DNA of 64,000 nucleotides from Candidatus Methylacidiphilales bacterium (GTDB lineage Bacteria > Verrucomicrobiota > Verrucomicrobiia > Methylacidiphilales > CAZTYG01): NCBI GenBank assembly GCA_033875315.1, contig JANRJG010000003.1, forward strand, positions 124,001 through 188,000. The letters are read 5' to 3'. Under the pieces are notes generated by a model. The model was not told the DNA's origin and made no database searches. It was given only the letters and a program-made list of their open reading frames with translations. Of this stretch, positions 1 to 64,000 are shown piece by piece (position 1 is the stretch's first letter; every line of letters starts with the position of its first letter). The position numbers and the translations under genes are program-made.

Positions 1-363
1 CGAAAACGACACCAGGCGCACATCGGGGAGATCGGCCGTCTTCGACTGGAGTTCGGCCATGTGCCCGGTGATCATGGGACAGGGACCCTGGCAGTGCGTG
101 AAGACAAAGGACGCCGCCCATACCCGGCCCCGGAGATCGGCCAGCGACACCGGCCTTCCTTCCTGGTCGGTCAACCGGAAGTCCGGGGCGGGTCGCACCA
201 GTGTTTCCAGTGAAGGGGTGGCGGCCTGGCGGCTCTGGGCCGCCTGTTGGATTTTGCGGTAGCCGGAATAAATACTGGCCACGCTGAGAAGCCCGCCCAC
301 GACCGCCACCACGAGAATCGCACGCTGGGTGAATTTGCCGGGCTCATCGGATAAGGCGGACAT
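1..363 (-). CDS. SCO1/SenC family protein, C-terminus beyond window
   Basis: This is the N-terminal 121 residues of a SCO1/SenC/PrrC-type thioredoxin-fold protein. The gene runs off the left edge. One membrane anchor lies at about residues 14-33. The thioredoxin-like part begins near 'APDFRLTDQEGRPVSLADLR' and carries the copper-binding signature CxxxC in 'THCQGPCPMI'. In the family these cysteines, with a distal histidine not visible here, bind copper for cytochrome oxidase CuA assembly or act as a thiol reductase on the outer face of the cytoplasmic membrane. The ATG at 361-363 is used because the anchor follows it directly. Downstream neighbours are outside the window, so a link to cytochrome oxidase genes cannot be checked. 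Confidence 0.85.
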   Translation of the reverse strand, partial: MSALSDEPGKFTQRAILVVAVVGGLLSVASIYSGYRKIQQAAQSRQAATPSLETLVRPAPDFRLTDQEGRPVSLADLRGRVWAASFVFTHCQGPCPMITGHMAELQSKTADLPDVRLVSFS

Positions 364-436
364 GGGGCGCAAGTTAAGCCACCCTGCCGCGCGGCGCAAG
401 GATGCTGACCGGGATCCCGGGTGAAAACCGACCCTC

Positions 437-811
437 CTACCTGCCCGGGAAACAGAAGCGGCCCGCGCCATAGCCCGCCACCACGGCGGCCAGACAGAGC
501 ACCACCGATCCCGTCACATTCAGCGCGAACCCCGTCCAGTCCCCTGCCCTCATCAGGTTCAGGCTCTGCAAACTGAAAGCGGAAAAGGTCGTGTATCCCC
601 CCAGAAAGCCGACCAGCACCAACTCGCGCCAGCGGCCCTCGGGCCCAAGCGCCACCGCCAGAAACCCCATCGCCAGACACCCACTGGTATTGACCGCCAG
701 GGTCCCCCAGGGGAAGGCCTCACCCCATCGCGCCGCCGCCCAAAGGGAAAGCGCATAACGCGCCATGCCTCCGCACGCACTCCCCAAACCCACCCATAAG
801 AATCCTGCCAT
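437..811 (-). CDS. crcB: Fluoride-specific ion channel CrcB/Fluc
   Basis: A small four-helix membrane protein of about 124 residues, the usual length for CrcB/Fluc channels, which export fluoride as antiparallel dimers. Family hallmarks are the N-terminal 'GGMARY' segment and the signature 'GGYTTFSAFSLQ' near the middle. An asparagine in 'TLAVNTSG' lies where the family has its conserved pore-lining Asn. Two upstream ATGs in the same frame (820 and 823) are possible; none has a clear ribosome-binding site. The gene is divergent from sufS with an 84-bp gap. I looked for a fluoride riboswitch in that gap and found no convincing match. The same reading frame stays open far upstream, antisense to sufS, but only this part is CrcB-like. 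Confidence 0.88.
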   Translation of the reverse strand: MAGFLWVGLGSACGGMARYALSLWAAARWGEAFPWGTLAVNTSGCLAMGFLAVALGPEGRWRELVLVGFLGGYTTFSAFSLQSLNLMRAGDWTGFALNVTGSVVLCLAAVVAGYGAGRFCFPGR

Positions 812-895
812 GCCCGCCATCATGCGCAAAAGGAGCCGGTTCCCAACCCTGTTTTTTCTTCGCGCACCATCCTCGCTTGGCGGTAGATTGTCCGC

Positions 896-2116
896 ATGTT
901 CGATCCCGCCGCCCTGCGTGCCGACTTTCCCGCCCTCCAGCAAAAGGTCAACGGCCATCCCCTGGTCTACCTCGACAACGGCGCCACCACCCAGAAGCCC
1001 CGCCCCGTACTCGACGTCCTCACCCACTATTACGAAAAGGACAACGCCAACGTCCACCGCGGCCTGCACGAACTGAGCAACCGCGCCACCACCGCCTACG
1101 AAAACGCCCGCGCCCGCGTCGCCCGTTACCTCCATGCCGCCTCCCCCGAGGAAATCGTCTTCACCCGTGGCACCACCGAGGCCGTCAACCTCGTGGCCCA
1201 CGGCCTCGCCGCCCGCCTCCGGCCGGGCGACGAAATCCTCCTGACTGAAATGGAGCACCACAGCAACCTCGTCCCCTGGCAAATGGCCGCCGAGCGGTCC
1301 GGTGCCACCCTGCGCTACGTCCCTGTCACGGAGCATGGCAGCGCCCTCGACCTCTCCGGGCTCGACTCCCTGCTCAGCTGCAAAACCAGGATCTTCGCCT
1401 TCACCCATATTTCCAACACCCTCGGCGTCATCAATCCGGTGAAAGAACTCTGCCAACGCGCCCGCGCCGCCGGCGCCCTCACCTTCGTCGATGCCGCCCA
1501 AAGCGCCGGCCACGAAAAAATCGACGTCCAGAATCTTGGCTGCGACTTCCTCGCCTTCTCCGGCCACAAATGCGCCGGCCCCACCGGCATCGGCGTACTT
1601 TACGGCCGTTTCGAGGCCCTCGACAGCCTGCCTCCCTACCAGGGCGGCGGCGAAATGATATCGACCGTCCGTTACGAGGGCAGCACTTACAAGGCCGCCC
1701 CGCAAAAATTCGAGGCCGGCACCCCCAACATCGCCGACGCCATCGGGCTGGCCGCCGCCCTCGATTACCTCGATGGGGTGGGCCTGGCCGACATCTTCGC
1801 CCATGACCGCGCGCTCGCCGCCTACGCCCACGAACAGATGGCCGCCCTTGGTTTTCTCCGCATTCTCGGGCCCGGCCCGCAGGACCGGAGCGGCCTGGTC
1901 ACCTTTACCATGGACGGCGTCCACGCGGCCGATGTCGTCACCACCGCGAACCAATTCGGGATCGCCCTCCGCGGCGGCCACCACTGCACCGAACCCCTGC
2001 ACCACAAACTCGGCATCCCCGCCTCCGCCCGCGCCAGCTTCTACCTCTACAACACCCGGGAAGAAGTCGATGTGCTGGTCGCCACCCTGCGCCGCATCCA
2101 TGGGATTTTTTCCTGA
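896..2116 (+). CDS. sufS: Cysteine desulfurase, group II (SufS/CsdA)
   Basis: A PLP enzyme of 406 residues that removes sulfur from L-cysteine to give alanine and an enzyme persulfide for Fe-S cluster assembly in the cytosol. The PLP lysine is K225 in 'SGHKCAGPTGIG'. The catalytic cysteine is C364 in 'RGGHHCTEPLH', the group II context, close to the C-terminus as in SufS. Length and N-terminus ('LDNGATTQKP') match the family. No sufBCD or sufE/sufU lies next to it in the window, so the sulfur acceptor is unknown and a CsdA role is an alternative. The long open frames antisense to it are a GC-rich codon artefact. Confidence 0.93.
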   Translation: MFDPAALRADFPALQQKVNGHPLVYLDNGATTQKPRPVLDVLTHYYEKDNANVHRGLHELSNRATTAYENARARVARYLHAASPEEIVFTRGTTEAVNLVAHGLAARLRPGDEILLTEMEHHSNLVPWQMAAERSGATLRYVPVTEHGSALDLSGLDSLLSCKTRIFAFTHISNTLGVINPVKELCQRARAAGALTFVDAAQSAGHEKIDVQNLGCDFLAFSGHKCAGPTGIGVLYGRFEALDSLPPYQGGGEMISTVRYEGSTYKAAPQKFEAGTPNIADAIGLAAALDYLDGVGLADIFAHDRALAAYAHEQMAALGFLRILGPGPQDRSGLVTFTMDGVHAADVVTTANQFGIALRGGHHCTEPLHHKLGIPASARASFYLYNTREEVDVLVATLRRIHGIFS

Positions 2117-2237
2117 TTTTCAGGCGCCCCCCCATCTCTCTGCAGATTGATCCCGACAACCCGACGGCCGTCTCCCGGCGGAGGGCACCCCGGATTCGAT
2201 CGTTGACGCATCCGGAGGTTTATTCTACGCAGCCGCT

Positions 2238-2759
2238 ATGAACCATCCGTTCTTCCTCGGGGCCGTCTGCTGTCTTGTCCTTTTTGCAATCCCCGGCTCC
2301 ACCTGGGCAAAAAAAGCTTCGGACATCAAAATCAAGAAACTTGAATTCCAAGAACACGGCTACCGCTACAACCAGGAGCAAAATGTGTGGGCAGACGGAC
2401 TGCCCACCGTCCTGGTGCGCCTGGAATGCCGGGACCCCATCCCCAAACTTCAATTGATGAAGGTCTACTATTATGACAACTCCAAGAAACTCCTGGGCAC
2501 CAGCCCGAATGTGACGAGCTATTTTGAACAAAGCAAATCAGGGCGCATCACCGGATTCAAAACGCCCGCCGCACTGCCCGAGAAAACCGACATGGAATTC
2601 CATTTCACTCCCCCCAAAGATCTCGTTTTCAAGGACGTATCCCGGATCCTTCTGGTCATGACCGCCCCCGGACTGGCCAAAGCGGAAATGGATCCGGCGG
2701 CCGATCCATTGGGTTACGAATTCGACGAAAAGGCCCAGTGGGAGCAGGGCTTGAAGTAG
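2238..2759 (+). CDS. Hypothetical exported protein
   Basis: Encodes 173 residues starting with a clear Sec signal peptide, cleaved probably after 'STWA' near residue 24. The mature part is lysine-rich, predicted largely beta, and has no family I recognise. Segments such as 'VYYYDNSKKLLGTS' and 'MEFHFTPPKDLVFKD' look like an Ig-like or lipocalin-like beta sandwich, which is a guess from hydrophobic alternation only. It stands alone between sufS and the convergent ilvD gene. It ends about 57 bp from the ilvD stop, and the gap holds a GC-rich, imperfect hairpin without a T tract. Confidence 0.7.
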   Translation: MNHPFFLGAVCCLVLFAIPGSTWAKKASDIKIKKLEFQEHGYRYNQEQNVWADGLPTVLVRLECRDPIPKLQLMKVYYYDNSKKLLGTSPNVTSYFEQSKSGRITGFKTPAALPEKTDMEFHFTPPKDLVFKDVSRILLVMTAPGLAKAEMDPAADPLGYEFDEKAQWEQGLK

Positions 2760-2816
2760 GCCGGGACCTCCGGGGGAGCCGGGTCCGGCACCCCCGTCAC
2801 GCCGACCCGGGATACC

Positions 2817-4526
2817 TCACCATTTCAAATCACCGTCGGTGACCGCGCCCTCGGAGGCGGAAGTGCAGAGGTGGGCGAATTTGGCCAGGACGCCGCGGGT
2901 GTAGCGCGGCTTGGGCTTCTTCCACGCTTTGGCACGGCGCTTCAACTCGGCCGCGCTGACCGCCACATCCAAACGCCGTTTCTGGGCATCGATGGTGATG
3001 GTGTCACCGGTTTTGACCAGGGCCAACGGGCCTCCGCAGAAGGCCTCGGGCGTGATGTGGCCGACCACGAATCCATGGGTCCCGCCCGAGAAGCGGCCGT
3101 CGGTGATGAGGGCCACTTCCTTGCCCAAGCCCCTTCCCATGATGGCCGAGGTGGGCGACAACATCTCGCGCATGCCGGGGCCGCCCTTGGGGCCCTCATA
3201 ACGGATGACGATGACGTCACCCTTCTTGATCTTGCCGTCGAGGATGGCCTTCATGGCGTCGGGCTCGGAGTTGTAGACCCGGGCTTTGCCGGTGAAGGAG
3301 AGTCCCTCTTTCCCGGAGATCTTGGCCACACCGCCACCCGGGGCGAGGTTGCCGTAGAGGATGACCAGGTGGCCGTCTTTTTTGATCGGGTTGTCGAGGG
3401 GGCGGATGATGGTCTGGTCGGCGGGATAATCCGGGGCATTCCGGAGATTTTCTTTTAATGTCTTGCCAGTCACCGTCAGGCAGTCGCCGTGGAGCAACCC
3501 GGCCTCCAAGAGCCGCTTCATCAGGGGAACGATCCCGCCGATGGCGACCAATTCGGACATCATGTGCTTGCCGGAGGGCTTGAGGTCGGCCAGGACCGGG
3601 GTCTCCTTGCCGATGCGGGTGAAGTCATCGATGGAGAGTTTGACCCCGGCAGCGGAGGCCATGGCCAGGAGGTGGAGGACAGCGTTGGTGGAACCACCGA
3701 GGGCCATGATGACCGTGATGGCGTTTTCGAAGGCCTTGCGCGTCATGATGTCGCGCGGCCGGATGCCGAGCTTGATCAGGTTGAGGACGGCGGCCCCGGC
3801 GTTGCGGGCGTCGTCTTTCTTGGCCTGGGATACGGCGGCCTGGGCGGAGCTGTTGGGCAGGGACAGGCCCATGGCCTCGATGGCGCTGGCCATGGTGTTG
3901 GCGGTGTACATCCCGCCGCAGGAACCGGGCCCGGGGATGGCACAGGACTCGACCTCGTGCAGGCCCTGGTCATCGATCTGGCCGTTGGCGTGTTTGCCCA
4001 CCGCCTCGAAGACCGAGACGATGTCGACGTTGGTGCCATTGAGGCACCCAGGGAGGATGGTGCCACCGTAAACAAAGACGGAGGGACGGTTGAGACGGGC
4101 CATGGCAATGACGCAGCCGGGCATGTTCTTGTCACAGCCGCCGATGGCGACGAGGCCGTCCATGTTCTCGCAGCCCATGACGGTTTCGATCGAGTCGGCG
4201 ATCACCTCGCGGGAGACGAGGGAGTATTTCATGCCCTCGGTGCCCATGGAGATGCCGTCGGAGATGGTGATGGTATTGAAGATGACGGCCTTGCCCCCGG
4301 CGGTGTCCGCGCCGCGGGCGGCTTCGTGGGCCAGTTGGTCGATATGCATGTTGCAAGGGGTGACCATGCTCCAGGTGGAGGCGATGCCGACCTGGGATTT
4401 CTGGAAGTCCTCCGGCTTGAAACCAACGGGGTAGAGCATGGCGCGGCTGGGGGCGCGTTCGGGGCCATCCAGCATGGGGCCGGAGTATTGACGGTGGGGG
4501 GAGGGTGATTTCGGAGCGGCGGACAT
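2817..4526 (-). CDS. ilvD: Dihydroxy-acid dehydratase
   Basis: Catalyses dehydration of 2,3-dihydroxy-isovalerate and 2,3-dihydroxy-3-methylvalerate in valine, isoleucine and leucine synthesis. The product is 569 residues, the family norm. The three cysteines expected to hold the Fe-S cluster are C58 ('TPCNMHID'), C131 ('[10 protein letters not shown]') and C203 ('[12 protein letters not shown]'). The spacing fits the [2Fe-2S] plant-type enzymes. The start at 4526 ('MSAAPKSP') is preferred over an upstream in-frame start at 4598, because the extra residues are not family-like and would overlap the divergent lipoprotein gene. No other branched-chain genes are adjacent and no T-box or leader peptide was seen upstream. 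Confidence 0.95.
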
Positions 4527-4632
4527 GGCGGGAATCATCCCGCAAGCTCGGTCCGGAGGCAAGCCCCGGTGGACGTGGAGTGAACAAGGACTTCCCAAGG
4601 CGCGGCGGATCGCTTACGCTCGGAGAATCGGT

Positions 4633-5193
4633 ATGGGTTCTTCAGGCATTCCAAGTTTTCCACGGGGCATGATGGTGCTTCTGGCCTCCGGGCTCTTGGC
4701 GGCGTGCACCACCAAAGTGGAGCCCCCGGCGCGCAACATCACCCCGACCGCAGCCCCTTCCTTCACCCTTCCCGATCTGGCCGGCAACCCTGTTTCCAGC
4801 GACAGTTTCAAAGGGAAGATCCTGGTCATCCACTTCTGCGCCTCGTGGTCACCCTCGAGCGCACGGGAGATCCGCCAATTGTGCGCCATCCAGGAGGCTT
4901 ACCGGGAAAAGAACGTGCAGGTGATCGGTCTGGCCTTGGAAGAGGCGGGCGGAGCGGACATGAAGGCCTTCGCCTCCCAAACGCCCTTCAACTACCCGGT
5001 ATTGGTGGCCCCCTCGAATTTCCACCGCGAATTCGGGGGCATCGAAGCCATTCCGAGCACCTTCCTGATCAACCCCTCGGGGATGATCATGAACAAACAC
5101 ACGGGAATGATCGCGCAGGAATACCTCGAGGCCGAGCTGGACTTGATGATCCGTGAGGCCAAGGAAGCGGCCAAGGGCGCGGCCACTCGCTGA
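4633..5193 (+). CDS. TlpA-like thioredoxin-fold lipoprotein lacking CxxC
   Basis: A 186-residue predicted lipoprotein: hydrophobic leader followed by the lipobox 'LLAACTTK'. The rest has the TlpA/ResA thioredoxin fold, with 'APSFTLPDLAGNPVS' at the start, the strand 'KILVIHFCASWSP', and the cis-proline loop 'GIEAIPSTFLINPSG'. In the family the helix after the first strand begins with W-C-x-x-C. Here it reads 'W-S-P-S-S', so both redox cysteines are replaced by serine. The protein should therefore not be a classical disulfide reductase and may be a binding or structural relative. The ATG at 4633 has a GGAGA ribosome-binding site 6 bases upstream. It is divergent from ilvD. Confidence 0.85.
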   Translation: MGSSGIPSFPRGMMVLLASGLLAACTTKVEPPARNITPTAAPSFTLPDLAGNPVSSDSFKGKILVIHFCASWSPSSAREIRQLCAIQEAYREKNVQVIGLALEEAGGADMKAFASQTPFNYPVLVAPSNFHREFGGIEAIPSTFLINPSGMIMNKHTGMIAQEYLEAELDLMIREAKEAAKGAATR

Positions 5194-5227
5194 TCCAGCA
5201 AGGCCCGGATGGTGACTTCGCTTTGTC

Positions 5228-5270
5228 TTTGATTGACGATCGGGAGCCGGTAAGCAAACGATCAATCAAA
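5228..5270. terminator. Inverted repeat between convergent genes
   Basis: A perfect 9-bp inverted repeat (TTTGATTGA at 5228-5236 and TCAATCAAA at 5262-5270) with a 25-base loop separates the converging lipoprotein and helical-repeat genes. AT-rich arms give A/T-rich flanks on both strands, so it could act as a weak bidirectional terminator. The long loop makes this uncertain. Confidence 0.35.
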
Positions 5271-5280
5271 GGGCGAGGTT

Positions 5281-6669
5281 TCAGGGGGATAGCAAGGACG
5301 GGTTTTTGGCTTTCCAATCGGCCGCAGCCTTGGGGTCGGCATCTTCCCAAAGCCCCAGAACCTGCTCCAGACTCAGGGCGCGCACGTCGGGATCTTTGAT
5401 GGCGGCAGCCAGGGTGACCGCCCGCTGCGGGGAGTCCTGGGCTTGGGCCAGGGCCCTGAGACGCTGAAAGTCATCCGTCCTCGCAGAAGCAGGCTGGGCG
5501 TCCGCCCATGATAGGAAAGCGGTGGGGTGGCTGGAAGACCATTGCTCCAAGACCTTGGGCACGAAGCTCGCAGCCCCAGGGCGGGAACTGGCCCAGCGAT
5601 AGGCTTCCTGAGGATCTTCAACGGCCCACGTGGAGAGGACCTGTTCCGTGAGGGCCTGGTTCGCGCTTCCGCCCTGTCGCGCCACCCAATCGAGGGCTTG
5701 GGTGGGCGCAGCGGCCGCCCAAGTGGCCAGAGCCACCTGTTGCGCTTCTGATCGTTGCTTTCCCGTTGGCAGCTTTTCCAGCCATTGCAACGTTGCTTTA
5801 GGGTCGGACTTCGACCAATTCGAAGCCACCAGATCGACCATGTCCAGCATCTCCGGCTTGCCGGTGATCCAAGTGGCGGCTTCCTCCGGGTATTGGTCGG
5901 TCCACTGTATGAGCAGGGATTGCAGGGCCGTCTCCTGGAAATCCCCCTTGGGCAGGGAAGCGGCCCAATTCGCCCCCGCGGCGGGATCGATCTGGCCCCA
6001 ATAATCCATGACGGCGCGGACGGCCTGAAGTCCTGACGAGGTTTGGCTGTTTTTCTGTGCCCATGTGGCCGCCGCGGCAGGATCTTGCTGGGCCCACTCG
6101 GAGGCGATGGCCGAAACCGCCATCTGGCGTCCACTGCCCGTGAGGCTTTGAGTGGCATACTCGATTGCGGCCAAAGGAGCCTTTTGTGCCCAAACCCGCA
6201 TGACGGAGTGAAGACAGGAGGCCTGCAATTCTCCTGCCGGCAGGGCTTGGGCGCTTTTCAAAGCTTCCTCCGGCGAGCGTTGGGCCCAGACATCAAGCAC
6301 GGTCTCGCAAAACACCTGCCGGTCCGCCAAACCGGATATCGAAAGGCCTTTTTCCCAGGCCGCGGTTGGATCTGCCTGGGCCATTTGCCGGGCCAGGGCC
6401 TTGAGTCCTTCCCGCCGCCGCGACGGGTTCCATTCCGCCAGCACTTTGGCCCAATCATCGGATCCTGTCCCCAACCCATCCCCTCGCGAGGAAGGCCCCG
6501 CGTTGCCTTCAGGTCCCCTGCTCTCCACACGTCCCTTGGGGAAGAAGGCGGGAGCGGCACTTCGGTCAAAGGCAGAAGGTTCCATGCGCATTCCGCGTCC
6601 TGACCAATAGGCCAAACCGAGCGATACCAGCCAGAATACCCCCAGCCATACACGTACTTTCATCTCCAT
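5281..6669 (-). CDS. Membrane-anchored Trp/Ala-rich helical repeat protein
   Basis: A 462-residue protein with one N-terminal membrane segment at about residues 6-22 ('VWLGVFWLVSLGLAYW') and then a long periplasmic part. From about residue 75 to the end it is built of roughly eleven degenerate repeats of 30-35 residues, each with a pattern like W-x7-DP-x-AAA-x-WA-x2-LP-x-G and 'ALxxVLxxW' helices. These look like paired helices stacked as a solenoid, similar in principle to HEAT or Sel1/TPR. I do not recognise a named family. Proteins of this kind seem common in Verrucomicrobiota, but that is recollection and was not checked. Such solenoids generally serve as protein-binding scaffolds. No catalytic motif is visible. 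Confidence 0.7.
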   Translation of the reverse strand: MEMKVRVWLGVFWLVSLGLAYWSGRGMRMEPSAFDRSAAPAFFPKGRVESRGPEGNAGPSSRGDGLGTGSDDWAKVLAEWNPSRRREGLKALARQMAQADPTAAWEKGLSISGLADRQVFCETVLDVWAQRSPEEALKSAQALPAGELQASCLHSVMRVWAQKAPLAAIEYATQSLTGSGRQMAVSAIASEWAQQDPAAAATWAQKNSQTSSGLQAVRAVMDYWGQIDPAAGANWAASLPKGDFQETALQSLLIQWTDQYPEEAATWITGKPEMLDMVDLVASNWSKSDPKATLQWLEKLPTGKQRSEAQQVALATWAAAAPTQALDWVARQGGSANQALTEQVLSTWAVEDPQEAYRWASSRPGAASFVPKVLEQWSSSHPTAFLSWADAQPASARTDDFQRLRALAQAQDSPQRAVTLAAAIKDPDVRALSLEQVLGLWEDADPKAAADWKAKNPSLLSP

Positions 6670-6760
6670 CCTCCTCTGAACAGTATCCCAGCAGGTTTTT
6701 CTGCCTCAATCACGAAACCGCGATACAAGAAGCCCGGCCACATCGAAGAAGTTCTCGCCG

Positions 6761-6806
6761 TTAAAAAAACATCGGTCCGCTGGCCTTGGTGGCTGGCGGA
6801 CCGATG
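6761..6806 (-). terminator. Rho-independent terminator of the DxDxDG gene/operon
   Basis: An 11-bp perfect GC-rich stem (6770-6780 pairing with 6796-6806, loop 15 bases) is followed, on the minus strand, by a run of seven T (6762-6769 region). It lies 47 bp after the stop of the acidic repeat gene, at the end of the pagL-like/two-component unit. Confidence 0.85.
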
Positions 6807-6852
6807 CATCAATCAATACTGCCCTTCAGGACAACTTGATCAACCGTTGATT

Positions 6853-8094
6853 TCAATCCTCGTCGACGTCATCAACTCCGTCTCCGTCGTCATCGTCATC
6901 GCTGTCGTCGTCGACGTCGTCGCCGTCGTCATCATCGTCGTCGCTGTTCGACAAACCATCGCCATCACAGTCGCTGTCACTGTCATCGGGGCGTCCATCG
7001 CCATCGATATCGGTTTCGGAGGAATCATCGTCGTCCAGACCGTCACCATCGCAGTCAGTTTCGGAGGAATCGTCGTCATCCAGGCCGTCACCATCGCAGT
7101 CGGTTTCAGCAAGGCTGTCATCAGCCAAACCATCACCGTCAATGTCGGTTTCCAAAAGGCTGTCATCATTCCGTCCGTCCCCATCAATGTCGGTTTCGGA
7201 AGAGGAATCATCGTCCAGGCCATCGCCGTCGATGTCGTCTTCAGAGAGGGAATCGTCATTCAGACCGTCTCCATCAATGTCGAACTCGTTCTTGTCGTCA
7301 TCCGACAAACCGTCGCCATCGCAGTCGGTTTCGAAAAGGCTGTCATCCACACGTCCATCGCCATCGATGTCGGTTTCGGAAGAGTCATCATCCAGGCGAC
7401 CGTCACCGTCGATGTCGTCTTCCAAAGCGGAATTGTCAGCCAGCCCGTCACCATCGATGTCTAAATCTTTGTTATCGTCATCCGACAGGCCATCCCCATC
7501 GATGTCCGTTTCGGAAAGGCTGTCATCGTCACGGCCATCACCGTCGCAATCGTCTTCGGAAGCATCATCATCATCGAGGCCATCGCCATCGATATCTTCT
7601 TCCAGAGGTGAATTGTCGGCCAGTCCGTCACCATCGATATCCGACTCTTTCTTGTCGTCGTCCAATCGGCCATCACCGTCGCAATCGGTTTCGGAAAGGC
7701 TGTCGTCATCCAGACCATCGCCATCAATATCGTCTTCGGAGGCGGAATCGTCAGCCAGACCATCACCATCGATGTCGGTTTCGGCCGCGGAGTCGTCTTT
7801 CAGGCCATCGTCATCAATGTCTTTTTCGGCAGCGCTTGAGTTGTCGAGCAAATCGCCGATGTAGCGACCGGCCAGGGGACCGCTGATGCAGTTGCCCCCA
7901 TCCACGTTACTATCATTCCCATTGGGAATGCCGTCATTGTCGACATCCGGGTCGACCCCATTGGCAATGCCATCTAGGTCGAGGTCGCGGATCCCTTTGG
8001 CCTGGAGGAGGCCGGGGGTGAGGACAACGGCCAAGGCGATGAACATCGCCAGTCGGGCACGTTGGAACATATGGAGTAGCGTTTGCTTTTTCAT
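6853..8094 (-). CDS. Secreted acidic DxDxDG-repeat protein, predicted Ca2+-binding
   Basis: A 413-residue exported protein with a signal peptide ending near 'GLLQA' (about residue 32). Residues 37-70 have thrombospondin type 3-like 'DLDLDGIANG' and 'DVDNDGIPNG' motifs and a single cysteine. Residues 90-375 are 19 tandem 15-residue units of the form E-[TD]-D-[IC]-D-G-D-G-[LR]-x-D-D-[SD]-x-x, followed by an almost pure Asp tail. Each unit contains a DxDxDG calcium-binding loop, so the protein could bind many divalent ions. Calcium binding is inferred from the motif. Every third or fourth unit has Cys in place of Ile. It follows the histidine kinase by 61 bp on the same strand and has an AAAGG ribosome-binding site. 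The antisense frames here are open only because of the repeat. Confidence 0.88.
   Translation of the reverse strand: MKKQTLLHMFQRARLAMFIALAVVLTPGLLQAKGIRDLDLDGIANGVDPDVDNDGIPNGNDSNVDGGNCISGPLAGRYIGDLLDNSSAAEKDIDDDGLKDDSAAETDIDGDGLADDSASEDDIDGDGLDDDSLSETDCDGDGRLDDDKKESDIDGDGLADNSPLEEDIDGDGLDDDDASEDDCDGDGRDDDSLSETDIDGDGLSDDDNKDLDIDGDGLADNSALEDDIDGDGRLDDDSSETDIDGDGRVDDSLFETDCDGDGLSDDDKNEFDIDGDGLNDDSLSEDDIDGDGLDDDSSSETDIDGDGRNDDSLLETDIDGDGLADDSLAETDCDGDGLDDDDSSETDCDGDGLDDDDSSETDIDGDGRPDDSDSDCDGDGLSNSDDDDDDGDDVDDDSDDDDDGDGVDDVDED
6973..7827. repeat. In-frame 45-bp tandem coding repeat, about 19 units
   Basis: DNA-level tandem array with a 45-bp period inside the acidic-protein gene. Units are diverged at synonymous and variable positions but keep codons for the D-x-D-G-D-G core. 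Unequal crossing-over would change copy number in steps of 15 residues without a frameshift. Confidence 0.9.
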
Positions 8095-8155
8095 TATTAA
8101 AACCCTTTGGTTGGTGTGTACATTTACTTACCAGACCGGCCGTCCAAAGGTCACG

Positions 8156-9541
8156 TTATCGTTTGGTAATGAACAGCGGGAGGCGCACGGTGAAGAGGGC
8201 TCCATGGGGTTCGGCGTTGGCGGCCTTGCAGATGCCGCCGTGGCGTTCGACGATCATTTTGACCAGGCTGAGGCCCAGTCCGACCCCGGGCATGTCGGCG
8301 TCGGTATGGTCGCCGCGATGGAACGGTTTCCAAAGGTCGTGACCGGCAGGGAGGCCGGGACCGGTGTCCCGGACGGTGATTTCTGCGACGTCCTTGATCC
8401 GGCGCAACCCGACTTGCACCCAACCCGGACTGGGGGTGTATTTGAGGGCGTTGTCGAGGAGGTTGGCCACGACCTGGAACATCCGCTCCCGGTCGATCGA
8501 AACCAGCACGGGCTCTCCGTCCAGGGGCAGCTCGGCAAAGAGCCGGAGCCCGGAAAGTTCGGCCGAAGAACGGTACAACTCGGCGATGTCGGCCAGCATG
8601 ACAGTGAGATCGACGGTTTCCGGCTTCAGGGCAATGACGCCGCTTTGGCCCGCGCGGATGTCGAGGATGGTCTTCAGGAGACGGGTGATGCGGTCGATTT
8701 CGCCCACCGCTTCCCCCAAGACGGCGGCGTGGCCGGGCTCACGGGCCGCCAGGCTTTCCAACCGGACTTTGAGACGGGCCAACGGGGTGCGCAACTCGTG
8801 GGCAATCTGGTCGTTGGCCGATTGCAAAGCGCGGACCAGGGTATCGATGCGGTCCAGGCCCAGATTGAATGCGGCGGCGAATCGGCGAAGTTCGGGCACG
8901 GCCCCGGGCGCGTTCAAGCGGACCCCTGTCCCGCCTCCCGCAGCAGCCCGGGCATCGGCGGTGAATTTTTCCAAGGGTCGTGCCACCGAACGGGTGAACC
9001 ACAGGATGGGAAGGATGACCAGGACAATGCCCATCAAGGCGGCCCAGTTGAATTGTCGGACAATGTCGCGAAAGATCTGACGCTCCGCCAGGTCGGACTT
9101 GGCGTAGTAAACGATGTTCCCATCGGACAACTTCAAGCGACCGATGTAACATTTCTCTTTTTGGGGCGGGATGGCAGGGAAAACATGGATGTCTTCCTCA
9201 CCCCAATCTTCGCCCGGCGGAAGCACGGGCCACCTCCAATCACGGCCCAGCTTGTTGGCTTTGGCCAGCAAGACTTCCCCAGACGGGGATTCGATCCGCA
9301 GGGCGTAGGCCCCTTCGTGCCGACCGGCCCCGAACATGTCCCCGAGGGAGAGGATATTCACGGCGGAATAGATGGCGGAGTATTCCTGCAGGTCATCGAG
9401 AACGGAGTTCCGCGTCACCATGTCCAGGTTGCGGTCCAAAGCCGCCACGACCAGGAGCAGGGTGACGATGATACCGCCGAAAGCGACGAGAAACATCATC
9501 ACGCCCATCCGGGTGGCGGTGGAGAACGGGTCACGGTCCAT
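8156..9541 (-). CDS. Two-component sensor histidine kinase
   Basis: A 461-residue membrane sensor kinase. TM1 is at about residues 12-34 and TM2 near 160-182, enclosing a periplasmic sensor region of about 125 residues with no recognised named domain. A HAMP linker follows. The kinase core has the H-box 'HELRTPLARL', N-box 'NLLDNALKYT', G1 'DTGPGLP', F-box 'LWKPFHRG' and G2 'GVGLGLSLV', all intact. The ATG at 9541 overlaps the response-regulator stop by 11 bp, showing translational coupling; an in-frame start at 9565 is possible. Its position behind a PagL-like gene and before a divalent-ion-binding repeat protein suggests sensing of envelope or cation stress, as PhoQ does, but this is inference. 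Confidence 0.92.
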   Translation of the reverse strand: MDRDPFSTATRMGVMMFLVAFGGIIVTLLLVVAALDRNLDMVTRNSVLDDLQEYSAIYSAVNILSLGDMFGAGRHEGAYALRIESPSGEVLLAKANKLGRDWRWPVLPPGEDWGEEDIHVFPAIPPQKEKCYIGRLKLSDGNIVYYAKSDLAERQIFRDIVRQFNWAALMGIVLVILPILWFTRSVARPLEKFTADARAAAGGGTGVRLNAPGAVPELRRFAAAFNLGLDRIDTLVRALQSANDQIAHELRTPLARLKVRLESLAAREPGHAAVLGEAVGEIDRITRLLKTILDIRAGQSGVIALKPETVDLTVMLADIAELYRSSAELSGLRLFAELPLDGEPVLVSIDRERMFQVVANLLDNALKYTPSPGWVQVGLRRIKDVAEITVRDTGPGLPAGHDLWKPFHRGDHTDADMPGVGLGLSLVKMIVERHGGICKAANAEPHGALFTVRLPLFITKR

Positions 9542-10208
9542 GGTGGAAGACGTAGCCCTTGCCACGGACGGTTTCGATGTGGGCCGGGCCGCCCAAAACC
9601 TCCAGTTTGTTGCGGAGCTTGCAGACCATGGCGTCGACCACGTTCGTTCCGGGGTCGAAACGGATATCCCAGACTTTTTCCAACAGGTGGCCCTTGGTGA
9701 TGATTTTTCCCGCGTTTTGCATCAGGACCTCCAGCAAAGCCCATTCACGAGGCTGGAGTTCGGCCGTTCCTTCGGATGAGGTGATGCGGCGCTTGACCGT
9801 GTCGAATTTCCAATTCTTGATCCGGGGCGGGGAGGGCGGAGACATTTCGCCACGGCGGACCAGGGCATCCAGACGGGCCAGCAATTCTTCAAAGGCAAAC
9901 GGCTTGGTGAGATAATCGTCGCCGCCCACCCGTAGTCCGCGCACCCGATCGGCCACTTCCGTGAGGGCGCTGAGAAAAATCACCGGGGTGGGAACGCCGG
10001 CAGAACGCCAAGACTGGACGATTTCCCGCCCGTCACGGCCGGGCAGCGATATGTCCATGATGACCGCATCGTAGCGACCCATCACATCCGCCGCCTTGAT
10101 GTCGCGCGAACCCCGTTCCCATGTCACCAGATGGTCCCGTTTGTGAAGCATGGCTTTGACACCACTGCCGATGATGGGATCGTCCTCGACGAGTAGGATG
10201 TTCATCAA
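9531..10208 (-). CDS. OmpR/PhoP-family response regulator
   Basis: A 225-residue regulator with a receiver domain (residues 1-115) and an OmpR-type winged helix (about 128-224). The acidic pocket 'VEDD', the phospho-acceptor Asp in 'AVIMDISLPG', the switch Thr/Ser in 'FLSALT' and the Lys in 'YLTKPF' are all present. The DNA-binding half shows 'LQPREWALLEVLMQNAGKII' and ends 'VRGKGYVFHH', as in PhoP/OmpR proteins. It lies 34 bp after the PagL-like gene and overlaps its kinase. A start one codon in (10205) is equally likely. Confidence 0.93.
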   Translation of the reverse strand: MMNILLVEDDPIIGSGVKAMLHKRDHLVTWERGSRDIKAADVMGRYDAVIMDISLPGRDGREIVQSWRSAGVPTPVIFLSALTEVADRVRGLRVGGDDYLTKPFAFEELLARLDALVRRGEMSPPSPPRIKNWKFDTVKRRITSSEGTAELQPREWALLEVLMQNAGKIITKGHLLEKVWDIRFDPGTNVVDAMVCKLRNKLEVLGGPAHIETVRGKGYVFHHGP

Positions 10209-10242
10209 ACGTTCCGGCCCCTGAAGGCGGGGGGACCTCCAC

Positions 10243-10893
10243 TCAAAACTTGAAATGAACGGCGGCGGTGGGGCCGATCAGGTCCAGGCCGTAATTGATT
10301 TGTTCAGGCTCCGAGAGTCCGGCATTGGAGAAGTGTTGGTAAAGCACGCCGAAGGAGAGGTCGATGGTTTCGTTGACCACGTAGCGCGCCCCGGCTTCGA
10401 CCGTGAAGGTGAAGACAAAGTCCTGGCCCTGGGCGCCGGGCAGGAGGGTGTTGTCGCGGCTGTCGGTAAAACCGAAGCCTACGCGCGCGCCCAAGTAGGG
10501 GACCCATTGCCAACCTTCCTGGACAAAGTTGTAACGGGGTCCGAAATGGCCGCCGAGAAACCGGCTTTCGGTGCCGTCCCAGACCGGGTGGAGGTAGGCG
10601 GAAGTGATCCACTCCGTGTTGCCACGGCGCCAACCGGGGTTGCCGACGTCGTCCAACTGCCAGTGCCAGGACACCACGGTCGAAGAAAGGATGTTCTCAT
10701 TTTCATTGTGGCCGGCATCGAACAAGGGACCCGCAGCCAGACTGAATGACATCCGGTTTTCACCAAACCCGCTTTCGCCAGCATCCACCGGACGCGGGGC
10801 GACGGAAATGCGTTCCTCGGCGTACGACGTGCCGTTTGCCGCCAAAAGCAGCACCGACAACAGCGCGGGGAACAGGGAGGCTCGGGGTTTCAT
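10243..10893 (-). CDS. PagL-like lipid A 3-O-deacylase / acyloxyacyl hydrolase
   Basis: A 216-residue outer-membrane beta-barrel precursor with a signal peptide ('LLSVLLLAANGTSYA'), alternating beta strands and a terminal 'AAVHFKF' with final Phe, as in barrel proteins. The motif 'YQHFSNAGL' supplies the His-x-Ser pair (H187, S189) of the PagL family; the acid partner is probably a Glu in 'SEPEQ'. PagL removes the 3-linked acyl chain of lipid A in the outer membrane. The start at 10893 is supported by an AAAGG site and by the signal peptide. It is the first gene of a probable operon with the response regulator and kinase. In Salmonella pagL is controlled by PhoPQ, which makes this linkage suggestive. 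Confidence 0.82.
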   Translation of the reverse strand: MKPRASLFPALLSVLLLAANGTSYAEERISVAPRPVDAGESGFGENRMSFSLAAGPLFDAGHNENENILSSTVVSWHWQLDDVGNPGWRRGNTEWITSAYLHPVWDGTESRFLGGHFGPRYNFVQEGWQWVPYLGARVGFGFTDSRDNTLLPGAQGQDFVFTFTVEAGARYVVNETIDLSFGVLYQHFSNAGLSEPEQINYGLDLIGPTAAVHFKF

Positions 10894-11010
10894 GGAAAGA
10901 TGCCTTTCTAGAGAAAAGCAGGGGGAAATCAAGGGTAACCCGATTCCACCACCCCCTGCGGCGCAATTTCGCTTTATCCTCTGCCACGACCTGTCTAGTA
11001 TTCGCCCTTG

Positions 11011-11940
11011 ATGAAATCCCTTTTGGTCACCGGCGGAGCCGGGTTTATCGGGTCGAACCTGACCCTGGAGCTGCAGGAGCGTTTCCCCGAGGCGTGGATC
11101 ACCGTGGTCGACGACTTCCGGTCGGGCGATTTCAAAAACCTGCAGGGATTCCGGGGCACCGTGGTGGCCGCCGACCTCTCCCGGATGGATTTCCAGGCAC
11201 AATTCGGACGGCCGGACTTCGATGCGGTATTCCATCTGGCCAGCATCACCGACACGACCGAACACCGGCAATCCCTGCAGGTGCATGACAACGTCGAATC
11301 CTTCCGCCGACTGTTGCATTACATCCAGCCAAGCCAGGCCCCGGTGGTCTATGCCTCATCGGCGGCGACGTACGGCATTGCCGCGCGGGTCAACCGCGAG
11401 GATGACGAACCCGCTCCGGCCAACGTCTATGCGTTCTCCAAGGTGCATCTCGACAACCTGGCCCGGCAGAACAGCCTGAATTTTCCCGACTGGAAAATAG
11501 TCGGCCTGCGCTACTTCAACGTCTACGGCCCGCGCGAGGCGCACAAGGGTGTGCCCGCGAGCATGATCTACCACCTGGCCCGGCAGATGAAGGCGGGCCA
11601 GCGTCCGCGCATCTTCAAACACGGCGAGCAAAAGCGCGATTTCGTCTATGTGAAGGATATTGTCAATTACACCATCTCCGCCCTGCGCTGCGAGGAATCG
11701 ACCATTCTCAACGCGGGCAGCGGGCAGCCCCGTTCCTTCAACGACCTGATCACCGTGCTCAACGGGGTCCTGGGCACGAAACTCGAAGCGGAATACATCG
11801 ACAACCCCTATCCTTTCTATCAACCCCATACCGAAGCCGACATGTCCCGCACCCAGAAAATGCTCAAAGTCGCGCCCAAGTATTCCCTCGAGGCCGGGGT
11901 GAAGGATTACTTCGAGTCCGGCCACCTGATTCCCCCATGA
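11011..11940 (+). CDS. hldD: ADP-L-glycero-D-manno-heptose 6-epimerase
   Basis: A 309-residue extended short-chain dehydrogenase that converts ADP-D-glycero- to ADP-L-glycero-D-manno-heptose for the LPS inner core. The NAD(P) loop is 'TGGAGFIGSN', the catalytic Tyr-Lys pair is Y140 and K144 in 'NVYAFSK'. HldD-specific segments are 'YASSAATYG', 'LRYFNVYGPREAHKG' and 'KRDFVYVKDI'. The bases before the ATG at 11011 read TTG in frame, but the ATG is preferred. The last 4 bp (ATGA) overlap the start of the L,D-transpeptidase. No other heptose genes (hldE, gmhA/B) are in the window. Confidence 0.88.
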   Translation: MKSLLVTGGAGFIGSNLTLELQERFPEAWITVVDDFRSGDFKNLQGFRGTVVAADLSRMDFQAQFGRPDFDAVFHLASITDTTEHRQSLQVHDNVESFRRLLHYIQPSQAPVVYASSAATYGIAARVNREDDEPAPANVYAFSKVHLDNLARQNSLNFPDWKIVGLRYFNVYGPREAHKGVPASMIYHLARQMKAGQRPRIFKHGEQKRDFVYVKDIVNYTISALRCEESTILNAGSGQPRSFNDLITVLNGVLGTKLEAEYIDNPYPFYQPHTEADMSRTQKMLKVAPKYSLEAGVKDYFESGHLIPP

Positions 11941-12650
11941 AAACCATCCGCCTGCTCCTCTTGTTGTCCACCCTCTGCCTGGCTTGTGCCTCCGCCGAAC
12001 CGAGTTCGCGTGAGAAGGAAATCCTGGCCAAGGCCAAACCCGGCGTGCCGGTGACCCTGCCCGACCGCAAATCGGACGTGGTCATGAAGTCGCCCTTTCC
12101 CACCGCGGGTCCGGACATCACCCAGCGCAACCGGCAGGTGACACCGAAGCGGAAGAGCGCCAAATCCAACACCCTTCGGGTTCCCACCCGCACCCTCAAG
12201 ATTCAGGCCTTCTGGATCGGGGGCGGAGAAGGCAAGCCACGCGTGGTCATCAACCGGGACAAACAATTCGCCCAAGTCTGGGCGGGTGACCAACTGGTCG
12301 GCCAATCCCCCGTGGCCACGGGACGCGCGGGATTCGAGACTCCCACGGGCAAATACACCATCAGCCAGAAAGAGCGCGACTACCATTCCAACCAGTACGG
12401 TTCGTGGGTGGATGCCAATGGCCGCTACAAGGGAGATGCCGACGCCGGCGACAAGGCCCCGTCGGGCCTGACCTACGCCCCCGCTCCCATGCCCTTCTTC
12501 ATGCGCCTCACCGACGGCGGGATCGGCATGCACGCCGGTTACGTGCCGGGCGTCCCGGCCTCCCACGGATGCATCCGGCTGCCCCACAACATGGCGGAGC
12601 ATTTCTTCGATTACCTCCCGATGGGCACGTCCGTCGAAATCCTCGACTGA
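11937..12650 (+). CDS. L,D-transpeptidase (YkuD domain)
   Basis: A 237-residue exported protein with an N-terminal signal peptide ('LLLLLSTLCLACASA') and a YkuD catalytic domain from about residue 88. The active-site motif is 'MHAGYVPGVPASHGCIRLP' with nucleophile C212 and the preceding His. Such enzymes form 3-3 crosslinks in peptidoglycan or attach proteins to it in the periplasm. Residues 25-85 are a basic linker of low complexity. The ATGA overlap with hldD implies one transcript joining LPS-core and cell-wall functions. A lipoprotein reading of the leader ('LCLACASA') is possible but less likely. Confidence 0.9.
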   Translation: MKTIRLLLLLSTLCLACASAEPSSREKEILAKAKPGVPVTLPDRKSDVVMKSPFPTAGPDITQRNRQVTPKRKSAKSNTLRVPTRTLKIQAFWIGGGEGKPRVVINRDKQFAQVWAGDQLVGQSPVATGRAGFETPTGKYTISQKERDYHSNQYGSWVDANGRYKGDADAGDKAPSGLTYAPAPMPFFMRLTDGGIGMHAGYVPGVPASHGCIRLPHNMAEHFFDYLPMGTSVEILD

Positions 12651-12673
12651 TCGAGGCCCCTGGAGGACCGGGA

Positions 12674-13360
12674 TCAACCCACGTCGGCGGGTTCGGATTT
12701 GGCGGCCAGAAGGCTGTTGATTTCCTTCAGCGACATGCTGGGCAGGCGGAATTCTTTCTCCCATGCCGCCACCACCCCGTCCAAGCCGCAGCTCATCAGG
12801 TTGAAGTGGCGCCGGATTGATTCGGTCAGGAAAGGGTTGAAGCTGTAGAATCCGGCGAAGACCTTGTCGGAAAAATCCTTGGCCTCGTTGATCTGGCGGC
12901 AGACCAGCACGGCATGGTGTTCCGGACTGGAAAACAAGACGATCCAGTAACGCTCGAGCTCGGGCCGGAAGATGGGGATGAAATCTATCGACGGACAACG
13001 GGCCGGAATCATCCCGCTCCCCCACACGCGTACGGCATCGAGGTCGCGTGAAAGTCCGACATAACGTTTGCGCTGGGGCAGGAAATTCTTGAGGTTTTGG
13101 AAGGTGGAAATCAACTCCCCTTCCCGCACTTCGCCGGCCAGGTCCTCGATGGCATGACTGATGGCCAGCATGGCCTCGTTGTTGAATACATGGGTCACAT
13201 CCCCCTTCGGCATGGCGACCAATTCACCGAGGGTGGCCGCTTTTTTACCCGTCTGGCGCCGCACCGGCAGACAACGCGAATCCAATGATTGCACGTAAGG
13301 CTTGAGCTTGGAAACAAACCGGCTCTGGGTTTTTTTCTCTTGGCTCGTCTCGATGATCAT
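12674..13360 (-). CDS. DICT-domain sensory protein
   Basis: A 228-residue cytoplasmic protein. Residues about 30-190 match the pattern I know for the DICT domain (sensor in diguanylate cyclases and two-component systems): 'MLAISHAIEDLA', 'STFQNLKNFLPQRKRYVGLS', then 'RYWIVLFSSPEHHAVLV' and 'FAGFYSFNPFLTESIRRHF'. The ligand of this domain is unknown. Here it is a stand-alone protein without a GGDEF or kinase module. The C-terminal 35 residues ('DGVVAAWEKEFRLPSMSL') look helical. Start at 13360 ('MIIETSQEKK') is chosen; the longer frame to 13513 adds unlikely sequence. It converges with the L,D-transpeptidase gene. Confidence 0.65.
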   Translation of the reverse strand: MIIETSQEKKTQSRFVSKLKPYVQSLDSRCLPVRRQTGKKAATLGELVAMPKGDVTHVFNNEAMLAISHAIEDLAGEVREGELISTFQNLKNFLPQRKRYVGLSRDLDAVRVWGSGMIPARCPSIDFIPIFRPELERYWIVLFSSPEHHAVLVCRQINEAKDFSDKVFAGFYSFNPFLTESIRRHFNLMSCGLDGVVAAWEKEFRLPSMSLKEINSLLAAKSEPADVG

Positions 13361-13565
13361 GCAAGGCCATTTATCGCACGGAGATACAACGTGCGCAAGC
13401 GGCCTTCTGCCGAATTCTTCCGGTTGGCCAAAGGCGGCTCCTGACGGCATCGCTTGTGCCAAATCCAATCCGGCACGGACTATGCTGATTGGATTTGGGC
13501 TGGAGAATCCCATCGGTTTGGGATTAACTAAGCCCCGTCAAGTCAAGGAAAGGAGTATGTTCACC

Positions 13566-13718
13566 ATGAGCAAGACCAAGCTGGTCCAATCCGCCTTCGC
13601 CACCCCGCACAAATACATCCTGCGACCCTCCGAGGGCAAAAGCAGGAAGTGCATCGCCCACCGCTACGAGCGCCGCCGCATCCGGGAAAGTCTCCGGCAC
13701 GGCGACCTCCTCGAGTAG
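13566..13718 (+). CDS. Small basic hypothetical protein (50 aa)
   Basis: A short frame of 50 residues, 'MSKTKLVQSAFATPHKYILR...', very rich in Arg, Lys and His, with one Cys. A strong AAGGAAAGGAG ribosome-binding site lies about 10 bases upstream of the ATG; an ATG at 13557 is too close to it. No family is recognised. It stands alone in a gap between two minus-strand genes. The good ribosome-binding site and basic, non-repetitive composition favour a real gene, possibly nucleic-acid binding. Confidence 0.5.
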   Translation: MSKTKLVQSAFATPHKYILRPSEGKSRKCIAHRYERRRIRESLRHGDLLE

Positions 13719-13747
13719 CGCCTGCGGTCGATCTCCCGTGTCCGGGC

Positions 13748-15250
13748 TCAGGCCGGGGCGCGGGGGATCACCCGCTCCAACACTTTGGCCGAGGACAACA
13801 CCCCGGGCAAACCTGCCCCGGGATGGGTGCCGGCACAGGCAAAGTAAAGGCCCTTCACGTCCTCCGAGACGTTGTGCGGCCGGAACCAGGCGCTCTGGGT
13901 GAGCACCGGTTCGAATTGGAAGGCCGAGCCTTTGTAGGCATCCAGATCGGTCTCGAAATCCTTCGGGGTCATGATGAGCTTGCTCACCAAGTGTTTCCGA
14001 AGATCGGGAATGAGGGTTTCAAGCGACTCCAGGATGGCATCGGCGTAGCGCTCCTTGACGTTGTCCCAGTCGATGTGTCCGTCAAGGTGTGGCACCGGGG
14101 AAAGCACGTAGAAGCACTCGTGTCCCTCCGGGGCCAGCGAGGCATCGGTGCGGGTCGGGGCATGGAGGTAGAGGGAAAAATCCTTGGCCAGGACCTTGCG
14201 GTAGAAGATGTCATCCAGCAGGGGCTTGTAGCGTTGGGTCAGGACGATGGTGTGGTGGGCCAGTTCGGGGTAGGTCCGGTTGGTGCCGAAGTAGATGAGG
14301 AACAACCCCATGCTGTATTTCATCCCGGCCAGACGCTTGTCGGTCCATTTGCGCCGGTGGACCGGAGCCACCAGCTTGCGGTAGGTGTTGGCCACGTCGG
14401 CGTTGGACACCACGGTGTGGGCGGCGAACCGCTCCCCGCCCTTGAGACGCAACCCACCGACTTTTCCGTTCTCAATTTCGATTTCCTCCACCCGGGCATT
14501 CAGGCGGACCGTACCCCCCATTTCCTCGAAGAGTTTGACCAGGGAACGCACCAGGGCCCCGGTGCCGCCCATGGCAAAATGGACGCCCCATTTGCGCTCC
14601 AGATACATGATCATGGCGTAGATCGAGGAACTGGCAAAAGGATGACCTCCGACCAGGAGGGGATGGAAGCTGAGGATCTGGCGCAGGCGCTCGCTTTTGA
14701 CGTAGCGCGACGCCTGGGCATACACCGACTGGTCGGAACGGAGCCGGATCAGGTCCGGCGCCACCTTCAGCATATCGGTGAAATGGGTGAAGGGCTGGTC
14801 GGCCAGCTCGATGAAGGCCTTCTGGAAAATTTCCCGCGTTTTTTTGACCAGCTTTTGGTAGCCGGCCACATCGTCCGGGGCGATGCGCGCCACCTCGCGG
14901 AGCATCTGTTCTTCGTCCCCGTTGTAATTGAAGGTCATCCCGTCATGGAAGACGATGCGGTAGAACGGGTCACAGGGCACCATGCGGAGGTAGTCCGCGG
15001 TTTTTTTTCCGGCCAGCTCGAACAACTCATCGATGAGGAAGGGCGCGGTGATGATCGTCGGTCCGGCATCGTAGGTGAACCCCTTGTCGCGGTAGACGTA
15101 GGCCCGTCCCCCGGGCTGGTCGCGCATTTCGAAAATCGTGGTCTGGTAACCTTTGGCTTGGAGGCGGATGGCGGAGGCCAGGCCGCCAAAACCACTGCCG
15201 ATGACTGCCGCGGTGGAAGAAGGGTTCGTTCGCATGAGTGGGCGGACCAT
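13748..15250 (-). CDS. Phytoene desaturase-type FAD oxidoreductase (CrtI family)
   Basis: A flavin amine-oxidase-fold desaturase of 500 residues, the CrtI length. The N-terminal dinucleotide site is 'AVIGSGFGGLASAIRL', followed by 'FEMRDQPGGRAYVY' and 'FTYDAGPTIITAPF', both typical of carotenoid desaturases. The C-terminal FAD motif is 'LYFACAGTHPGAGLPGVL', close to the bacterial CrtI signature. It would introduce double bases-conjugating bonds into phytoene or a diapo-carotenoid (CrtN-like) at the membrane. The window has no crtB or crtE partner, so the exact substrate is not settled. Start at 15250 has a weak GGGAAG site; 15235 is the alternative. Confidence 0.85.
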   Translation of the reverse strand: MVRPLMRTNPSSTAAVIGSGFGGLASAIRLQAKGYQTTIFEMRDQPGGRAYVYRDKGFTYDAGPTIITAPFLIDELFELAGKKTADYLRMVPCDPFYRIVFHDGMTFNYNGDEEQMLREVARIAPDDVAGYQKLVKKTREIFQKAFIELADQPFTHFTDMLKVAPDLIRLRSDQSVYAQASRYVKSERLRQILSFHPLLVGGHPFASSSIYAMIMYLERKWGVHFAMGGTGALVRSLVKLFEEMGGTVRLNARVEEIEIENGKVGGLRLKGGERFAAHTVVSNADVANTYRKLVAPVHRRKWTDKRLAGMKYSMGLFLIYFGTNRTYPELAHHTIVLTQRYKPLLDDIFYRKVLAKDFSLYLHAPTRTDASLAPEGHECFYVLSPVPHLDGHIDWDNVKERYADAILESLETLIPDLRKHLVSKLIMTPKDFETDLDAYKGSAFQFEPVLTQSAWFRPHNVSEDVKGLYFACAGTHPGAGLPGVLSSAKVLERVIPRAPA

Positions 15251-15300
15251 AACACACTTCCCACCCTTGCCAAACCGATTACGAATTCCCGGACCGGTTA

Positions 15301-16092
15301 TTAGCCCGCCAAAGGCACCAGCATCCCGTCCTTCAGAACCGGGACCACGGACACGGTGTCCATCCGGGCGCACCAGGCGACATCGGCATCCAATCCCAAG
15401 GATTGCAACCGACGCCCGTTGCGCGATTGCCGCAAGAGGTGGAGGGCATGGTCCGGATCGCGGGGAGCGAGGGCGCGCCAGGGGTGGTCGGCATCCAGCA
15501 GTTCCAACACACGGGCCGCCCCCACCGCATCCTCCAGGGCAAAGTCATCCCCGGTGCCGGCCAGAATCAGGATCAGGGGCCGTCCGCCCCCACCCGCGGC
15601 GAAATCCCGGGCCAGATACGAGGCCACGGCCCGGGCGTTGACCAAGCCAGCTGCCAGCACCCCGGCTGCCCCCATACCCTCGCCCGCCTTCATGGCCCGC
15701 GTGCCGTTGGTGGTGGTGTGGATGACCGTGACCCCTTGCCGGCCGTCCGCCCACTCGAGGGGGGAGTTGCCGCGATCGAACCCTTCCGGAGGCACCCCGT
15801 CCCGTTCCCCGGCCAGCACCCACTCCGGATGCTCGGCTTTCCAGGCCCGCGCCTCATCCATCGACCGGCAAGGCAGCACCCGGTTTCCGGAGAGGGAAAG
15901 GATGGCCGCCTGGGTCGAAGTCGCACGCAGGACATCGAATACAACCACCATCCCCGTCGTCATATTCGGGCTGGAGTTGCTTTCGTATGCCCACGGTGCC
16001 GTCAGAACCATCACCCCGCCGCATGGATGCGGAACGGGATGACCGGGGGTGGCGAAAGACGGGGTTGTCATTGGAAGGCTCTCCGTTAACAT
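15301..16092 (-). CDS. comB: 2-phosphosulfolactate phosphatase-like protein (ComB family)
   Basis: A 263-residue protein of the ComB family, Mg2+-dependent phosphatases that hydrolyse 2-phospho-3-sulfolactate in archaeal coenzyme M synthesis. Matching segments are 'VVVFDVLRATSTQAA', 'LAGERDGVPPEGFDRGNSP', 'TTTNGTRAM' and 'FALEDAVGAARVLELL'. Many bacteria without coenzyme M carry this family, where the substrate is often unknown (sulfolactate routes are one option). The N-terminus up to residue 45 is not conserved. The start at 16092 has a GGAAG site; a later start is possible. It is 50 bp downstream of crtI's start in the same direction and is divergent from htrA. Confidence 0.82.
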   Translation of the reverse strand: MLTESLPMTTPSFATPGHPVPHPCGGVMVLTAPWAYESNSSPNMTTGMVVVFDVLRATSTQAAILSLSGNRVLPCRSMDEARAWKAEHPEWVLAGERDGVPPEGFDRGNSPLEWADGRQGVTVIHTTTNGTRAMKAGEGMGAAGVLAAGLVNARAVASYLARDFAAGGGGRPLILILAGTGDDFALEDAVGAARVLELLDADHPWRALAPRDPDHALHLLRQSRNGRRLQSLGLDADVAWCARMDTVSVVPVLKDGMLVPLAG

Positions 16093-16121
16093 AACCGCTT
16101 CCACGGGAACTTGTCATCAAC

Positions 16122-17645
16122 ATGAAAAAACACACCTCCTTTTACACCCTTCTCACCTGCCTCTTCTGCCTCCTCATCGGCTTCACCCTCTCCGAACGAT
16201 CACATGCCGCGGATTGGTGGCCCTTCGGGAAAAACGAACAGAAACCCACGGCTGAAATCAAAGTCGACCAGGCCCCGCTCGTCCGCGACACCCGTCTCAC
16301 CACCAGTTTCGCCCCTGTCATCCAAAAAACCTCCCCCAGCATTGTCAGCGTCAAAACGTCCAAGACCACCACGGTGCGCGGCAACCTCGGACCCTTCAAC
16401 GACCCCATGTTCCGCCGTTTCTTCGGCATCCCCGAGGGCGAGGAGGGGGACGGCGGCGGATTCAAGCAGCGCCAGGGTGGCCTCGGTTCCGGGGTCATTG
16501 TCAGCGCCGACGGCTACATCCTCACCAACAACCACGTCATTGATGGTGCCGACGAAATCATCGTCGACATGCAGGATGACACCAAACGGGAGTTGAAGGC
16601 CAAGGTGGTCGGCACCGACAAGCGCACCGACCTGGCCGTGCTCAAGATCGAGGCCACCGGCCTGCCCAATGCCACCCTCGGCGACAGCGAACAACTGCTG
16701 GTCGGCGATGTGGTCCTGGCCATCGGAAATCCCTTCGGTGTCGGCCAGACAGTCACCATGGGAATCGTCAGCGCCAAAAGCCGGAACATCGGCATCTCCC
16801 AGGGCGGCTACGAGGACTTCATCCAGACCGACGCCTCGATCAACCAGGGCAACTCCGGCGGGGCCCTCATCGACACCGAAGGCCGCGTCATCGGGATCAA
16901 CACCGCCATCATTTCCCCCAGCGGGGGCAATCTTGGCATCGGCTTCGCCATCCCGATCAACCTGGCCCGCCGGGTCATGGAACAATTGATCAAAGACGGC
17001 AAGGTCACCCGCGGCTACCTCGGCGTCCAGATCGACACCATCAGCCCCGACCACCAGGAAGCCTTTGAACTCAAGGACACCAAGGGAGCCCTCGTCACCC
17101 ATGTGGAAAAAGACGGTCCTGCGGCCAAGGCCGGACTCCAACGCGGAGACACCATCGTGGAGATCAACGGCAAGCCCGTCACCGATGTGCCCACCCTCCG
17201 CCTTTCCATCGCCAGCGAACCTCCCGGCGCCAAGGTCAAACTGAAGGTCATCCGCAAAGGCAAACCCCAGACCATCGAGGCCACCTTGGACGAATTCCCC
17301 GACAAAGAAGCCAAATTGGGCGGGGATTCCGAGTCATCCGAACCCGACCTCACACCCAACACCCTGCTCAAAGGCGTGGAAATCCGCGACCTCGATCCGG
17401 AGTCCCGCAAGCGCGGCAATGTGCCTGACGATGTCCAGGGCGTGCTCGTGAGCAAGGTCGAACCGGAGAGCCCCGCCGCTGAAGCCGGTATGCGCCCGGG
17501 CCAGATCATCCAGGAAATCGGCAACACCTCCGTCACCAACTCGAAGGAAGCGGTCGGCGCGATGAAATCCGTTCAGGGCAAGATCGTCCGTCTGCTGGTC
17601 TGGGACCGCGGAGCCTTCCGCTACCTCGTCATCCGTCAGAAGTGA
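16122..17645 (+). CDS. Periplasmic serine protease, HtrA/DegP-DegQ family
   Basis: A 507-residue HtrA protease with a signal peptide (residues 1-29, '...TLSERSHA'), a trypsin-like domain and two PDZ domains. The catalytic triad is H138 ('LTNNHVIDG'), D170 ('DKRTDLAVLKI') and S245 ('QGNSGGALID'). PDZ1 starts near 'GYLGVQIDTISPD' and PDZ2 near 'VQGVLVSKVEPESPA'. HtrA proteins degrade or refold damaged envelope proteins in the periplasm. Two PDZ domains and the long loop after the first strand are DegP/DegQ-like. Its stop overlaps the start of a small zinc-ribbon gene (TGATG), implying co-expression. Confidence 0.93.
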   Translation: MKKHTSFYTLLTCLFCLLIGFTLSERSHAADWWPFGKNEQKPTAEIKVDQAPLVRDTRLTTSFAPVIQKTSPSIVSVKTSKTTTVRGNLGPFNDPMFRRFFGIPEGEEGDGGGFKQRQGGLGSGVIVSADGYILTNNHVIDGADEIIVDMQDDTKRELKAKVVGTDKRTDLAVLKIEATGLPNATLGDSEQLLVGDVVLAIGNPFGVGQTVTMGIVSAKSRNIGISQGGYEDFIQTDASINQGNSGGALIDTEGRVIGINTAIISPSGGNLGIGFAIPINLARRVMEQLIKDGKVTRGYLGVQIDTISPDHQEAFELKDTKGALVTHVEKDGPAAKAGLQRGDTIVEINGKPVTDVPTLRLSIASEPPGAKVKLKVIRKGKPQTIEATLDEFPDKEAKLGGDSESSEPDLTPNTLLKGVEIRDLDPESRKRGNVPDDVQGVLVSKVEPESPAAEAGMRPGQIIQEIGNTSVTNSKEAVGAMKSVQGKIVRLLVWDRGAFRYLVIRQK

Positions 17646-17833
17646 TGCCGCAGGAGCCGCAGCCCGCATCCGAACCTCCCCGGGGGGAATCTCTCCCCGG
17701 GGGGACGGGCGGCAGCGGTGGCAGAGAATCCTGCCCGGTCTGCGGTGGGCCCCTCCTCCAAGAAAAATGCAAGGTCGTCTGCCGCAGTGACCGTTGCCTC
17801 CACCGCATCATCTACACCTGCGCGGAATTTTAG
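17645..17833 (+). CDS. Small zinc-ribbon-like protein
   Basis: A 62-residue protein with a Pro/Gly/Ser-rich N-terminal half and a Cys-rich C-terminal half: 'CPVCGGPL', then 'KCKVVCRSDRCLHRI' and 'YTCAEF'. The first CxxC and later cysteines fit a small zinc ribbon. It starts within the htrA stop codon (TGATG), a strong sign of a real, translationally coupled gene. No function is known to me. Confidence 0.65.
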   Translation: MPQEPQPASEPPRGESLPGGTGGSGGRESCPVCGGPLLQEKCKVVCRSDRCLHRIIYTCAEF

Positions 17834-17942
17834 ACTGCTTGTTCCGGCCGCAGGACAGCGGGAAATGACTTTTCCTTTCCCGAGACACTAAGCCACGCAA
17901 ATCCGGATTGCCGCCCCCGGATTGGCACGATAATTTGGCGGA

Positions 17943-18383
17943 ATGCCGACTCCTGTCCGCCGCAAACGTCCCTCGCTTTCCGGCAAGGACCTTTCAGTCA
18001 TGGCCTGGATCGAGGACATTTACGGCGGCGTGTTGTTCGTCAAGCAGGCCCAAGGCCGCAAACTTTGGGCCCTGCCGGGAGGCAAGGTGCGCCGCAACGA
18101 ATCCCTCGCCGCGGCGCTCGCGCGGGAAATCCATGAGGAAACCGGATTGCGCATCACCCACTTTATACCAGTGGATTTTTTTGACCGTTATAAAAAAGGA
18201 TCGCTCACCGTCCTCTTCCGCGTGCGCGTGCGGGGACGTCTGGGCAAGCTCGACCCCGATATCGCCGAGGAAATCACCGATGTCGTTTTCAAGAACCAAT
18301 TGCCGCGCAACCACACCCCTTCCGCAGGCTATTTCTACCAACGCATCCACCGGCACCCCGGACTGATCCCGGCCCGGGCCTGA
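17943..18383 (+). CDS. Nudix hydrolase
   Basis: A 146-residue cytoplasmic Nudix protein. The Nudix box G-x5-E-x7-R-E-[ILV]-x-E-E-x-G-[ILV] is complete within 'GGKVRRNESLAAALAREI' and 'HEETGL', so metal-dependent hydrolysis of a nucleoside diphosphate derivative is expected. The substrate cannot be told from sequence. An Arg/Lys-rich N-terminus ('PVRRKRPS') precedes the domain. It stands alone, converging with a repeat-filled gap. Confidence 0.88.
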   Translation: MPTPVRRKRPSLSGKDLSVMAWIEDIYGGVLFVKQAQGRKLWALPGGKVRRNESLAAALAREIHEETGLRITHFIPVDFFDRYKKGSLTVLFRVRVRGRLGKLDPDIAEEITDVVFKNQLPRNHTPSAGYFYQRIHRHPGLIPARA

Positions 18384-18456
18384 GACGCTGGCACGCAGTT
18401 GTTCACCGATCCGTGAGTCTCTATTCGACCCGATCCTGATCGGGGTTGAATTGCTT

Positions 18457-18530
18457 CATAATGCCCTCAACGCCAAAAGTATCTGCTTCGCGTTCTCCTT
18501 GTCCTTTCCGCCTCAGGCGGATGAAACGCA
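18457..18530 (+). repeat. Dispersed repeat family R3, copy 1
   Basis: A 70-75 bp stretch beginning 'CATAATGCCCTCAACGCC' that recurs at 40482-40556 (opposite strand) and 54565-54636. The shared body is 'CCCTCAA-GCCAA-AG-(T/A)TCTGCTT' and, in the other two copies, 'CCTTTGC'. This copy diverges in its second half. It lies in the 307-bp gap after the Nudix gene. Confidence 0.6.
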
Positions 18531-18540
18531 TTTCTCAGGC

Positions 18541-18687
18541 AGAGCCGGATAGAACATTTAGCATTTAATCTGCCAATCGTTCTCGCACTCTTTCTCATTC
18601 TCGTGCTCCCTGAATGGGAGAAAACGCGCACGAGGGCGAGTAAGAGAAACGAGTTGGAACCACCGCCAATTAAACGCAATGCGCTCT
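18541..18687. repeat. Long imperfect palindrome (family R2), uninterrupted copy
   Basis: About 147 bp bounded by AGAGC and GCTCT, with matching inner arms such as 'GCATTTAATCTGCC' against 'CCGCCAATTAAACGCAATGC' read in reverse, and a centre 'TCTCGTGCTC ... GCACGAG'. It fits exactly between two convergent genes. A second copy at 47583-47907 carries an inserted element. It could form a long hairpin and act as a bidirectional terminator. Confidence 0.75.
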
Positions 18688-18690
18688 GGG

Positions 18691-19323
18691 CTACTTGGTG
18701 TCCAGAACCTTGACCACAATGTTGTCCACCCGCGCGAAGTGGATGCTGCCGGTCGCTCCATCCACTGTGTCCATGCCGTGGAATTGGATGAAAAGCGTCT
18801 TCCCGACGGCTTCCGCATTGACCACCGGGGTGGTTTGGGCCACCGATTTGTAGGTATTGATGCTTCCCTGGAAGAAGTCGGAGACGAGCTCGGAGGACCA
18901 GACCACGGGACCATTCAGCTTGTCGTTGGCCGTGGCAAAGAGGAAGAATCGGATTGTATCGCGGTTTTTTTGCCAGAAGTCATCGACCGGATACCAGTCG
19001 TAGGAGAGGGTGAAGACATCTCCCGCGGCGATGGTGCGGGTGGTCTTCTGGGAATAGAGAACCGAAGCCGAGTAGACATCCCCAGTTTTGCTCCAACGGT
19101 CGTTGACCGTTGCGGAATAAGAACCTCCGATGACAGCGCCCTCCCGGGTACGGGCGCTCGTCCCTTGGTTGAAGGCTTTCCCGGCGTTCCACCAGGGGGG
19201 TGTTTGCCAAAACGCGTCGCCGGTGCCGGTTTCGAAGTCCCCGTTGGTGACAAAGTTCTGGGCCTGGACGGCGACCGTCGAGAAGGCCATGACAAGGAGG
19301 GACAGGAGGATGGTTGGTTTCAT
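18691..19323 (-). CDS. Secreted CBM-like beta-sandwich protein
   Basis: A 210-residue protein with a signal peptide ('LLSLLVMAFSTVAVQA') and a single beta-rich domain opening with 'NFVTNGDFETGTGDAFWQT', the usual start of CBM4/9/22-like galactose-binding folds in secreted proteins of this type. It has many aromatic residues (W, Y, F) suitable for sugar binding. There is no catalytic motif and no C-terminal sorting signal. It lies 72 bp downstream of the sulfatase on the same strand and may be co-transcribed, so a carbohydrate-binding role near the galactan locus is reasonable but inferred. Confidence 0.65.
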   Translation of the reverse strand: MKPTILLSLLVMAFSTVAVQAQNFVTNGDFETGTGDAFWQTPPWWNAGKAFNQGTSARTREGAVIGGSYSATVNDRWSKTGDVYSASVLYSQKTTRTIAAGDVFTLSYDWYPVDDFWQKNRDTIRFFLFATANDKLNGPVVWSSELVSDFFQGSINTYKSVAQTTPVVNAEAVGKTLFIQFHGMDTVDGATGSIHFARVDNIVVKVLDTK

Positions 19324-19395
19324 AACGTGGTTGGGCTGGTGATTGGATCGATGGCTTTGGGTTTATGGGTTAGACGACACTTGCTGGAAAGGCGT

Positions 19396-21003
19396 TCAGT
19401 TTTTGGCTGTCCGGTGCTGCTGGATGGAGGCGAGCAACGCGGCCATGGCGGCCACACGCTCGGGATGGGCGGAGGACAGGTTCTTCCGCTGGCCGGCATC
19501 GGTGGAGAGGTCGAAGAGCTGGGGGACCGCGGAATGGCCGGACTCCATATTTTTATCTCCAAAGAGTTGTGGCCCTGGATAGGCGGGGATGAAGACCCAT
19601 GACCCTTGACGGAGCAGGGTTTTCGCGCCGAAGCCCTCGGTCACCAGGTTGTCACGACCTTTGCCGGCCCGCCCCAGGATGGCCTCGGCCATTTGCAGGC
19701 TGTCGGCGGACTCGGAGGAAGCCAGGTCCTGGCCGGCCAGATGGGCGAAGCTGGCGAGGAAATCCACCTGGCTGAGCAGGGCGTCTGAATCACCGGGCTG
19801 GACACGTCCGGGGGCCCAGACCAGGGCCGGCACGCGGGCCCCGCCATCGAAGAGACTGTATTTGCCACCTCGCAGCGGGCCGGCCGGACGGTGGTTGCCG
19901 GTTCGTTCCTCCGCCTGGTCCCGGTAACCATCATCCAGGATGGGCCCGTTGTCGCTCGAGAAAACCACAATCGTCTTCTGGTCCAGGCCCTCTTTCTTGA
20001 GGTGGTCCAATACCTCGCCCACCATCCAATCGAGCTCCATGATGACATCGCCACGGGGGCCTTTGTCGGAAGCTCCGGCGAAACGTTTTGAGGGGATTCT
20101 GGGCACATGCGGCTGGTGCAGGGCCATGTAGAGAAAGAATGGCGTGTCTTTCTTGCGCGTGATGAAGTTTTTCGTTTGCCCGAGAAAAACCCCCGCCATG
20201 GTGGTGTCGTCCCAGGTGGCCGACTTGCCGCCGCGACTGAACCCGATGCGGGGAATACCGTTGACAATAGTGTCGTGATGTTGCTCGTCGCTGTGGGACA
20301 TGGCGAGCAACTGGGGATGGGTCTGCGCGGTGGGGACTTCGGGGAATGGATTTTTCTTGGCGTAAACGACTTCGAGCGGGTCCTTGGGATCGAGGTTGAC
20401 CACGCGGTGGTCTTTGACGAAGACGCAGGGCACACGGTCGTTGGTGGCGGCCATGATGAAGGACTCATCGAAGCCCACATCGACCGGTGAGGGGCGGATT
20501 TCTTTGTTCCAATCCATGGGGCTCTTTCCGTCGCCAAGACCGATGTGCCATTTGCCGATGACCGAGGAAGCGTAGCCGGCTCGCTTCAGCACGGCAGGAA
20601 GGGTCAGTTCATCCCGGCCGATGATCATGGGCGCATCGCCGGCCAAGATCTTCGCGCGGGGATTGCGCCAGGGATAGCTGCCCGTGAGGAGGCTGTAGCG
20701 CGAAGGCGTGCAGGTCGCGGCAGTGGCGTAAAAATTGGTGAAGCGGAGGCCCTCCGAGGCCATGCGGTCGAGCCGTGGCGTGGGAATGCCCTTGGCCCCG
20801 TAACAACCCAAATCACCATAGCCGAGATCATCGGCGTAGATGATGATGAAATTGGGACGCGTGGAGGAGGATGCGCCCACTTTGGCGTCAGGAACAGGAT
20901 AGGCCGGAGACGGGAAAAAGACCCCAAGAAGGACAACCCATGTCATCAAAATCGGCGCTCGTGAAAGGGCTCCGGCGGATATGTTCGTTGTGTGCCCCAA
21001 CAT
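19396..21003 (-). CDS. Secreted sulfatase (type I, formylglycine-dependent)
   Basis: A 535-residue arylsulfatase-family enzyme. The sulfatase signature is 'CTPSRYSLLTG', where C98 would be converted to formylglycine; C-x-P-S-R is complete. Metal-site residues are seen in 'YADDLGYGDLG' at the N-terminus and 'SSDNGP' later, with 'GKWHIG' supplying the Lys-His pair. A hydrophobic leader near residues 20-40 ('LMTWVVLLGVFF') points to export. The start is uncertain: ATG 21003 or ATG 20946; a GTG at 21036 extends the frame. It would remove sulfate esters from a glycan. Divergent from the GH50-led gene run, it probably shares its regulatory region. Confidence 0.9.
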   Translation of the reverse strand: MLGHTTNISAGALSRAPILMTWVVLLGVFFPSPAYPVPDAKVGASSSTRPNFIIIYADDLGYGDLGCYGAKGIPTPRLDRMASEGLRFTNFYATAATCTPSRYSLLTGSYPWRNPRAKILAGDAPMIIGRDELTLPAVLKRAGYASSVIGKWHIGLGDGKSPMDWNKEIRPSPVDVGFDESFIMAATNDRVPCVFVKDHRVVNLDPKDPLEVVYAKKNPFPEVPTAQTHPQLLAMSHSDEQHHDTIVNGIPRIGFSRGGKSATWDDTTMAGVFLGQTKNFITRKKDTPFFLYMALHQPHVPRIPSKRFAGASDKGPRGDVIMELDWMVGEVLDHLKKEGLDQKTIVVFSSDNGPILDDGYRDQAEERTGNHRPAGPLRGGKYSLFDGGARVPALVWAPGRVQPGDSDALLSQVDFLASFAHLAGQDLASSESADSLQMAEAILGRAGKGRDNLVTEGFGAKTLLRQGSWVFIPAYPGPQLFGDKNMESGHSAVPQLFDLSTDAGQRKNLSSAHPERVAAMAALLASIQQHRTAKN

Positions 21004-21061
21004 GGGAAATGCGTAAGGAAAATTGTTCGAAAGCACGAAGCGTTTGGGTTAATGATAGCAA

Positions 21062-21116
21062 AACCAACAAACTCATTCTGTTTGACAATTGTCTGATACG
21101 CTGGTTGGTTTGTCAA
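21062..21116. promoter_or_regulatory. Candidate promoter/operator region, sulfatase-GH50 divergence
   Basis: The 137-bp gap contains TTGACAA at 21082-21088 and its inverse TTGTCAA at 21110-21116, a 10-bp perfect palindrome GACAATTGTC at 21084-21093, and AACCAAC/GTTGGTT at 21062/21104. TTGACA resembles a -35 box but no good -10 box was found at the right distance. The interleaved symmetry fits an operator for a dimeric repressor. No regulator gene is adjacent. Confidence 0.4.
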
Positions 21117-21140
21117 CTGTTTAATCCGCCCCCCTGCCTG

Positions 21141-24100
21141 ATGACCATTCCTCTACCCCGCCGGCGATCCGGCTTGTGCGCCCTCTTGCTGATCACCGCC
21201 ACTTGCGGTGCGCCCATGGGAAGGAATCTCCCGGCCCTAGAGGTCCTCCCGGGAGCGGCCCGGGCAAGCAGCCGGAACCCGACCCTGAGCGTCCGGGATC
21301 TCTTGGCTCCGGCCCGCACACTTTCCGATGTCACCCTCAAGGGCCCGGAACTGTTGCACTGGGCGCACTCGGGAAAGAAAGGTTTCCGTTTGTCCGGCGA
21401 ACTGGCCGACAAGCGGGCAACAGTCCAGTTGTTGCCAGCCTCGGGATTCTGGGATGTTTCCAAGTTCAGCTATGTTCGCATTGATTTCGTCAACAAAGGC
21501 CCGGGTTTGGTTTGGATCAATGGCCGCCTCGACAATGCAGACGCCATTGATTGGGCCAACAGCACACCTTCGCAGGCCTTCGTCATGCCCGGGGAGCGGG
21601 CGACCCTCGGCTTTCCCTTCCCGCGGGCGAAAGCTCTCAACGACGCGCCATCCATCTACGACCAGCAAAGCGGCAAACCCAACGGCCATCGGGAACACTG
21701 GAAAGCCTTCGACCCCTCCAAAATCATCGCCTGCCGCCTGGGCATCCAATCCACCTCTCCGACCCTGGTCCTGGAGGACGTCGTCATCAGTCTGGCCCAT
21801 CCCTATGGGGCGAAGGCCAACGCGGCATTGCTGGAACTTCCCTATCTTGATGCTTTCGGTCAAGTTAGGAAGCAGGAGTGGCCCGGCAAATTGCACCACG
21901 AGACAGAATTGAAGCAGCGGGAGGAGGCCGAGCGGGTCGCCGCCCAAAATGACCACGGTCCACTTTCGTTCAACAAATACGGGGGCTGGGCCGAGGGCCC
22001 GAAACGGCGCGCCTCCGGTTTCTTCCGGGTGGAAAAAGTCGACGGGAAATGGTGGATCATCGATCCGGAGGGCCGGCTTTTCTTCTCGCACGGGGCGAAC
22101 AGTGTCGGCTTTGATCAAACCACCCCGATTGCGGGACGCGAGTCCTTGTTCGCCTGGCTGCCCGATGCGGTGGATGCCCTCATGGCCGGGGTCATGCGGA
22201 AGGACCGGATGCATTTCATGGAGGCGAATCTCGCCCGTACTTTCGGTCCCGCATGGCCGGAACCCGCCCGCGACCGGGTCCACCGGCGGCTGCGCCAGTG
22301 GGGCATGAACACGATCGGCGCGTGGTCGGATAGCGGATTGATGGCGGAAAAACGCACCGCGTTCACACCGATTTTGCATGTGGGTCAGGAGGGGGCGCCC
22401 CTTGGCAACAAGATCTCGGACCCCTTTGCCAAGGACTTCAAGGCCCGCGTCGTGGAAGGATTGCGGCGGCTGATGCCGGACCCGGGAAATCCTTGGTGTC
22501 TGGGCGTCTTTATCGACAACGAGATCTACTGGACCGAACCCTTTGTGCAGAATGCCTTCCTCCGCGGCGAGAAGCAACCCGCCCGCAACGCTTGCATCGA
22601 TTGGCTGAAGAAAAAGCACGGGACGATTGAAAAACTCAACCTTGCCTGGGGAACCACTTATATGGCCTGGGAGCAGATCGGCCCCTTGCCTGATCCAATG
22701 ACCGAGTCATTGAAAGCGGATCTCTCGGAGATGAAACGCCTGATTTCCGGAACCTATTACCGGCTGTGCCGCGAAGCCATGCGGGAAGCGCTGCCAAACC
22801 ACCTTTACCTCGGTTCGCGCCAGCACAAGGGCGATCCAGAGGTCTACCAAGAATCGGCCAAGTATGTGGACATTCTCAGTCTCAACAACTACGCGGCGCT
22901 CTCCGGTTCCAAGGTCCCCCCCGGGGTCGATGTGCCCTGCCTCGACACCGAATTCCACTTTGGCGCCCCGGACCGCGGCGTGCCCGGCGTGGGATTGTGG
23001 CCGGTAGGCGACCAAATCCAGCGCAGCCGTTCCTACGTGGCCTATGTGCTGGCGGGAATCAAGCACCCCAACATGGTGGGCACCCATTGGTTCGCCTTTC
23101 CCGACCAATCGGCAGCCGGCCGGCCCGGCGAAAATTACCAGATCGGTTTTGTCGATGTGACGGACACGCCCTATCCCGAAATCACCCGGGCCTCGCGCGC
23201 CATGGCGGAGCGGATGTATGCGATCGGTGCCGACAAGTCTTCCAGTCTGTTGGAGTCCCTCGAAGCGCTCTGGCGGAACGAGGACGGGGCCGCCACGACC
23301 GGCAACCTGCCCTATCGCATCGAAAAGAACGAAAGCCTGGCGGTCACTCCGGGCAAGGGGGTTCAGGCGGTCACCGGCAAGGGGCCGTTCCAGATGGTGC
23401 TGACGCCCGCGGACACCGGTGTTTGGAATATGCAGTCGGTCCGGGTTTTGGGACTGATGGTGAAGAACACCGGGAGGACGGACCTGATCCTGGACGTCAT
23501 GGTGCGCAACGACGGCGCGACCACCTTCTCCCACTCCGCGCTCGGCCGCACCGTGGTCAAAGCCGGCGAGTCCCTGCCTTTGGGCGTGGCCTTGCAGCGA
23601 CTGGCCGACTACCGAAGCAAGCATCCGGCCTACCTGAGGATGTCCGGGCGGCCGAACGGCTTCTTCCGGCACTGGCACACGTTCGATCCGACAAGCGTGA
23701 AGGATCTGCTCATCACCTGCCCCAGCCCCGGAGAGCACGCGTTTGAGCTTGGCTCCCTTTTTCCGCTCCAGAAAACGGATGAGCGATTGAACGAACTCCT
23801 TCCGGTCGTGGACCGCTACGGCCAATACGTTCATGGCACATGGCCGGGCAAAGCGGCTTCTGACGCCGACATCAGTGCCAGAGCGAAGGAAGAAGAAGCC
23901 TTGGTGCGCGAACTGGGTCCGGCCCACGGCTTCAACAAATACGGAGGATGGGCCTCCGGTCCCCAGCTCAAAGCAACCGGTTTTTTCCGGACGGAAAAAA
24001 TGGACGGCAAATGGTGGTTTGTGGATCCGGAGGGAAAGTTGTTCTGGTCCTTCGGTGTCAACTGCGTCGGAGCAGATTTCGCCGGGCAGACACCCACTGA

Positions 24101-25256
24101 ACGCGACCCGGCGGTATTCCAAGATCTTCCTCCGGCCAGCGATCCGCGGTTCGGACGCTTCCACGTGAAACTAGAGGTCGAGGAAAACTTTCTCGCGAAA
24201 CCCGATGTCCCGCACTTCGACTTCACCCGGGCCAACCTCTTCCGTAAATATGGCAACAACTGGGCCGAAAAACAAATCGAGCAGGATATTCGTCGCCTGC
24301 AGTACACCCACCTCAACACCATCGGGGCCTGGTCGGACACCGCAATGACCGCACGCCGGAAGGTGCCCTACGTGGCCATGGTTCACTACGTCTATCCCGA
24401 AGCAGCGCCCAAGTTGCCTGATCCCTTCGATCCGAAGACGCGCCTCGGTTTGCGCAAGGCCCTGGCTGCCTATCCTGTCAAATTTGCCGACGACCCCTGG
24501 TGCCTGGGGGCCTTTGTCGACAACGAACTGCACTGGAAGAACGACGCGAGGCTCCTGATCGGTGCGATCTTTGGCCACACCAACACCGGTACGGAAGCAA
24601 GAAAGGTTTTCATCAATTGGCTGCGGAAGAAATACGGCGCGATCGAGGCCCTGAACAAGGGCTGGAAGATGAAGCTGTCCAAGTGGGATGATCTGCTGGA
24701 CACCACCGATCCCCTTCTTTTTTCCGGGGCGGATACCGGCGATTGCTCGGCGTTGGCCGCCCTTTTCTCCGATACCTTGTTCCGGTTGGTCCGGGAGGAA
24801 CTTTCCACTTATTCACCCAACGTGCTGTATCTTGGTTGCCGGATGAACGCCGGATCGCCCGAGGTCATCGCCGCACTGGCCCGGCACGCCGATGTCATCA
24901 GTGCCAACATCTATTCCTACCGGCCGGAACTCAAGCAATATGGCGCAACCGACAAACCCGTGTTGATTTCCGAGTTCCATTTCGTCAACGTTTCGGGGAA
25001 CAATCTGGGCGGCGGATTGCGCAGCGCGCAGGATGCGGTGCAGCAGGGACGGTTGCTGATGGTCTACATGGCCGAAGCGGTGCAGGATCCGAAACTTGTC
25101 GGGGCCCACTGGTTCCAGTGGCGCGATCAGAGCGCCGCCGGCCGCTACGACGGCGAGAATTTCAATGTAGGCCTGTACGATGTGATCGACGGCGCTAACG
25201 TGGATCTGGTCCGGGCCATGGCCTCATGCGGACGAAGCCTGTATCCTGGCAAATAG
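21141..25256 (+). CDS. Double-module GH50 glycoside hydrolase (beta-agarase-like)
   Basis: A 1371-residue secreted protein made of two GH50-type units. A signal peptide ('LCALLLITATCGA') precedes a CBM-like beta domain (about 80-250) and a TIM barrel (about 270-700). A second CBM-like domain (about 715-930) and barrel (about 935-1371) follow. Each barrel begins with the family pattern 'GFFRVEKVDGKWWIIDPEG' or '[19 protein letters not shown]'. The expected acid/base glutamates are E461 ('FIDNEIYW') and E1129 ('FVDNELHW'); the expected nucleophiles are E604 ('DTEFHFGAP') and E1278 ('ISEFHFVNV'). Both sets are intact. GH50 enzymes are exo- or endo-beta-agarases cleaving beta-1,4-galactosyl bonds. 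Whether the substrate here is agar is not proven. It heads the gene run and the start has the signal peptide directly after it. Confidence 0.82.
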   Translation: MTIPLPRRRSGLCALLLITATCGAPMGRNLPALEVLPGAARASSRNPTLSVRDLLAPARTLSDVTLKGPELLHWAHSGKKGFRLSGELADKRATVQLLPASGFWDVSKFSYVRIDFVNKGPGLVWINGRLDNADAIDWANSTPSQAFVMPGERATLGFPFPRAKALNDAPSIYDQQSGKPNGHREHWKAFDPSKIIACRLGIQSTSPTLVLEDVVISLAHPYGAKANAALLELPYLDAFGQVRKQEWPGKLHHETELKQREEAERVAAQNDHGPLSFNKYGGWAEGPKRRASGFFRVEKVDGKWWIIDPEGRLFFSHGANSVGFDQTTPIAGRESLFAWLPDAVDALMAGVMRKDRMHFMEANLARTFGPAWPEPARDRVHRRLRQWGMNTIGAWSDSGLMAEKRTAFTPILHVGQEGAPLGNKISDPFAKDFKARVVEGLRRLMPDPGNPWCLGVFIDNEIYWTEPFVQNAFLRGEKQPARNACIDWLKKKHGTIEKLNLAWGTTYMAWEQIGPLPDPMTESLKADLSEMKRLISGTYYRLCREAMREALPNHLYLGSRQHKGDPEVYQESAKYVDILSLNNYAALSGSKVPPGVDVPCLDTEFHFGAPDRGVPGVGLWPVGDQIQRSRSYVAYVLAGIKHPNMVGTHWFAFPDQSAAGRPGENYQIGFVDVTDTPYPEITRASRAMAERMYAIGADKSSSLLESLEALWRNEDGAATTGNLPYRIEKNESLAVTPGKGVQAVTGKGPFQMVLTPADTGVWNMQSVRVLGLMVKNTGRTDLILDVMVRNDGATTFSHSALGRTVVKAGESLPLGVALQRLADYRSKHPAYLRMSGRPNGFFRHWHTFDPTSVKDLLITCPSPGEHAFELGSLFPLQKTDERLNELLPVVDRYGQYVHGTWPGKAASDADISARAKEEEALVRELGPAHGFNKYGGWASGPQLKATGFFRTEKMDGKWWFVDPEGKLFWSFGVNCVGADFAGQTPTERDPAVFQDLPPASDPRFGRFHVKLEVEENFLAKPDVPHFDFTRANLFRKYGNNWAEKQIEQDIRRLQYTHLNTIGAWSDTAMTARRKVPYVAMVHYVYPEAAPKLPDPFDPKTRLGLRKALAAYPVKFADDPWCLGAFVDNELHWKNDARLLIGAIFGHTNTGTEARKVFINWLRKKYGAIEALNKGWKMKLSKWDDLLDTTDPLLFSGADTGDCSALAALFSDTLFRLVREELSTYSPNVLYLGCRMNAGSPEVIAALARHADVISANIYSYRPELKQYGATDKPVLISEFHFVNVSGNNLGGGLRSAQDAVQQGRLLMVYMAEAVQDPKLVGAHWFQWRDQSAAGRYDGENFNVGLYDVIDGANVDLVRAMASCGRSLYPGK

Positions 25257-25274
25257 GATAGGAAATAGAATCCC

Positions 25275-26801
25275 ATGCAAAAAGAAACCACCCCCCAATA
25301 TCAAACGCTCTCCAAAAGCGGCAAGCTGAGCTTCCGCGAAAAATTCTCGGTGGGAACCGGCGGATTCACCGTATCGCTGGGAAACCAGAGCGTGCGGACA
25401 ACCGGCCAAGCGGTCTTGAACATCATCTTGGGCATCAACGCATTCTGGGTGGGCATCGTGCTCGCCGTCCCCATGTTTTTGGAAGCCGTCATTGACCCGA
25501 TCATGGGGAACATTACCGATAATTTTCGATCGAGGTATGGCCGTCGCCGGCCGTTTATTTTTGCAGGGGCGATCCTGATGGGACTGACCTTTGCCTCCAT
25601 CTGGATGATTCCACTGGAGTGGAGTGACACTGGAAAACTCGTCTGGTTCCTCGTCACCAGCCTCCTGTTCTACGTGACTTACACCATCTTTTCCGTGCCT
25701 TTCATCGCCCTGACCTATGAGATGACACCGGACTACGAAGAACGCACAAACGTCCAGGGTTATGTCACGTTTTGGAACCGCCTGGGAGAAATGACCTACA
25801 TGGGCCTTATTCCCCTTTCCGCGATGTTTATTGCCTGGAAATACGGCTATGCCGATTCCACCGACCTGACCAAGGCTGAAAAAATGGAAGGCATCCGCAT
25901 TTCCGCGGCCATCTATGGCGGCATCGGCATGACGCTCTTCGGCATGCTTCCCGCGTTCTTCGGAAGGGAACGCAATTATGAAATCAACATCAAGGAACAC
26001 CACGGAAAGAGGGACCCCTTCTGGCCCTCCGTCCGCCTGTGTCTTCATAACCGCGCTTTCACCATTCTTTGCACCATTGCCGTCTTCACCATCATTGCCG
26101 GCATGTTTGCCAGCAACATGGACTGGTATCTTCTGATCTATTATCTGTCGAACGGCGACGTGACGGTGGGAACCCAGTGGAAGCTGATTGTGACCGTGGG
26201 CTATGCATTGGTCGGCGTGCTCGGAATTCCTATGATCGTCTGGCTGACCGGGAAGATGACCAAGATCAGCGGCTTCATGTTCATCTATGGCATGATGATC
26301 CTCAACGCGGTCATCCGCTGGTTCGTTTACCATCCCGGACGCTTCGATACCGTGCTGGGTTGGTCGAGTTTAAAGGCCATCGGAGGCTCGCTCATGGCTA
26401 TTTTCCAATCGCTGATTTGGCTGGACCCCCTGACCGGCGGGTTGTTCTGGATCGGCGTGGGTGTGCTCGGCCAATCGCTGATTGCCGATGTTTGCGACGA
26501 TGACGAGATCAAGAATGGCCGCCGGCGGGAAGGCCTGTTTGGCGCCATTTACGGCTGGTCCATGAAGGCTTCTTTTGCCATCAGCTTTGTCATGATCGGT
26601 GTGTTTCTCAATGCCATCGGCTTCGACCCAGGGGCGGAATCGCAGAGCCCGCAGACCTATTTCAACATGCGTCTGGCCATGTGCCTGGGTGCGGCCTGCC
26701 CGGCCGTTTTGTGCTTCGTTCTCCTCAAATACTATCCACTGACCAAGGAAACCGCGGAGAAAAACCGCAGGGAACTTGAGCGCTTGCGGACGGGAAGCTG
26801 A
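25275..26801 (+). CDS. GPH-family (MelB-like) sugar:cation symporter
   Basis: A 508-residue, about 12-TM transporter of the glycoside-pentoside-hexuronide:cation symporter family in the inner membrane. The hallmark 'DPIMGNITDNFRSRYGRRRPF' in the loop after helix 2 holds the Asp residues that in MelB bind Na+ and sugar; a second Arg/Gly motif, 'KNGRRREGLFGAIYG', marks the C-terminal half. It lies 18 bp after the GH50 gene and before cytoplasmic GH43 and GH112 genes, so it is the likely importer of the oligosaccharides released outside. An AGGAAA site precedes the ATG. No SusC/SusD pair accompanies it. Confidence 0.9.
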   Translation: MQKETTPQYQTLSKSGKLSFREKFSVGTGGFTVSLGNQSVRTTGQAVLNIILGINAFWVGIVLAVPMFLEAVIDPIMGNITDNFRSRYGRRRPFIFAGAILMGLTFASIWMIPLEWSDTGKLVWFLVTSLLFYVTYTIFSVPFIALTYEMTPDYEERTNVQGYVTFWNRLGEMTYMGLIPLSAMFIAWKYGYADSTDLTKAEKMEGIRISAAIYGGIGMTLFGMLPAFFGRERNYEINIKEHHGKRDPFWPSVRLCLHNRAFTILCTIAVFTIIAGMFASNMDWYLLIYYLSNGDVTVGTQWKLIVTVGYALVGVLGIPMIVWLTGKMTKISGFMFIYGMMILNAVIRWFVYHPGRFDTVLGWSSLKAIGGSLMAIFQSLIWLDPLTGGLFWIGVGVLGQSLIADVCDDDEIKNGRRREGLFGAIYGWSMKASFAISFVMIGVFLNAIGFDPGAESQSPQTYFNMRLAMCLGAACPAVLCFVLLKYYPLTKETAEKNRRELERLRTGS

Positions 26802-26859
26802 GGTTTCATTCCACGGAAGTTCCCCACTATCATTCAAGAAAACGAAATCAGAAAAGAAC

Positions 26860-27954
26860 ATGAACCATTCACGCACTCAGTTTGAACCCGGAAAAATATG
26901 GTGCGACACCCACGGTGTTCCCATCAATGCCCACGGGGGCGGGTTGCTTTTCCACCAAGGCCTCTACTACTGGTTCGGTGAACATAAGATCGAGGGGGAT
27001 GCGGGCAACCGGGCCATGGTGGGCGTGCACGCCTACTCCTCGGCCGACCTCTACAACTGGAATGACGAAGGCATCGTCCTCCCGGTCAGCACCGAGCCGG
27101 GCCATGACATCGAAGTCGGTTGTATTCTTGAGCGCCCCAAGGTGATCTTCAACGCCGCCACCGGGAAGTTCGTCATGTGGTTTCATCTGGAGAAGAAAGG
27201 TTGCGGCTATGACACCGCCAGCAGCGGGGTTGCGGTGGCCGACCGGCCCACCGGACCGTTCACCTACCTGCGCGCCTTTCGTCCCAATGCAGGAGTGTAT
27301 CCGCGGAATGATGGACCCAGTCTCCACTCGCCGAGTTTGGTCGGCGGCATTTTCACCGGTGACCATCCACTGCCACGCCTGAACGTCGTCCAAAGCAACA
27401 TCTTCGCCCGCGACCTGGCACAGGGCCAGATGGCGCGCGACATGACCCTTTTTGTGGACGACGACGGCAAGGCTTATCACATTTACTCGTCCGAGGAAAA
27501 CAGCACCCTTCATCTATCGGAACTGGATGCGACTTACCAGGCCCCGGCCGGCAACTTCGTCCGCCTCTTCGAGGGACGCTATATGGAAGCCGCGGCGGTC
27601 TTCAAACGCGACGGATTTTACTACCTGATCGCCAGCGGTTGCACCGGTTGGGATCCCAACGCCGCGCGTTGCGCCATCGCTCAGAACATCATGGGACCCT
27701 GGCACGAGATGGACAATCCTTGCCTGGGGGTGAACCCGCAGAATGGTTTCGGCCCAGAGAAAACCTTCGGAGCGCAGAGCACCTACGTGCAGAAGGTGCA
27801 CGGCCGCACCGATGCGTTCATCGCCCTGTTTGACATCTGGACCCCTGCCAACGCCATCGACGGTCGCTATGTGTGGCTTCCGGTTTCGTGGAAAGAAGAC
27901 CGCGGCTTCTCGATCCAATGGCGCGACGCGTGGGATCTTTCCGTTTTTGAATAA
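26860..27954 (+). CDS. Cytoplasmic GH43-type enzyme (exo-beta-1,3-galactanase-like)
   Basis: A 364-residue five-bladed propeller without a signal peptide. The opening 'WCDTHGVPINAHGGGLLFHQ' and 'YYWFGEHK' match the exo-beta-1,3-galactanase branch of GH43 (subfamily 24), as I recall it. Blade motifs continue with 'ERPKVIFN', 'ARDMTLFVDDDGKAY' and 'GRYMEAAAVFKRDGFYY'. In this subfamily the usual GH43 catalytic base can be missing, so the acid and base cannot be named with confidence here. In the cytosol it would trim galactose from imported oligosaccharides. The start at 26860 is preferred because upstream frame sequence is unlike the family. Confidence 0.75.
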   Translation: MNHSRTQFEPGKIWCDTHGVPINAHGGGLLFHQGLYYWFGEHKIEGDAGNRAMVGVHAYSSADLYNWNDEGIVLPVSTEPGHDIEVGCILERPKVIFNAATGKFVMWFHLEKKGCGYDTASSGVAVADRPTGPFTYLRAFRPNAGVYPRNDGPSLHSPSLVGGIFTGDHPLPRLNVVQSNIFARDLAQGQMARDMTLFVDDDGKAYHIYSSEENSTLHLSELDATYQAPAGNFVRLFEGRYMEAAAVFKRDGFYYLIASGCTGWDPNAARCAIAQNIMGPWHEMDNPCLGVNPQNGFGPEKTFGAQSTYVQKVHGRTDAFIALFDIWTPANAIDGRYVWLPVSWKEDRGFSIQWRDAWDLSVFE

Positions 27955-27982
27955 CAACCTCATAGCCAGTCAAAGACCCATT

Positions 27983-30181
27983 ATGGCCGACAAAAAAAAC
28001 GAACGCAAAGGCGGCTTCACTCTGCCTGCGCAGGCCGGCATGGACGAAGTGGTGTTGGACCTGGCCAGGCGATGGGGAGCCGATGCCATCCGCGATTCGG
28101 ATGGAACCGTCCTTTCGGACTCGATCACCAACCTCGGGTATGAAATCTATTCAACTCTGTGCCTGATCCGGGCCGACCAGACTTGGAACAACGCACACCC
28201 AGAGGACCACCAACAGAAATATCTTTTTTCCACGCCGCAGGTGGCTCGCGACACCACCATCCAGATCGACATCCTCGCCCGGTATTCCCCGCAACAATAC
28301 CGGATCGATGAAATCAATGACTGCAAAAAGTATTGGGAGGTGATCAACCGGACCACCGGCCAAGTCATTCCGGTCTCCAATTGGGAATATGCCAATGGCA
28401 TCGTCACCGTTCGCCACTGCGCCAAGTGGAATGTTTACAGCGTCAACTTCCTCGTCTTCCAGATCTGGGAAACGACCTCGATGTACAACCACCTCACCAA
28501 CAACTGGGGTGACAAACCGCACCAATCCGGGGTGGACCCCCGCAAGAAGGCGACGCGCGAGCACCTCGCCCGATTTCTTGATAAATGGCTCGAAACCCAC
28601 CCCGGCACGGACTACGTGCGGTTCACCTCGATGGCCTACCAGTTCCCCATCATCACCAATCCCTCGCATGAGACGCTCTATCAGGATTGGTATGGCTACC
28701 TTGATTGCATGAGCGCCCAAGCGCTGGATGAATTCGAGGCGAAGAAGGGCTACCGTCTGCGTCCGAACGACATTGTCGACAACGGGTACTTTTGCTCCAC
28801 CGACCGCGTGCCGAGCAGAGCTTATCTCGATTGGATCGAGTTCATCCACGAGTTCATGGTCGATTGGTCGAGGCAGTGCGTCCAACAGGTCCACAAGGCC
28901 GGTAAAAAGGCGGTGTTGTTCTACTGTGACCACTGGATCGGCACGGAACCCTACAAGCCGAAATTCCAGCAGATCGGCTTTGATGGCATCATCGGCCCCT
29001 GCATCAACGGCCGCGAAGTCCGCCGCATCGCCGATGTGCCGGGCGAGTTGGTCAAGGAGTTGCGCCTCTATCCCTATTTCTTTGCGGTCGACCTGCTCAA
29101 CCGCCCAACTTTCCAAGAAGGCGGCAACCCGGTGGCGGATTGCAAGAAATACTGGATGTGGATCCGCCGGGCCATGCTGCGCAAACTGGTCCATCGCATC
29201 GGCTATGGCGGTTATCTGGACTTGGCGGTCAAATTCCCGGACTTCATCGACTACATCGAATACCAGACCAAGGAGTTTTACGGGATCTGCGAGCACTCCG
29301 ATTTCACCCCGGTGGAGAACGCCCCGTTCAAGGTGGCGATCCTAAATGCCTGGGGACGGGATCGTTCCTGGGGTTACGACCAATCCTGGCCGGAGGGCGC
29401 GATCACGGAGTCGCTCTCGGGACAGCCTTTTGACCTAGTGTGGATCAACTTTGACGACATACGCAATGGCATTCCCGCGGATGTTGGCGTGATCATCAAC
29501 CTCGGCCACGCGGGCACCTCATGGAGCGGGGGCGAGAATTGGAAGGACCCGCGCGTGGTCGCGGAAATACGCGCGTTTGTCGACCAAGGCGGCGGCTTCT
29601 TGGGAGTCCTTGATCCTACGGCGGCGGATAACGGCGGTGCTTTTTACCAGTTGTGGGATGTCCTCGGCGTGCAGAAAGAATACGGCCTCTCCAACGACAC
29701 AAAAAAAGTGATCTCCACGGAGGAGAGGAAAGGGCATTTCATCTTGGCCGATTCCAACAGCGCCGCACCGGACCTGGGCAAGCATGTGCAGCGGATTTAT
29801 CCCAGCGTGGAGACGGCATCCATTGTGGCCAAAGATCACGAGGGCAGCATCACCATTGCAGCTAACAATTACGGGAAGGGTCGCGGAGTGTACCTGGCCG
29901 GATTCAAGCTCGGTGCGGAACAAAGCCGCCTTCTGCAGCGTGCGATCTGGTTCGCCTCAGGCCGGGAGGACCAGATGACCCGGCGCTGGTTCTCCACCAA
30001 CCCGCACACCGAAATCGCCGCCTACCCACAGACCCGGAAATACATCGTCATCAACAATGCCAACGATCCACAAACCACGGAGATCACCGACGGGGAAGGC
30101 CGGAAGCACACCGTTCAACTCGCGGCCAACGCTTCCCAATGGTTTGATTTCTCCGGGAACGCGATTCAACCGACAACTTAA
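27983..30181 (+). CDS. GH112 beta-galactosyl phosphorylase (lacto-N-biose/galacto-N-biose type)
   Basis: A 732-residue cytoplasmic protein of family GH112, the usual length. Diagnostic segments are the N-terminal 'FTLPAQAGMDEVVLDLARRW' and 'GADAIRDSDGTVLSD', the barrel segment 'VDWSRQCVQQVHKAGKKAV', and a GATase1-like domain around 'GGGFLGVLDPTAADNGG'. GH112 enzymes phosphorolyse Gal-beta-1,3-GlcNAc/GalNAc or Gal-beta-1,4-L-rhamnose to alpha-galactose 1-phosphate and the free acceptor sugar. The sequence alone does not tell me which. It sits 28 bp after the GH43 gene and 6 bp before galT, so the product can flow directly into the Leloir pathway. No N-acetylhexosamine kinase or rhamnose genes are nearby. 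Confidence 0.88.
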   Translation: MADKKNERKGGFTLPAQAGMDEVVLDLARRWGADAIRDSDGTVLSDSITNLGYEIYSTLCLIRADQTWNNAHPEDHQQKYLFSTPQVARDTTIQIDILARYSPQQYRIDEINDCKKYWEVINRTTGQVIPVSNWEYANGIVTVRHCAKWNVYSVNFLVFQIWETTSMYNHLTNNWGDKPHQSGVDPRKKATREHLARFLDKWLETHPGTDYVRFTSMAYQFPIITNPSHETLYQDWYGYLDCMSAQALDEFEAKKGYRLRPNDIVDNGYFCSTDRVPSRAYLDWIEFIHEFMVDWSRQCVQQVHKAGKKAVLFYCDHWIGTEPYKPKFQQIGFDGIIGPCINGREVRRIADVPGELVKELRLYPYFFAVDLLNRPTFQEGGNPVADCKKYWMWIRRAMLRKLVHRIGYGGYLDLAVKFPDFIDYIEYQTKEFYGICEHSDFTPVENAPFKVAILNAWGRDRSWGYDQSWPEGAITESLSGQPFDLVWINFDDIRNGIPADVGVIINLGHAGTSWSGGENWKDPRVVAEIRAFVDQGGGFLGVLDPTAADNGGAFYQLWDVLGVQKEYGLSNDTKKVISTEERKGHFILADSNSAAPDLGKHVQRIYPSVETASIVAKDHEGSITIAANNYGKGRGVYLAGFKLGAEQSRLLQRAIWFASGREDQMTRRWFSTNPHTEIAAYPQTRKYIVINNANDPQTTEITDGEGRKHTVQLAANASQWFDFSGNAIQPTT

Positions 30182-31234
<1,053 letters not shown>

Positions 31235-31252
31235 TCTATCCAGAGGAATCTC

Positions 31253-32230
31253 ATGAAAGTATTGGTCACAGGCGGGGCGGGATATGTCGGCAGCACGGCC
31301 ACGGCGGAACTCATCCAAGCCGGTCACGATGTCGTGGTGTTCGACAACTTGAGCCAGGGCCACCGGTCGTCGGTCCATCCGAAGGCGGCGTTCGTGCATG
31401 GCGATCTGGCCAACATCGGCGCCGTGGAACAGGTCTTCGCGGAACACCGCCCGGAGGCGGTGATGCACTTTGCCGCCCGCAGTCTGGTGGGCGAATCCAT
31501 GCACAAGCCATTCCTGTATCTCGGCGAGAACATCACCAACGCGCTCAACCTCCTGCAAGTGACGGCTGACCGGGGGGTGAAGCGTTTCATCTTCTCCTCC
31601 ACGGCCAATCTGTTCGACAACCCGGCCAAAATCCCGATCGATGAATCGGCCCAGATCATTCCGGGAAGCCCCTACGGGGAATCCAAATTCATCATCGAGC
31701 GCATGCTCTACTGGCTGGAGAAGACCCACGACCTCCATTACGCGTGCCTGCGCTATTTCAATGCCGCCGGTGGCACACCCGAACGCGGCGAGGATCACGA
31801 CCCCGAAACGCACTTGATACCCATCATCCTCCAGGTCGCGCTCGGACAGCGCACACATGTCACGGTCTTCGGCAACGATTACGCCACGCCCGATGGAACC
31901 TGTGTGCGCGATTACGTCCATGTGGCGGACCTCGCACAGGCCCATATCCTTGCGCTGGAGGCACTGGATTCGGGCAGCCGGATTTACAACCTGGGCAATG
32001 GTTTGGGATTCTCGGTCAAGGCCGTCATTGATGCCGCGCGAGCCATCACTGGACACCCGATTCCCGTGCAAATGGGCCAGCGTCGCCCGGGAGATGTGGC
32101 GACTTTGGTTGCCGGCAGCGACAAAATCCGGCGCGAGCTGGGCTGGACACCGCGCTATGCCGATTTGAACACGATTGTCCGGAGCGCCTGGGACTGGCAC
32201 CGCACTCATCCCCATGGTTATGAGGATTGA
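31253..32230 (+). CDS. galE: UDP-glucose 4-epimerase
   Basis: A 325-residue short-chain dehydrogenase that interconverts UDP-galactose and UDP-glucose, regenerating the co-substrate of GalT. The NAD site is 'TGGAGYVGS', the catalytic pair is Y141 and K145 in 'SPYGESK', and '[20 protein letters not shown]' and '[14 protein letters not shown]' are GalE-type. An unusual feature is 'SSTANLF' where most GalE have 'SSSATVYG'. The ATG follows a GAGGAAT site. Its last 11 bp overlap the next gene. Confidence 0.92.
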
Positions 32231-34340
32231 CCCCGTGCGACAAGGGTCGCTTCTTGGCAGGAGAAGCCGCCCCTGGCTGGCCGCTCTCCTTTTCGCGCTG
32301 CCGGGTGTGGGGACTGTTCTTGCCGTGGAGCCAGGGGTTAAGACCGATGTCCGAGTGTCCGGCGACGCCACCCGGACGGGGGATTCCGCAGGATGGACGT
32401 CCCTCCGCCTTGACAAGCCCTCGGGCCTAGCCCAGGTGGCTTTTTTTTACCAGAAGGGACCGGGCGCACTGAATCTGTCTGCCTTCCGCGATGTGGCGGT
32501 GCAGGTGAAAAATGACGCCGACGCGGAAGTGGACGTGCTGGTCAACGCCACGAGCAATCCGGATGCCGCCTGGCTGGAAAGCACCAGTGGACGCTTTTTG
32601 GTTCATCCGGGCGAGACGGGCAACCTCACCACCCTGATGACACGGGCAGCTCTGCCGGGGGAACATCCCTTTGTGAAGCAGTTGGGGAACCTGTACGCCT
32701 TTCCCTGGGGGCACCAGGGTCATTGGCGCCACATGGATACTTCTGCCATTGTCCGGGTGACCCTGCGACTCAAGTGGAGCCTGGCCAGCGTCGGCCGCAC
32801 GCTGCAGATCGGCCACCCGGGTGGACATGGATTCTACAGTACGGATTCCGCATTGCTCCAGACTCTGGAACTGCCTTTGGTCGACCCGTTCGGCCAGCTC
32901 CGTGAGGGTGATTGGCCTGATAAACTAAAGGATCGCGCCGAATTCCATAAGGATGGGAAAAAGGATTTGGAACTGATCTCGAAAGTGACCCGGGTGGACG
33001 GGGGACGGAGCCGGTTCGGCGGAATGGCCGACGGACCCAAGTTGAAGGCTACGGGTTTTTTCCGCGTGGAGAAGCTCAACGGCAAGTGGTGGTTCGTGGA
33101 TCCGGAGGGGAATCTCTTTTGGTCGCACGGCGTCAACTGTGTCGGTGGCTCGGATGCCACCAAAGTGGCGGGCAGGGAGAGCCTTTTTTCGGAGGGAGAC
33201 CGCAGCCAGCCCTCGATGAATTTTTATGCGAAGAATCTTAAGCTGAAGTTTGGCGAAGAACACTGGAAGGAGCGGCTGGCGGAACTTTCACTGGCACGCA
33301 TGTTCGACTGGGGCTTGAACACGGTGGGGGCTTGGTCGATGTCTGAACTCTCGGATAGCCAGCGGATTCCGTACACCCTCATCGTCCATGCGTATCTGCA
33401 GCAGTTGGGCAATACCCGGAAGATTGCCGACCCCTTCTCGGACGGGTTCCAAAACTCTTTGGACAAGAGCCTACAGGGGCTGGCGGCCAAGCATGCAAAA
33501 AGCCCCTGGCTTCTGGGAGTGTATATCGAGAATGAACTCGATTGGAAATACGGCCATGAGCTCGTCAACGACATCATCGGCAGCTACGAGTCGGCCCCGG
33601 CACGGGTTGCGCTGGTGAAGTTTTTGCAGGAACGCCATGGCGGCATCGCCGGACTGAACCAGGCCTGGGATACCCAGTTCAAGAGCTTTAAGGAACTCCA
33701 ACCCGCGCCCGGTCCTATGGGCAAGAAAACCTGCTCCAAGGACCTCGATGATTTTATGGACTTATTTGCCGACCGCTACTTTGCGGTCAGCAGGGCGGCG
33801 ATGCGGAAACACCTCCCCAACCATTTATTCTTGGGCAGCCGTTTCCATATCTTCAACCCCCACGTAACAGCGGCGGCCTCGCGGCACTGCGATGTGATCA
33901 GCGTGAACATCTACCAACACAGCTTCCATGAATTCAATATGGAAACCAGCCAGGACCGGCCGTGGATCATCAGTGAATTTCACTTCGGCACACCGGATCA
34001 CGGAGTGTGGGGGGTGGGGCTGACTTGGGCGGCCGATGCGAGGAACCAGGCCGATCTGTATCAGGCATACGTCTCAGATGCCCTGCGCCATCCGAACTTT
34101 GTGGGCACCCATTGGTTTGCCTGGACGAGCCAGCCCGTGACTGGAAGGGGCGACGGAGAGAATTTTGGCATGGGCATGGTCAGCTTGGTGGACCGACCTT
34201 TGGAAAAGTTGGTCCGGGCGGTGCAAAAAGTTTCGCGTGAACTCTACACCTACCGTCTGAACGGCCTGGAGAGCCGGATCGGAGAGGTCCGGGAAAAACC
34301 GGCGGCCGCCGGTCAAGTTTCACCAGTTACATCCCCCTGA
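32220..34340 (+). CDS. Secreted GH50 glycoside hydrolase (beta-agarase-like)
   Basis: A 706-residue single-unit GH50 protein: an Arg-rich signal peptide ('[17 protein letters not shown]'), a CBM-like domain (about 45-235) and a TIM barrel (about 255-690). The barrel starts '[19 protein letters not shown]'. The expected catalytic residues are E439 ('[11 protein letters not shown]') as acid/base and E586 ('[12 protein letters not shown]') as nucleophile. It is clearly related to both units of the 1371-residue protein upstream. The ATG overlaps galE by 11 bp (32214 is an in-frame alternative), so it belongs to the same transcript. It would cut beta-galactan outside the cytoplasm. Confidence 0.82.
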
Positions 34341-34342
34341 TC

Positions 34343-35956
34343 ATGAATAAGCCTATCCACCCACACATGTCTTCGGCAAGTTTGATCCGACTTCACCCAA
34401 AAAAGGTTTGGCTCGTTTGGTCTCTGGCCGTCCTGACTTTCCCCTTGCAGGCATTGGAACTGCCAAAGGTTTTTTCCGACCGCATGGTTTTGCAGCAGGG
34501 TCAGCCACTGCCGGTTTGGGGGCGGGCCGAGGCCGGGGCCACCGTCACGGTCAAATTCGGGCAGCAATCCGTGAATGCCGTGGCCGAGGCCGGGGGGAAT
34601 TGGATGGCCACTCTGGCCCCCGAGACGGCCAGCGCCACACCCGCCACCCTGACGGTCCGCAGTGGGGACAAGGAACTCTCTTTCGATGATGTCCTCGTTG
34701 GCGAAGTCTGGCTCTGCTCTGGCCAGTCCAACATGGAATGGTCAGTAAATGGCGCGCTGAATGGGGATATCATTCCGTTGAGCGGAGGGAATCCACAGCT
34801 GCGCTTCTATCATGTTGAACGGCACGTTTCCGTCGCACCCCGTTTCTCCGCCAACGCCACATGGACCGCAGCCCAATCGGATACCATTCCCTCCTTCAGT
34901 GCAGTGGCATACCACTTCGGGTCGACGCTTCAGCCCGCCGTTGGAGTTCCGGTCGGTTTGATCGCCGCGTCGTGGGGAGGAACACCGGCTATTTCATGGA
35001 CCCGGCCATCCGCCTTCGACAAGCACCCACTGTTGGCGGAACAAGCTGCCGAGTGGGAGGCTGGAATAAAAACCTATCCAGAGCGCAAAACACAGTTTGA
35101 GGCCAAAATGGCCGATTGGAAAAAGGCCAAGGGGCTCCCGCCGGATGCAAGAGTAACCAACGATCGCTATCCCGATGCGCCCTGGCCCCCTGCACATGAT
35201 CCCGAAAGCTCCAAACGGCCCGGTGTTTTGGCCAACGGCATGTTGGCTTCAGTGGCTCCTTTTGCCATCCGCGGCGCCATCTGGTACCAGGGAGAAGCTG
35301 ACGCAGGTTGGGAACCGGATCGGTATGATGAACGCCTTGCCGTGATGGTGAACGACTGGCGTGTCTGGTGGAATAATCCCCAACTCGCGTTCGGAGTCGT
35401 GCAATTGGCCGGATTCAAAGCACCGTCGGAGACACCCACGGACGACCCCTGGTCCAGGCTCCGCGAGAGCCAGCGCCGCTTTGTCCGCAAGGATTCCCAT
35501 GCCGGGCTGGCAGTGGCCATAGATATTGGGGAAGCCAATGATATTCACCCATTTGACAAACAGACGGTTGGGCAAAGGCTGGCCCGCTGGGCGTTGGCGG
35601 ATGTTTACCAGAAGATCAAGCTCCGGGGGGGACCGGAGCCGGTTGACGTCACTTTTGATGACTTCGTGCGTATCCGCTTTGAATCAGTGGGGGGGGGGCT
35701 TTGGATTTTGAATGGAGGGGATCTGCAAGGCTTCACACTTGCTGGCGCGGATGGTGTTTTTCATGTGGCCAGAGCAGAAATCAAGGGGAAGGATACCGTG
35801 GAGGTTAGAAGCCCTTCTGTTCCCGTTCCACAAACCGTCCGTTATGCCTGGGCCGCCAATCCACGCGGAGCCAACCTCAGCAACAAGCAACGCTTGCCCG
35901 CCGGTCCCTTTGAGCTCAAACAAACAAATGCCACCCCCATTCCTGCAAGGGAGTAA
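34343..35956 (+). CDS. Sialate O-acetylesterase-type esterase, copy 1
   Basis: A 537-residue secreted SGNH hydrolase of the SASA/sialate O-acetylesterase type. After the leader ('WLVWSLAVLTFPLQA') the protein begins 'LELPKVFSDRMVLQQGQPLP', the standard opening. The catalytic Ser is S129 in 'LCSGQSNMEW' and the terminal motif 'ANDIHPFDKQ' gives the Asp-x-x-His pair. In polysaccharide loci such enzymes usually remove acetyl groups from glycans, not necessarily from sialic acid. It starts 2 bp after the GH50 stop. Its 3' part shares a nearly identical DNA stretch with the next gene. Confidence 0.88.
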   Translation: MNKPIHPHMSSASLIRLHPKKVWLVWSLAVLTFPLQALELPKVFSDRMVLQQGQPLPVWGRAEAGATVTVKFGQQSVNAVAEAGGNWMATLAPETASATPATLTVRSGDKELSFDDVLVGEVWLCSGQSNMEWSVNGALNGDIIPLSGGNPQLRFYHVERHVSVAPRFSANATWTAAQSDTIPSFSAVAYHFGSTLQPAVGVPVGLIAASWGGTPAISWTRPSAFDKHPLLAEQAAEWEAGIKTYPERKTQFEAKMADWKKAKGLPPDARVTNDRYPDAPWPPAHDPESSKRPGVLANGMLASVAPFAIRGAIWYQGEADAGWEPDRYDERLAVMVNDWRVWWNNPQLAFGVVQLAGFKAPSETPTDDPWSRLRESQRRFVRKDSHAGLAVAIDIGEANDIHPFDKQTVGQRLARWALADVYQKIKLRGGPEPVDVTFDDFVRIRFESVGGGLWILNGGDLQGFTLAGADGVFHVARAEIKGKDTVEVRSPSVPVPQTVRYAWAANPRGANLSNKQRLPAGPFELKQTNATPIPARE

Positions 35957-35960
35957 TTCT

Positions 35961-37583
35961 ATGACTTTTTTCAAACGCCGATTCGGAAAACAACATGCTC
36001 CCGAAGCTGTTCGTTCTTCTTTTTTGTTGCCGAGGATTTTTTTCATTGCCTTGACCACCTGGGCTCTCCCATTGCGGGCGCTGGAGGTGCCGACGATATT
36101 TTCGGATCATATGGTTTTGCAGCAGGGGCAGCCCTTGCCGGTCTGGGGTCGGGCCGAGGCCGGAGCCAGGATTTCTGTCGTCTTTGGAAAACAATCACTG
36201 GAGACAGTAGCGGATGGTCAGGGGAAATGGCTGGTCACACTGGCACCCGAGACAGCCAGTGCGATACCAGCAACCCTGCAAGTTCGATGCGGCGACAAGG
36301 AGGTCATCCTCAAGGATATTTTGGTTGGGGAGGTCTGGCTGTGCTCTGGACAATCAAATATGCAACATACGGTCGGAGAAGCCCTCAACGCCGATATCAC
36401 TCCGATCGTAGCACAAAATCCGTTGATACGTTTGTATCAAGTCGATCGGGTTGCCTCAACGACACCCCGTTTTTCCGCGAACACGACGTGGACCCCCACC
36501 GAATATAAGACCGTATCGAGCTTTAGTGCCGCCGGCATACACTTTGCCTCGGTTGTGCAGCCGACTCTGGGTGTGCCCGTCGGCCTGATTGGGGCTTCCT
36601 GGGGGGCCACTCCTGCGATAGCATGGACCCGGCCCTCGGTGCTCGATAAGCATCCGCTCTTTCTGGAGAATTTGGCCGAATGGGAAAAGGGCATGAAAGC
36701 ATTTCCTGAGCGCTATGCGGCCTATCTGGTGAAATGTGCCGAATGGAACAAGTCCAAGGGTCTGCCCGAGGATGCCCCAGTGAACCACTGGAGCACACCG
36801 GGAGCTCCCAAGCCGCCTCCTTACGATCCCAATGGATCGAATCGAGCAGGAAACCTCGCCAACGGAATGCTCTCGACCGTCGCTCCTTTTGCCATGCGCG
36901 GGGTCATTTGGTATCAGGGTGAAAACGACACCAATTGGGTCCCGGAAAAATACCACGAGCGTCTTGCCCTGATGGTCAACGATTGGCGGGTTTGGTGGAA
37001 CAATCCAGAACTTGCCTTTGGGGTGGTGCAGTTGGCCGCATGGAAACAGCCGGGTGAAAACAGTGATGGAGACTGGCCTCGTTTGCGCGAAAGTCAGCGT
37101 CAATTCGTTCTTGCTGATCCGCACGCGGGATTGGCTGTAGCCATTGATGTAGGTGAGGCCAACAACATCCACCCGTTTGACAAACAGACTGTTGGGCAAA
37201 GGCTGGCCCGCTGGGCGTTGGCGGATGTTTACCGGAAGATCAAGCTCCGGGGGGGGCCGGAGCCGGTCGAGGCCACATTTGAAAAGTCAGTGATCATTCG
37301 TTTTGAGTCTGTGGGCGGCGGTCTCTGGGTTTTTAATGGCGGGGAACTGACGGGATTCACTGTGGCTGGCTCGGACGGGGTCTTCCATGAGGCCAAGGCT
37401 GAAATCAAAGGCCAGAACACCGTCGAGGTCAGCAGCCCCGATGTGCCTTCACCAGTCACCGTCCGCTATGCATGGGCGCACAATCCCCGCGGCGCCAACC
37501 TCAGCAACAAACAACGCCTTCCGGCCGGACCCTTTGAGATGAGCAGGCCACCAACCCCCAATCATACCAACTCAATACCATGA
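35961..37583 (+). CDS. Sialate O-acetylesterase-type esterase, copy 2
   Basis: A 540-residue paralogue of the previous gene, 4 bp downstream. A Lys/Arg-rich start and hydrophobic stretch ('IFFIALTTWALPLRA') form the signal peptide. The catalytic Ser is S132 in 'LCSGQSNMQH', and 'ANNIHPFDKQ' supplies the Asp and His. The protein likely deacetylates the same polysaccharide at another position. A GGGAG site precedes the ATG at 35961, which fixes the start against a longer open frame from 35712. Its stop overlaps the next start by 4 bp. Confidence 0.88.
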   Translation: MTFFKRRFGKQHAPEAVRSSFLLPRIFFIALTTWALPLRALEVPTIFSDHMVLQQGQPLPVWGRAEAGARISVVFGKQSLETVADGQGKWLVTLAPETASAIPATLQVRCGDKEVILKDILVGEVWLCSGQSNMQHTVGEALNADITPIVAQNPLIRLYQVDRVASTTPRFSANTTWTPTEYKTVSSFSAAGIHFASVVQPTLGVPVGLIGASWGATPAIAWTRPSVLDKHPLFLENLAEWEKGMKAFPERYAAYLVKCAEWNKSKGLPEDAPVNHWSTPGAPKPPPYDPNGSNRAGNLANGMLSTVAPFAMRGVIWYQGENDTNWVPEKYHERLALMVNDWRVWWNNPELAFGVVQLAAWKQPGENSDGDWPRLRESQRQFVLADPHAGLAVAIDVGEANNIHPFDKQTVGQRLARWALADVYRKIKLRGGPEPVEATFEKSVIIRFESVGGGLWVFNGGELTGFTVAGSDGVFHEAKAEIKGQNTVEVSSPDVPSPVTVRYAWAHNPRGANLSNKQRLPAGPFEMSRPPTPNHTNSIP

Positions 37584-38953
37584 AAATACCACCTTGTTCA
37601 ACCCTGATAGGCCTCTTCTTCCTGAACGGCCTCCTCTTTGCCCAATCTTTCAAAATATCCGAAGGCCTGTCCGAGACCGACCGCAGGCGTTTTCAACGGT
37701 TTGAGACCTTTCAAATCAAAGGCGTGTGCGGGGATGCCGACCTCGACCGCCTGGCCGGGCTTGGCGTGAACACGGTGAGGGGTTACTCCATCAAAGATCC
37801 CGAGGATGTACGGAAAAAACTCGATCACGCCCATCGCTTGGGGATGAAAATGGTGGTGAGCGAATGGATGCCCCACCAAGGCGAAAACAAAGACAAGAAA
37901 GGCGGGGTGTGGAGTTTTGACTACCACGCCAAGGGGGACCAGATGGTGTCCAATCTGGTCAAAAAAGTGGAGGCAATCGGCGACCATCCGGCCCTCCTCA
38001 TGTGGGGGCTGGGCAACGAAGTCCACCTCGACGAGCCCTATCTGCGCGTGGCCAACCGGATGTCGTTGGAAATCCACAAACGATTCCCACACCACCTCAC
38101 CAGCCTGACCATGGTCAACGCCAAGCCGGAAGGGATCGAAGCGGTCAAGAAGTTCGCCCCGGACATCGATGTCCTGGGCATCCAGAGCTACAGCCGCGGG
38201 GCGGTTTATGGCTCGATCAAGAAGACGGAGGAACTCTGGGGAAAACCCTTCTACATGTCCGAGTTCAACACCAACGGGCCATGGAATTTCGGCAAGACGC
38301 CCTGGGGCGTTGAGAACGACGAGCCGGTGACTAAGAAGGTCAGCGATTTGAAAGCCTGTTACGCTTCGATCGATGCGTCCCCGCTCTGCCTGGGTTCGAC
38401 CATTTTTGTTTGGGGTCATGCCCTGCCCTACCGGCCCACTTATTTCAGTCTCCTGCTCGATCCAGATCCCAATGGACAGGGAGACAAGGAATCATTCGAT
38501 CACTTGATGATGACCCCGCAGGCCGATGTCATGACCGAGCACTTCACCGGCCGACCGCCCAAGGGCAACCGCGCGCCGGTGCTTTCCAAGCTTGAGTTCG
38601 AGGGCGGCACCAATTACCGGTTCGCCAACCCCGGGGAGCCGATGAATGTCACTTTTTCCGCCCAAGATCCCGACGGAGACACCATCACGTTTGTCACTTG
38701 GATTCTCGATTCCACCGAGCGCAGAACCACCCGTGTGGCCGGTCCGTTTCCGCAAGCATCGCCCGGTCATGCCGTCATCCCGGCTCCCTCTGTGAACGGT
38801 GAATACCTGCTCATGGTCTATGCCATTGACCAAAAGGGAGGCGCCTCTGCCAGCACCATCGCCTTCAAAGTGCCCACCCCGGTGGTCGAAACCCCGGTAC
38901 CCGCTCCAACCGTTCCAACTCCCATGCCCGTGGTCCCCACGGTCAAACCCTGA
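37580..38953 (+). CDS. Secreted clan GH-A TIM-barrel hydrolase, copy 1
   Basis: A 457-residue exported protein: signal peptide ('LIGLFFLNGLLFA'), a GH2-core-like TIM barrel (about 25-320) and a C-terminal cadherin/Ig-like domain (about 335-440) ending in a Pro/Val/Thr-rich tail. Clan GH-A features are E147 in 'GLGNEVHLDEP' (acid/base) and E228 in 'MSEFNTNGPW' (nucleophile). The N-terminal segment 'FQIKGVCGDADLDRLAGLGV' and 'NTVRGYS' resembles GH2 and related beta-glycosidase barrels, but the usual GH2 sandwich domains are absent. I cannot assign a family or substrate. The ATGA overlap with the esterase gene ties it to the gene run. Confidence 0.75.
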   Translation: MKIPPCSTLIGLFFLNGLLFAQSFKISEGLSETDRRRFQRFETFQIKGVCGDADLDRLAGLGVNTVRGYSIKDPEDVRKKLDHAHRLGMKMVVSEWMPHQGENKDKKGGVWSFDYHAKGDQMVSNLVKKVEAIGDHPALLMWGLGNEVHLDEPYLRVANRMSLEIHKRFPHHLTSLTMVNAKPEGIEAVKKFAPDIDVLGIQSYSRGAVYGSIKKTEELWGKPFYMSEFNTNGPWNFGKTPWGVENDEPVTKKVSDLKACYASIDASPLCLGSTIFVWGHALPYRPTYFSLLLDPDPNGQGDKESFDHLMMTPQADVMTEHFTGRPPKGNRAPVLSKLEFEGGTNYRFANPGEPMNVTFSAQDPDGDTITFVTWILDSTERRTTRVAGPFPQASPGHAVIPAPSVNGEYLLMVYAIDQKGGASASTIAFKVPTPVVETPVPAPTVPTPMPVVPTVKP

Positions 38954-39020
38954 GTCTTGCCCTGATCTTTCCATCCGATCCGATCATCCCAACCCAGCAT
39001 CCCATGCATCCCCGCTACTT

Positions 39021-40394
39021 ATGAAAGCCACCACCCCACTCACTTTTTTGACCCTGCTCCTCCTGGCCACTTCGGCCTTTTCCTACTCATTCGTCCTTCC
39101 TGAGGGCATGACCGAAGTGGAACGCCAGCGCTTCGGGCGTTTCAAGAGTTTCCAGATCAAGGGGGTTTGCAACGAAGACGACCTCCCTCGACTGGCCCGA
39201 CTCGGTGTCAACACCGTCCGCGGATACACCATCGGTGAACCCAAGGAGATGAAGGAGAGACTGGATCGCGCCCATGCCCTGGGCCTCAAGGTGATTGTCA
39301 GCGAGTGGATGCCCCACCACGGAGAAAACAAAAACAAGGAAGGTCATAAGTGGGACTTCGACTATACTGCCAACGGCGATAAAATGGTCGCAAGTCTGAT
39401 GCATAGGATTGTCGGCTTCGGCGACCATCCTGCCATCCTCATGTGGGGTCTAGGCAATGAAGTTCACTTGAACGAGCCTTATCTGCGCGTGGCCAACCGC
39501 ATGTCCTTGGAAATCCACAAACGATTCCCGAATCACCTCACCAGTCTGACCATGATCAATGCAAAACCGGAGGATATTGAAAAGATCAAGAAATTCGCGC
39601 CAGACATCGATGTGCTCGGCATCCAATGCTACAGTCGGGGGGCCGTGCGTGGTGGGATCAAGAATGCGGAAACACATTGGGGCAAGCCCTTCTACATGTC
39701 CGAGTTCAACACCAACGGGCCTTGGAATTTCAAGAATACCCCCTGGGGCTCTCCTTTGGATGAACCGGTCAGCCGCAAGGTCAACGACCTGAAGGATTGC
39801 TACAACGCCATAGATGAGTCCCCCCTCTGTCTGGGATCGACGATTTTTGTTTGGGGACACTATGCCGTGGACGATCGTCCGACTTATTTCAGCCTCCTGT
39901 TGCATGACAATCCGAAGGGCCTGCAGGATGGTGAGACATTCGATCGATTGCTGATGACCCCCCAGGCCGATGTGATGACGGAACGTTTTACCGGGAAAGC
40001 CATCGCCGGCAACCGCGCCCCCGTCATCACCAAACTGGAGTTTGATGGAGGTGCCGGGTCCAAGGTGGCGCAACCCGGCGAGTCCATGACGATAAGATTT
40101 GCCGCGGAAGACTCGAATGCCGACACGGTGACATTCGTCAGCTGGATTTTGAAAGCCAAAACCAAAAAGACGACGCCACTTGCCGGCCCCTTGGCCCAAG
40201 CCTCGGCATCTCACGCTGTCATCCAAGCCCCGACCGCTCCGGGCGAATACCTGGTCATGGTCTATGCCATGGATAAGAAGGGGGGGACCTCGGCCACTGT
40301 GCTGCCCTTTATGGTTCCAGACCCGGCTGCAGCAGCCAGCTCCTCGGCCAATACCACCGCGACAAAGGCTGCCACACCACCCCCCGAAGCCTAA
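39021..40394 (+). CDS. Secreted clan GH-A TIM-barrel hydrolase, copy 2
   Basis: A tandem paralogue of the preceding gene and the same length (457 residues). The leader is 'LTLLLLATSAFSYS', the acid/base is E147 in 'GLGNEVHLNEP' and the nucleophile lies in 'MSEFNTNGPW'. The C-terminal Ig-like domain is kept, but the tail is Ala/Ser/Thr-rich instead of Pro/Val-rich. The 67-bp gap before it is the longest inside the run after the first genes, so a separate promoter is possible. It is the last gene of the run. Two close copies suggest activity on two linkages or simple dosage. Confidence 0.75.
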   Translation: MKATTPLTFLTLLLLATSAFSYSFVLPEGMTEVERQRFGRFKSFQIKGVCNEDDLPRLARLGVNTVRGYTIGEPKEMKERLDRAHALGLKVIVSEWMPHHGENKNKEGHKWDFDYTANGDKMVASLMHRIVGFGDHPAILMWGLGNEVHLNEPYLRVANRMSLEIHKRFPNHLTSLTMINAKPEDIEKIKKFAPDIDVLGIQCYSRGAVRGGIKNAETHWGKPFYMSEFNTNGPWNFKNTPWGSPLDEPVSRKVNDLKDCYNAIDESPLCLGSTIFVWGHYAVDDRPTYFSLLLHDNPKGLQDGETFDRLLMTPQADVMTERFTGKAIAGNRAPVITKLEFDGGAGSKVAQPGESMTIRFAAEDSNADTVTFVSWILKAKTKKTTPLAGPLAQASASHAVIQAPTAPGEYLVMVYAMDKKGGTSATVLPFMVPDPAAAASSSANTTATKAATPPPEA

Positions 40395-40453
40395 TGACAA
40401 GGGGACTAGGGATCTTCACCCGGGCGATCGGCCCTCCGGTTTTGAGGTTCTAG

Positions 40454-40472
40454 ATCACCTAATTTAGGTGAT
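40454..40472. other. Perfect 9-bp hairpin palindrome
   Basis: ATCACCTAA-T-TTAGGTGAT, 60 bp after the last gene of the galactan run, followed by GGGTAT, which resembles the end of the nearby R1 repeats. It has no T tract. It may be a repeat remnant or a weak terminator. Confidence 0.4.
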
Positions 40473-40481
40473 TGGGTATGA

Positions 40482-40556
40482 GCGGATCAACGCAGTTTAC
40501 CGCAAAGGACGTGAAGAGTAATAAGCAGAAGCTTTTGGTATTGAGGGCTTTATGAA
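40482..40556 (-). repeat. Dispersed repeat family R3, copy 2
   Basis: On the minus strand this reads like 54565-54636: 'AAGCCCTCAATACCAAAAG', 'TTCTGCTT', 'CCTTTGCGG' and 'CTGCGTTGATCCG'. It is non-coding and sits in the 567-bp gap after the galactan genes. Confidence 0.65.
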
Positions 40557-40617
40557 TCAATACAATTTCGTTGTCGTTTGATTTAGATTCACCGGTGGGT
40601 GGATCGAAAATTGGTTT

Positions 40618-40784
40618 ATACCAAATCACTTTGACTGGGCGACGGGTTCTTCGGGAGGGCGATCCGCCTGAGGCGGTTTGATGTCACTATTCCAAGGGCG
40701 ACTCAGCCCCGAAGGCTTACCGGGGAGCCAGGAGCTTCGCCCTCCCGTAGGGCACTTTTACGCCCACTCAATTCAATTTGGTAT
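40618..40784. repeat. R1 MITE-like element, copy 1 (167 bp)
   Basis: Bounded by ATACCAAATC at the left and ATTTGGTAT at the right. Inside are 'CGGGAGGGCGA' near the left and 'CTTCGCCCTCCCG' near the right in inverted orientation. Short frames inside it are not genes. The remaining gap to 40962 holds nothing I recognise. Confidence 0.75.
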
Positions 40785-40961
40785 TATAAGCTGGCACATT
40801 AAGGAGAGCTATATGCCGGTCCTTTGGGTATCACCAGCCCCGCTTTCTGAGCTCAGAAAGGTGCATCCAGACACTCTACGCCCTTGACGTCAACGAGAGC
40901 AGACAATAATCTGACAAAAAGAACGTTATTACTATCTACGATATTTAAGAACACCTCCAAA

Positions 40962-43271
40962 ATGAAGACTTTTCCATCCCCATCACGTTCACGCTCACGT
41001 TCATTCAGCGTTGCGTCCATTACGACCTTGGTTCTTGCTTTTGCACCCTGCATCCAAGCGGCCACTTTCACTTGGCTCGGTGCGAACGGAACCTCTCCGA
41101 CCTGGGGCGCCGCAGGCAACTTCAACCCTGCACCTACTTTTAACAATACATCTGACCTTGATTTTACCACGAGCAACGTTACGAATTTCAATACCATCCT
41201 GGGGGCCAACCGCATCATACGGTCTATGACTTTTGGTGCGGATGTGGACAGCGCTTTCAGTGTCGGCCTTTACCAGACCACTAACACGACAGCACAAAGT
41301 CTCACCTTCGACACTGACGCTCCGGGTGGGAATGCCTCGATTACGGTCGCGAGCGGTTCTACTGCCAATATCACGATTGGCACCGTCACAACTGCGACAG
41401 CCGGCTCTCCCATCCTGAACGACAATCTGCTTGTCGATCATAACGGCTCCGGCGTTCTACTCTTCAATCGCCCCTTTCAGGCGGCGGCTTTGAGCATTAC
41501 TAAGACAGGAACCGGCACGATGCAGTCAAACAACAACAACCTTCTCACCGGCAATTTAACGGTCTCTGGAGGCACGTTCATTGCCAATACCTTCGGTGAC
41601 GGTCTCGATGCGCGTAATTTTAGCAACATCAACCTGAATGGAGGCACGTTCCAAGCCAACACCGTCAGTGGCGGCGGCAATAAATACTATTTCAACCAAG
41701 TCAATGTGACCGCTGACAGCACATTCTCCTATGCCTGCCTTTCAGGCAACAATACATTTAGCCTGACAAACAATGGCACCATCCCCAGCACTCTTGATAT
41801 CGCCACCAACACCAATCTTAGACTGCAGAACGTATCCAGCAATACAACGACGATCAATGCATTCAACATCTCCCGCTCTGTCTCGGGTTCGGGCAATTTA
41901 ACGATCACAACCTACAACAACATCACTTCGATATCTGACAACTTCGGGCTCGGGCGTATCTTAATCAGCGGCGACAATTCCGCTTGGAATGGCAATCTCA
42001 CGATTGACCGGGGAACTGTCAGCCTCGGCGGAAACACGGTGAACGCTGCCGGCACCGGTGTCATCACCATCGGAACGGTGGCGGATGCTTTTGGCGCCGG
42101 TTTGACCTTCTTTCCCACCGGGACCGGTGGTTCAACGGTTACTTATCCAAACAATATCGTTGTCACCCCCGGCGGCTTCCGCGCGATCAAGGGCGGTAGC
42201 ACCAATCACAACGTGACGTTCACAGGCAATGTCACCCTGAACGGGAATCTGACCGTGGACCATTCTTGGACGACAGCCGACCGACGGACCACTCTCAGCG
42301 GCAACATCTCAGGTAGCGGAGGACTGATCGTCACCCGGGCGGGTGGCAGCCTCGAAACCACGCTGCGCATGGCGGGTGTGAATACCTATCTGGGCAACAC
42401 CACCGTGACGAACACGGCCTCACTGGCACTGGCCAGCACCTGTTCCCTCGCCTCCAGTGTCGACGTCCAGCCGGGTGGACGCATTGGCGGCCCGGGAACG
42501 ATCGCTGGCAACCTGACTCTGACGAGTAATTCCACCAGCAACGCCACTTTCTTCTTCTACGCAGTGGGCCTGAACGCCACCACCTATGTTCCGATGACCG
42601 TGAACGGCGCGGTGACCCTGGGTGGAAACTTTTCCGTGGCCAACATCGTCGGCGGCAGCCGGGGCGAAGTGGTGGATTGGGCCAACACACCCGATGGCAC
42701 CTACACCCTGATCACCTCCACGCCAAGCAACCTCAACTATATTCAAAACTTCGGTTATGCCAACTACGCGACCATCGCGGTCTCGCCTGTGCGATACGCT
42801 TATTTTCAGGGCACCACCGGCTTGCAACTGGTGGTTTCTTCAACTGTGCCCGTTGCGCCCGATCCCTACGCATCCTGGGCGGGTAACGCAACTTTCACGG
42901 CGGACGCCAACAACGACGGCGTGAGCAACGGGGTCGCCTGGTTCCTGGGTGCGGCCAACGTCAATGAGACTGCCAATGCTTACTTCCAATTGAACAACGT
43001 AAATGCCGGCGCGTTGGTGGTGGCCTTTGACTGCCTGAGTGGGGCGGAGCGTGGAAGTTCCGTCTTCTCCGTACAATACGGCGGCAATATCAGCACGCTC
43101 GCCAGCGGAAATCAAACTGAAGTGCCCGGCACGGTCGGAACCTTCACTGCCGGGGTCGTGGATTATGAAGTGACTCCCGGGCCAGGTGGTCTCCTCCATG
43201 TGGTCGCTACCATCCCTTCTTCGGAAGCGGTCGCCAGCAAGCTCTTTGGCCGCATAGTTGGCCAGCAGTGA
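40962..43271 (+). CDS. Secreted autotransporter-associated beta-strand repeat protein
   Basis: A 769-residue exported protein with an Arg/Ser-rich n-region, hydrophobic core and cleavage near 'PCIQAATF'. The body is a Gly/Asn/Thr-rich parallel beta-helix type with autotransporter-associated repeats, such as 'ITKTGTGTM...LTGNLTVSGGTF' and 'GLIVTRAGGSLETTLRMAGV'. No beta-barrel transporter domain follows; the C-terminus ('WAGNATFTADANNDGVSNGV', then a beta domain) resembles the closing module of many verrucomicrobial secreted proteins. Its role may be surface adhesion or glycan contact. It is more AT-rich and Asn-rich than its neighbours. The ATG at 40962 is chosen because the signal peptide follows. 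Confidence 0.78.
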   Translation: MKTFPSPSRSRSRSFSVASITTLVLAFAPCIQAATFTWLGANGTSPTWGAAGNFNPAPTFNNTSDLDFTTSNVTNFNTILGANRIIRSMTFGADVDSAFSVGLYQTTNTTAQSLTFDTDAPGGNASITVASGSTANITIGTVTTATAGSPILNDNLLVDHNGSGVLLFNRPFQAAALSITKTGTGTMQSNNNNLLTGNLTVSGGTFIANTFGDGLDARNFSNINLNGGTFQANTVSGGGNKYYFNQVNVTADSTFSYACLSGNNTFSLTNNGTIPSTLDIATNTNLRLQNVSSNTTTINAFNISRSVSGSGNLTITTYNNITSISDNFGLGRILISGDNSAWNGNLTIDRGTVSLGGNTVNAAGTGVITIGTVADAFGAGLTFFPTGTGGSTVTYPNNIVVTPGGFRAIKGGSTNHNVTFTGNVTLNGNLTVDHSWTTADRRTTLSGNISGSGGLIVTRAGGSLETTLRMAGVNTYLGNTTVTNTASLALASTCSLASSVDVQPGGRIGGPGTIAGNLTLTSNSTSNATFFFYAVGLNATTYVPMTVNGAVTLGGNFSVANIVGGSRGEVVDWANTPDGTYTLITSTPSNLNYIQNFGYANYATIAVSPVRYAYFQGTTGLQLVVSSTVPVAPDPYASWAGNATFTADANNDGVSNGVAWFLGAANVNETANAYFQLNNVNAGALVVAFDCLSGAERGSSVFSVQYGGNISTLASGNQTEVPGTVGTFTAGVVDYEVTPGPGGLLHVVATIPSSEAVASKLFGRIVGQQ

Positions 43272-43307
43272 GCTTTGGCAAACCGGTCGTTCCGTGTTTT
43301 CTACAAG

Positions 43308-43341
43308 GGGAGCGGACATTTACAATGTCCGCTCCCTTTTT
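43308..43341 (+). terminator. Rho-independent terminator
   Basis: A 13-bp perfect stem (43308-43320 with 43324-43336), 3-base loop and TTTTT, 37 bp after the stop of the beta-strand repeat gene. Confidence 0.93.
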
Positions 43342-43357
43342 CATGCCATGCTTTTGC

Positions 43358-43507
43358 ATAAGCCCAAGTGAATTGTGTGGGCGACAAAGGGTCTCATGGG
43401 AGGGCGAAGCTCCTGCTGAGCCGCCCTTGCGGGACAGATCTCAAACCGGCTTGGCAGGAGCCTCGCCCTCCCGCCCATCGTGTCACTCAGTCAATTGAAT
43501 TTGGTAT
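43358..43507. repeat. R1 MITE-like element, copy 2 (150 bp)
   Basis: Left end is degenerate ('CCAAGTGAATTGTGTGGGCG'), right end is 'CAATTGAATTTGGTAT'. Inner inverted arms are 'GGGAGGGCGAAGCTCCTG' and 'CAGGAGCCTCGCCCTCCC'. Its last bases overlap the first possible ATG of the GH31 gene. Confidence 0.8.
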
Positions 43508-45740
43508 GAATCCTATGCAACGAATATCCCTCACCACGCTGTTCTTGTCAGTGGTATCCGTTTTGCCGGTCCACGCCGCCATTCCGAAACCCGTCACACC
43601 GGCTTGGACCGGGGTCGCCCCGGGGGTGTGGAAAACCACCGTGGGCCGGGCGGATCCGCTCACTCTGCTCGGTGCTGCAGGCGGCACACCAGCCCGTTTA
43701 TGGCTCGGACGGATGCCCAAGGCGGCCTTCCCAATCGACCCGGCCGAAATCGAAGGACGCAACTTCAACGCCAGAACGGCCGTCCGGTTCCCGCTCGGCA
43801 GCAACGAGGATATTTACGGACTCGGCGTGGATTTTTCCTCCATGCGCCGCAACGGCGGGGTGTTTGAACTGCAAGTGGACCATTGGGACAGCCAGCGCGC
43901 CATCACCGGCCGCACGCACGCCCCCGTCCCTCTCTATGTCTCGACCAAGGGCTTCGCCGTTCTCTTCGACACTGCCCGCTACCTCAAAGTGACCATTGGC
44001 CACGGTGTCCGCTTGGCCGCCAAGGAAAAACCTCCCTTCATTGACCGCACAACGAACCAAATCATGCCCACCCGGCCAGGTGAGGCCCCTGTCAAGGCCA
44101 CTTGGTAAGCCCAACCCCGTTCCGACTCGATTCAGGTGCTGGCGGACTCCCCCGGCATGGACGTCTATGTCTTCGCCGGTCCCAGCCCGCTGGATGCCGT
44201 CCGCCGCTACAATCTCTTCTCCGGCGGCGGCGCCCTTCCACCCAAGTGGGGTCTTGGGTTCATGAATCGTGTCCGCACCAACTACACCGCCGACCAAGTG
44301 CTGGCTGATATTGCGGAGTTCCAAAAACACGGCATCCCACTCGACATGATCGGTCTCGAACCGGGCTGGATGAATCATACCTATCCATGCTCATTCGAGT
44401 GGGACAAGACCCGCTTCACCGATCCCAAGGCATTCCTGGACAAGCTCGCCGCGGCCGGAGTCCGCGCCAACCTCTGGTTCAATCCCTGCATCGGTCCCCC
44501 TTCGACTCCACTCTACCAAAAGATGCTGCCCTACGCCGGCACGCATCTGGTCTGGAATGGCCTCGTGCCCGATTACTCCCTGCCCGTGGCGCAACAGATT
44601 TTTGCCGGTCACCTCAAGCGCGAGGTACTCGACTTGAACCCCGCCGCCATCGGGGGATTCAAAATCGACGAGGTGGACGGCTTCGACCAATACCTCTGGC
44701 CCGACACCAACCTCTTCCCCTCGGGCCGTGACGGCGGGCAACTCCGCCAAACGTACGGCCTTCTCCTGCAAAAGACCGTTTTCGCTGTTTTTCATCAGGC
44801 CAACCGCCGCACCATGGGACAGGTGCGTGGCAGCAATGCGGGAGCCGCGCCTTATCCCTTTGTCATTTACAACGACAATTATGAGTTCAACGGTTATATC
44901 AACGCCGTCGTCAACAGTGCTTTCGCCGGCGTGCTCTGGTCGCCGGAAGTCCGTGGCAGCAAAAACGGCGAGGATACGCTCCGTCGCACCCAGGCCGTCT
45001 GCTTCTCCCCGCTCGCCCTCTACAACGGCTGGGCTTCGGACGAGAAACTCTGGTCTCACGCTGAGGTCAAGGATCCTATCCGCAACGCCATCGTGCTACG
45101 CGTACGCCTGCTGCCCTATTTATACAACACCTTCGCCCAGTATCACTACGAGGGCACGCCGCCCATCCGCCCCATGCAGCTCGTCGCTGGCATCACCGCC
45201 GAAGCACCCACGACCCAGGTCGGCAAGCTCGACGCCACGGCCAACCCCTACGAAGTCCTGCCCCCTGCCCGCGAGGTAAAAGATCAGTATATGCTTGGCG
45301 ACTCGCTCCTCGTCGCCCCGATCCCGCCGGGTGTGAAGACCCGTAAGCTCCTCCTTCCCGCCGGAAAATGGTATGATTTCTACATTGGCAAGTTGGCAGG
45401 CGCTAACGAGACTATCGAGGTGACACCTCCGCTCGCCACCAAGCCGGTCTTCGTCAAAGACGGGTCCCTCATTCCCATGATCGAGACCCGCCTCAAGTCG
45501 CCCGCCGCGGGTGAGACCGTCGCCCTTGAAGTCCGCCATTACGGCGAGGCTCCCGGACGACTGAATCTCTACGACGACGACGGCGAAATCTTCGACTACG
45601 AGAAGGGTGATTTCTGCTGGACCGGTCTGGCCTTCGCCAAGGATGCCGCCGGGAAGTGGGTCGGTTCTGTCACCCCCGACACCAGCGGAAAAAAGTGGAG
45701 TTACGGCGAAGTGAAATGGAACTTCATGGGCAGGCCATGA
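43506..45740 (+). pseudogene. GH31-family glycosidase gene with in-frame stop
   Basis: A secreted GH31-type protein of about 740 residues, interrupted by TAA at 44106-44108. The frame is the same on both sides, so this is a nonsense change (or readthrough), not a frameshift. The N-terminal part has a signal peptide ('LTTLFLSVVSVLPVHA'; start 43506 or 43515) and the beta-sandwich up to 'GEAPVKATW'. After the stop the frame continues 'AQPRSDSIQVLADSPGMDVY' and 'KWGLGFMNRVRTNYTADQV', then the nucleophile motif 'GGFKIDEVDGFDQYLWP'. GH31 members act on alpha-glucosides, alpha-xylosides or alpha-galactosides; the substrate is unclear. The C-terminal part can still be read from a GTG at 44136, but it lacks the signal peptide and N-domain. 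Confidence 0.8.
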
Positions 45741-47584
45741 AACTTGCGAAAAGTTCAACCCCGGTCCTTGGGATCATTGTTGTCTTACTGACACTCCACT
45801 CCAATCTCCAAGCCATGTGGTCCGTTTTGGAAGATGATCCCCGCCCAAGAAATCCGAAGCATGCTTTCGAAGTCTTCTCGAAGGATGCGTGGAACCGGAG
45901 CAACTTCGCCACCCCGCAGGAAATGCAGTGGTTCCGCGATGCCAAATACGGGATGTTCGTCCACTTCGGGCTCTCCACCTACAAGAACGCCGAATTGAGC
46001 TGGGGCGTCTGCCAAGTCCGCAAGGCCCCGGACAAGGGGGCGGGCCCTTACCCGGCCTCCGAATGGACCACTTGGAAGGATGAATTCCGCATACCAGAGT
46101 TCGACGCCAAACAACTGGTCCAGCACGCCCAGGATGCGGGCATGAAATACATCGTGGTCATCGCCAAACACCACGACGGCTTCCACATGTGGGATACGAA
46201 GCAGTCTGGCTTCAAGGTGACAAACACGCCTTACGGAAAAGATTTTTTGAAGGAAGTGGCCGATGCCTGTCACCAGGCCGGGATGAAGTTCGGCATCTAC
46301 TACTCCCAGCGCGACTGGCTCCACCCCGACTACGAACCCACCAATTGGAGGGGCGAAAAGCACCAGCGCTACATCAGGTACCAGAACGAGGCCGTGCGTG
46401 AATTGTGCACGAATTATGGCAAAGTCGACGTTTTCTGGTTCGATGCCCTGACCTGGGGCGACATGTTCATCCCGGAGATGTGGGACGCCGAAAACCTCAC
46501 CCGCATGATCCGGAAACTACAGCCGGGCATCCTCATCAACAACCGCGCCAGCTTGCCGGGCGATTTTGATACGCCGGAGCAAAAGATCGGCAGTTTCCAG
46601 AACCATCGCCCATGGGAAAGTTGCATGTGCCTATGTGGCACGTGGTCTTACAGCAAAACGCCGACCAAGTCCCCCAAACAACTGGTCGACATGCTGGTCT
46701 CCAGCCTCTGTGGCGATGGCAATATGCTGCTCAGTTGGGGCCCGCAATGGAGCGGGGCCTTCGCCCCGGATCAGATCGCCTCGCTCACCGCTGTGGGCGA
46801 TTGGGTGAAAAAGAACGCCCTCGCCATCTACGGCACCCGTGGCGGGCCTTGGACCCCAGATAAATGGGGCGGCAGCGTCTACCGGGATAAGTCCGTTTTT
46901 CTCCACGTCAAAAGCTTGCCGCCGGGGAACGTTCTGAAACTGGCGGGCCTTGCGTCCAAAGTCCTCAAAGCCGGGATTCACGGCGGTGCCGATGTGGTTT
47001 TCAAACAGAGTGGGGACCAACTGGAAATCGCCCTGCCGGATGGAAGCATCGATCCACTCTGCACGGTGATTGAACTGACCTTGGACAAACCCAATCCTGG
47101 CATCCTTTACCCTGAAAAACGAAAATCCCTTTTCGAAGCCACCGAATACGGAGATGTGATTTCCGACAAAGCCACCCTCCAGATCAGTTCCGCCTCCCAG
47201 TGGGATAAAGAAGCCAATCATCCGCTATTGTTCACCGGCAGCTTGTCCGGGGATCAGTTCGCCTTTCACACGCAGGAAGAAACCAATCCCCGTGCCATCA
47301 TCGACCTCGGGAAAGAGCATTCCATCCGTGGCATCCTCATCCACAACCGTGAGGGATATCCCACGCGGAATACAGGCGTGATGGTTTCTATGTCTCTCGA
47401 CGGGCAGACATGGGAGCCGGTTTGGACCGCCTCAGATACTTCGGACATCTGGGAGATCCCCGTGACCCGTTTCGTTGCCGGTGCTCACATCCCCGGGAAA
47501 GACGCCCGCTACGTGAAAATCGAGCGTCGTCTGGAAAAACCCGACGCCCTCCACCTCCAGACCGTCAGGATCTACGGGAACTAG
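45737..47584 (+). CDS. Secreted GH29 alpha-L-fucosidase with C-terminal F5/8-type domain
   Basis: A 615-residue exported enzyme that releases alpha-linked L-fucose. Signal peptide: 'VLGIIVVLLTLHSNLQA'. The catalytic barrel (about 55-370) shows 'MQWFRDAKYGMFVHFGL', 'IVVIAKHHDGFHMWDTK' and the nucleophile D236 in 'VDVFWFDALTWG'. The general acid differs between GH29 subfamilies and is not assigned. A C-terminal beta domain follows, closing with an F5/8 type C/CBM32-like module ('RAIIDLGKEHSIRGILIHNR'). The start overlaps the GH31 stop by 4 bp, so its translation may suffer from polarity of the upstream nonsense codon. Confidence 0.88.
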   Translation: MKLAKSSTPVLGIIVVLLTLHSNLQAMWSVLEDDPRPRNPKHAFEVFSKDAWNRSNFATPQEMQWFRDAKYGMFVHFGLSTYKNAELSWGVCQVRKAPDKGAGPYPASEWTTWKDEFRIPEFDAKQLVQHAQDAGMKYIVVIAKHHDGFHMWDTKQSGFKVTNTPYGKDFLKEVADACHQAGMKFGIYYSQRDWLHPDYEPTNWRGEKHQRYIRYQNEAVRELCTNYGKVDVFWFDALTWGDMFIPEMWDAENLTRMIRKLQPGILINNRASLPGDFDTPEQKIGSFQNHRPWESCMCLCGTWSYSKTPTKSPKQLVDMLVSSLCGDGNMLLSWGPQWSGAFAPDQIASLTAVGDWVKKNALAIYGTRGGPWTPDKWGGSVYRDKSVFLHVKSLPPGNVLKLAGLASKVLKAGIHGGADVVFKQSGDQLEIALPDGSIDPLCTVIELTLDKPNPGILYPEKRKSLFEATEYGDVISDKATLQISSASQWDKEANHPLLFTGSLSGDQFAFHTQEETNPRAIIDLGKEHSIRGILIHNREGYPTRNTGVMVSMSLDGQTWEPVWTASDTSDIWEIPVTRFVAGAHIPGKDARYVKIERRLEKPDALHLQTVRIYGN

Positions 47585-47908
47585 AGCCGTTCCGGTTTAG
47601 GGCGTTTTGCATTTGACCAGCTGATCGTTCTCATACCAAATTAAAATGACTGAGCGACAGAATAAACGGGAGGGCGAGGCTCCTGGCTCCTCCGTAAGCC
47701 TTCGGGGCTGAGCCGCCCTTGGAATAGAGACATCAAACCGGCTCGGCAGGAGCCTCGCCCTCCCGTAAGGGACTTTTAGGCCCACTCAATTCAATTTGGT
47801 ATCATACTCTTTCTCATTCTCGTGCTCTTTGAATGAGAGAGAACGAGCACGAGAGCAAGTAAGAGTAAGGAGTGGAAACCACTGCCAATTAAACGCGATG
47901 CGCTCTAG
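47581..47908. repeat. Long palindrome family R2, interrupted copy
   Basis: Bounded by CTAGAGC and GCTCTAG; these ends contain the stop codons of the two converging genes. Without the inserted R1 element (47633-47802) it is about 155 bp and aligns with 18541-18687: 'GATCGTTCTC' before the insert and 'ACTCTTTCTCATTCTCGTGC' after it. It fills the whole gap between the GH29 and GH128 genes. Confidence 0.8.
47633..47802. mobile_element. R1 MITE-like element, copy 3 (170 bp), nested
   Basis: Ends ATACCAAATT and AATTTGGTAT; the outer 24 bases of the two ends match at about 19 positions in inverted orientation. Inner arms 'ACGGGAGGGCGAGGCTCCTG' and 'AGGAGCCTCGCCCTCCCGT' are inverted. It is inserted in an R2 palindrome whose uninterrupted form is at 18541-18687. 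Confidence 0.85.
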
Positions 47909-50900
47909 TTTACGATGACCTCGATCACGTAGAATCCGCGGTCGGTGTAGGCCATGGGGACCGTGACGGTGACACGGTCCACATTGCCTTCACGCACGAC
48001 GTTGGTGGAAGCAGGCGCAACCACGGGCCATGACGGGATATTCGAGAGGTCGCGTCCGTGGCGGATCTGCCAACTCAGTCCGGAGGCCTGCCAGTTCCAG
48101 GGGTATGTCAGGGTGACCGTATTTCCGCTGTTCGCACTGACAACCCGGAAGGGGCTTCCATTGGGAATCGCGGGGTTGGTCATGAATGCGAGTTCCATCA
48201 GATCGGATAATCCGTCGCCATCCGAATCGACACCGGGGCTGGGATAAGCGCTGGCCACGTTCACGGATACGGGCTGGTTGGCGGTGAGGAAGCCGTCATT
48301 CACCAGCACGGAAAAATTGAAGGTGCCCGGGCCTTGGGCTCCGGAGGGTGTCCAGGTGAAGACGCCGGAGCCCGGGTTGATGGCCGCACCGCCGGGCGCA
48401 CCACTCAGGCTGTAAGTCAGGGTGTTGGCGGGCAGGTCGGCATCGGTCCCGTTGGCGGTGAAGGAGAGCAGGGAGCCCATGTTGACCGAGAGGGATGGAA
48501 TGGCGGCCAGAACAGGAGCGGTGTTGACTTCGTTGACCGTGAGGGAAACCGAACGGTTGGCCGTCAAATTGCCATCGCTGACCATGACGGTGAAATTGAA
48601 GGTGCCGGGGCCCAGGGCTTCGGAGGGCATCCAGGAAAAGTTTCCACTGCTGGAGTTTATGGAGGCTCCGCTGGGCGCATTGATCAGGCTGTAAGTCAGG
48701 GTATTGGCGGGCAGGTCGGCATCGGTCCCGTTGGCGGTGAAAGAGACTAGGGTGCCTTCATCCATCGTCTGAGATGGAATCGGAGACAGCGCGGGGGCCA
48801 CATTGACCTCGTTGACCGTGATGTTGACCGTCCGATCCGCGGCCAGTTGCCCGTCGCTTGCCCGGATGGTGAATGTGTAGGCCGTTCCATTCCCCTGCCC
48901 TTCACTGGGCGTCCAACTGAAAACCCCTGTCGTGCTGTTGATGGTGGTGTTGGAGAGGGGATCCACAATGCTGTAGGTGAGGTTTCCAGCTGGAAGGGTG
49001 GAGTCGGTGGCGTTGACGCTGAAGGTGAGGTTCGTCAGTTCGTTTGTCACCTGGTCAGGTATGGCGGAAAGAGACGGCGGGGTGTTATCCGGGATGGGGA
49101 CAATGAAGCGCCACTGCACGCTGTCGTCGGTGGTGGTGGTGGTCACCATTTGGTAAGCGGTCACATTGTTGCTGGTATTGAAACTGACCAGCTTCAGGCG
49201 GGTGTTCGAGTTGGGATGGCCGAGATAAAACCAGCCGTTTTCTTTGTGGGTGAGGGACCACTCCACATTGACTCCCGTGGTGCCGGCCGCCGCCAGGGTG
49301 GGGGCCACTCCTGTTCCGGTGGTGTGACTCAGCCGTCGGCCGTCGATCGATGAGACGACATAATACCTGTTGGAGACACCGGCGGAGACCAGGGTCCAGT
49401 TGACGATCGCGCCATCAGTCCGGATGGTGCGCCCGCCGGGGTTGGTGTTCCCCGTGGCGGCGTTGGCCAACCTCTTGCGCAGGCCGCGGTGATGGATGAT
49501 GTAGGTCTTGTCTGTCCGCACGGTGGTGTCGCAGTCCCACGCGGCGTAGAGCTTGCCGAAGGGGGTGAGGTTCCCGGAAGTGTCATAGCTATTCGACCGG
49601 GGTGCGGGGGTGAAGCTTCCCCACGGATTGGCAGGTTCAGGATTGTTCTCGTCGGCGGTGAATACAAACAGGGCATACTTGCGCAGCGCACCCAGACCCT
49701 CCGCCCGCCACAGGAACTCCGCCAGACACTGGTAGTTGTCTTCTTCACTCCAAGATTGATTGCCACCCCAATCCACGAAGCCGAATTCCGTCAGCCAGAT
49801 CGGTCGGCCGAAGTCGTTGTATTCGGCTTCAATCAGGTTGATCAGGTAATCCGATGAACCGCTGCTCGGACCGGGATAGGTGTGGATGGCATTGTATTCG
49901 ACCCGATAGCCGAGCCTTTCTGCCTCTGCGTAGAATGTCTCGTGCCAGCTGGGCACCCCGACAGGAGGATTGAGCGTTCCGGGAGATGGGCTGACCAGGG
50001 GCTGGTTGAGCGCCATCAGTTGCGGCCACAGGGTGACACAATCCGTCAGGGGAATATTCGACTGGTCGGTGCGATCCGGTTCGTTGAAGCCCAACAGCAG
50101 CATGCCGTCACCGCGTCTGCGCCACTCGGAGGTTCTCTGCCAGATCGGGCCGGATCCCGTGTTGTAGGTCCAGTTGAAACTGCCCCATTGCATGGGATGG
50201 TAGACGGTGTCGGCGGGAAGTGCGACCGAGTTGGAAGGGCCCCAGTTGTACAGCCAGTCCGATTTCATCCCGACAAAGGCCCCACCGATCCCTTTTTTGG
50301 ACGCCCAGGTATCGTAGTTGATCCGCCACTGCTGGCTGGTCGCGTTCCCCGCCGTGTTCTGTACCAGGGCGGTGCCCGGCGCAGTCGCCCCGCCTTGGGT
50401 ATCAATCGCCAGTCCGCTCCAGGCATTGATGAGGCGGTAGCGCCCGCCACCCAGGGGCTCGAGGATCCAGTCCTGGTGAGGCAGGGCCAAGTAGGGTTCA
50501 TCGGTGAGGGCCAAGCCCGCCGTTTGCGAGAGTTGCGCCCCGGAGAGGCACTCGCCGGTGTCCCGGTTTCTCAACCGGTATGTGCCATCGGCCAGATTGA
50601 GCAGGACCTGGTACTGGGCTTGGGCGGCGGATATTCCGACGGACTCCAGGGCGGGTTGTCCGGTGGTGGCTACGGCCATATCAAGATTGGCCGCGATATT
50701 GGTGATTTGATGGTAAGCGTCGTTGAAATCCTCATAATCCGCGTAGGCACCTGAAGGGTTGATGTCGGTGCCCAGAACGTAGCCCACATTGCCCGTGTTG
50801 GCAGGGAAGATTTGCAACTCCCGGATGATGGTGGGAGTGACGCTGCTCTTGGTGAATTCCAGACGCAGTTTGGTCGTGGTGACCGGGGTGGTGAACGGGA

Positions 50901-52260
50901 TGATGCGGTTGAGCTGGGTATTGCCGGTTACACCGCCGCCGGGAATGTTGGTCCAAGCGGTGCCATTCCAGTATTTGAGTGTGAAATCCGCCAGGGCGGA
51001 AGTGGTCGCCGACCCGGAATACAAATGCACACTTCCGATCTTGGTCGAGGCCACCATTTCGATGTCCAACGTGTTCGTGCCGTTGGTCGTAGTCTGCCAC
51101 GAAGAACCCGTGTGGGTCCTGCCATCCACCGCATAAATGGGGAACTGGCCCGTGGTGTGGGAACTGGCCACCGCCGGACGCTGCAGGGCCAGATTCATTT
51201 TGATATCCGTGCCGATCGGATAGCCGGACGGCCCGTTGGGCGGATAGAGCGCAAACTCACGCAAACGAATCGTGGGATCAGTCACAATGATCCGGAAAGA
51301 GGACGCGGTGACGGGCGCGCCGAAGACCAAGTTCCGCTCGACATTGGAGTTCCCATCGATGTCCGTCCCGTTGATCGTCGTCCACGTGCTTCCGTTCAAG
51401 TATTGGAGGCCAAATTTGGCCAGCGGAAGGGTGTCATCGACACCCATGAAAAGCTGCGCACTGCCAACCTCCACCGGGAAGGGAAAATCGATCCGCGCAG
51501 TGTTGTAGGCCCAGTTTTGGCTGATCCAACGGCTGTCGTTACCCGCATCCCCATCGGTGACGTAGGAACCGAGCCGGTTGCCGCTGACCGACGAAACCGT
51601 AACGGGCTGGTATTTGGCCAGGTTCACCCGTTGGGGGATGATTTGCGACGCCGCCACCCCGGCCACGCTGAGGCTCGCCCCGGTGCCGGTTTCGTAGGAA
51701 ATGGCCGAATTCTTGATCTTCAACGAGCCATTGCCACCTGAATTCGAGGGCGCCACGGCTATGCGGAAGCGGGTCCCGGTGATCGTCAGGTTCGCCGTAA
51801 GTGCAGAATCAAAGGCAAAGACATACTCGCCACCGCCGGTGAAACTGTAGTTGCCCGTGACCGTGCCCAGGACGACATCGTCGCCCCCGCCACTGGCCTC
51901 GTTCGCCCCGAGATAGGTGAAGGTGACGGCAACCGAAGTGGCATCGTTCGCCGTGGCGCTGGTGTGGGCGGCGAAACCGAAGCCGGTGATACTGACCCGG
52001 GTGGGACCTTGGTTGGGGGTCAGGAGGCCTTTGAAGTAGCGATCAAAAACCCCCACCGCCGGCTGGTTGATGTCCGTATCCGTTCCCCCGTTGAGGGCAT
52101 TATCAATGAAAAACGTGGGACCGAGGGTGGAGGTGACATTCCCGGCCTGGATAATCGCCGCGGAAAGTGGGACAGGCGCGGCCACACCCAGAACGAAGAC
52201 CGCCAGCATCCGGGGCAAGCGACGGGGCGTCCAACTGCCTTTGATCAAGCATCGCTGCAT
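47905..52260 (-). CDS. Giant secreted GH128-type protein with lectin, discoidin and cadherin-like domains
   Basis: A 1451-residue exported protein. In order: signal peptide (about 1-38); a beta domain (about 40-190); two F5/8 type C-like domains (about 205-340 and 350-480, e.g. 'NLALQRPAVASSHTTGQFPI'); a ricin-type lectin domain (about 550-640, 'GTYRLRNRDTGECLSG'); a TIM barrel of the GH128/Asl1 type (about 650-900) with 'LLLGFNEPDRTDQSN' (acid/base Glu) and 'RPIWLTEFGFVDWGG' (nucleophile Glu); another ricin-like region; three cadherin-like repeats (about 1070-1330, 'LPANTLTYSLINAPSGASIN'); and 'DSDGDGLSDLMELAF' near the end. GH128 enzymes are beta-1,3-glucanases, so activity on laminarin-type glucan is plausible. 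ATG 52260 is used; TTG 52269 is possible. Confidence 0.8.
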   Translation of the reverse strand: MQRCLIKGSWTPRRLPRMLAVFVLGVAAPVPLSAAIIQAGNVTSTLGPTFFIDNALNGGTDTDINQPAVGVFDRYFKGLLTPNQGPTRVSITGFGFAAHTSATANDATSVAVTFTYLGANEASGGGDDVVLGTVTGNYSFTGGGEYVFAFDSALTANLTITGTRFRIAVAPSNSGGNGSLKIKNSAISYETGTGASLSVAGVAASQIIPQRVNLAKYQPVTVSSVSGNRLGSYVTDGDAGNDSRWISQNWAYNTARIDFPFPVEVGSAQLFMGVDDTLPLAKFGLQYLNGSTWTTINGTDIDGNSNVERNLVFGAPVTASSFRIIVTDPTIRLREFALYPPNGPSGYPIGTDIKMNLALQRPAVASSHTTGQFPIYAVDGRTHTGSSWQTTTNGTNTLDIEMVASTKIGSVHLYSGSATTSALADFTLKYWNGTAWTNIPGGGVTGNTQLNRIIPFTTPVTTTKLRLEFTKSSVTPTIIRELQIFPANTGNVGYVLGTDINPSGAYADYEDFNDAYHQITNIAANLDMAVATTGQPALESVGISAAQAQYQVLLNLADGTYRLRNRDTGECLSGAQLSQTAGLALTDEPYLALPHQDWILEPLGGGRYRLINAWSGLAIDTQGGATAPGTALVQNTAGNATSQQWRINYDTWASKKGIGGAFVGMKSDWLYNWGPSNSVALPADTVYHPMQWGSFNWTYNTGSGPIWQRTSEWRRRGDGMLLLGFNEPDRTDQSNIPLTDCVTLWPQLMALNQPLVSPSPGTLNPPVGVPSWHETFYAEAERLGYRVEYNAIHTYPGPSSGSSDYLINLIEAEYNDFGRPIWLTEFGFVDWGGNQSWSEEDNYQCLAEFLWRAEGLGALRKYALFVFTADENNPEPANPWGSFTPAPRSNSYDTSGNLTPFGKLYAAWDCDTTVRTDKTYIIHHRGLRKRLANAATGNTNPGGRTIRTDGAIVNWTLVSAGVSNRYYVVSSIDGRRLSHTTGTGVAPTLAAAGTTGVNVEWSLTHKENGWFYLGHPNSNTRLKLVSFNTSNNVTAYQMVTTTTTDDSVQWRFIVPIPDNTPPSLSAIPDQVTNELTNLTFSVNATDSTLPAGNLTYSIVDPLSNTTINSTTGVFSWTPSEGQGNGTAYTFTIRASDGQLAADRTVNITVNEVNVAPALSPIPSQTMDEGTLVSFTANGTDADLPANTLTYSLINAPSGASINSSSGNFSWMPSEALGPGTFNFTVMVSDGNLTANRSVSLTVNEVNTAPVLAAIPSLSVNMGSLLSFTANGTDADLPANTLTYSLSGAPGGAAINPGSGVFTWTPSGAQGPGTFNFSVLVNDGFLTANQPVSVNVASAYPSPGVDSDGDGLSDLMELAFMTNPAIPNGSPFRVVSANSGNTVTLTYPWNWQASGLSWQIRHGRDLSNIPSWPVVAPASTNVVREGNVDRVTVTVPMAYTDRGFYVIEVIVN

Positions 52261-52394
52261 CTGGCTCAATTATTGCAAGCAAAGTTACTTAAGCAAACAA
52301 ATTTCAGACACGGAAAACTGCCCTCCATCGTGCGCAATTCCCATCCTGCCCCCCCTTGTTTGAAATTTCATCTGAATCATCCAATCGGGTTGAA

Positions 52395-52448
52395 ATGAAA
52401 CTCATCACCGCCAACGAAGCCAGGCAATCGCTGGGACGACTGATGTAA
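52395..52448 (+). pseudogene. Truncated Phd/YefM-type antitoxin remnant
   Basis: The frame 'MKLITANEARQSLGRLM' is the typical N-terminus of prevent-host-death antitoxins (DNA-binding half). It hits a stop at 52446-52448, exactly where an R1 repeat begins, so the rest of the gene has been lost. A PIN-type toxin remnant follows beyond the repeats. Confidence 0.65.
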
Positions 52449-52449
52449 G

Positions 52450-52605
52450 ACCAAATCATGTTGAATGAGCCTGTTTCAATCGGAGGGTCGCCACGTGAAA
52501 CGGGGTCTCCGACAGGTCCCGTTTGCAAAGCATCTCGGGACGACCAAGCCGCACAGCGTGCGGTCCTCCGGGGCGCTTTCGCGCCCAATCAATCGGATTT
52601 GGTAT
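52450..52605. repeat. R1 MITE-like element, diverged copy 4 (156 bp)
   Basis: Ends ACCAAATCATGTTGAATGAG and 'CCCAATCAATCGGATTTGGTAT' correspond to the R1 termini in inverted orientation, though the interior differs from other copies. It abuts the truncated antitoxin and is followed directly by the next copy. Confidence 0.65.
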
Positions 52606-52608
52606 AAC

Positions 52609-52954
52609 ACCAAACTGAATTGAGTGGGCGCAAAAGTGCCTTATGGAAGGGCGATGCTTCTGGCTCCCCCGTAAGCCTTCGGGGCTGAGCCGCCCTTGGA
52701 ATAGAGACATCAAACCGGCTCGGCGGTCCGCCTCAGCCGGAACGATGCAGTTTAACCACAGAGGACACAGAGAACTCAGAGGGAAAATGCGTGGTTACAA
52801 CAGAAGAGGCTGATCACCGTTCGGTGAATCCCTTTTCTTCCCAAATCCGTTTCGTTCCTCCTCGGCGTCTCTGCGCGATTTCACCTGCATAGTTACGGCT
52901 CAGTCAGATCGCCCTCCCGTTTATTCTGTCGCTCAGTCATTTTAATTTGGTATC
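52609..52954. repeat. R1 MITE-like element, copy 5, with foreign insert
   Basis: Left part ('ACCAAACTGAATTGAGTGGG' to about 52740) and right part (about 52912-52954, ending 'TTTTAATTTGGTAT') are R1. The middle, about 170 bp starting 'TTAACCACAGAGGACACAGA', is unrelated and resembles a short repeat I recall from many environmental bacterial genomes. No gene is present. Confidence 0.7.
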
Positions 52955-52973
52955 AGTCATCGGCTTTTGCCCG

Positions 52974-53340
52974 ACTCCTTTCCCGCCCGTGCGGTCGGAC
53001 GGGCCCTTCAATCCGGGCAGCTTCTGGTTTCGGGCGAGACCCTCCACGAGTTGGACGACATCCTGGACCGTCCCTAGTTCGCCCGATACGTCCATCTGGC
53101 GGAACGAAAACGATTTTTCGAACTCCTGGCCGGGTGGTGATCCATGTACCCACCCTCCGTCCCATCCAGGCCTGTCGGGATGCCAAAGAAGACAAGTTTC
53201 TGACCCTGGCCGTGAACAGGCGGGCCGACGCCCTGATCACCGGAGATGAAGACCTTCTGCGCCTGCACCCTTTCTTGGATATCTCCATCCTAACGCCCAC
53301 CACCTTCCTCACTTATCCACTCGATCCAAGGACCTCCTGA
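52974..53340 (+). pseudogene. PIN-domain toxin remnant
   Basis: In one frame: 'LLVSGETLHELDDILDRP', stop TAG, 'FARYVHLAERKRFFELLAG', stop. After a frame change: 'IQACRDAKEDKFLTLAVNRR', 'ADALITGDEDLLRLHPFLDI' and 'ILTPTTFL'. This is the order of a PIN-family toxin-antitoxin ribonuclease, including conserved acidic residues of 'RDAKEDKF' and 'TGDEDLL', but the start with the first Asp is missing. It is dead, with at least one nonsense codon and one frameshift. Confidence 0.75.
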
Positions 53341-53401
53341 ATCAAAACACACCGTCAGCTTTCGACGATCAGCCATCCGTCCTCTGCCTTCCGCTTTCGA
53401 G

Positions 53402-53437
53402 TTTCAGGTCTCAGGTCTCAGGTCTCAGGTTTCAGGT
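53402..53437. repeat. Short 7-bp tandem repeat
   Basis: About five copies of (T/C)TCAGGT in a 36-bp stretch, between the toxin remnant and the IS element. Nothing else was recognised in 53341-53482. Confidence 0.8.
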
Positions 53438-53482
53438 ATCATACACTCCGTCATCCGTCCCGGGGGCAAGTGATGAAGGGAT

Positions 53483-54566
53483 TACTGAGCTTCGTGCAGG
53501 AATTTAATGTTGGTACAAACCCTGCTACAAAAGCTGGGCATGAAGATACAACGGACCAAGCGACAGGAAAAGATGGAAAAGCGGCGGCTGGAAGGCTGCC
53601 GGATGTTGGAGCAGGGCTATCGTCAGGCCGAGGTGGCCTGAAAGCTGAAGGCAAGCGGAGCGGCGGTCAGCAAGTGGGAAAAACGGCGGCAAGCCGGCCA
53701 AGTTCTCTCCCAGCGGCATGCCTGCACCGAGCACCGGCTCCATAGCAGGCAGCTTGAGCGGCTCCAAGTCTTGCTGTGCCGGGGGGCCCAGAAGACGGGC
53801 CATGCCGATAGGCTGTGGACCTTGGGCCGGGTGGCCGCTCTGATTGAAAAGCACTTCGGGGTATCCTACCACCCGGGCCATGTGTGGCGGGTCATGCGGT
53901 CGATGGGATGGAGTTGCCAAAAGCCGGTTCGTAGGGCGGTGGAACGCAATGAGGCGGCCATTGAACATTGGAAAAAGCGGAGCTGGCCCTTGATTAAAAA
54001 AAAGCCCGTGCCCAGCGGCGGGTGATCCTGTTCATGGATGAAACCGGCTTCAGCCACAAACCCCACCTGCGCGGAGCATGGGCCCCACGCGGACGGCCCT
54101 TGGTCATCCGCCACCGCTTCAATTGGAAACGATGGAGCGTGATCGCCGTAGTGGGCAGAAAGCGGGCAGTCTTCCGCATCCTGCCCCACGGAGTCAAATG
54201 GCCCGATGTAGCCGCCTTCCTGTGGGCCGTGCTGCGACAAGTGCGGGGAAAGATGGTGGTGGTGCTTGATGGACTGCCCGCCCACCGGACGTCCTTGGTG
54301 GGCCAGGCAGAGGAAGAAAGCCGGGGAAGGCTCAAGCTGGAATGGCTGCCGGGATATGCTCCCGAACTCAATGCCACCGAGTATCTCTGGGGCCATACCA
54401 AAGGCCGTCTGGCCAACCGTGCTGTCTTGGATAATGAAGCCTTGTTGGGCCAAACCCGCAGCCAGCTACGCAGCACCCAAAGACGCCCCAACTTGCTTAA
54501 ATCCTTCTGGAAACAAACGGGCCTTGCTTGGCCTTAAATGATTAACCGGCTATACGATGCTCAGTA
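53483..54566 (+). mobile_element. IS630-type insertion sequence, degenerate
   Basis: About 1.08 kb flanked by TA dinucleotides (53483-53484 and 54565-54566), the usual IS630 target duplication. The inner termini match in inverted orientation: left 'CTGAGCTTCGT' and right, read backwards, 'CTGAGCATCGT', with about 21 of 28 positions equal. The right flank is R3 repeat sequence, so the element probably inserted at the TA inside that repeat. Confidence 0.8.
53540..54537 (+). pseudogene. IS630 transposase, two frames and an internal stop
   Basis: The first frame encodes the helix-turn-helix part ('RMLEQGYRQAEVA', stop TGA at 53639-53641, 'KLKASGAAVSKWEKRRQAG') and the linker ('YHPGHVWRVMRSMGWSCQKP'). 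The second frame (from about 54004) holds the DDE catalytic core: 'ILFMDETGF', 'VVVLDGLPAHRT' and 'LPGYAPELNATEYLW'. The frames join at AAAAAAAAG (about 53995-54003), a heptamer A-AAA-AAG in the right phase for a -1 shift, which would read 'IKKKARAQRRVILFMDETGF'. The TGA in the DNA-binding domain probably inactivates it. Confidence 0.82.
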
Positions 54567-54636
54567 ATGCCCTCAATGCCAAGAGTTTCTGCTTTAAGCT
54601 CTTCGCTTCCTTTGCAGAGAACTGTATTGATCCGGC
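54565..54636 (+). repeat. Dispersed repeat family R3, copy 3
   Basis: 'ATGCCCTCAATGCCAAGAG', 'TTTCTGCTT', 'CTCTTCGCTTCCTTTGCAGA', 'CTGTATTGATCCGG'. It starts at the right end of the IS630 element and runs up to the regulator stop codon. Confidence 0.6.
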
Positions 54637-55734
54637 TTAAAACGAACTGCGTTTCACCAAAACGGGGGGGATGCGCACCAGGCTCGTGGCATTTGTCTGG
54701 TCGCCGCGGGCGATTTTATGGATCCATTCGAGGGCCGATTCGGCGATGCTTTCCATATCCTGCTGGATCGTGGTCATGGGCGGATTGGTGAGTTCACCTC
54801 GCTGTGCTCCATCGTATCCGATCAGCCCGACTTCCCTCGGCACGCGAACCCCCTGGTAGTCCAGCACGTCCAGGAAGCTGGTGGCCAGGAGGCCATCAGT
54901 CACAAAATAAGTGCCATGTGCGGGGTTTTGTTCGAGAAAGGCCTTCACGTGGAGGGCAATTTGGAAGGAACTGCTGCTCCACTCGATCGGCACAAAGGCC
55001 ACGGAATCCTCGGACCTGCCCGCTTCCAGCCAAGCCTGACGGAATCCATCCAGCCGTGCGGTGATGCGGGCCTTGTTTTCCGAACCGGAATGGTATATGA
55101 CGGATGCGTTGGGCTTCTGCTGGTGCAAGAAAGCTTCCGCCACGATTCTGCCTCCAAAATGGTGGTCCGTGACGATATTGGCGAGATAGCGGTCGCTGTA
55201 GTTGGCATCCAGTCCGATCACCGGGACCGGAAAGGTCGAAAACGTTTCCAAGAGCGCACTGCTGCTGTCGCTGTCCACCAAGAGGACATCGCAGTCCTCC
55301 CATATTTTGCTTTGCGGTTTGGCCCCGAGGGGCAAAAGTTCAAACCCCAAATCAATGGTTTGGTTGTGGCAGAGATGCGTGAGGGAATCCGCCAGCCTGC
55401 GGAATCCCGAGAAATAGATATATCCTTCACCCGAAAACAACGCCCTCACCCGGATCGAACGCAGAATTTTGGCGTACAGATGCTGGGAAACCGTGTAGCG
55501 CTTGTTCGGCAGCACATCCAACCAGCCCTCGTCGTGCATCTGACGGAGGGCGCGCCAAACCGAGTCGCGGGTGATGGCAAAGTGTTCGGATAACTTGCGC
55601 ACCGTCGGGATCCGTTCACCGGGTTGGAGACGGTTGGACTGGATGAACTGCTGAATCTGTTTGACTGCCGTCAAACGGCGATTCATGTCCGGTCTGATTT
55701 TTGGAGGTCGTTTGATATTAAGAATGGCCGACAT
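54637..55734 (-). CDS. GntR/LacI hybrid transcriptional regulator
   Basis: A 365-residue DNA-binding protein with a GntR-type winged helix (about residues 20-85, 'GERIPTVRKLSEHFAITRD' and 'SVWRALRQMHDEGWLDVL') and a LacI-type periplasmic-binding-like sensor domain (about 105-350, with 'VIGLDANYSDRYLANIVTD' and 'REVGLIGYDG'). This AraR-like arrangement usually binds a sugar and releases DNA. It is divergent from the GH42 gene with a 325-bp gap that contains inverted repeats, so that gene is the likely target, perhaps with other sugar genes in the window. An internal start at 55686 is possible. Confidence 0.88.
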   Translation of the reverse strand: MSAILNIKRPPKIRPDMNRRLTAVKQIQQFIQSNRLQPGERIPTVRKLSEHFAITRDSVWRALRQMHDEGWLDVLPNKRYTVSQHLYAKILRSIRVRALFSGEGYIYFSGFRRLADSLTHLCHNQTIDLGFELLPLGAKPQSKIWEDCDVLLVDSDSSSALLETFSTFPVPVIGLDANYSDRYLANIVTDHHFGGRIVAEAFLHQQKPNASVIYHSGSENKARITARLDGFRQAWLEAGRSEDSVAFVPIEWSSSSFQIALHVKAFLEQNPAHGTYFVTDGLLATSFLDVLDYQGVRVPREVGLIGYDGAQRGELTNPPMTTIQQDMESIAESALEWIHKIARGDQTNATSLVRIPPVLVKRSSF

Positions 55735-55778
55735 GGTGCATAAAAGGGTTTTTGAATCATGCCGTTCTCATGACGCTT

Positions 55779-55910
55779 TTGACAAGTGTAGTCTTACATT
55801 CCTCATGACTACAGCTTCTTGAGCGGGCGCAGACTATCACTGGCAAGGCGAATGCACGGTGCGGCAAATCGCAGTCATTTTTCATCAGAGCCGTTGGTCT
55901 TGTGACTGCG
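55779..55910. promoter_or_regulatory. Candidate operators between regulator and GH42 gene
   Basis: A TTGACA-like box near 55779 is followed by a perfect 7-bp inverted repeat, TGTAGTC (55787-55793) and GACTACA (55807-55813), with a 13-base spacer. Further on, CGCAGTCA (55870-55877) pairs with TGACTGCG (55903-55910). The first has a spacing plausible for a dimeric regulator. No clear -10 box was found. The rest of 55735-56059 shows nothing recognisable. Confidence 0.45.
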
Positions 55911-56059
55911 GATTTTCGTTGACTGCAGACAGTATTCAGACAGATTAGTGCTGTTCGGATTATCTCGCTGTTTTAACTATTGTGATTTAGGCGGCATGGT
56001 GCCGAGTATGACCTACATGGTTGTTCGGATTTCATGAGAATTCCGCGACAAATTTAACT

Positions 56060-58147
56060 ATGAAACCCACGCCTAGAATGCCGGCTGCCGGTTTCATCAT
56101 GTATGGTGCGGATTACAATCCTGACCAATGGCTGGGGCAGGAGCGTGTCTTGTCGGAAGACATCGAACTCATGAAGAAGGCATGGGTGACTTCAGCTTCC
56201 ATTGGGATTTTTTCTTGGACGGCCATGGAGCCCAAACCAGGGGTCTACACGTTCGACTGGCTCGATGCCGTCATGGAGCGCTTTGCCAAGGCCGGGATGA
56301 AGGTTTTTCTGGCTACCCCGAGCGGCAGCAAGCCGATGTGGCTTTCGGAGAAGCATATTGAGATCCGCCGCGTCGGCTTGGACGGGCGCCGGGAACCTTC
56401 CGGCGGCAGGCACAACCATTGCCTGACCTCACCGGTCTATCGAGAAGCCGTATACCGGATCAACCGCACCCTGGCGCTACGCTATGGGAAGCATCCGGCC
56501 CTCGCGCTCTGGCACATCGGCAATGAACTCAGCGGGGAATGCCACTGCGACCTTTGTCGGTCGGCGTTCCACGCTTGGTTGCGCCAGCGTTACGTGAGCC
56601 TGGACAAACTCAACAGCGCATGGTGGACGTCTTTCTGGAACCACACCTTCACGGATTGGAGCCAGATCCCCACCTACGACCGGAGCATCGACGGCCTGGC
56701 GCTGGATTGGAAGCGCTTCGTCAACGACCAGCACTGTTCCTTCCTCGATAACGAGATGGCCCCCCTGCGGGAGATCACGCCGGATATTCCCTGCACAACC
56801 AACTTCATGGGCACCCATCACGCGACCAATTATTGGCAGTGGTCCGGTAAGCTGGACTGTATTTCCAACGACCATTATCCGCTTTACGACGACCGGGAGG
56901 ATGGATGGAAAAAATGCCTGAATACCGATTTCGTGCACAGCCTTATGCGCGGGATGGCACACGGGGGGCCTTGGATCCTGATGGAGTGTTCCCCCAGCTC
57001 CGTCAATTGGGGCAAGGTCAACAAGCTCAAGCGTCCGCGCGTGCACCTGCAGGAAGTCCTGCAGGCTGTGGCCAACGGAGCCGACGTCATCCATTACTTC
57101 CAATGGCGCAAGGGCCGCGGAGGCAGCGAGAAGTTCCACGGGGCGGTCGTCGATCATGAGGGAAGCTCGCATTCGCGGGTTTTCAAGGAGTGTACGGAAG
57201 TCGGTAAAACTCTGGGGAGATTGAACCACTTGGTTGGCGCAAGACCGGACCGGGCGCCGGTGGCCTTGGTTTACGACTGGGAAAGCCGCTGGGCGCTGTC
57301 GGCCTCGGCCGGACCGAAGGTGGAGACCCCGGGCGATCTCTACACCCATACTTGCGAGGAGCATTTCCGCGCCCTCCGTTGTGCCGGTATCGAAGTGGAT
57401 GTTATCTCCGTGGATGGGCCATTTTCCGACTATTCGCTGGTGGTCACGCCGGCCCTTTTTCTCTTGCGGCAGGAAACAGCCCAAAAGCTGGCCGCCTATG
57501 TCGAAGAAGGGGGCCACTGGCTGGCGACCTACCTGACCGGCTATGTGGACGGCCACAACCGCTGCTGGGGCGGAGGCTTCCCCGGGCCGAATCTCCGGGA
57601 ATTGTTCGGTCTTTGGAATGAGGAAGTGGATTACCTTTACGATGACGAGCAGATTTCTGTGCGGGGTACCACCGAGGGCTTGGGCAAAGCGATGCGGGCC
57701 AGGGATGTGATCGAGCATTTGCATGCAGAAGGGGCCAAAGTGATGGCCACCCTGGCTTCGGATTTTTACGCGGGCGCACCCATCATCCTGGGCAACCAAC
57801 GGAAAAAAGGATCCACCACCTACATCGGAGCCCGTCTGGACGAAGAAAGCTTGTTGGCGGTGTACCGGTTGCTGGGCGGCAGGCTCGAACTTCCCCGACA
57901 GCCCCTGCCCTTGGGCGTTGTGCGCAAAACCCGTCCTGGTTCCGAGGGGCCGGTTGAGTTTCTCTTCAATTACAGCCGGCACGATGTCGAAATCAATCTG
58001 GGCAATGAGACCTTCCTGCGTCTATCGGACGACCGGCAAATCACCGGCCGGACGACCCTGCGCCCCAACGAGACCCTGATTGGTGGCTTCGATTTGACAG
58101 GTATAAAACCCAAGCAGCGAACAGCCCAACCCGCCCCCAATCTATGA
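56060..58147 (+). CDS. GH42 beta-galactosidase
   Basis: A 695-residue cytoplasmic enzyme hydrolysing terminal beta-galactosides. The TIM barrel opens with 'MYGADYNPDQW', the GH42 start. Catalytic residues are E156 ('WHIGNELSGEC', acid/base) and E309 ('WILMECSPSSVNW', nucleophile). Cysteines in 'ECHCDLC' match the zinc cluster of many GH42 proteins. A trimerisation domain (about 395-610) and a small beta domain follow. No signal peptide is seen. The ATG at 56060 fits the family start. It would finish degradation of galacto-oligosaccharides imported from the galactan locus. Its stop overlaps the prepilin-like gene by 4 bp. Confidence 0.93.
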   Translation: MKPTPRMPAAGFIMYGADYNPDQWLGQERVLSEDIELMKKAWVTSASIGIFSWTAMEPKPGVYTFDWLDAVMERFAKAGMKVFLATPSGSKPMWLSEKHIEIRRVGLDGRREPSGGRHNHCLTSPVYREAVYRINRTLALRYGKHPALALWHIGNELSGECHCDLCRSAFHAWLRQRYVSLDKLNSAWWTSFWNHTFTDWSQIPTYDRSIDGLALDWKRFVNDQHCSFLDNEMAPLREITPDIPCTTNFMGTHHATNYWQWSGKLDCISNDHYPLYDDREDGWKKCLNTDFVHSLMRGMAHGGPWILMECSPSSVNWGKVNKLKRPRVHLQEVLQAVANGADVIHYFQWRKGRGGSEKFHGAVVDHEGSSHSRVFKECTEVGKTLGRLNHLVGARPDRAPVALVYDWESRWALSASAGPKVETPGDLYTHTCEEHFRALRCAGIEVDVISVDGPFSDYSLVVTPALFLLRQETAQKLAAYVEEGGHWLATYLTGYVDGHNRCWGGGFPGPNLRELFGLWNEEVDYLYDDEQISVRGTTEGLGKAMRARDVIEHLHAEGAKVMATLASDFYAGAPIILGNQRKKGSTTYIGARLDEESLLAVYRLLGGRLELPRQPLPLGVVRKTRPGSEGPVEFLFNYSRHDVEINLGNETFLRLSDDRQITGRTTLRPNETLIGGFDLTGIKPKQRTAQPAPNL

Positions 58148-58899
58148 AAACCAGATCCAGATCCCACCCGGCCAAAAACAACACATCCGCATTCACCTTG
58201 ATTGAACTGCTTGTTGTTGTGGTCATCATCGGATTGCTGGCCGCGCTTGTCGTTCCAGCTTTGAACAAGGCACAAAAAAAGGCCGCAGAGACCAAGTCAG
58301 TCGCAGTGATGAGGGCTGTACTTGCAGCAAACTCGCTCTACGCAGGTGAAAACAATGGTCAAATTGTTACTATTCGATGGGACACTGATTCTCTGACCAA
58401 TCCCTATGTGAGCGCCAGCTTCTGGGGACGTCTACAGCCGTATCTATTTCCCGAAATCACGACAACGAATCAGGCCCAACTTTCAACGCAGATAAAGTCA
58501 AAGCTGAACACCCTTTTTGGCACGGATGTCTCATCTATGAAGGGCACTCCGTTTTACGGACCTAAGTTGTATGGCGACAAGTCCGGCCTGCCTGTTCCGT
58601 TTGCAACAAATTCATATCTTTACGAATTTACCAAGCCTGCGGAGAATGATGGTTGGATTAGGATACAGCAGATCTACAGTGCTCCTTCAACCATTTATCT
58701 GACCTATGGTTATGCCATGTTCGATGAAGCCGATGCCGAGACTTATGTTGATCTGCCCAAAAATAACGCTCGGCCAACCAACAACATCTTCTATCTGCCA
58801 TCACGAAGGACAATCGCAGGCTTTTTGGATGGCAGGGTGGAATACCTGACCCCGCCTATCGCAGAAAAAATGGTCTTTATTGACGGATCGTCCCAGTAA
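58144..58899 (+). CDS. Prepilin-like (type II pseudopilin) secreted protein
   Basis: A 251-residue protein with a type IV prepilin leader: basic n-region, then 'AFTLIELLVVVVIIGLLAA'. Cleavage by prepilin peptidase would be before Phe, with the conserved Glu at mature position 5. The C-terminal part is globular and ends in 'AGFLDGRVEYL', similar to the F-x-DGHV motif of the large planctomycete/verrucomicrobial pseudopilin-like families (H replaced by R). Their function is mostly unknown. The 4-bp overlap with GH42 implies co-expression with a beta-galactosidase. Confidence 0.85.
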   Translation: MKTRSRSHPAKNNTSAFTLIELLVVVVIIGLLAALVVPALNKAQKKAAETKSVAVMRAVLAANSLYAGENNGQIVTIRWDTDSLTNPYVSASFWGRLQPYLFPEITTTNQAQLSTQIKSKLNTLFGTDVSSMKGTPFYGPKLYGDKSGLPVPFATNSYLYEFTKPAENDGWIRIQQIYSAPSTIYLTYGYAMFDEADAETYVDLPKNNARPTNNIFYLPSRRTIAGFLDGRVEYLTPPIAEKMVFIDGSSQ

Positions 58900-58908
58900 G
58901 ATCAAAAG

Positions 58909-59054
58909 ACCAAATCACATTGAGTGGGCGACGGGTTTTTCGGGAGGGCGAGGCTCCCGCCGAGCGGGGTTCAGGTCATCATGCCCAAACCGGCTCAGCA
59001 GGAGCTTCGCCCTCCCGCAAGGCGCATTATCGCCTGATGTAGGTGGCTGGGTAT
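58909..59054. repeat. R1 MITE-like element, copy 6 (146 bp)
   Basis: Left end 'ACCAAATCACATTGAGTGGG', inner arms 'CGGGAGGGCGAGGCTCC' and 'GGAGCTTCGCCCTCCCG'. The right end is degenerate ('GCTGGGTAT'). It starts 9 bp after the prepilin-like gene. Confidence 0.75.
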
Positions 59055-59105
59055 TAGAGAGCACGAGAAAGATAGAGCATAAAGTATAATAACTTGAATG
59101 AGTGT

Positions 59106-59386
59106 CTAGAAGTCATCTCAAAAATAGGACAAGCCCGCGCTGGGGGTCCAAAAGCCGTCCGGCGAGGCACGAGAAGGGAGCAGGTATGAAATATACCCGT
59201 GACCGACGAGCAACGAAGCGGGGCGGCTTTTGGGCCCCAGCCCGGAGGGTGATGGCGGCACCTGCCCGCCCCCTTCGTCGTCTCTCCTTTGCGTATCTCG
59301 TTCCAATATGCGCGCTCGCTCCTCCTCGGGCTCGGGCAGGTGGCACTCATCACGCGGACTTGCCCTATTTTTGAGATGACTTCTAG
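59106..59386. mobile_element. MITE with 23-bp perfect terminal inverted repeats (281 bp)
   Basis: Positions 59106-59128 (CTAGAAGTCATCTCAAAAAT...) are repeated exactly in inverted orientation at 59364-59386; five further bases pair with one mismatch. Inside, 'GTCCAAAAGCCGTCC' and 'GGGCGGCTTTTGGGCCC' form a second inverted pair. CTAG at both ends may be the target duplication. No transposase is encoded. Confidence 0.85.
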
Positions 59387-59424
59387 GGAAGAACCTTCCC
59401 CATCCCTATGGTGGGCCGCCAGAG

Positions 59425-60912
59425 TCACTGCGGACGCGTGACCGGGGTGGCCCGGGCCTGGGTGATCACGTCGGCCAGACGCCGGGCTACGGCAGGATGT
59501 TGGTCGAAGACGTTGACCGTTTCACCGGGGTCCGCTGAGAGATCGTAGAGGCCCGGTCGGGCGGGGACCTTCGGATCCTTTTTGGCCGATTTCCAGCCAT
59601 CGGCCAGAGCGAGATCTGGAATGAATTTCCAAGTGCTACTCCGGACGGAGAGGTGGCCACTGCCGCACTGGAGGATCAGGTGTTCGCGGCTGGCGACGCC
59701 TTGATCGCCGAGCAAAGCCGGGAGCATGTTGTAGCTGTCGGGCAACGAGCCTGCAGGAAGGGGGATCCCGGCGGCCGCGCAGAGGGTCGCGGGCACATCC
59801 AGGGTGGAGACCAGATCCTTGGAAACGCCGGGCTGGATGCGTGACGGCCAGCGGACGATGAACGGCACGCGGGTGCCGCCCTCCCAGGAAGTGGATTTGA
59901 CACCTCGGAAGGGGCCGGTGGGTCGGTGACCCTGCTCGTTGTTGACGTAGGCTCCGTTGTCACTGCTGTAGATGATCAGGGTGTCCTTGGCCAAGCCGAG
60001 TTGGTCCAACTTTTGCAGGACTTGTCCGATAGCATCGTCCAGACCCAGGAGCATGTCGGCGCGTTCTCCCAGGCCGCTGGCCCCGGCGAAGCGGGTTTGG
60101 GCAATCTTCGGGGAATGGACGTCATGCGGGGCGAAATAAAGAAAGAAGGGGTTTTCCTTGTTTCGTTCGAGGAATTTGAGGACTTCCGCGGTGTGGTTTT
60201 CCGCGATGTCCGCATCCTTCCACCAAGCGGACTGGCCTCCCCTGCCCCAGCCGATGCGATCACGTCCCGCGGACCAGGAAGAAAGGCCAAGTTTTATGGC
60301 CTCTTCTTTATCGTAGGAAACCCGGATCGGATCGGCCGGGTCCAGGCCGACGACCCGATGGTCGCGGACAAAGACCGTGGGGATTCGGTCGTTCGTGGCG
60401 GGGATGCCGAAAAATTCATCAAAACCAATTTCCAGGGGTCCGGGCTTGAGTTCGCCGTTGTAATCGGGCCTGGTCACTCCCAATCCCAAATGCCATTTGC
60501 CGATCACGGCGGTACGATAACCAGCTTTCTGCAAAAGCTTGGGCGCGGTGGCCATGTCTGTTGGGATGACCAGTGGCGTGAGGCCATTGGTCACACCATT
60601 CATCACCCCAGGGATACGGCTGCGCCAGGCATACTGGCCGGTGAGCATAGAATAGCGTGTGGGTGTGCAAACGGCGGCGGAGGCGCTGCCATTGACAAAT
60701 CGAACTCCCTCACTGGCCAGTCGATCGATGTTGGGTGTTTTGATCTGGGTGGCGCCGTAACAGCCCGCATCACCCCAGCCGACATCATCGGCGAGGATGA
60801 CGATGATGTTTGGCTTGGATGGGCTGGCCTGATCCATTGCGGTGAGGGAGAAGGAGGCCACAGCAGCAAGCAGGGTCGTTAGTGCCGCGAGGATGAGAAA
60901 ACGATGATTCAT
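59425..60912 (-). CDS. Secreted sulfatase (type I)
   Basis: A 495-residue arylsulfatase-family protein with a signal peptide ('LAALTTLLAAVASFSLTA'). The formylglycine site is C82 in 'VCTPTRYSMLTGQYAW'; the position after Pro is Thr instead of the more common Ser, which occurs in active members. Metal ligands are in 'VILADDVGWGDAG' and 'YSSDNGAY', and 'GKWHLG' gives the Lys-His pair. It would remove sulfate from a glycan in the periplasm or outside. It is the last gene of a leftward run (GH2, MFS transporter, esterase, sulfatase). It is a distant relative of the sulfatase at 19396, not a duplicate. Confidence 0.92.
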   Translation of the reverse strand: MNHRFLILAALTTLLAAVASFSLTAMDQASPSKPNIIVILADDVGWGDAGCYGATQIKTPNIDRLASEGVRFVNGSASAAVCTPTRYSMLTGQYAWRSRIPGVMNGVTNGLTPLVIPTDMATAPKLLQKAGYRTAVIGKWHLGLGVTRPDYNGELKPGPLEIGFDEFFGIPATNDRIPTVFVRDHRVVGLDPADPIRVSYDKEEAIKLGLSSWSAGRDRIGWGRGGQSAWWKDADIAENHTAEVLKFLERNKENPFFLYFAPHDVHSPKIAQTRFAGASGLGERADMLLGLDDAIGQVLQKLDQLGLAKDTLIIYSSDNGAYVNNEQGHRPTGPFRGVKSTSWEGGTRVPFIVRWPSRIQPGVSKDLVSTLDVPATLCAAAGIPLPAGSLPDSYNMLPALLGDQGVASREHLILQCGSGHLSVRSSTWKFIPDLALADGWKSAKKDPKVPARPGLYDLSADPGETVNVFDQHPAVARRLADVITQARATPVTRPQ

Positions 60913-60954
60913 GGATTGGGTGGATGGGTTGAGCTGGGGTTCGTATCGCTGCAT

Positions 60955-61818
60955 TTAGGGCATGAAGCCCCTTACCTTGAGCCAGCGCAGCAGTTCGCCA
61001 TCCCAAGGCGGAGCGGGTTTACCGGGCCCTGGGAGGCCCATGCCGTGTCCGCCCTTCTCGTAAACATGCAGCTCGAAAGGCACTCCGGCTTTGGCTAAAG
61101 ACGAAGCAAAGAGGAGTGAGTTTTGGACCGGGACGGCTTTATCCCCAAAGGTGTGCCAGAGAAAGGTGGGGGGCGTTTCCTTAGTCACTTGGAGTTCGGT
61201 GGAAAGCTGTTGCAAAAGCTCGGCTGGGGGATTTTCGCCCAGAAGCTTATTGAACGATCCCCGATGTGCGTACTCGCCGCTGCTGATGACCGGGTAGCAA
61301 AGAACGCCCAGGTCGGGTCGTGAACTTTCCTGCTCAATGGGATCGGTCGCGTCCGGCTTGCCGCCATCGTGGTAGACGAGCAGCGTCGAGGCGAGGTGGC
61401 CTCCGGCTGAGGAACCGATGATTCCGATGCGGGCGGGGTCGAGTCCATCCCGGCGGGCCCAAGCGCGGACCGTGCGCAGCCCACGCGCCGCGTCCCCCAG
61501 CATGACAGGGTGCCGGTAGCCGGAGGTTCCGAGGCGATACTTGAGCACGTAAGCGGTGATGCCCTGCATGGCCAGCCATTTGGCGTAGCCTTCGCCCTCG
61601 TGGTTGGCCAGTGCGCCGTAGCCTCCTCCGGGGAGGACAAGGAAACTGCTGCCGTTGGACTTTCCCTCTGCTGGTAGATAGGCGGTGAGGGTTGGAATAT
61701 CTTTTTCTTCCGAGCCGAGGGCACCGGGAGGTCCCTCAGGCCACAGAGGCCATGTTTCCGCAAAAAGTTCGGGAATCAGGGTGATGGACGCGATGGCAAG
61801 AAGAGTTGGTATGTTCAT
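60955..61818 (-). CDS. Secreted alpha/beta-hydrolase esterase (acetyl/xylan esterase-like)
   Basis: A 287-residue exported hydrolase with leader 'LLAIASITLIPELFA'. Esterase features: oxyanion segment 'LVLPGGGYGALANHEG', nucleophile Ser in 'GIIGSSAGGHLAS', Asp near 'WHTFGDKAVPVQN' and His in 'EKGGHGMGLP'. It belongs to the BD-FAE/Axe-like group found in polysaccharide loci, which remove acetyl or other acyl groups. 'WPEGPPGALGSEEKDIPTL' at the N-terminus is typical of the group. It is 42 bp upstream of the sulfatase gene on the same strand. Confidence 0.88.
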   Translation of the reverse strand: MNIPTLLAIASITLIPELFAETWPLWPEGPPGALGSEEKDIPTLTAYLPAEGKSNGSSFLVLPGGGYGALANHEGEGYAKWLAMQGITAYVLKYRLGTSGYRHPVMLGDAARGLRTVRAWARRDGLDPARIGIIGSSAGGHLASTLLVYHDGGKPDATDPIEQESSRPDLGVLCYPVISSGEYAHRGSFNKLLGENPPAELLQQLSTELQVTKETPPTFLWHTFGDKAVPVQNSLLFASSLAKAGVPFELHVYEKGGHGMGLPGPGKPAPPWDGELLRWLKVRGFMP

Positions 61819-61902
61819 GGAAGTGTTTTCACAGTATTTATATTGAGTGCTGCTTCTGGTGGATGGAATCATTTCTGGTTCTTGGAGACGACAAACCAAG
61901 CT

Positions 61903-63171
61903 TCATGACTTTGTCTCCAAGGCAATCGGTGTGAACTGCGGACAGAGCAGGCGATTGATCCCGTACGCGACAAAATAGGCGAGCCCACACCATGCGAACA
62001 AAGCAACATAGCCTGCTCCACCCATCGCATCAAGAACGCAGCCGCAGACAATCGGGAAGACCATGCCTGAGATGGATCCGGCAAAGCCGCCCAGACCCAC
62101 AACAGATCCAACTGCGCTCTTGGGGAAGACGTCGGAGACCGTCGTGTAAAGCGTCGCCGACCATGCTTGGTGGGCGCCCCCGGCAATCCCGATGAGAATC
62201 ACTGCGGGCCAAAGGGACACCTGGGTGGCAAAAGCAACCGGCAATACGGCGAAGGAAAAGAGGAGCATGCTCATTCGCCGCGTTCGGGTGACGCTCCAAC
62301 CGTGGCCGGCCATGGCCCTGGCTGCCCATCCGCCTGCTATGCTCAAGACCGTGACGATGGCATAGATCAGCACGAGGGGGAGACCCATGGTCTTGAGATC
62401 CATCCCGCGGGTCTGCTTGAAATAATCCGGCAGCCAGATGAGAAAGAACCACCAGACCGGGGAGATGAGGATTTGGGCCCCGACATAAGCCCATGTCTGC
62501 CGATAGCGGAGCAAACTGAGCCAAGGCAGGTGGAGGACTTGACCCGATTCGGACGCATCTGAAGAGCGTTCATCTGCATCCATTGGACCGCACGAACCGG
62601 TCGGCTTGTAAAGCACCCACCAGAACACCACCCAGACCAATCCGGCAGCCCCAGCCAAGAGAAAGGGCGCGTGCCAACTGAAGGTGAGAGCTAGCGGAGG
62701 AATGAGCGCCGGGACAAGAAGCGCGCCGATGTTGGCCCCCGAATTGAACAAGGTGGTGGCAAACGCGCGCTCTTTAACCGGAAACCACTGGGCCACGCTT
62801 TTGATCGCTGCAGGAAAATTGCCCCCTTCCCCCAAGCCCAGTGCCACCCGGGCGATCCCGAAGCCGGAAATGGAGTTTACCAGTGCGTGGGCCGCAGCTG
62901 CCAGGCTCCACGTAAGAATGGAAAGACTGTAGCCAATTTTGGTGCCATACTTGTCGATGAACCAACCAAACCCGAGATAGCTGATGGCATAAGCCCCTTG
63001 AAAGAGTGAATTCACCCAACCGAATTGCGTATTGGTCCATCCCAAATCCTGGTCGAGGATAGGCTTGATCAGCGACAGGATCTGGCGGTCTATGTAATTG
63101 ATCGTTGTGGCGAAAAAGAGCAGTGCACAAATGATCCATCGGTAATTCGAAGAAGTGGTGGGGCTAGACAT
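61903..63171 (-). CDS. MFS transporter, anion:cation symporter (ExuT-like) family
   Basis: A 422-residue, 12-TM major facilitator of the ACS branch. 'TINYIDRQILSLIKPILDQD' in TM1 and the MFS loop 'GFGWFIDKYGTKIGYS' are characteristic, and 'GLGEGGNFPAAIKSVAQWFP' is the ExuT/hexuronate and sugar-acid signature. It probably imports a hexuronate or related acidic sugar into the cytoplasm. Gene context (GH2, esterase, sulfatase) suggests a sugar released from an acylated, sulfated, perhaps uronic-acid-containing glycan. The ATG 63171 gives the standard N-terminus. Confidence 0.9.
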   Translation of the reverse strand: MSSPTTSSNYRWIICALLFFATTINYIDRQILSLIKPILDQDLGWTNTQFGWVNSLFQGAYAISYLGFGWFIDKYGTKIGYSLSILTWSLAAAAHALVNSISGFGIARVALGLGEGGNFPAAIKSVAQWFPVKERAFATTLFNSGANIGALLVPALIPPLALTFSWHAPFLLAGAAGLVWVVFWWVLYKPTGSCGPMDADERSSDASESGQVLHLPWLSLLRYRQTWAYVGAQILISPVWWFFLIWLPDYFKQTRGMDLKTMGLPLVLIYAIVTVLSIAGGWAARAMAGHGWSVTRTRRMSMLLFSFAVLPVAFATQVSLWPAVILIGIAGGAHQAWSATLYTTVSDVFPKSAVGSVVGLGGFAGSISGMVFPIVCGCVLDAMGGAGYVALFAWCGLAYFVAYGINRLLCPQFTPIALETKS

Positions 63172-63279
63172 GAGATTTGAACCGATGGATGGAATGCTCT
63201 TGGTGTTTAACTTGATTGTGGAACATCCGTCATACAATACGCCGTATGCTGATGATGGTCTGCGGTTTGAATCACCGAC

Positions 63280-64000
63280 CTATTTTGCGTCATAATACTC
63301 CTTCATCACTTGCCAAGCCATCTTGCGCTGGCCTTTGTCTCCCAAGAGACCTTTTCGGTTCCATCCGTTTTGATAGGTCTGTTGGCATCGGTAGGGCGAG
63401 CGGAAGTCGAAAAGCAACCACGGCACCACGCCCTGCAAGTTCGGAATATTGCGGAACATGATTAAATTCTGGCGATAGACCTCGGCTTGATAATCTTCGC
63501 TCCACTCATGAGCGACATCAACCGGTCCGCGTTTCCCATGCAGTGCCTCGGCTCCAAACTCGGAAAAGATCAGAGGTTTTCCCGTTGCCACCTCCCACTT
63601 GATTTGCTCCGGTTTCAGCGGAAAGGGATCATACCAGCCCATGTATTTGTTCACGCCGACCACATCGACCGCGTTGGCAAGCTTGTCCTCAAGGCGGAAC
63701 GTCGAGGTCGCCTTGTCATACCGGGGATTGTTGAAAGCGGCACCAACCAGGCGGGTTCCGTCTAGTTCGTGGCAGAGAGAGACCAATCCGGTCAGCACTT
63801 GGTCACGGTAATCCGAGGGCTTGGTTTCGTTGGCGATGCTCCAGATGATCACCGCGGCGCGGTTCTTGTCGCGGTAGATCATATCGCGCAGCATTTTTTC
63901 CGCCTTCTTGAAAATTTCCGGATTGGCGAAGTCGATTCCCTGCCAAATGGGGATCTCTTCCCAGATCACCAAACCCATCCGCTCGGCAGCACGCACGATG
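63280..64000 (-). CDS. GH2-type beta-glycosidase, N-terminus beyond window
   Basis: The C-terminal 240 residues of a GH2 TIM-barrel enzyme (beta-glucuronidase/beta-galactosidase type), cut by the right edge. Visible motifs are 'GLVIWEEIPIWQ', the acid/base 'IIWSIANETKPSD' and the nucleophile 'PLIFSEFGAEALHGKRG'. 'WSEDYQAEVYRQNLIMF' and 'GLLGDKGQRKMAWQVMKEYY' are typical of uidA-like proteins. With the ExuT-like transporter next door, a beta-glucuronidase is the better guess. The frame remains open to the edge, so the true start is not visible. Confidence 0.85.
   Translation of the reverse strand, partial: IVRAAERMGLVIWEEIPIWQGIDFANPEIFKKAEKMLRDMIYRDKNRAAVIIWSIANETKPSDYRDQVLTGLVSLCHELDGTRLVGAAFNNPRYDKATSTFRLEDKLANAVDVVGVNKYMGWYDPFPLKPEQIKWEVATGKPLIFSEFGAEALHGKRGPVDVAHEWSEDYQAEVYRQNLIMFRNIPNLQGVVPWLLFDFRSPYRCQQTYQNGWNRKGLLGDKGQRKMAWQVMKEYYDAK

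Follow-up and report, generated by a model that had tools for sequence, protein, structure and literature searches.

Which polysaccharide is consumed by a gene run that places GH50 enzymes beside a GH112 phosphorylase, galT and galE, and do these families belong together in one pathway? The question is raised by positions 21141-40394 of a 64,000-nucleotide stretch of DNA (the window) from a Candidatus Methylacidiphilales bacterium, which the first-pass annotation had interpreted as extracellular agarase-like cleavage feeding a phosphorolytic, kinase-independent Leloir route. Our analysis partly supports this interpretation: the pairing of GH50 with GH112 and the feeding of GalT hold, and the agar reading is left without support.

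Organization of the gene run

Eleven genes lie on the plus strand between 21141 and 40394, and recomputed start codons and gaps reproduce the annotated layout, with gaps of 18, 58, 28, 6, 18, -11, 2, 4, -4 and 67 bp along the run (-11 being the overlap between galE and GH50B). The genes are probably co-transcribed, gap lengths and the common strand being what speaks for a single operon; promoter and terminator scans gave nothing above shuffles or chance. Pfam, NCBIfam and PDB searches confirmed the annotated families (GH50, GPH, GH43, GH112, GalT, GalE and two esterases). The two enzymes previously assigned to clan GH-A are real and could be further specified as GH158-like, since both match GH158 structures (9oro at E of about 1e-28 to 1e-30, and 6pal). 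The genes are listed below with the divergent sulfatase upstream; orthologs refer to G284, a relative of the same class whose genome is 99% complete.

19399..21048, minus strand: sulfatase, divergent from the run (stop-to-stop ORF; Pfam Sulfatase E 1e-53; 71% identity to the sulfatase adjoining GH50B in G284)
21141..25256, plus strand: GH50A, predicted to be secreted, two GH50 catalytic units (PDB GH50 agarases E 4e-71)
25275..26801, plus strand: GPH-family sugar symporter (Pfam MFS_2 E 3e-62; NCBIfam gph; 80-81% identity to the Kiritimatiellae locus)
26860..27954, plus strand: GH43_24-type putative exo-beta-1,3-galactosidase without signal peptide (PDB 6eug E 5e-112)
27983..30181, plus strand: GH112 phosphorylase of an uncharacterised lineage (Pfam E 1e-164; AlphaFold model TM 0.91 to 2zus; trees)
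30188..31234, plus strand: GalT, galactose-1-phosphate uridylyltransferase (TIGR00209, 559 bits)
31253..32230, plus strand: GalE, UDP-glucose 4-epimerase (TIGR01179, 403 bits, above cut-off)
32220..34340, plus strand: GH50B, predicted to be secreted (PDB GH50 agarases E 1e-72; 53% identity to GH50B of G284)
34343..35956, plus strand: SASA-type carbohydrate esterase 1 (Pfam SASA E 9e-15; ortholog 66%)
35961..37583, plus strand: SASA-type carbohydrate esterase 2 (Pfam SASA E 2e-15; ortholog 68%)
37580..38953, plus strand: GH158-like clan GH-A enzyme a, predicted to be secreted (PDB 9oro E 2e-28, 6pal E 3e-23; ortholog 68%)
39021..40394, plus strand: GH158-like clan GH-A enzyme b, predicted to be secreted (PDB 9oro E 5e-30; ortholog 65%)

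A search that gives GH112 matches in 25 other genomes of the phylum finds none in G284. There, GH50B, both esterases and both GH158-like enzymes have orthologs within a single region of some 40 kb, together with those of the divergent sulfatase, fucosidases, GH16, GH116 and GH50C, and the sulfatase gene directly adjoins GH50B in divergent orientation. Exactly between these two genes, the window carries the six-gene cassette GH50A-GPH-GH43-GH112-galT-galE. Judged by gene order, the run appears to be two modules joined together, namely the six-gene galactose cassette and genes 7-11, which go with a G284-type locus. The cassette was either gained in the window lineage or lost in G284. The synteny ties the second half of the run to sulfatases and fucosidases.

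The wider locus

The functional locus reaches well beyond the run in both directions, to about 70 kb in our best explanation. Downstream of the run, the window includes:

45611..47581, plus strand: GH29 alpha-L-fucosidase of the same wider locus (Pfam E 2.5e-71; G284 ortholog 73%)
56012..58144, plus strand: GH42 beta-galactosidase of the same wider region (Pfam E 4e-133; 34% identity to the GH42 adjoining GH112 in Kiritimatiellae)
59428..60954, minus strand: sulfatase of the same wider locus (Pfam E 7e-55; ortholog in G284)
61906..63279, minus strand: MFS transporter of the same wider region (Pfam MFS_1 E 2e-53)

The 20 kb past the window end contain GH2, GH50C, two GH29, GH43, GH16, GH116 and one sulfatase. 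All of the genome's sulfatases (4/4) are found within C3:143732-212779, a stretch that starts at 19.7 kb in the window and runs on for about 25 kb beyond it, and this clustering singles out one locus specialised for sulfated polysaccharides; GH50A, B and C of the genome and its only strong galT are located there as well. A gene for a FucU/RbsD-like protein (L156:8913-9548) adjoins GH116 (9452-12739) and two GH29 genes, suggesting fucose use in the same locus. The first-pass annotation had described the run as lacking SusCD; no match to the SusD profile (PF07980) was found in the whole genome, and the locus is thus not a SusCD-type polysaccharide utilization locus.

Other genes were observed in the region. 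A large repeat-rich protein, predicted to be secreted, is encoded 567 bp 3' of the run (40962-43271, plus strand), and a similar protein (232 bits) adjoins a sulfatase in G284. The GH31-type gene at 43368-45740 (plus strand) is broken by one in-frame stop at 44106-44108, being a pseudogene or reflecting a sequence error. The minus-strand gene at 47908-52269 encodes a putatively secreted protein of 1454 aa with a glycosyl hydrolase core, two F5/8 C-type domains, a ricin-type and an Ig-like domain; a related protein is encoded at the margin of the G284 locus. A search of viral contigs found no relatives.

GH50 and GH43 enzymes

Both GH50A units and GH50B match the beta-agarase structures 4bq2, 5z6p and 6xj9 (E of about 1e-68 to 1e-73). 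The NE, EFH and GEN active-site motifs, taken from a published residue list (PMC11079163), are kept in all three units, including the two catalytic Glu, and in GH50C (C3:189165, just past the window). While the family call stands, the locus enzymes do not join the agarases: in the GH50 tree, which includes only two reference sequences and was sampled starting from the window protein, they group with GH50s of Kiritimatiellae and G284 in a 16-row clade (SH-aLRT 96), apart from the two marine agarase structures and from the proposed GH50_1 group of characterised agarases. Because the family now includes beta-1,3-glucanases (PMC11079163), agarase activity of these enzymes cannot be assumed. They share catalytic residues with Saccharophagus Aga50D and its relatives but belong to a different clade with 32-40% identity, and where those agarase systems process neoagarobiose, the window locus has a GH43_24 enzyme.

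The GH43 enzyme, previously annotated as cytoplasmic, could be refined to GH43_24. Among solved structures it matches 6eug best (E 5e-112) and next 3vsf and 7bys, which are exo-beta-1,3-galactanases of Clostridium thermocellum and Phanerochaete. The residues E, R, E, W and Q are all aligned, including the catalytic Glu and the glutamine that defines the subfamily in place of the usual catalytic Asp base (PMC7939473). Its N-terminus shows no signal peptide, and the PDB search gave no GH117-like best match. As far as homology can tell, this enzyme is the strongest single pointer to the substrate, suggesting that beta-1,3-linked galactose is processed in the cytoplasm.

A distinct GH112 lineage

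The GH112 of the window contains all three Pfam domains (E 1e-164), its AlphaFold model has the GH112 fold (TM 0.91 to 2zus), and the catalytic Asp (Bl D313) is kept as D316, which places it in the family. It shows about 42% identity both to Oter_1377 and to the Bifidobacterium enzyme. Oter_1377 from Opitutus terrae, which we take to be the single GH112 of genome G123, was included in the comparison. It has been characterised as a Gal-beta-1,4-Rha phosphorylase (PMC8950772). Relatives were gathered by scanning GTDB genomes and analysed in two trees. The window GH112 falls into its own clade (99/99 support) with relatives of 85% and 80% identity from Cock Soda Lake sediment (isolate names CSSed; PMC6704655), and the sister group, from KSB1, Phycisphaerales and Spirochaetes, is 48-52% identical. 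The clade takes a position intermediate between the two characterised lineages, outside the galacto-N-biose/lacto-N-biose phosphorylases (GLNBPs) and on the Gal-Rha side at 97/94, as sister to the Oter_1377 clade and not inside it, in trees with long branches.

A loop of six residues after PY(L/F)F, a trait of the Gal-Rha phosphorylases, is present in the motif-matched clade members and absent on the GLNBP side; part of it is of low confidence in the AlphaFold model. The surrounding residues are clade-specific, unlike those of the Gal-Rha enzymes across the acceptor region. Compared with the Gal-Rha phosphorylases Oter_1377 and Cphy_1920, the window enzyme thus has the same fold, chemistry and loop and is closer in the tree than to GLNBPs, but differs in acceptor-region residues and in neighbours. 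To our knowledge, no member of this clade has been assayed, and no described GH112 member naturally phosphorolyses galactose-galactose bonds.

Conservation of the GH50-GH112 link

A related cassette in soda-lake Kiritimatiellae, another class of the phylum, combines GH50A-GPH-GH42-GH112 with sulfatases and galT-galE-galK, indicating that the link is conserved, though rare. Three genomes (L032-L034/L045) share the order GH50A-GPH-GH42-GH112-sulfatase as far as the contig reaches, and the most complete contig has a divergent sulfatase-galT-galE-galK group with galK adjoining galE. The recurrence of GH50A, GPH and GH112 side by side with galT and galE bears out the earlier proposal that GH50 and GH112 belong together. 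An Opitutales locus reads GH43_24-GH112-sulfatase-sulfatase; the slot upstream of GH112 is taken by GH43_24 in Opitutales and by GH42 in Kiritimatiellae. Conservation is highest for the pair GPH and GH112 (80-85% identity; GH50A, galT and galE reach 59-64%), which suggests a common ligand.

Among the sister-group loci (L046-L049, from KSB1, Phycisphaerales and Spirochaetes MAGs), GH112-GH42 is accompanied by one to several GH53 galactanases in 4/4 and by GPH in 3/4, the symporter not being detected in Spirochaetes. GH42 with a galactanase, and mostly GPH, is common to both groups; the sister loci have GH53 endo-beta-1,4-galactanases where the window has GH50, and no sulfatases were seen in them. 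GH112 beside GH53 was not described in the portions of the literature available, nor were GH50 and GH112 in one locus, in agreement with the first-pass annotation. The Kiritimatiellae, Opitutales and sister-group neighbourhoods place the GH112 clade with galactan enzymes in every locus with readable neighbours, while the endo-enzyme and the hydrolytic partner of GH112 change between them.

Linkage of GH50 and GH112 was found in one small GH112 lineage, whereas genome-wide co-occurrence is not above chance (7/22 GH112 genomes versus 125/388; P=0.60; 388 genomes of the phylum). It is thus in that GH112 lineage specifically that the two families are associated, and the argument rests on linkage there: GH50 adjoins GH112 in all four genomes with readable flanks, which are related and not independent events. 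We do not rely on a Fisher test on linkage (4/4 versus 1/76), as related genomes and the window itself are among its counts. Elsewhere, a weak GH50-like match lies 7 kb from a Gal-Rha-type GH112 (L078).

Galactose 1-phosphate and galactokinase

The passage of galactose 1-phosphate from GH112 to GalT is sound biochemistry (PMC8950772), and the run carries the only strong galT of the genome, so this part of the annotated route is supported. The absence of galactokinase holds for the eleven genes but not for the genome, where galK is found at C11:15550 (374 aa, with the galactokinase signature). As GH43_24, GH42 and GH2 would also free galactose, calling the route kinase-independent was an overstatement. 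The GH112-GalT-GalE system of the other GH112 lineage likewise passes galactose 1-phosphate to GalT and GalE; here the genome has no GH20 hexosaminidase, and galactan enzymes are present instead.

Alternative explanations

The main rival holds that GH112 is a D-galactosyl-beta-1,4-L-rhamnose phosphorylase acting on a galactan that contains rhamnose, for example a rhamnogalactan or a pectic side chain. The branching on the Gal-Rha side, the loop on the acceptor side and the region of the DGxI..C..(N/S)...E motif, both common to the window enzyme, Oter_1377 and relatives, the rhamnose isomerase gene in the genome and the GH53-linked sisters, which fit pectic galactan, are all compatible with it. 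We nevertheless consider it unlikely, given the low identity to Oter_1377, the residues that differ throughout the acceptor region, and the lack of recognised rhamnose or RG-I genes among the scanned proteins of the window, its flank and the GH53-linked loci. Pectic beta-1,4-galactan is also unlikely here because GH53 is absent from the genome. The name given by NCBIfam TIGR02336, above its cut-off, would instead make GH112 a GLNBP acting on Gal-beta-1,3-HexNAc (galacto-N-biose or lacto-N-biose), and mucin systems also have fucosidases, sulfatases and SASA esterases. The position outside the GLNBP clade, the loop that GLNBPs lack, differences from the Bifidobacterium enzyme at its positions 161, 162 and 336, and the missing GH20 make this assignment very improbable.

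Two further readings concern the extracellular enzymes. If, along the lines of the first annotation, the substrate were a galactan of the agar or porphyran type, cut by the GH50s as agarases, with GH112 phosphorolysing the resulting Gal-beta-1,4-L-sugar units, this would agree with the conserved active sites of the GH50s, since most characterised GH50s are agarases (PMC11079163), and with a GH112 nearer to enzymes accepting an L-sugar at O4. Their separate clade, the GH43_24 specific for beta-1,3-galactan in place of a GH117-like enzyme, and a flanking GH16 that matches laminarinases better than agarases or porphyranases render the agar route improbable. The same GH16, the GH158-like enzymes and part of the GH50 family belong to groups with beta-1,3-glucanases, which could mean that the secreted enzymes attack beta-1,3-glucan next to an unrelated galactose cassette, all the more as the second module occurs without GH112 in G284. 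But the galactose cassette includes GH50A here as well as in Kiritimatiellae, galE and GH50B overlap, and both modules are surrounded by sulfatases and fucosidases; we regard this as the least probable of the alternatives.

A model for galactan utilization

In our best explanation, to which we give an even chance, the locus serves the use of a galactan that contains beta-1,3-linked galactose and is sulfated and fucosylated, and the steps inside the cell combine hydrolysis with phosphorolysis. Outside the cytoplasm, secreted GH50, GH158-like and GH16 enzymes, esterases, sulfatases and fucosidases would trim and cut the polymer. The GPH symporter might import the galacto-oligosaccharides, from which GH43_24 would hydrolyse off beta-1,3-linked galactose. 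The substrate of GH112 would be a disaccharide ending in galactose, galactobiose being the most likely one; its phosphorolysis would yield galactose 1-phosphate for direct use by GalT and GalE, and galactose freed by hydrolysis would be phosphorylated by the galK located elsewhere in the genome.

That GH112 acts on galactobiose is a tentative prediction, falling somewhat short of an even chance. With equal reserve, it might extend to the nine-member clade, GH50-linked in soda-lake Verrucomicrobiota and Kiritimatiellae and GH53-linked in KSB1, Phycisphaerales and Spirochaetes, whose members could be galactobiose phosphorylases on Gal-beta-1,3-Gal and Gal-beta-1,4-Gal. A literature search for galactobiose phosphorylase, or for this natural GH112 specificity, found no description. 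Sulfated type II galactan requiring a sulfatase before GH43_24 is known, according to the part of the source available (PMC8406133). The Bacteroides loci for (sulfated) arabinogalactan proteins covered there, such as that of B. plebeius, have GH43_24 exo-beta-1,3-galactanases and sulfatases as found here, with desulfation preceding backbone cutting. Those loci use SusCD, and that part names no GH112 or GH50 for them, whereas the window has GPH import, GH112 and galT/galE in one run and the genome has no SusD.

Several observations sit uneasily with our best explanation. The branching of GH112 nearer to Gal-Rha phosphorylases than to GLNBPs (97/94) and the shared loop make rhamnose a possible acceptor; the galactan linkage suggested by the GH53-linked sisters is beta-1,4, that suggested by the window beta-1,3; and GH158 and the laminarinase-like GH16 are from families with beta-1,3-glucanases.

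In summary, the six-gene cassette is placed cleanly inside a sulfated-galactan locus, and the GH50 lineage of this locus should not carry an agarase annotation. Throughout this untested GH112 lineage, the neighbours vary, with GH50 or GH53 and GH43_24 or GH42, and the galactan theme is constant. This raises the question of whether phosphorolysis is a further way of consuming galactans, one that spares ATP at the galactokinase step. Galactobiose phosphorylases, if the prediction is true, would allow galactans of plants or algae to be used by way of phosphorolysis.

Follow-up and report, generated by a model that had tools for sequence, protein, structure and literature searches.

Which acceptor is used by the glycoside hydrolase family 112 (GH112) phosphorylase that is encoded among polysaccharide-degrading genes of a Candidatus Methylacidiphilales bacterium? 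The gene lies in a stretch of 64,000 nucleotides that was analysed as a whole (the window; contig JANRJG010000003.1). In the available parts of PMC8950772 and PMC4336185, only HexNAc and L-rhamnose are given as acceptor classes of the family. The original prediction was that the substrate may be new, and galactose, rhamnose, or an acidic sugar were proposed as acceptors. The gene itself was confirmed at 27983..30181 on the plus strand as a complete open reading frame of 732 residues without an internal stop. All three Pfam domains were found in the protein (PF09508, PF17385, and PF17386 with E 7e-164, 1e-62, and 2e-20), and the cut-off of the NCBIfam equivalog TIGR02336 was passed (794 versus 560 bits). 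An AlphaFold model, with 25 window and locus sequences as input, reached a pLDDT of 90.7 and matched the chains of PDB 2zus at TM ~0.9, and both the three-domain architecture (by Pfam) and the fold (by the 2zus match) of GH112 are thus present. The intact reading frame and the confident model rule out an artefact or a pseudogene.

By sequence, the only solved relatives are chains of the Bifidobacterium longum galacto-N-biose/lacto-N-biose (GNB/LNB) phosphorylase. Identity to 14 other GH112 sequences, which include this enzyme (BlGLNBP, 2zus) and the presumed galactosyl-rhamnose phosphorylase (GalRhaP) of Opitutus terrae, was 41–44%. The genome (3.15 Mb, 95.65% complete) contains the window gene as its single GH112 copy. 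A search of a plasmid collection gave one match, from Subdoligranulum (37%). Two distant GH112-like proteins in one other genome (L017 and L020 of G083; 22–25% identity to the window protein) have open frames of 1191 and 830 amino acids and score above the PF09508 cut-off.

The surroundings of the gene are those of a probable galactan locus. A divergent sulfatase gene (19396..21036, minus strand; PF00884, E 1e-53) lies upstream of the cluster, and all genes from there to the GH29 gene mentioned below are on the plus strand. They begin with a protein of 1461 amino acids with two GH50 (agarase-type) domains (20871..25256), which matched PDB agarases in two separate stretches (E 4e-71). The same fused double-GH50 chain is represented by a 59% identical protein of 1366 amino acids at 2268-6365 of L022, a locus from a relative labelled Kiritimatiellae. 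A GPH-type sugar symporter follows (25275..26801; PF13347, E 3e-62; TIGR00792 at 157 bits, under its cut-off). As had been predicted, a beta-1,3-galactanase-like GH43 gene then precedes GH112 (26776..27954); its best PDB match was 6eug (E 3e-112), and it also matched 7bys and 5flw, which are named galactan 1,3-beta-galactosidase and exo-beta-1,3-galactanase. We take its subfamily to be GH43_24. Its likely start, as read by eye, is at 26860 (MNHSRT), and by the same reading a signal peptide was seen neither at this start nor at that of GH112.

Downstream, galT (galactose-1-phosphate uridylyltransferase, 30188..31234; Pfam and TIGR00209 above cut-off) begins 6 bases past GH112 and is followed by galE (UDP-glucose 4-epimerase, 31253..32230; TIGR01179 at 403 bits, cut-off 262). 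As these two genes come directly after GH112, the phosphorylase gene is linked with the galactose 1-phosphate arm of the established LNB pathway, and only the acceptor arm is missing. This linkage only suggests that the window enzyme releases alpha-galactose 1-phosphate in a phosphate-dependent manner. Next come a single GH50 agarase-type protein (32175..34340; PDB 6xj9, E 8e-73), in which the glutamates aligned with agarase NE and EFH are retained, and two SASA-type carbohydrate esterases (34343..37583, reading frames 34343-35956 and 35712-37583; PF03629). Judged by eye, a signal peptide seems to be present on the single GH50 protein and on the first of the esterases. Two GH158-like proteins (37580..40394, reading frames 37580-38953 and 38799-40394; PDB 9oro, E 2e-28 and 5e-30) and a GH29-type alpha-L-fucosidase-like protein (45656..47584; PF01120, E 3e-71) complete this part of the locus. 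The prediction that the companions are galactan enzymes held, but it had omitted galT and galE, the three GH50 domains, and the sulfatase.

Several further features were observed in the cluster. The adjacent GH158-like pair has no Pfam match and was recognised only through PDB 9oro and 6pal, and a protein of 795 amino acids (40884-43271, plus strand) is without a Pfam, NCBIfam, or PDB sequence match. In a GH31 gene (43368-45740, plus strand), an in-frame TAA at 44106-44108 separates the N-terminal part from the catalytic barrel; both parts lie in the same frame as successive reading frames, and the stop could be a nonsense mutation, an assembly error, or a boundary between two genes. On the minus strand, a protein of 1454 amino acids (47905-52269) combines a glycosyl hydrolase catalytic core with ricin-type lectin, F5/8, and Ig domains. 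The polysaccharide cluster runs on beyond the window (L152) with GH50, GH43_24, two GH29, GH16, GH116, and sulfatase genes.

Among the genes for the handling of the known acceptors, a NahK-type kinase and RhaA were sought in the whole genome. With an APH-family protein encoded near GLNB-group GH112 genes as NahK-type query (L099, 14279-15385), no match was obtained anywhere in the window genome, whereas Gemmiger, the positive control, gave two; the predicted lack of a HexNAc kinase nearby therefore extends to the entire genome. Rhamnose genes were likewise said to be missing nearby, and no match to RhaA, RhaB, RhaD, or RhaM was found within 10 kb of GH112. This part stood with the qualification that an L-rhamnose isomerase (RhaA) is encoded on a separate contig (C13), where no rhamnose gene was found among the four neighbours scanned. 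The galactokinase of the genome is on contig C11. Whole-genome searches of the window genome and two near kin (G000, G386, and G387) revealed no GH53.

Relatives were collected by a contig scan with a six-sequence alignment, of which the best 80 of 579 confirmed matches were used, together with loci from whole-genome searches. A FastTree phylogeny of 121 rows and a mixture-model maximum-likelihood tree of 55 rows, hand-picked from these 121, agree. Two characterised enzymes anchor them, BlGLNBP (2zus) and L003, the sole GH112 of a genome that we take to be O. terrae PB90-1 and therefore presumably Oter_1377. Oter_1377 is listed as GalRhaP in the part of PMC8950772 that is available. The window protein forms a triplet (100/100) with L021 (85% identical) and L022 (80%), both from metagenome-assembled genomes (MAGs) of one sampling series (CSSed). 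This series presumably comes from soda-lake sediment. Sisters of the triplet are five proteins of 48–52% identity (two from Phycisphaerales, two from KSB1, and one from a Spirochaetes MAG), and together they make up a clade of eight rows (100/98 in the 55-row tree, 99 in FastTree) that contains neither of the two anchored enzymes. L003 belongs to a distinct clade of 20 rows (100/100) and 2zus to a distinct group of 17 rows (100/99). The eight-row clade falls on the GalRhaP side of the tree (99/98), and the stem of the window subclade is long (0.88 in the 55-row tree).

In approximately unbiased (AU) tests, with groups picked after the tree had been viewed, forcing the triplet together with seven Opitutaceae GalRhaP rows was worse by 228 log units (p-AU 3e-33), and forcing it together with the 17 GLNBP-group rows was worse by 56 log units (p-AU 0.007). 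Membership in the clade of either anchored enzyme is ruled out by the tree topology and these tests. A Sumerlaeota GH112 (L028, 9974-12172), which adjoins GH35, was placed near the eight-row clade with an unsure position.

Residues were compared over the 121 rows in 2zus numbering. R32, N166, R210, D313, R358, Y362, and F364 are present in every row (121/121), including the window protein; we take D313 to be the catalytic acid and assume functional roles for the other six as well. The window protein carries the two residues that mark its clade, C312 and P336. Cysteine at position 312 occurs in all nine rows of the clade and L028, whereas two sets of GalRhaP-side rows have D (42/42) or N (8/8) and the 62 others all have G; P336 is found in 8/8 clade rows and in none of the remaining 113, so that L028 has C312 and the insert described below and is without P336. 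At position 217, Q is present in 8/8 clade rows and N in 50/50 GalRhaP-side rows, and Q also occurs in 13 of 16 GLNB rows. At position 162 the clade has T and all 50 GalRhaP-side rows have I, but T also occurs in 25/25 clostridial rows, from which this position does not set the clade apart. Position 360 is Y in the clade and in other uncharacterised groups, H in all 50 GalRhaP-side rows, and L in all 16 GLNB rows. Where the 50-row GalRhaP-side clade shares I162, N217, H360, and D or N at 312, the window protein thus has T, Q, Y, and C. A six-residue insert after position 366 is common to the GalRhaP side (59/59 rows, with the eight-row clade and L028 counted) and occurs in 0 of 62 rows elsewhere.

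In TIM barrels, the active site lies at the ends of the barrel strands. In the secondary structure of the model (window numbering), strand 309-313 precedes C315-D316 and strand 335-340 ends in P339-C340, which would place the clade-diagnostic residues at or just past barrel-strand ends, on the active-site side. Positions 312, 336, 217, 162, and 360 may touch the acceptor. The suggestion of a new substrate is partly supported, insofar as the window protein stands outside the clades of both anchored enzymes and shares the diagnostic residues of neither; the clustering with a characterised clade that would have spoken against it was not found.

Gene contexts were counted with seed-built profiles over reading frames within 10 kb of GH112 at 80 named loci and the window, some of them on contigs shorter than this. 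GH53 (endo-beta-1,4-galactanase) was found near GH112 at 5/5 sister loci and at 0/76 of the other loci listed (Fisher p 4e-8, with relatedness ignored), among them the three of the window subclade (0/3). GH42 was near GH112 at all five sister loci, at L022, and at one further locus listed. The GPH symporter was present at 4/5 sister loci, 2/3 of the window subclade, and 5 elsewhere among the 81 loci listed, and sulfatases at 3/3, 0/5, and 4 loci of the window subclade, the sisters, and elsewhere, respectively. GH50 was found in the window and at L022 and at none of the five sister loci, and GH29 genes lie in the window and just past it. GH105 accompanies GH112 at 9 of 23 loci in two GalRhaP-side groups outside Opitutaceae, and NahK at 6/15 GLNB-group loci and 1/6 of a neighbouring clostridial group. 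RhaA was near GH112 at only 1 of the 81 loci listed, so that a missing rhamnose gene nearby is a weak argument on its own.

Whole-genome searches of the five sister genomes placed 13 of 14 GH53 matches on the GH112 contig. A separate search found the C312/P336 motif with a GH42-GH53-GPH cassette in a genome of Phycisphaerae (G794), which is closely related to two of the known sisters. Seven GH112 loci of a later round (L172, L173, and L175–L179) had other motifs and no GH53 adjoining GH112; the comparison of contexts does not include the eighth (L174). At L177, a protein of 1302 amino acids aligned over about 100 residues with a GH53 query that has a secretion tail, and this was not counted as GH53.

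One of the KSB1 genomes (G389) has two GH112 genes. The copy on contig C24 belongs to the eight-row clade and lies among three GH53 genes, GH42, GPH, and galT, whereas that on contig C150 shows the motif of the rhamnose side. Also on C150 are genes for a GH106 alpha-L-rhamnosidase, a GH105-like protein, and, at a distance of about 23 kb, RhaA; NahK is encoded on a third contig of this genome. Such contrasting contexts suggest that the substrates of the two copies differ and that the eight-row clade is not simply GalRhaP. In genome G386, the gene of the 80% identical relative stands in the order sulfatase-GH112-GH42-GPH-GH50x2 beside sulfatase-galT-galE-galK (L142, the contig of L022), by which all Leloir genes are found together. 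The place of GH42 there is occupied by GH43_24 in the window.

From phylogeny, residues, and context, the window enzyme is most likely a phosphorylase of beta-galactobiose (or galacto-oligosaccharides) whose acceptor is D-galactose or an oligosaccharide ending in galactose, a reading that we hold with confidence a little short of even. The distinct clade, C312 and P336, the sister loci with GH53 and GH42, the pair of copies in G389, and the G386 cluster all point in this direction. Secreted GH50 enzymes, esterases, and sulfatases would shorten and strip the galactan, and the GPH symporter would take up its small products. In the cytosol, the inverting GH112 enzyme would split the terminal beta-galactosyl bond with phosphate to give alpha-galactose 1-phosphate and the acceptor. 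Galactose 1-phosphate would then enter glycolysis by way of GalT and GalE, which are encoded directly downstream, and the acceptor, if D-galactose, would pass to galactokinase. That the enzyme runs towards phosphorolysis in vivo and that D-galactose is its acceptor are both inferred, and the link is expected to be beta-1,4 in the GH53-linked sisters and either beta-1,3 or beta-1,4 in the window. Transfer to the 3-OH of D-sugars is reported for GalRhaP as well, with D-galactose as a lesser acceptor (PMC4336185, in its available part); D-galactose is thus within reach as an acceptor, and beta-1,3 and beta-1,4 links are equally possible.

Some observations speak against a galactobiose phosphorylase. 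No galactokinase match was found in the two Phycisphaerales sister genomes, both MAGs, which fits poorly with a release of free galactose. Gal-beta-1,4-Rha stubs can likewise arise at GH53 loci, where hydrolysis of galactobiose by GH42 could make GH112 unnecessary. TIGR02336 is named for a HexNAc enzyme, and the association of the sisters with GH53 may reflect one inherited cassette. As GH53 is lacking in the window genome and two near kin, the acceptor may moreover have changed in the long-stemmed subclade, and an L-galactose-type acceptor is possible there.

The alternative that survives best, although we regard it as unlikely, is an agar- or porphyran-type phosphorylase, by which the enzymes of the window, L021, and L022 would split Gal-beta-1,4-L-galactose or Gal-beta-1,4-3,6-anhydro-L-galactose produced by GH50 and sulfatase action. 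It would account for the sulfatases at all three subclade loci and for the GH50 domains at two of them (the window and L022), neither of which is found at the five sister loci, for the GH29 genes nearby, and for the long stem; a beta-1,4 bond to an L-sugar would also be shared with GalRhaP, as the six-residue insert is. GH43_24 and GH42, however, point to plain beta-galactosyl links, and action of the GH50 proteins on agar is predicted from their family.

After this comes the doubtful case of a diverged galactosyl-rhamnose phosphorylase that would cleave Gal-beta-1,4-L-Rha from pectin or another rhamnose-containing glycan. The common side of the tree, the insert, and RhaA elsewhere in the genome are consistent with it, and the absence of RhaA nearby says little, as the GalRhaP side is rarely linked to this gene. 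Yet all five GalRhaP-side positions compared (162, 217, 312, 336, and 360) differ in the window protein, the AU test speaks against joining the Opitutaceae GalRhaP rows, RhaA was not found in G386, G390, G596, and G598, and G389 has kept a separate rhamnose-side copy. Less probable again is a clade with two specificities, one for beta-1,4-galactobiose in the GH53-linked sisters and, in the window's soda-lake subclade, one for Gal-beta-1,4-(anhydro-)L-galactose derived from an agar-like galactan that is sulfated. An ordinary LNB/GNB phosphorylase with its acceptor handled by some other kinase is improbable, for TIGR02336, the galT and galE linkage known from the bifidobacterial pathway (PMC8106489, in its available part), and GH29 and sulfatases that could also suit a host-type glycan are set against a genome with no NahK homologue, the missing GLNB-group residues S336, L360, and G312, and the AU test. 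Among the acceptors originally proposed, galactose is therefore favoured by the sister loci and rhamnose is less likely, whereas no evidence in favour of an acidic sugar emerged.

In relation to known systems, the window enzyme shares family, fold, invariant residues, and insert with D-galactosyl-beta-1,4-L-rhamnose phosphorylase (Oter_1377 and Cphy_1920) but belongs to its own clade, has C312, P336, Q217, T162, and Y360 where GalRhaP has D, C, N, I, and H, and has galactan-type instead of rhamnose-type neighbours. With BlGLNBP it has the family, fold, invariant residues, and galT and galE linkage in common, but it is 41% identical, carries the insert, and lacks G312, S336, and L360 as well as a NahK in its genome. 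GH94 and GH130 differ from GH112 in family and fold. The proposed logic, an intracellular split by phosphate, would nevertheless be common to cellobiose, mannobiose, and other disaccharide phosphorylases of these families (PMC4336185, in its available part). In the part of PMC8406133 that is available, Bacteroides plebeius uses sulfated arabinogalactan with GH43_24 and a sulfatase, which makes this polysaccharide another possible candidate for the window locus. The phrase "galactobiose phosphorylase" was not found in the literature searched, a search that subscription papers mostly fall outside.

The window enzyme is thus a member of a clade for which no characterised enzyme was found; its acceptor is probably D-galactose. 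The analysis suggests that the name of TIGR02336 over-assigns HexNAc specificity. Should two specificities exist in the clade, they would provide an ATP-saving phosphorolytic route through galactans. If the galactobiose phosphorylase is real, it would represent a third acceptor class of GH112 and a tool for the synthesis of galacto-oligosaccharides. Phosphorolysis would then serve some bacteria in the breakdown of galactan, as it serves others with cellulose and mannan, and would spare one ATP for each galactose 1-phosphate.
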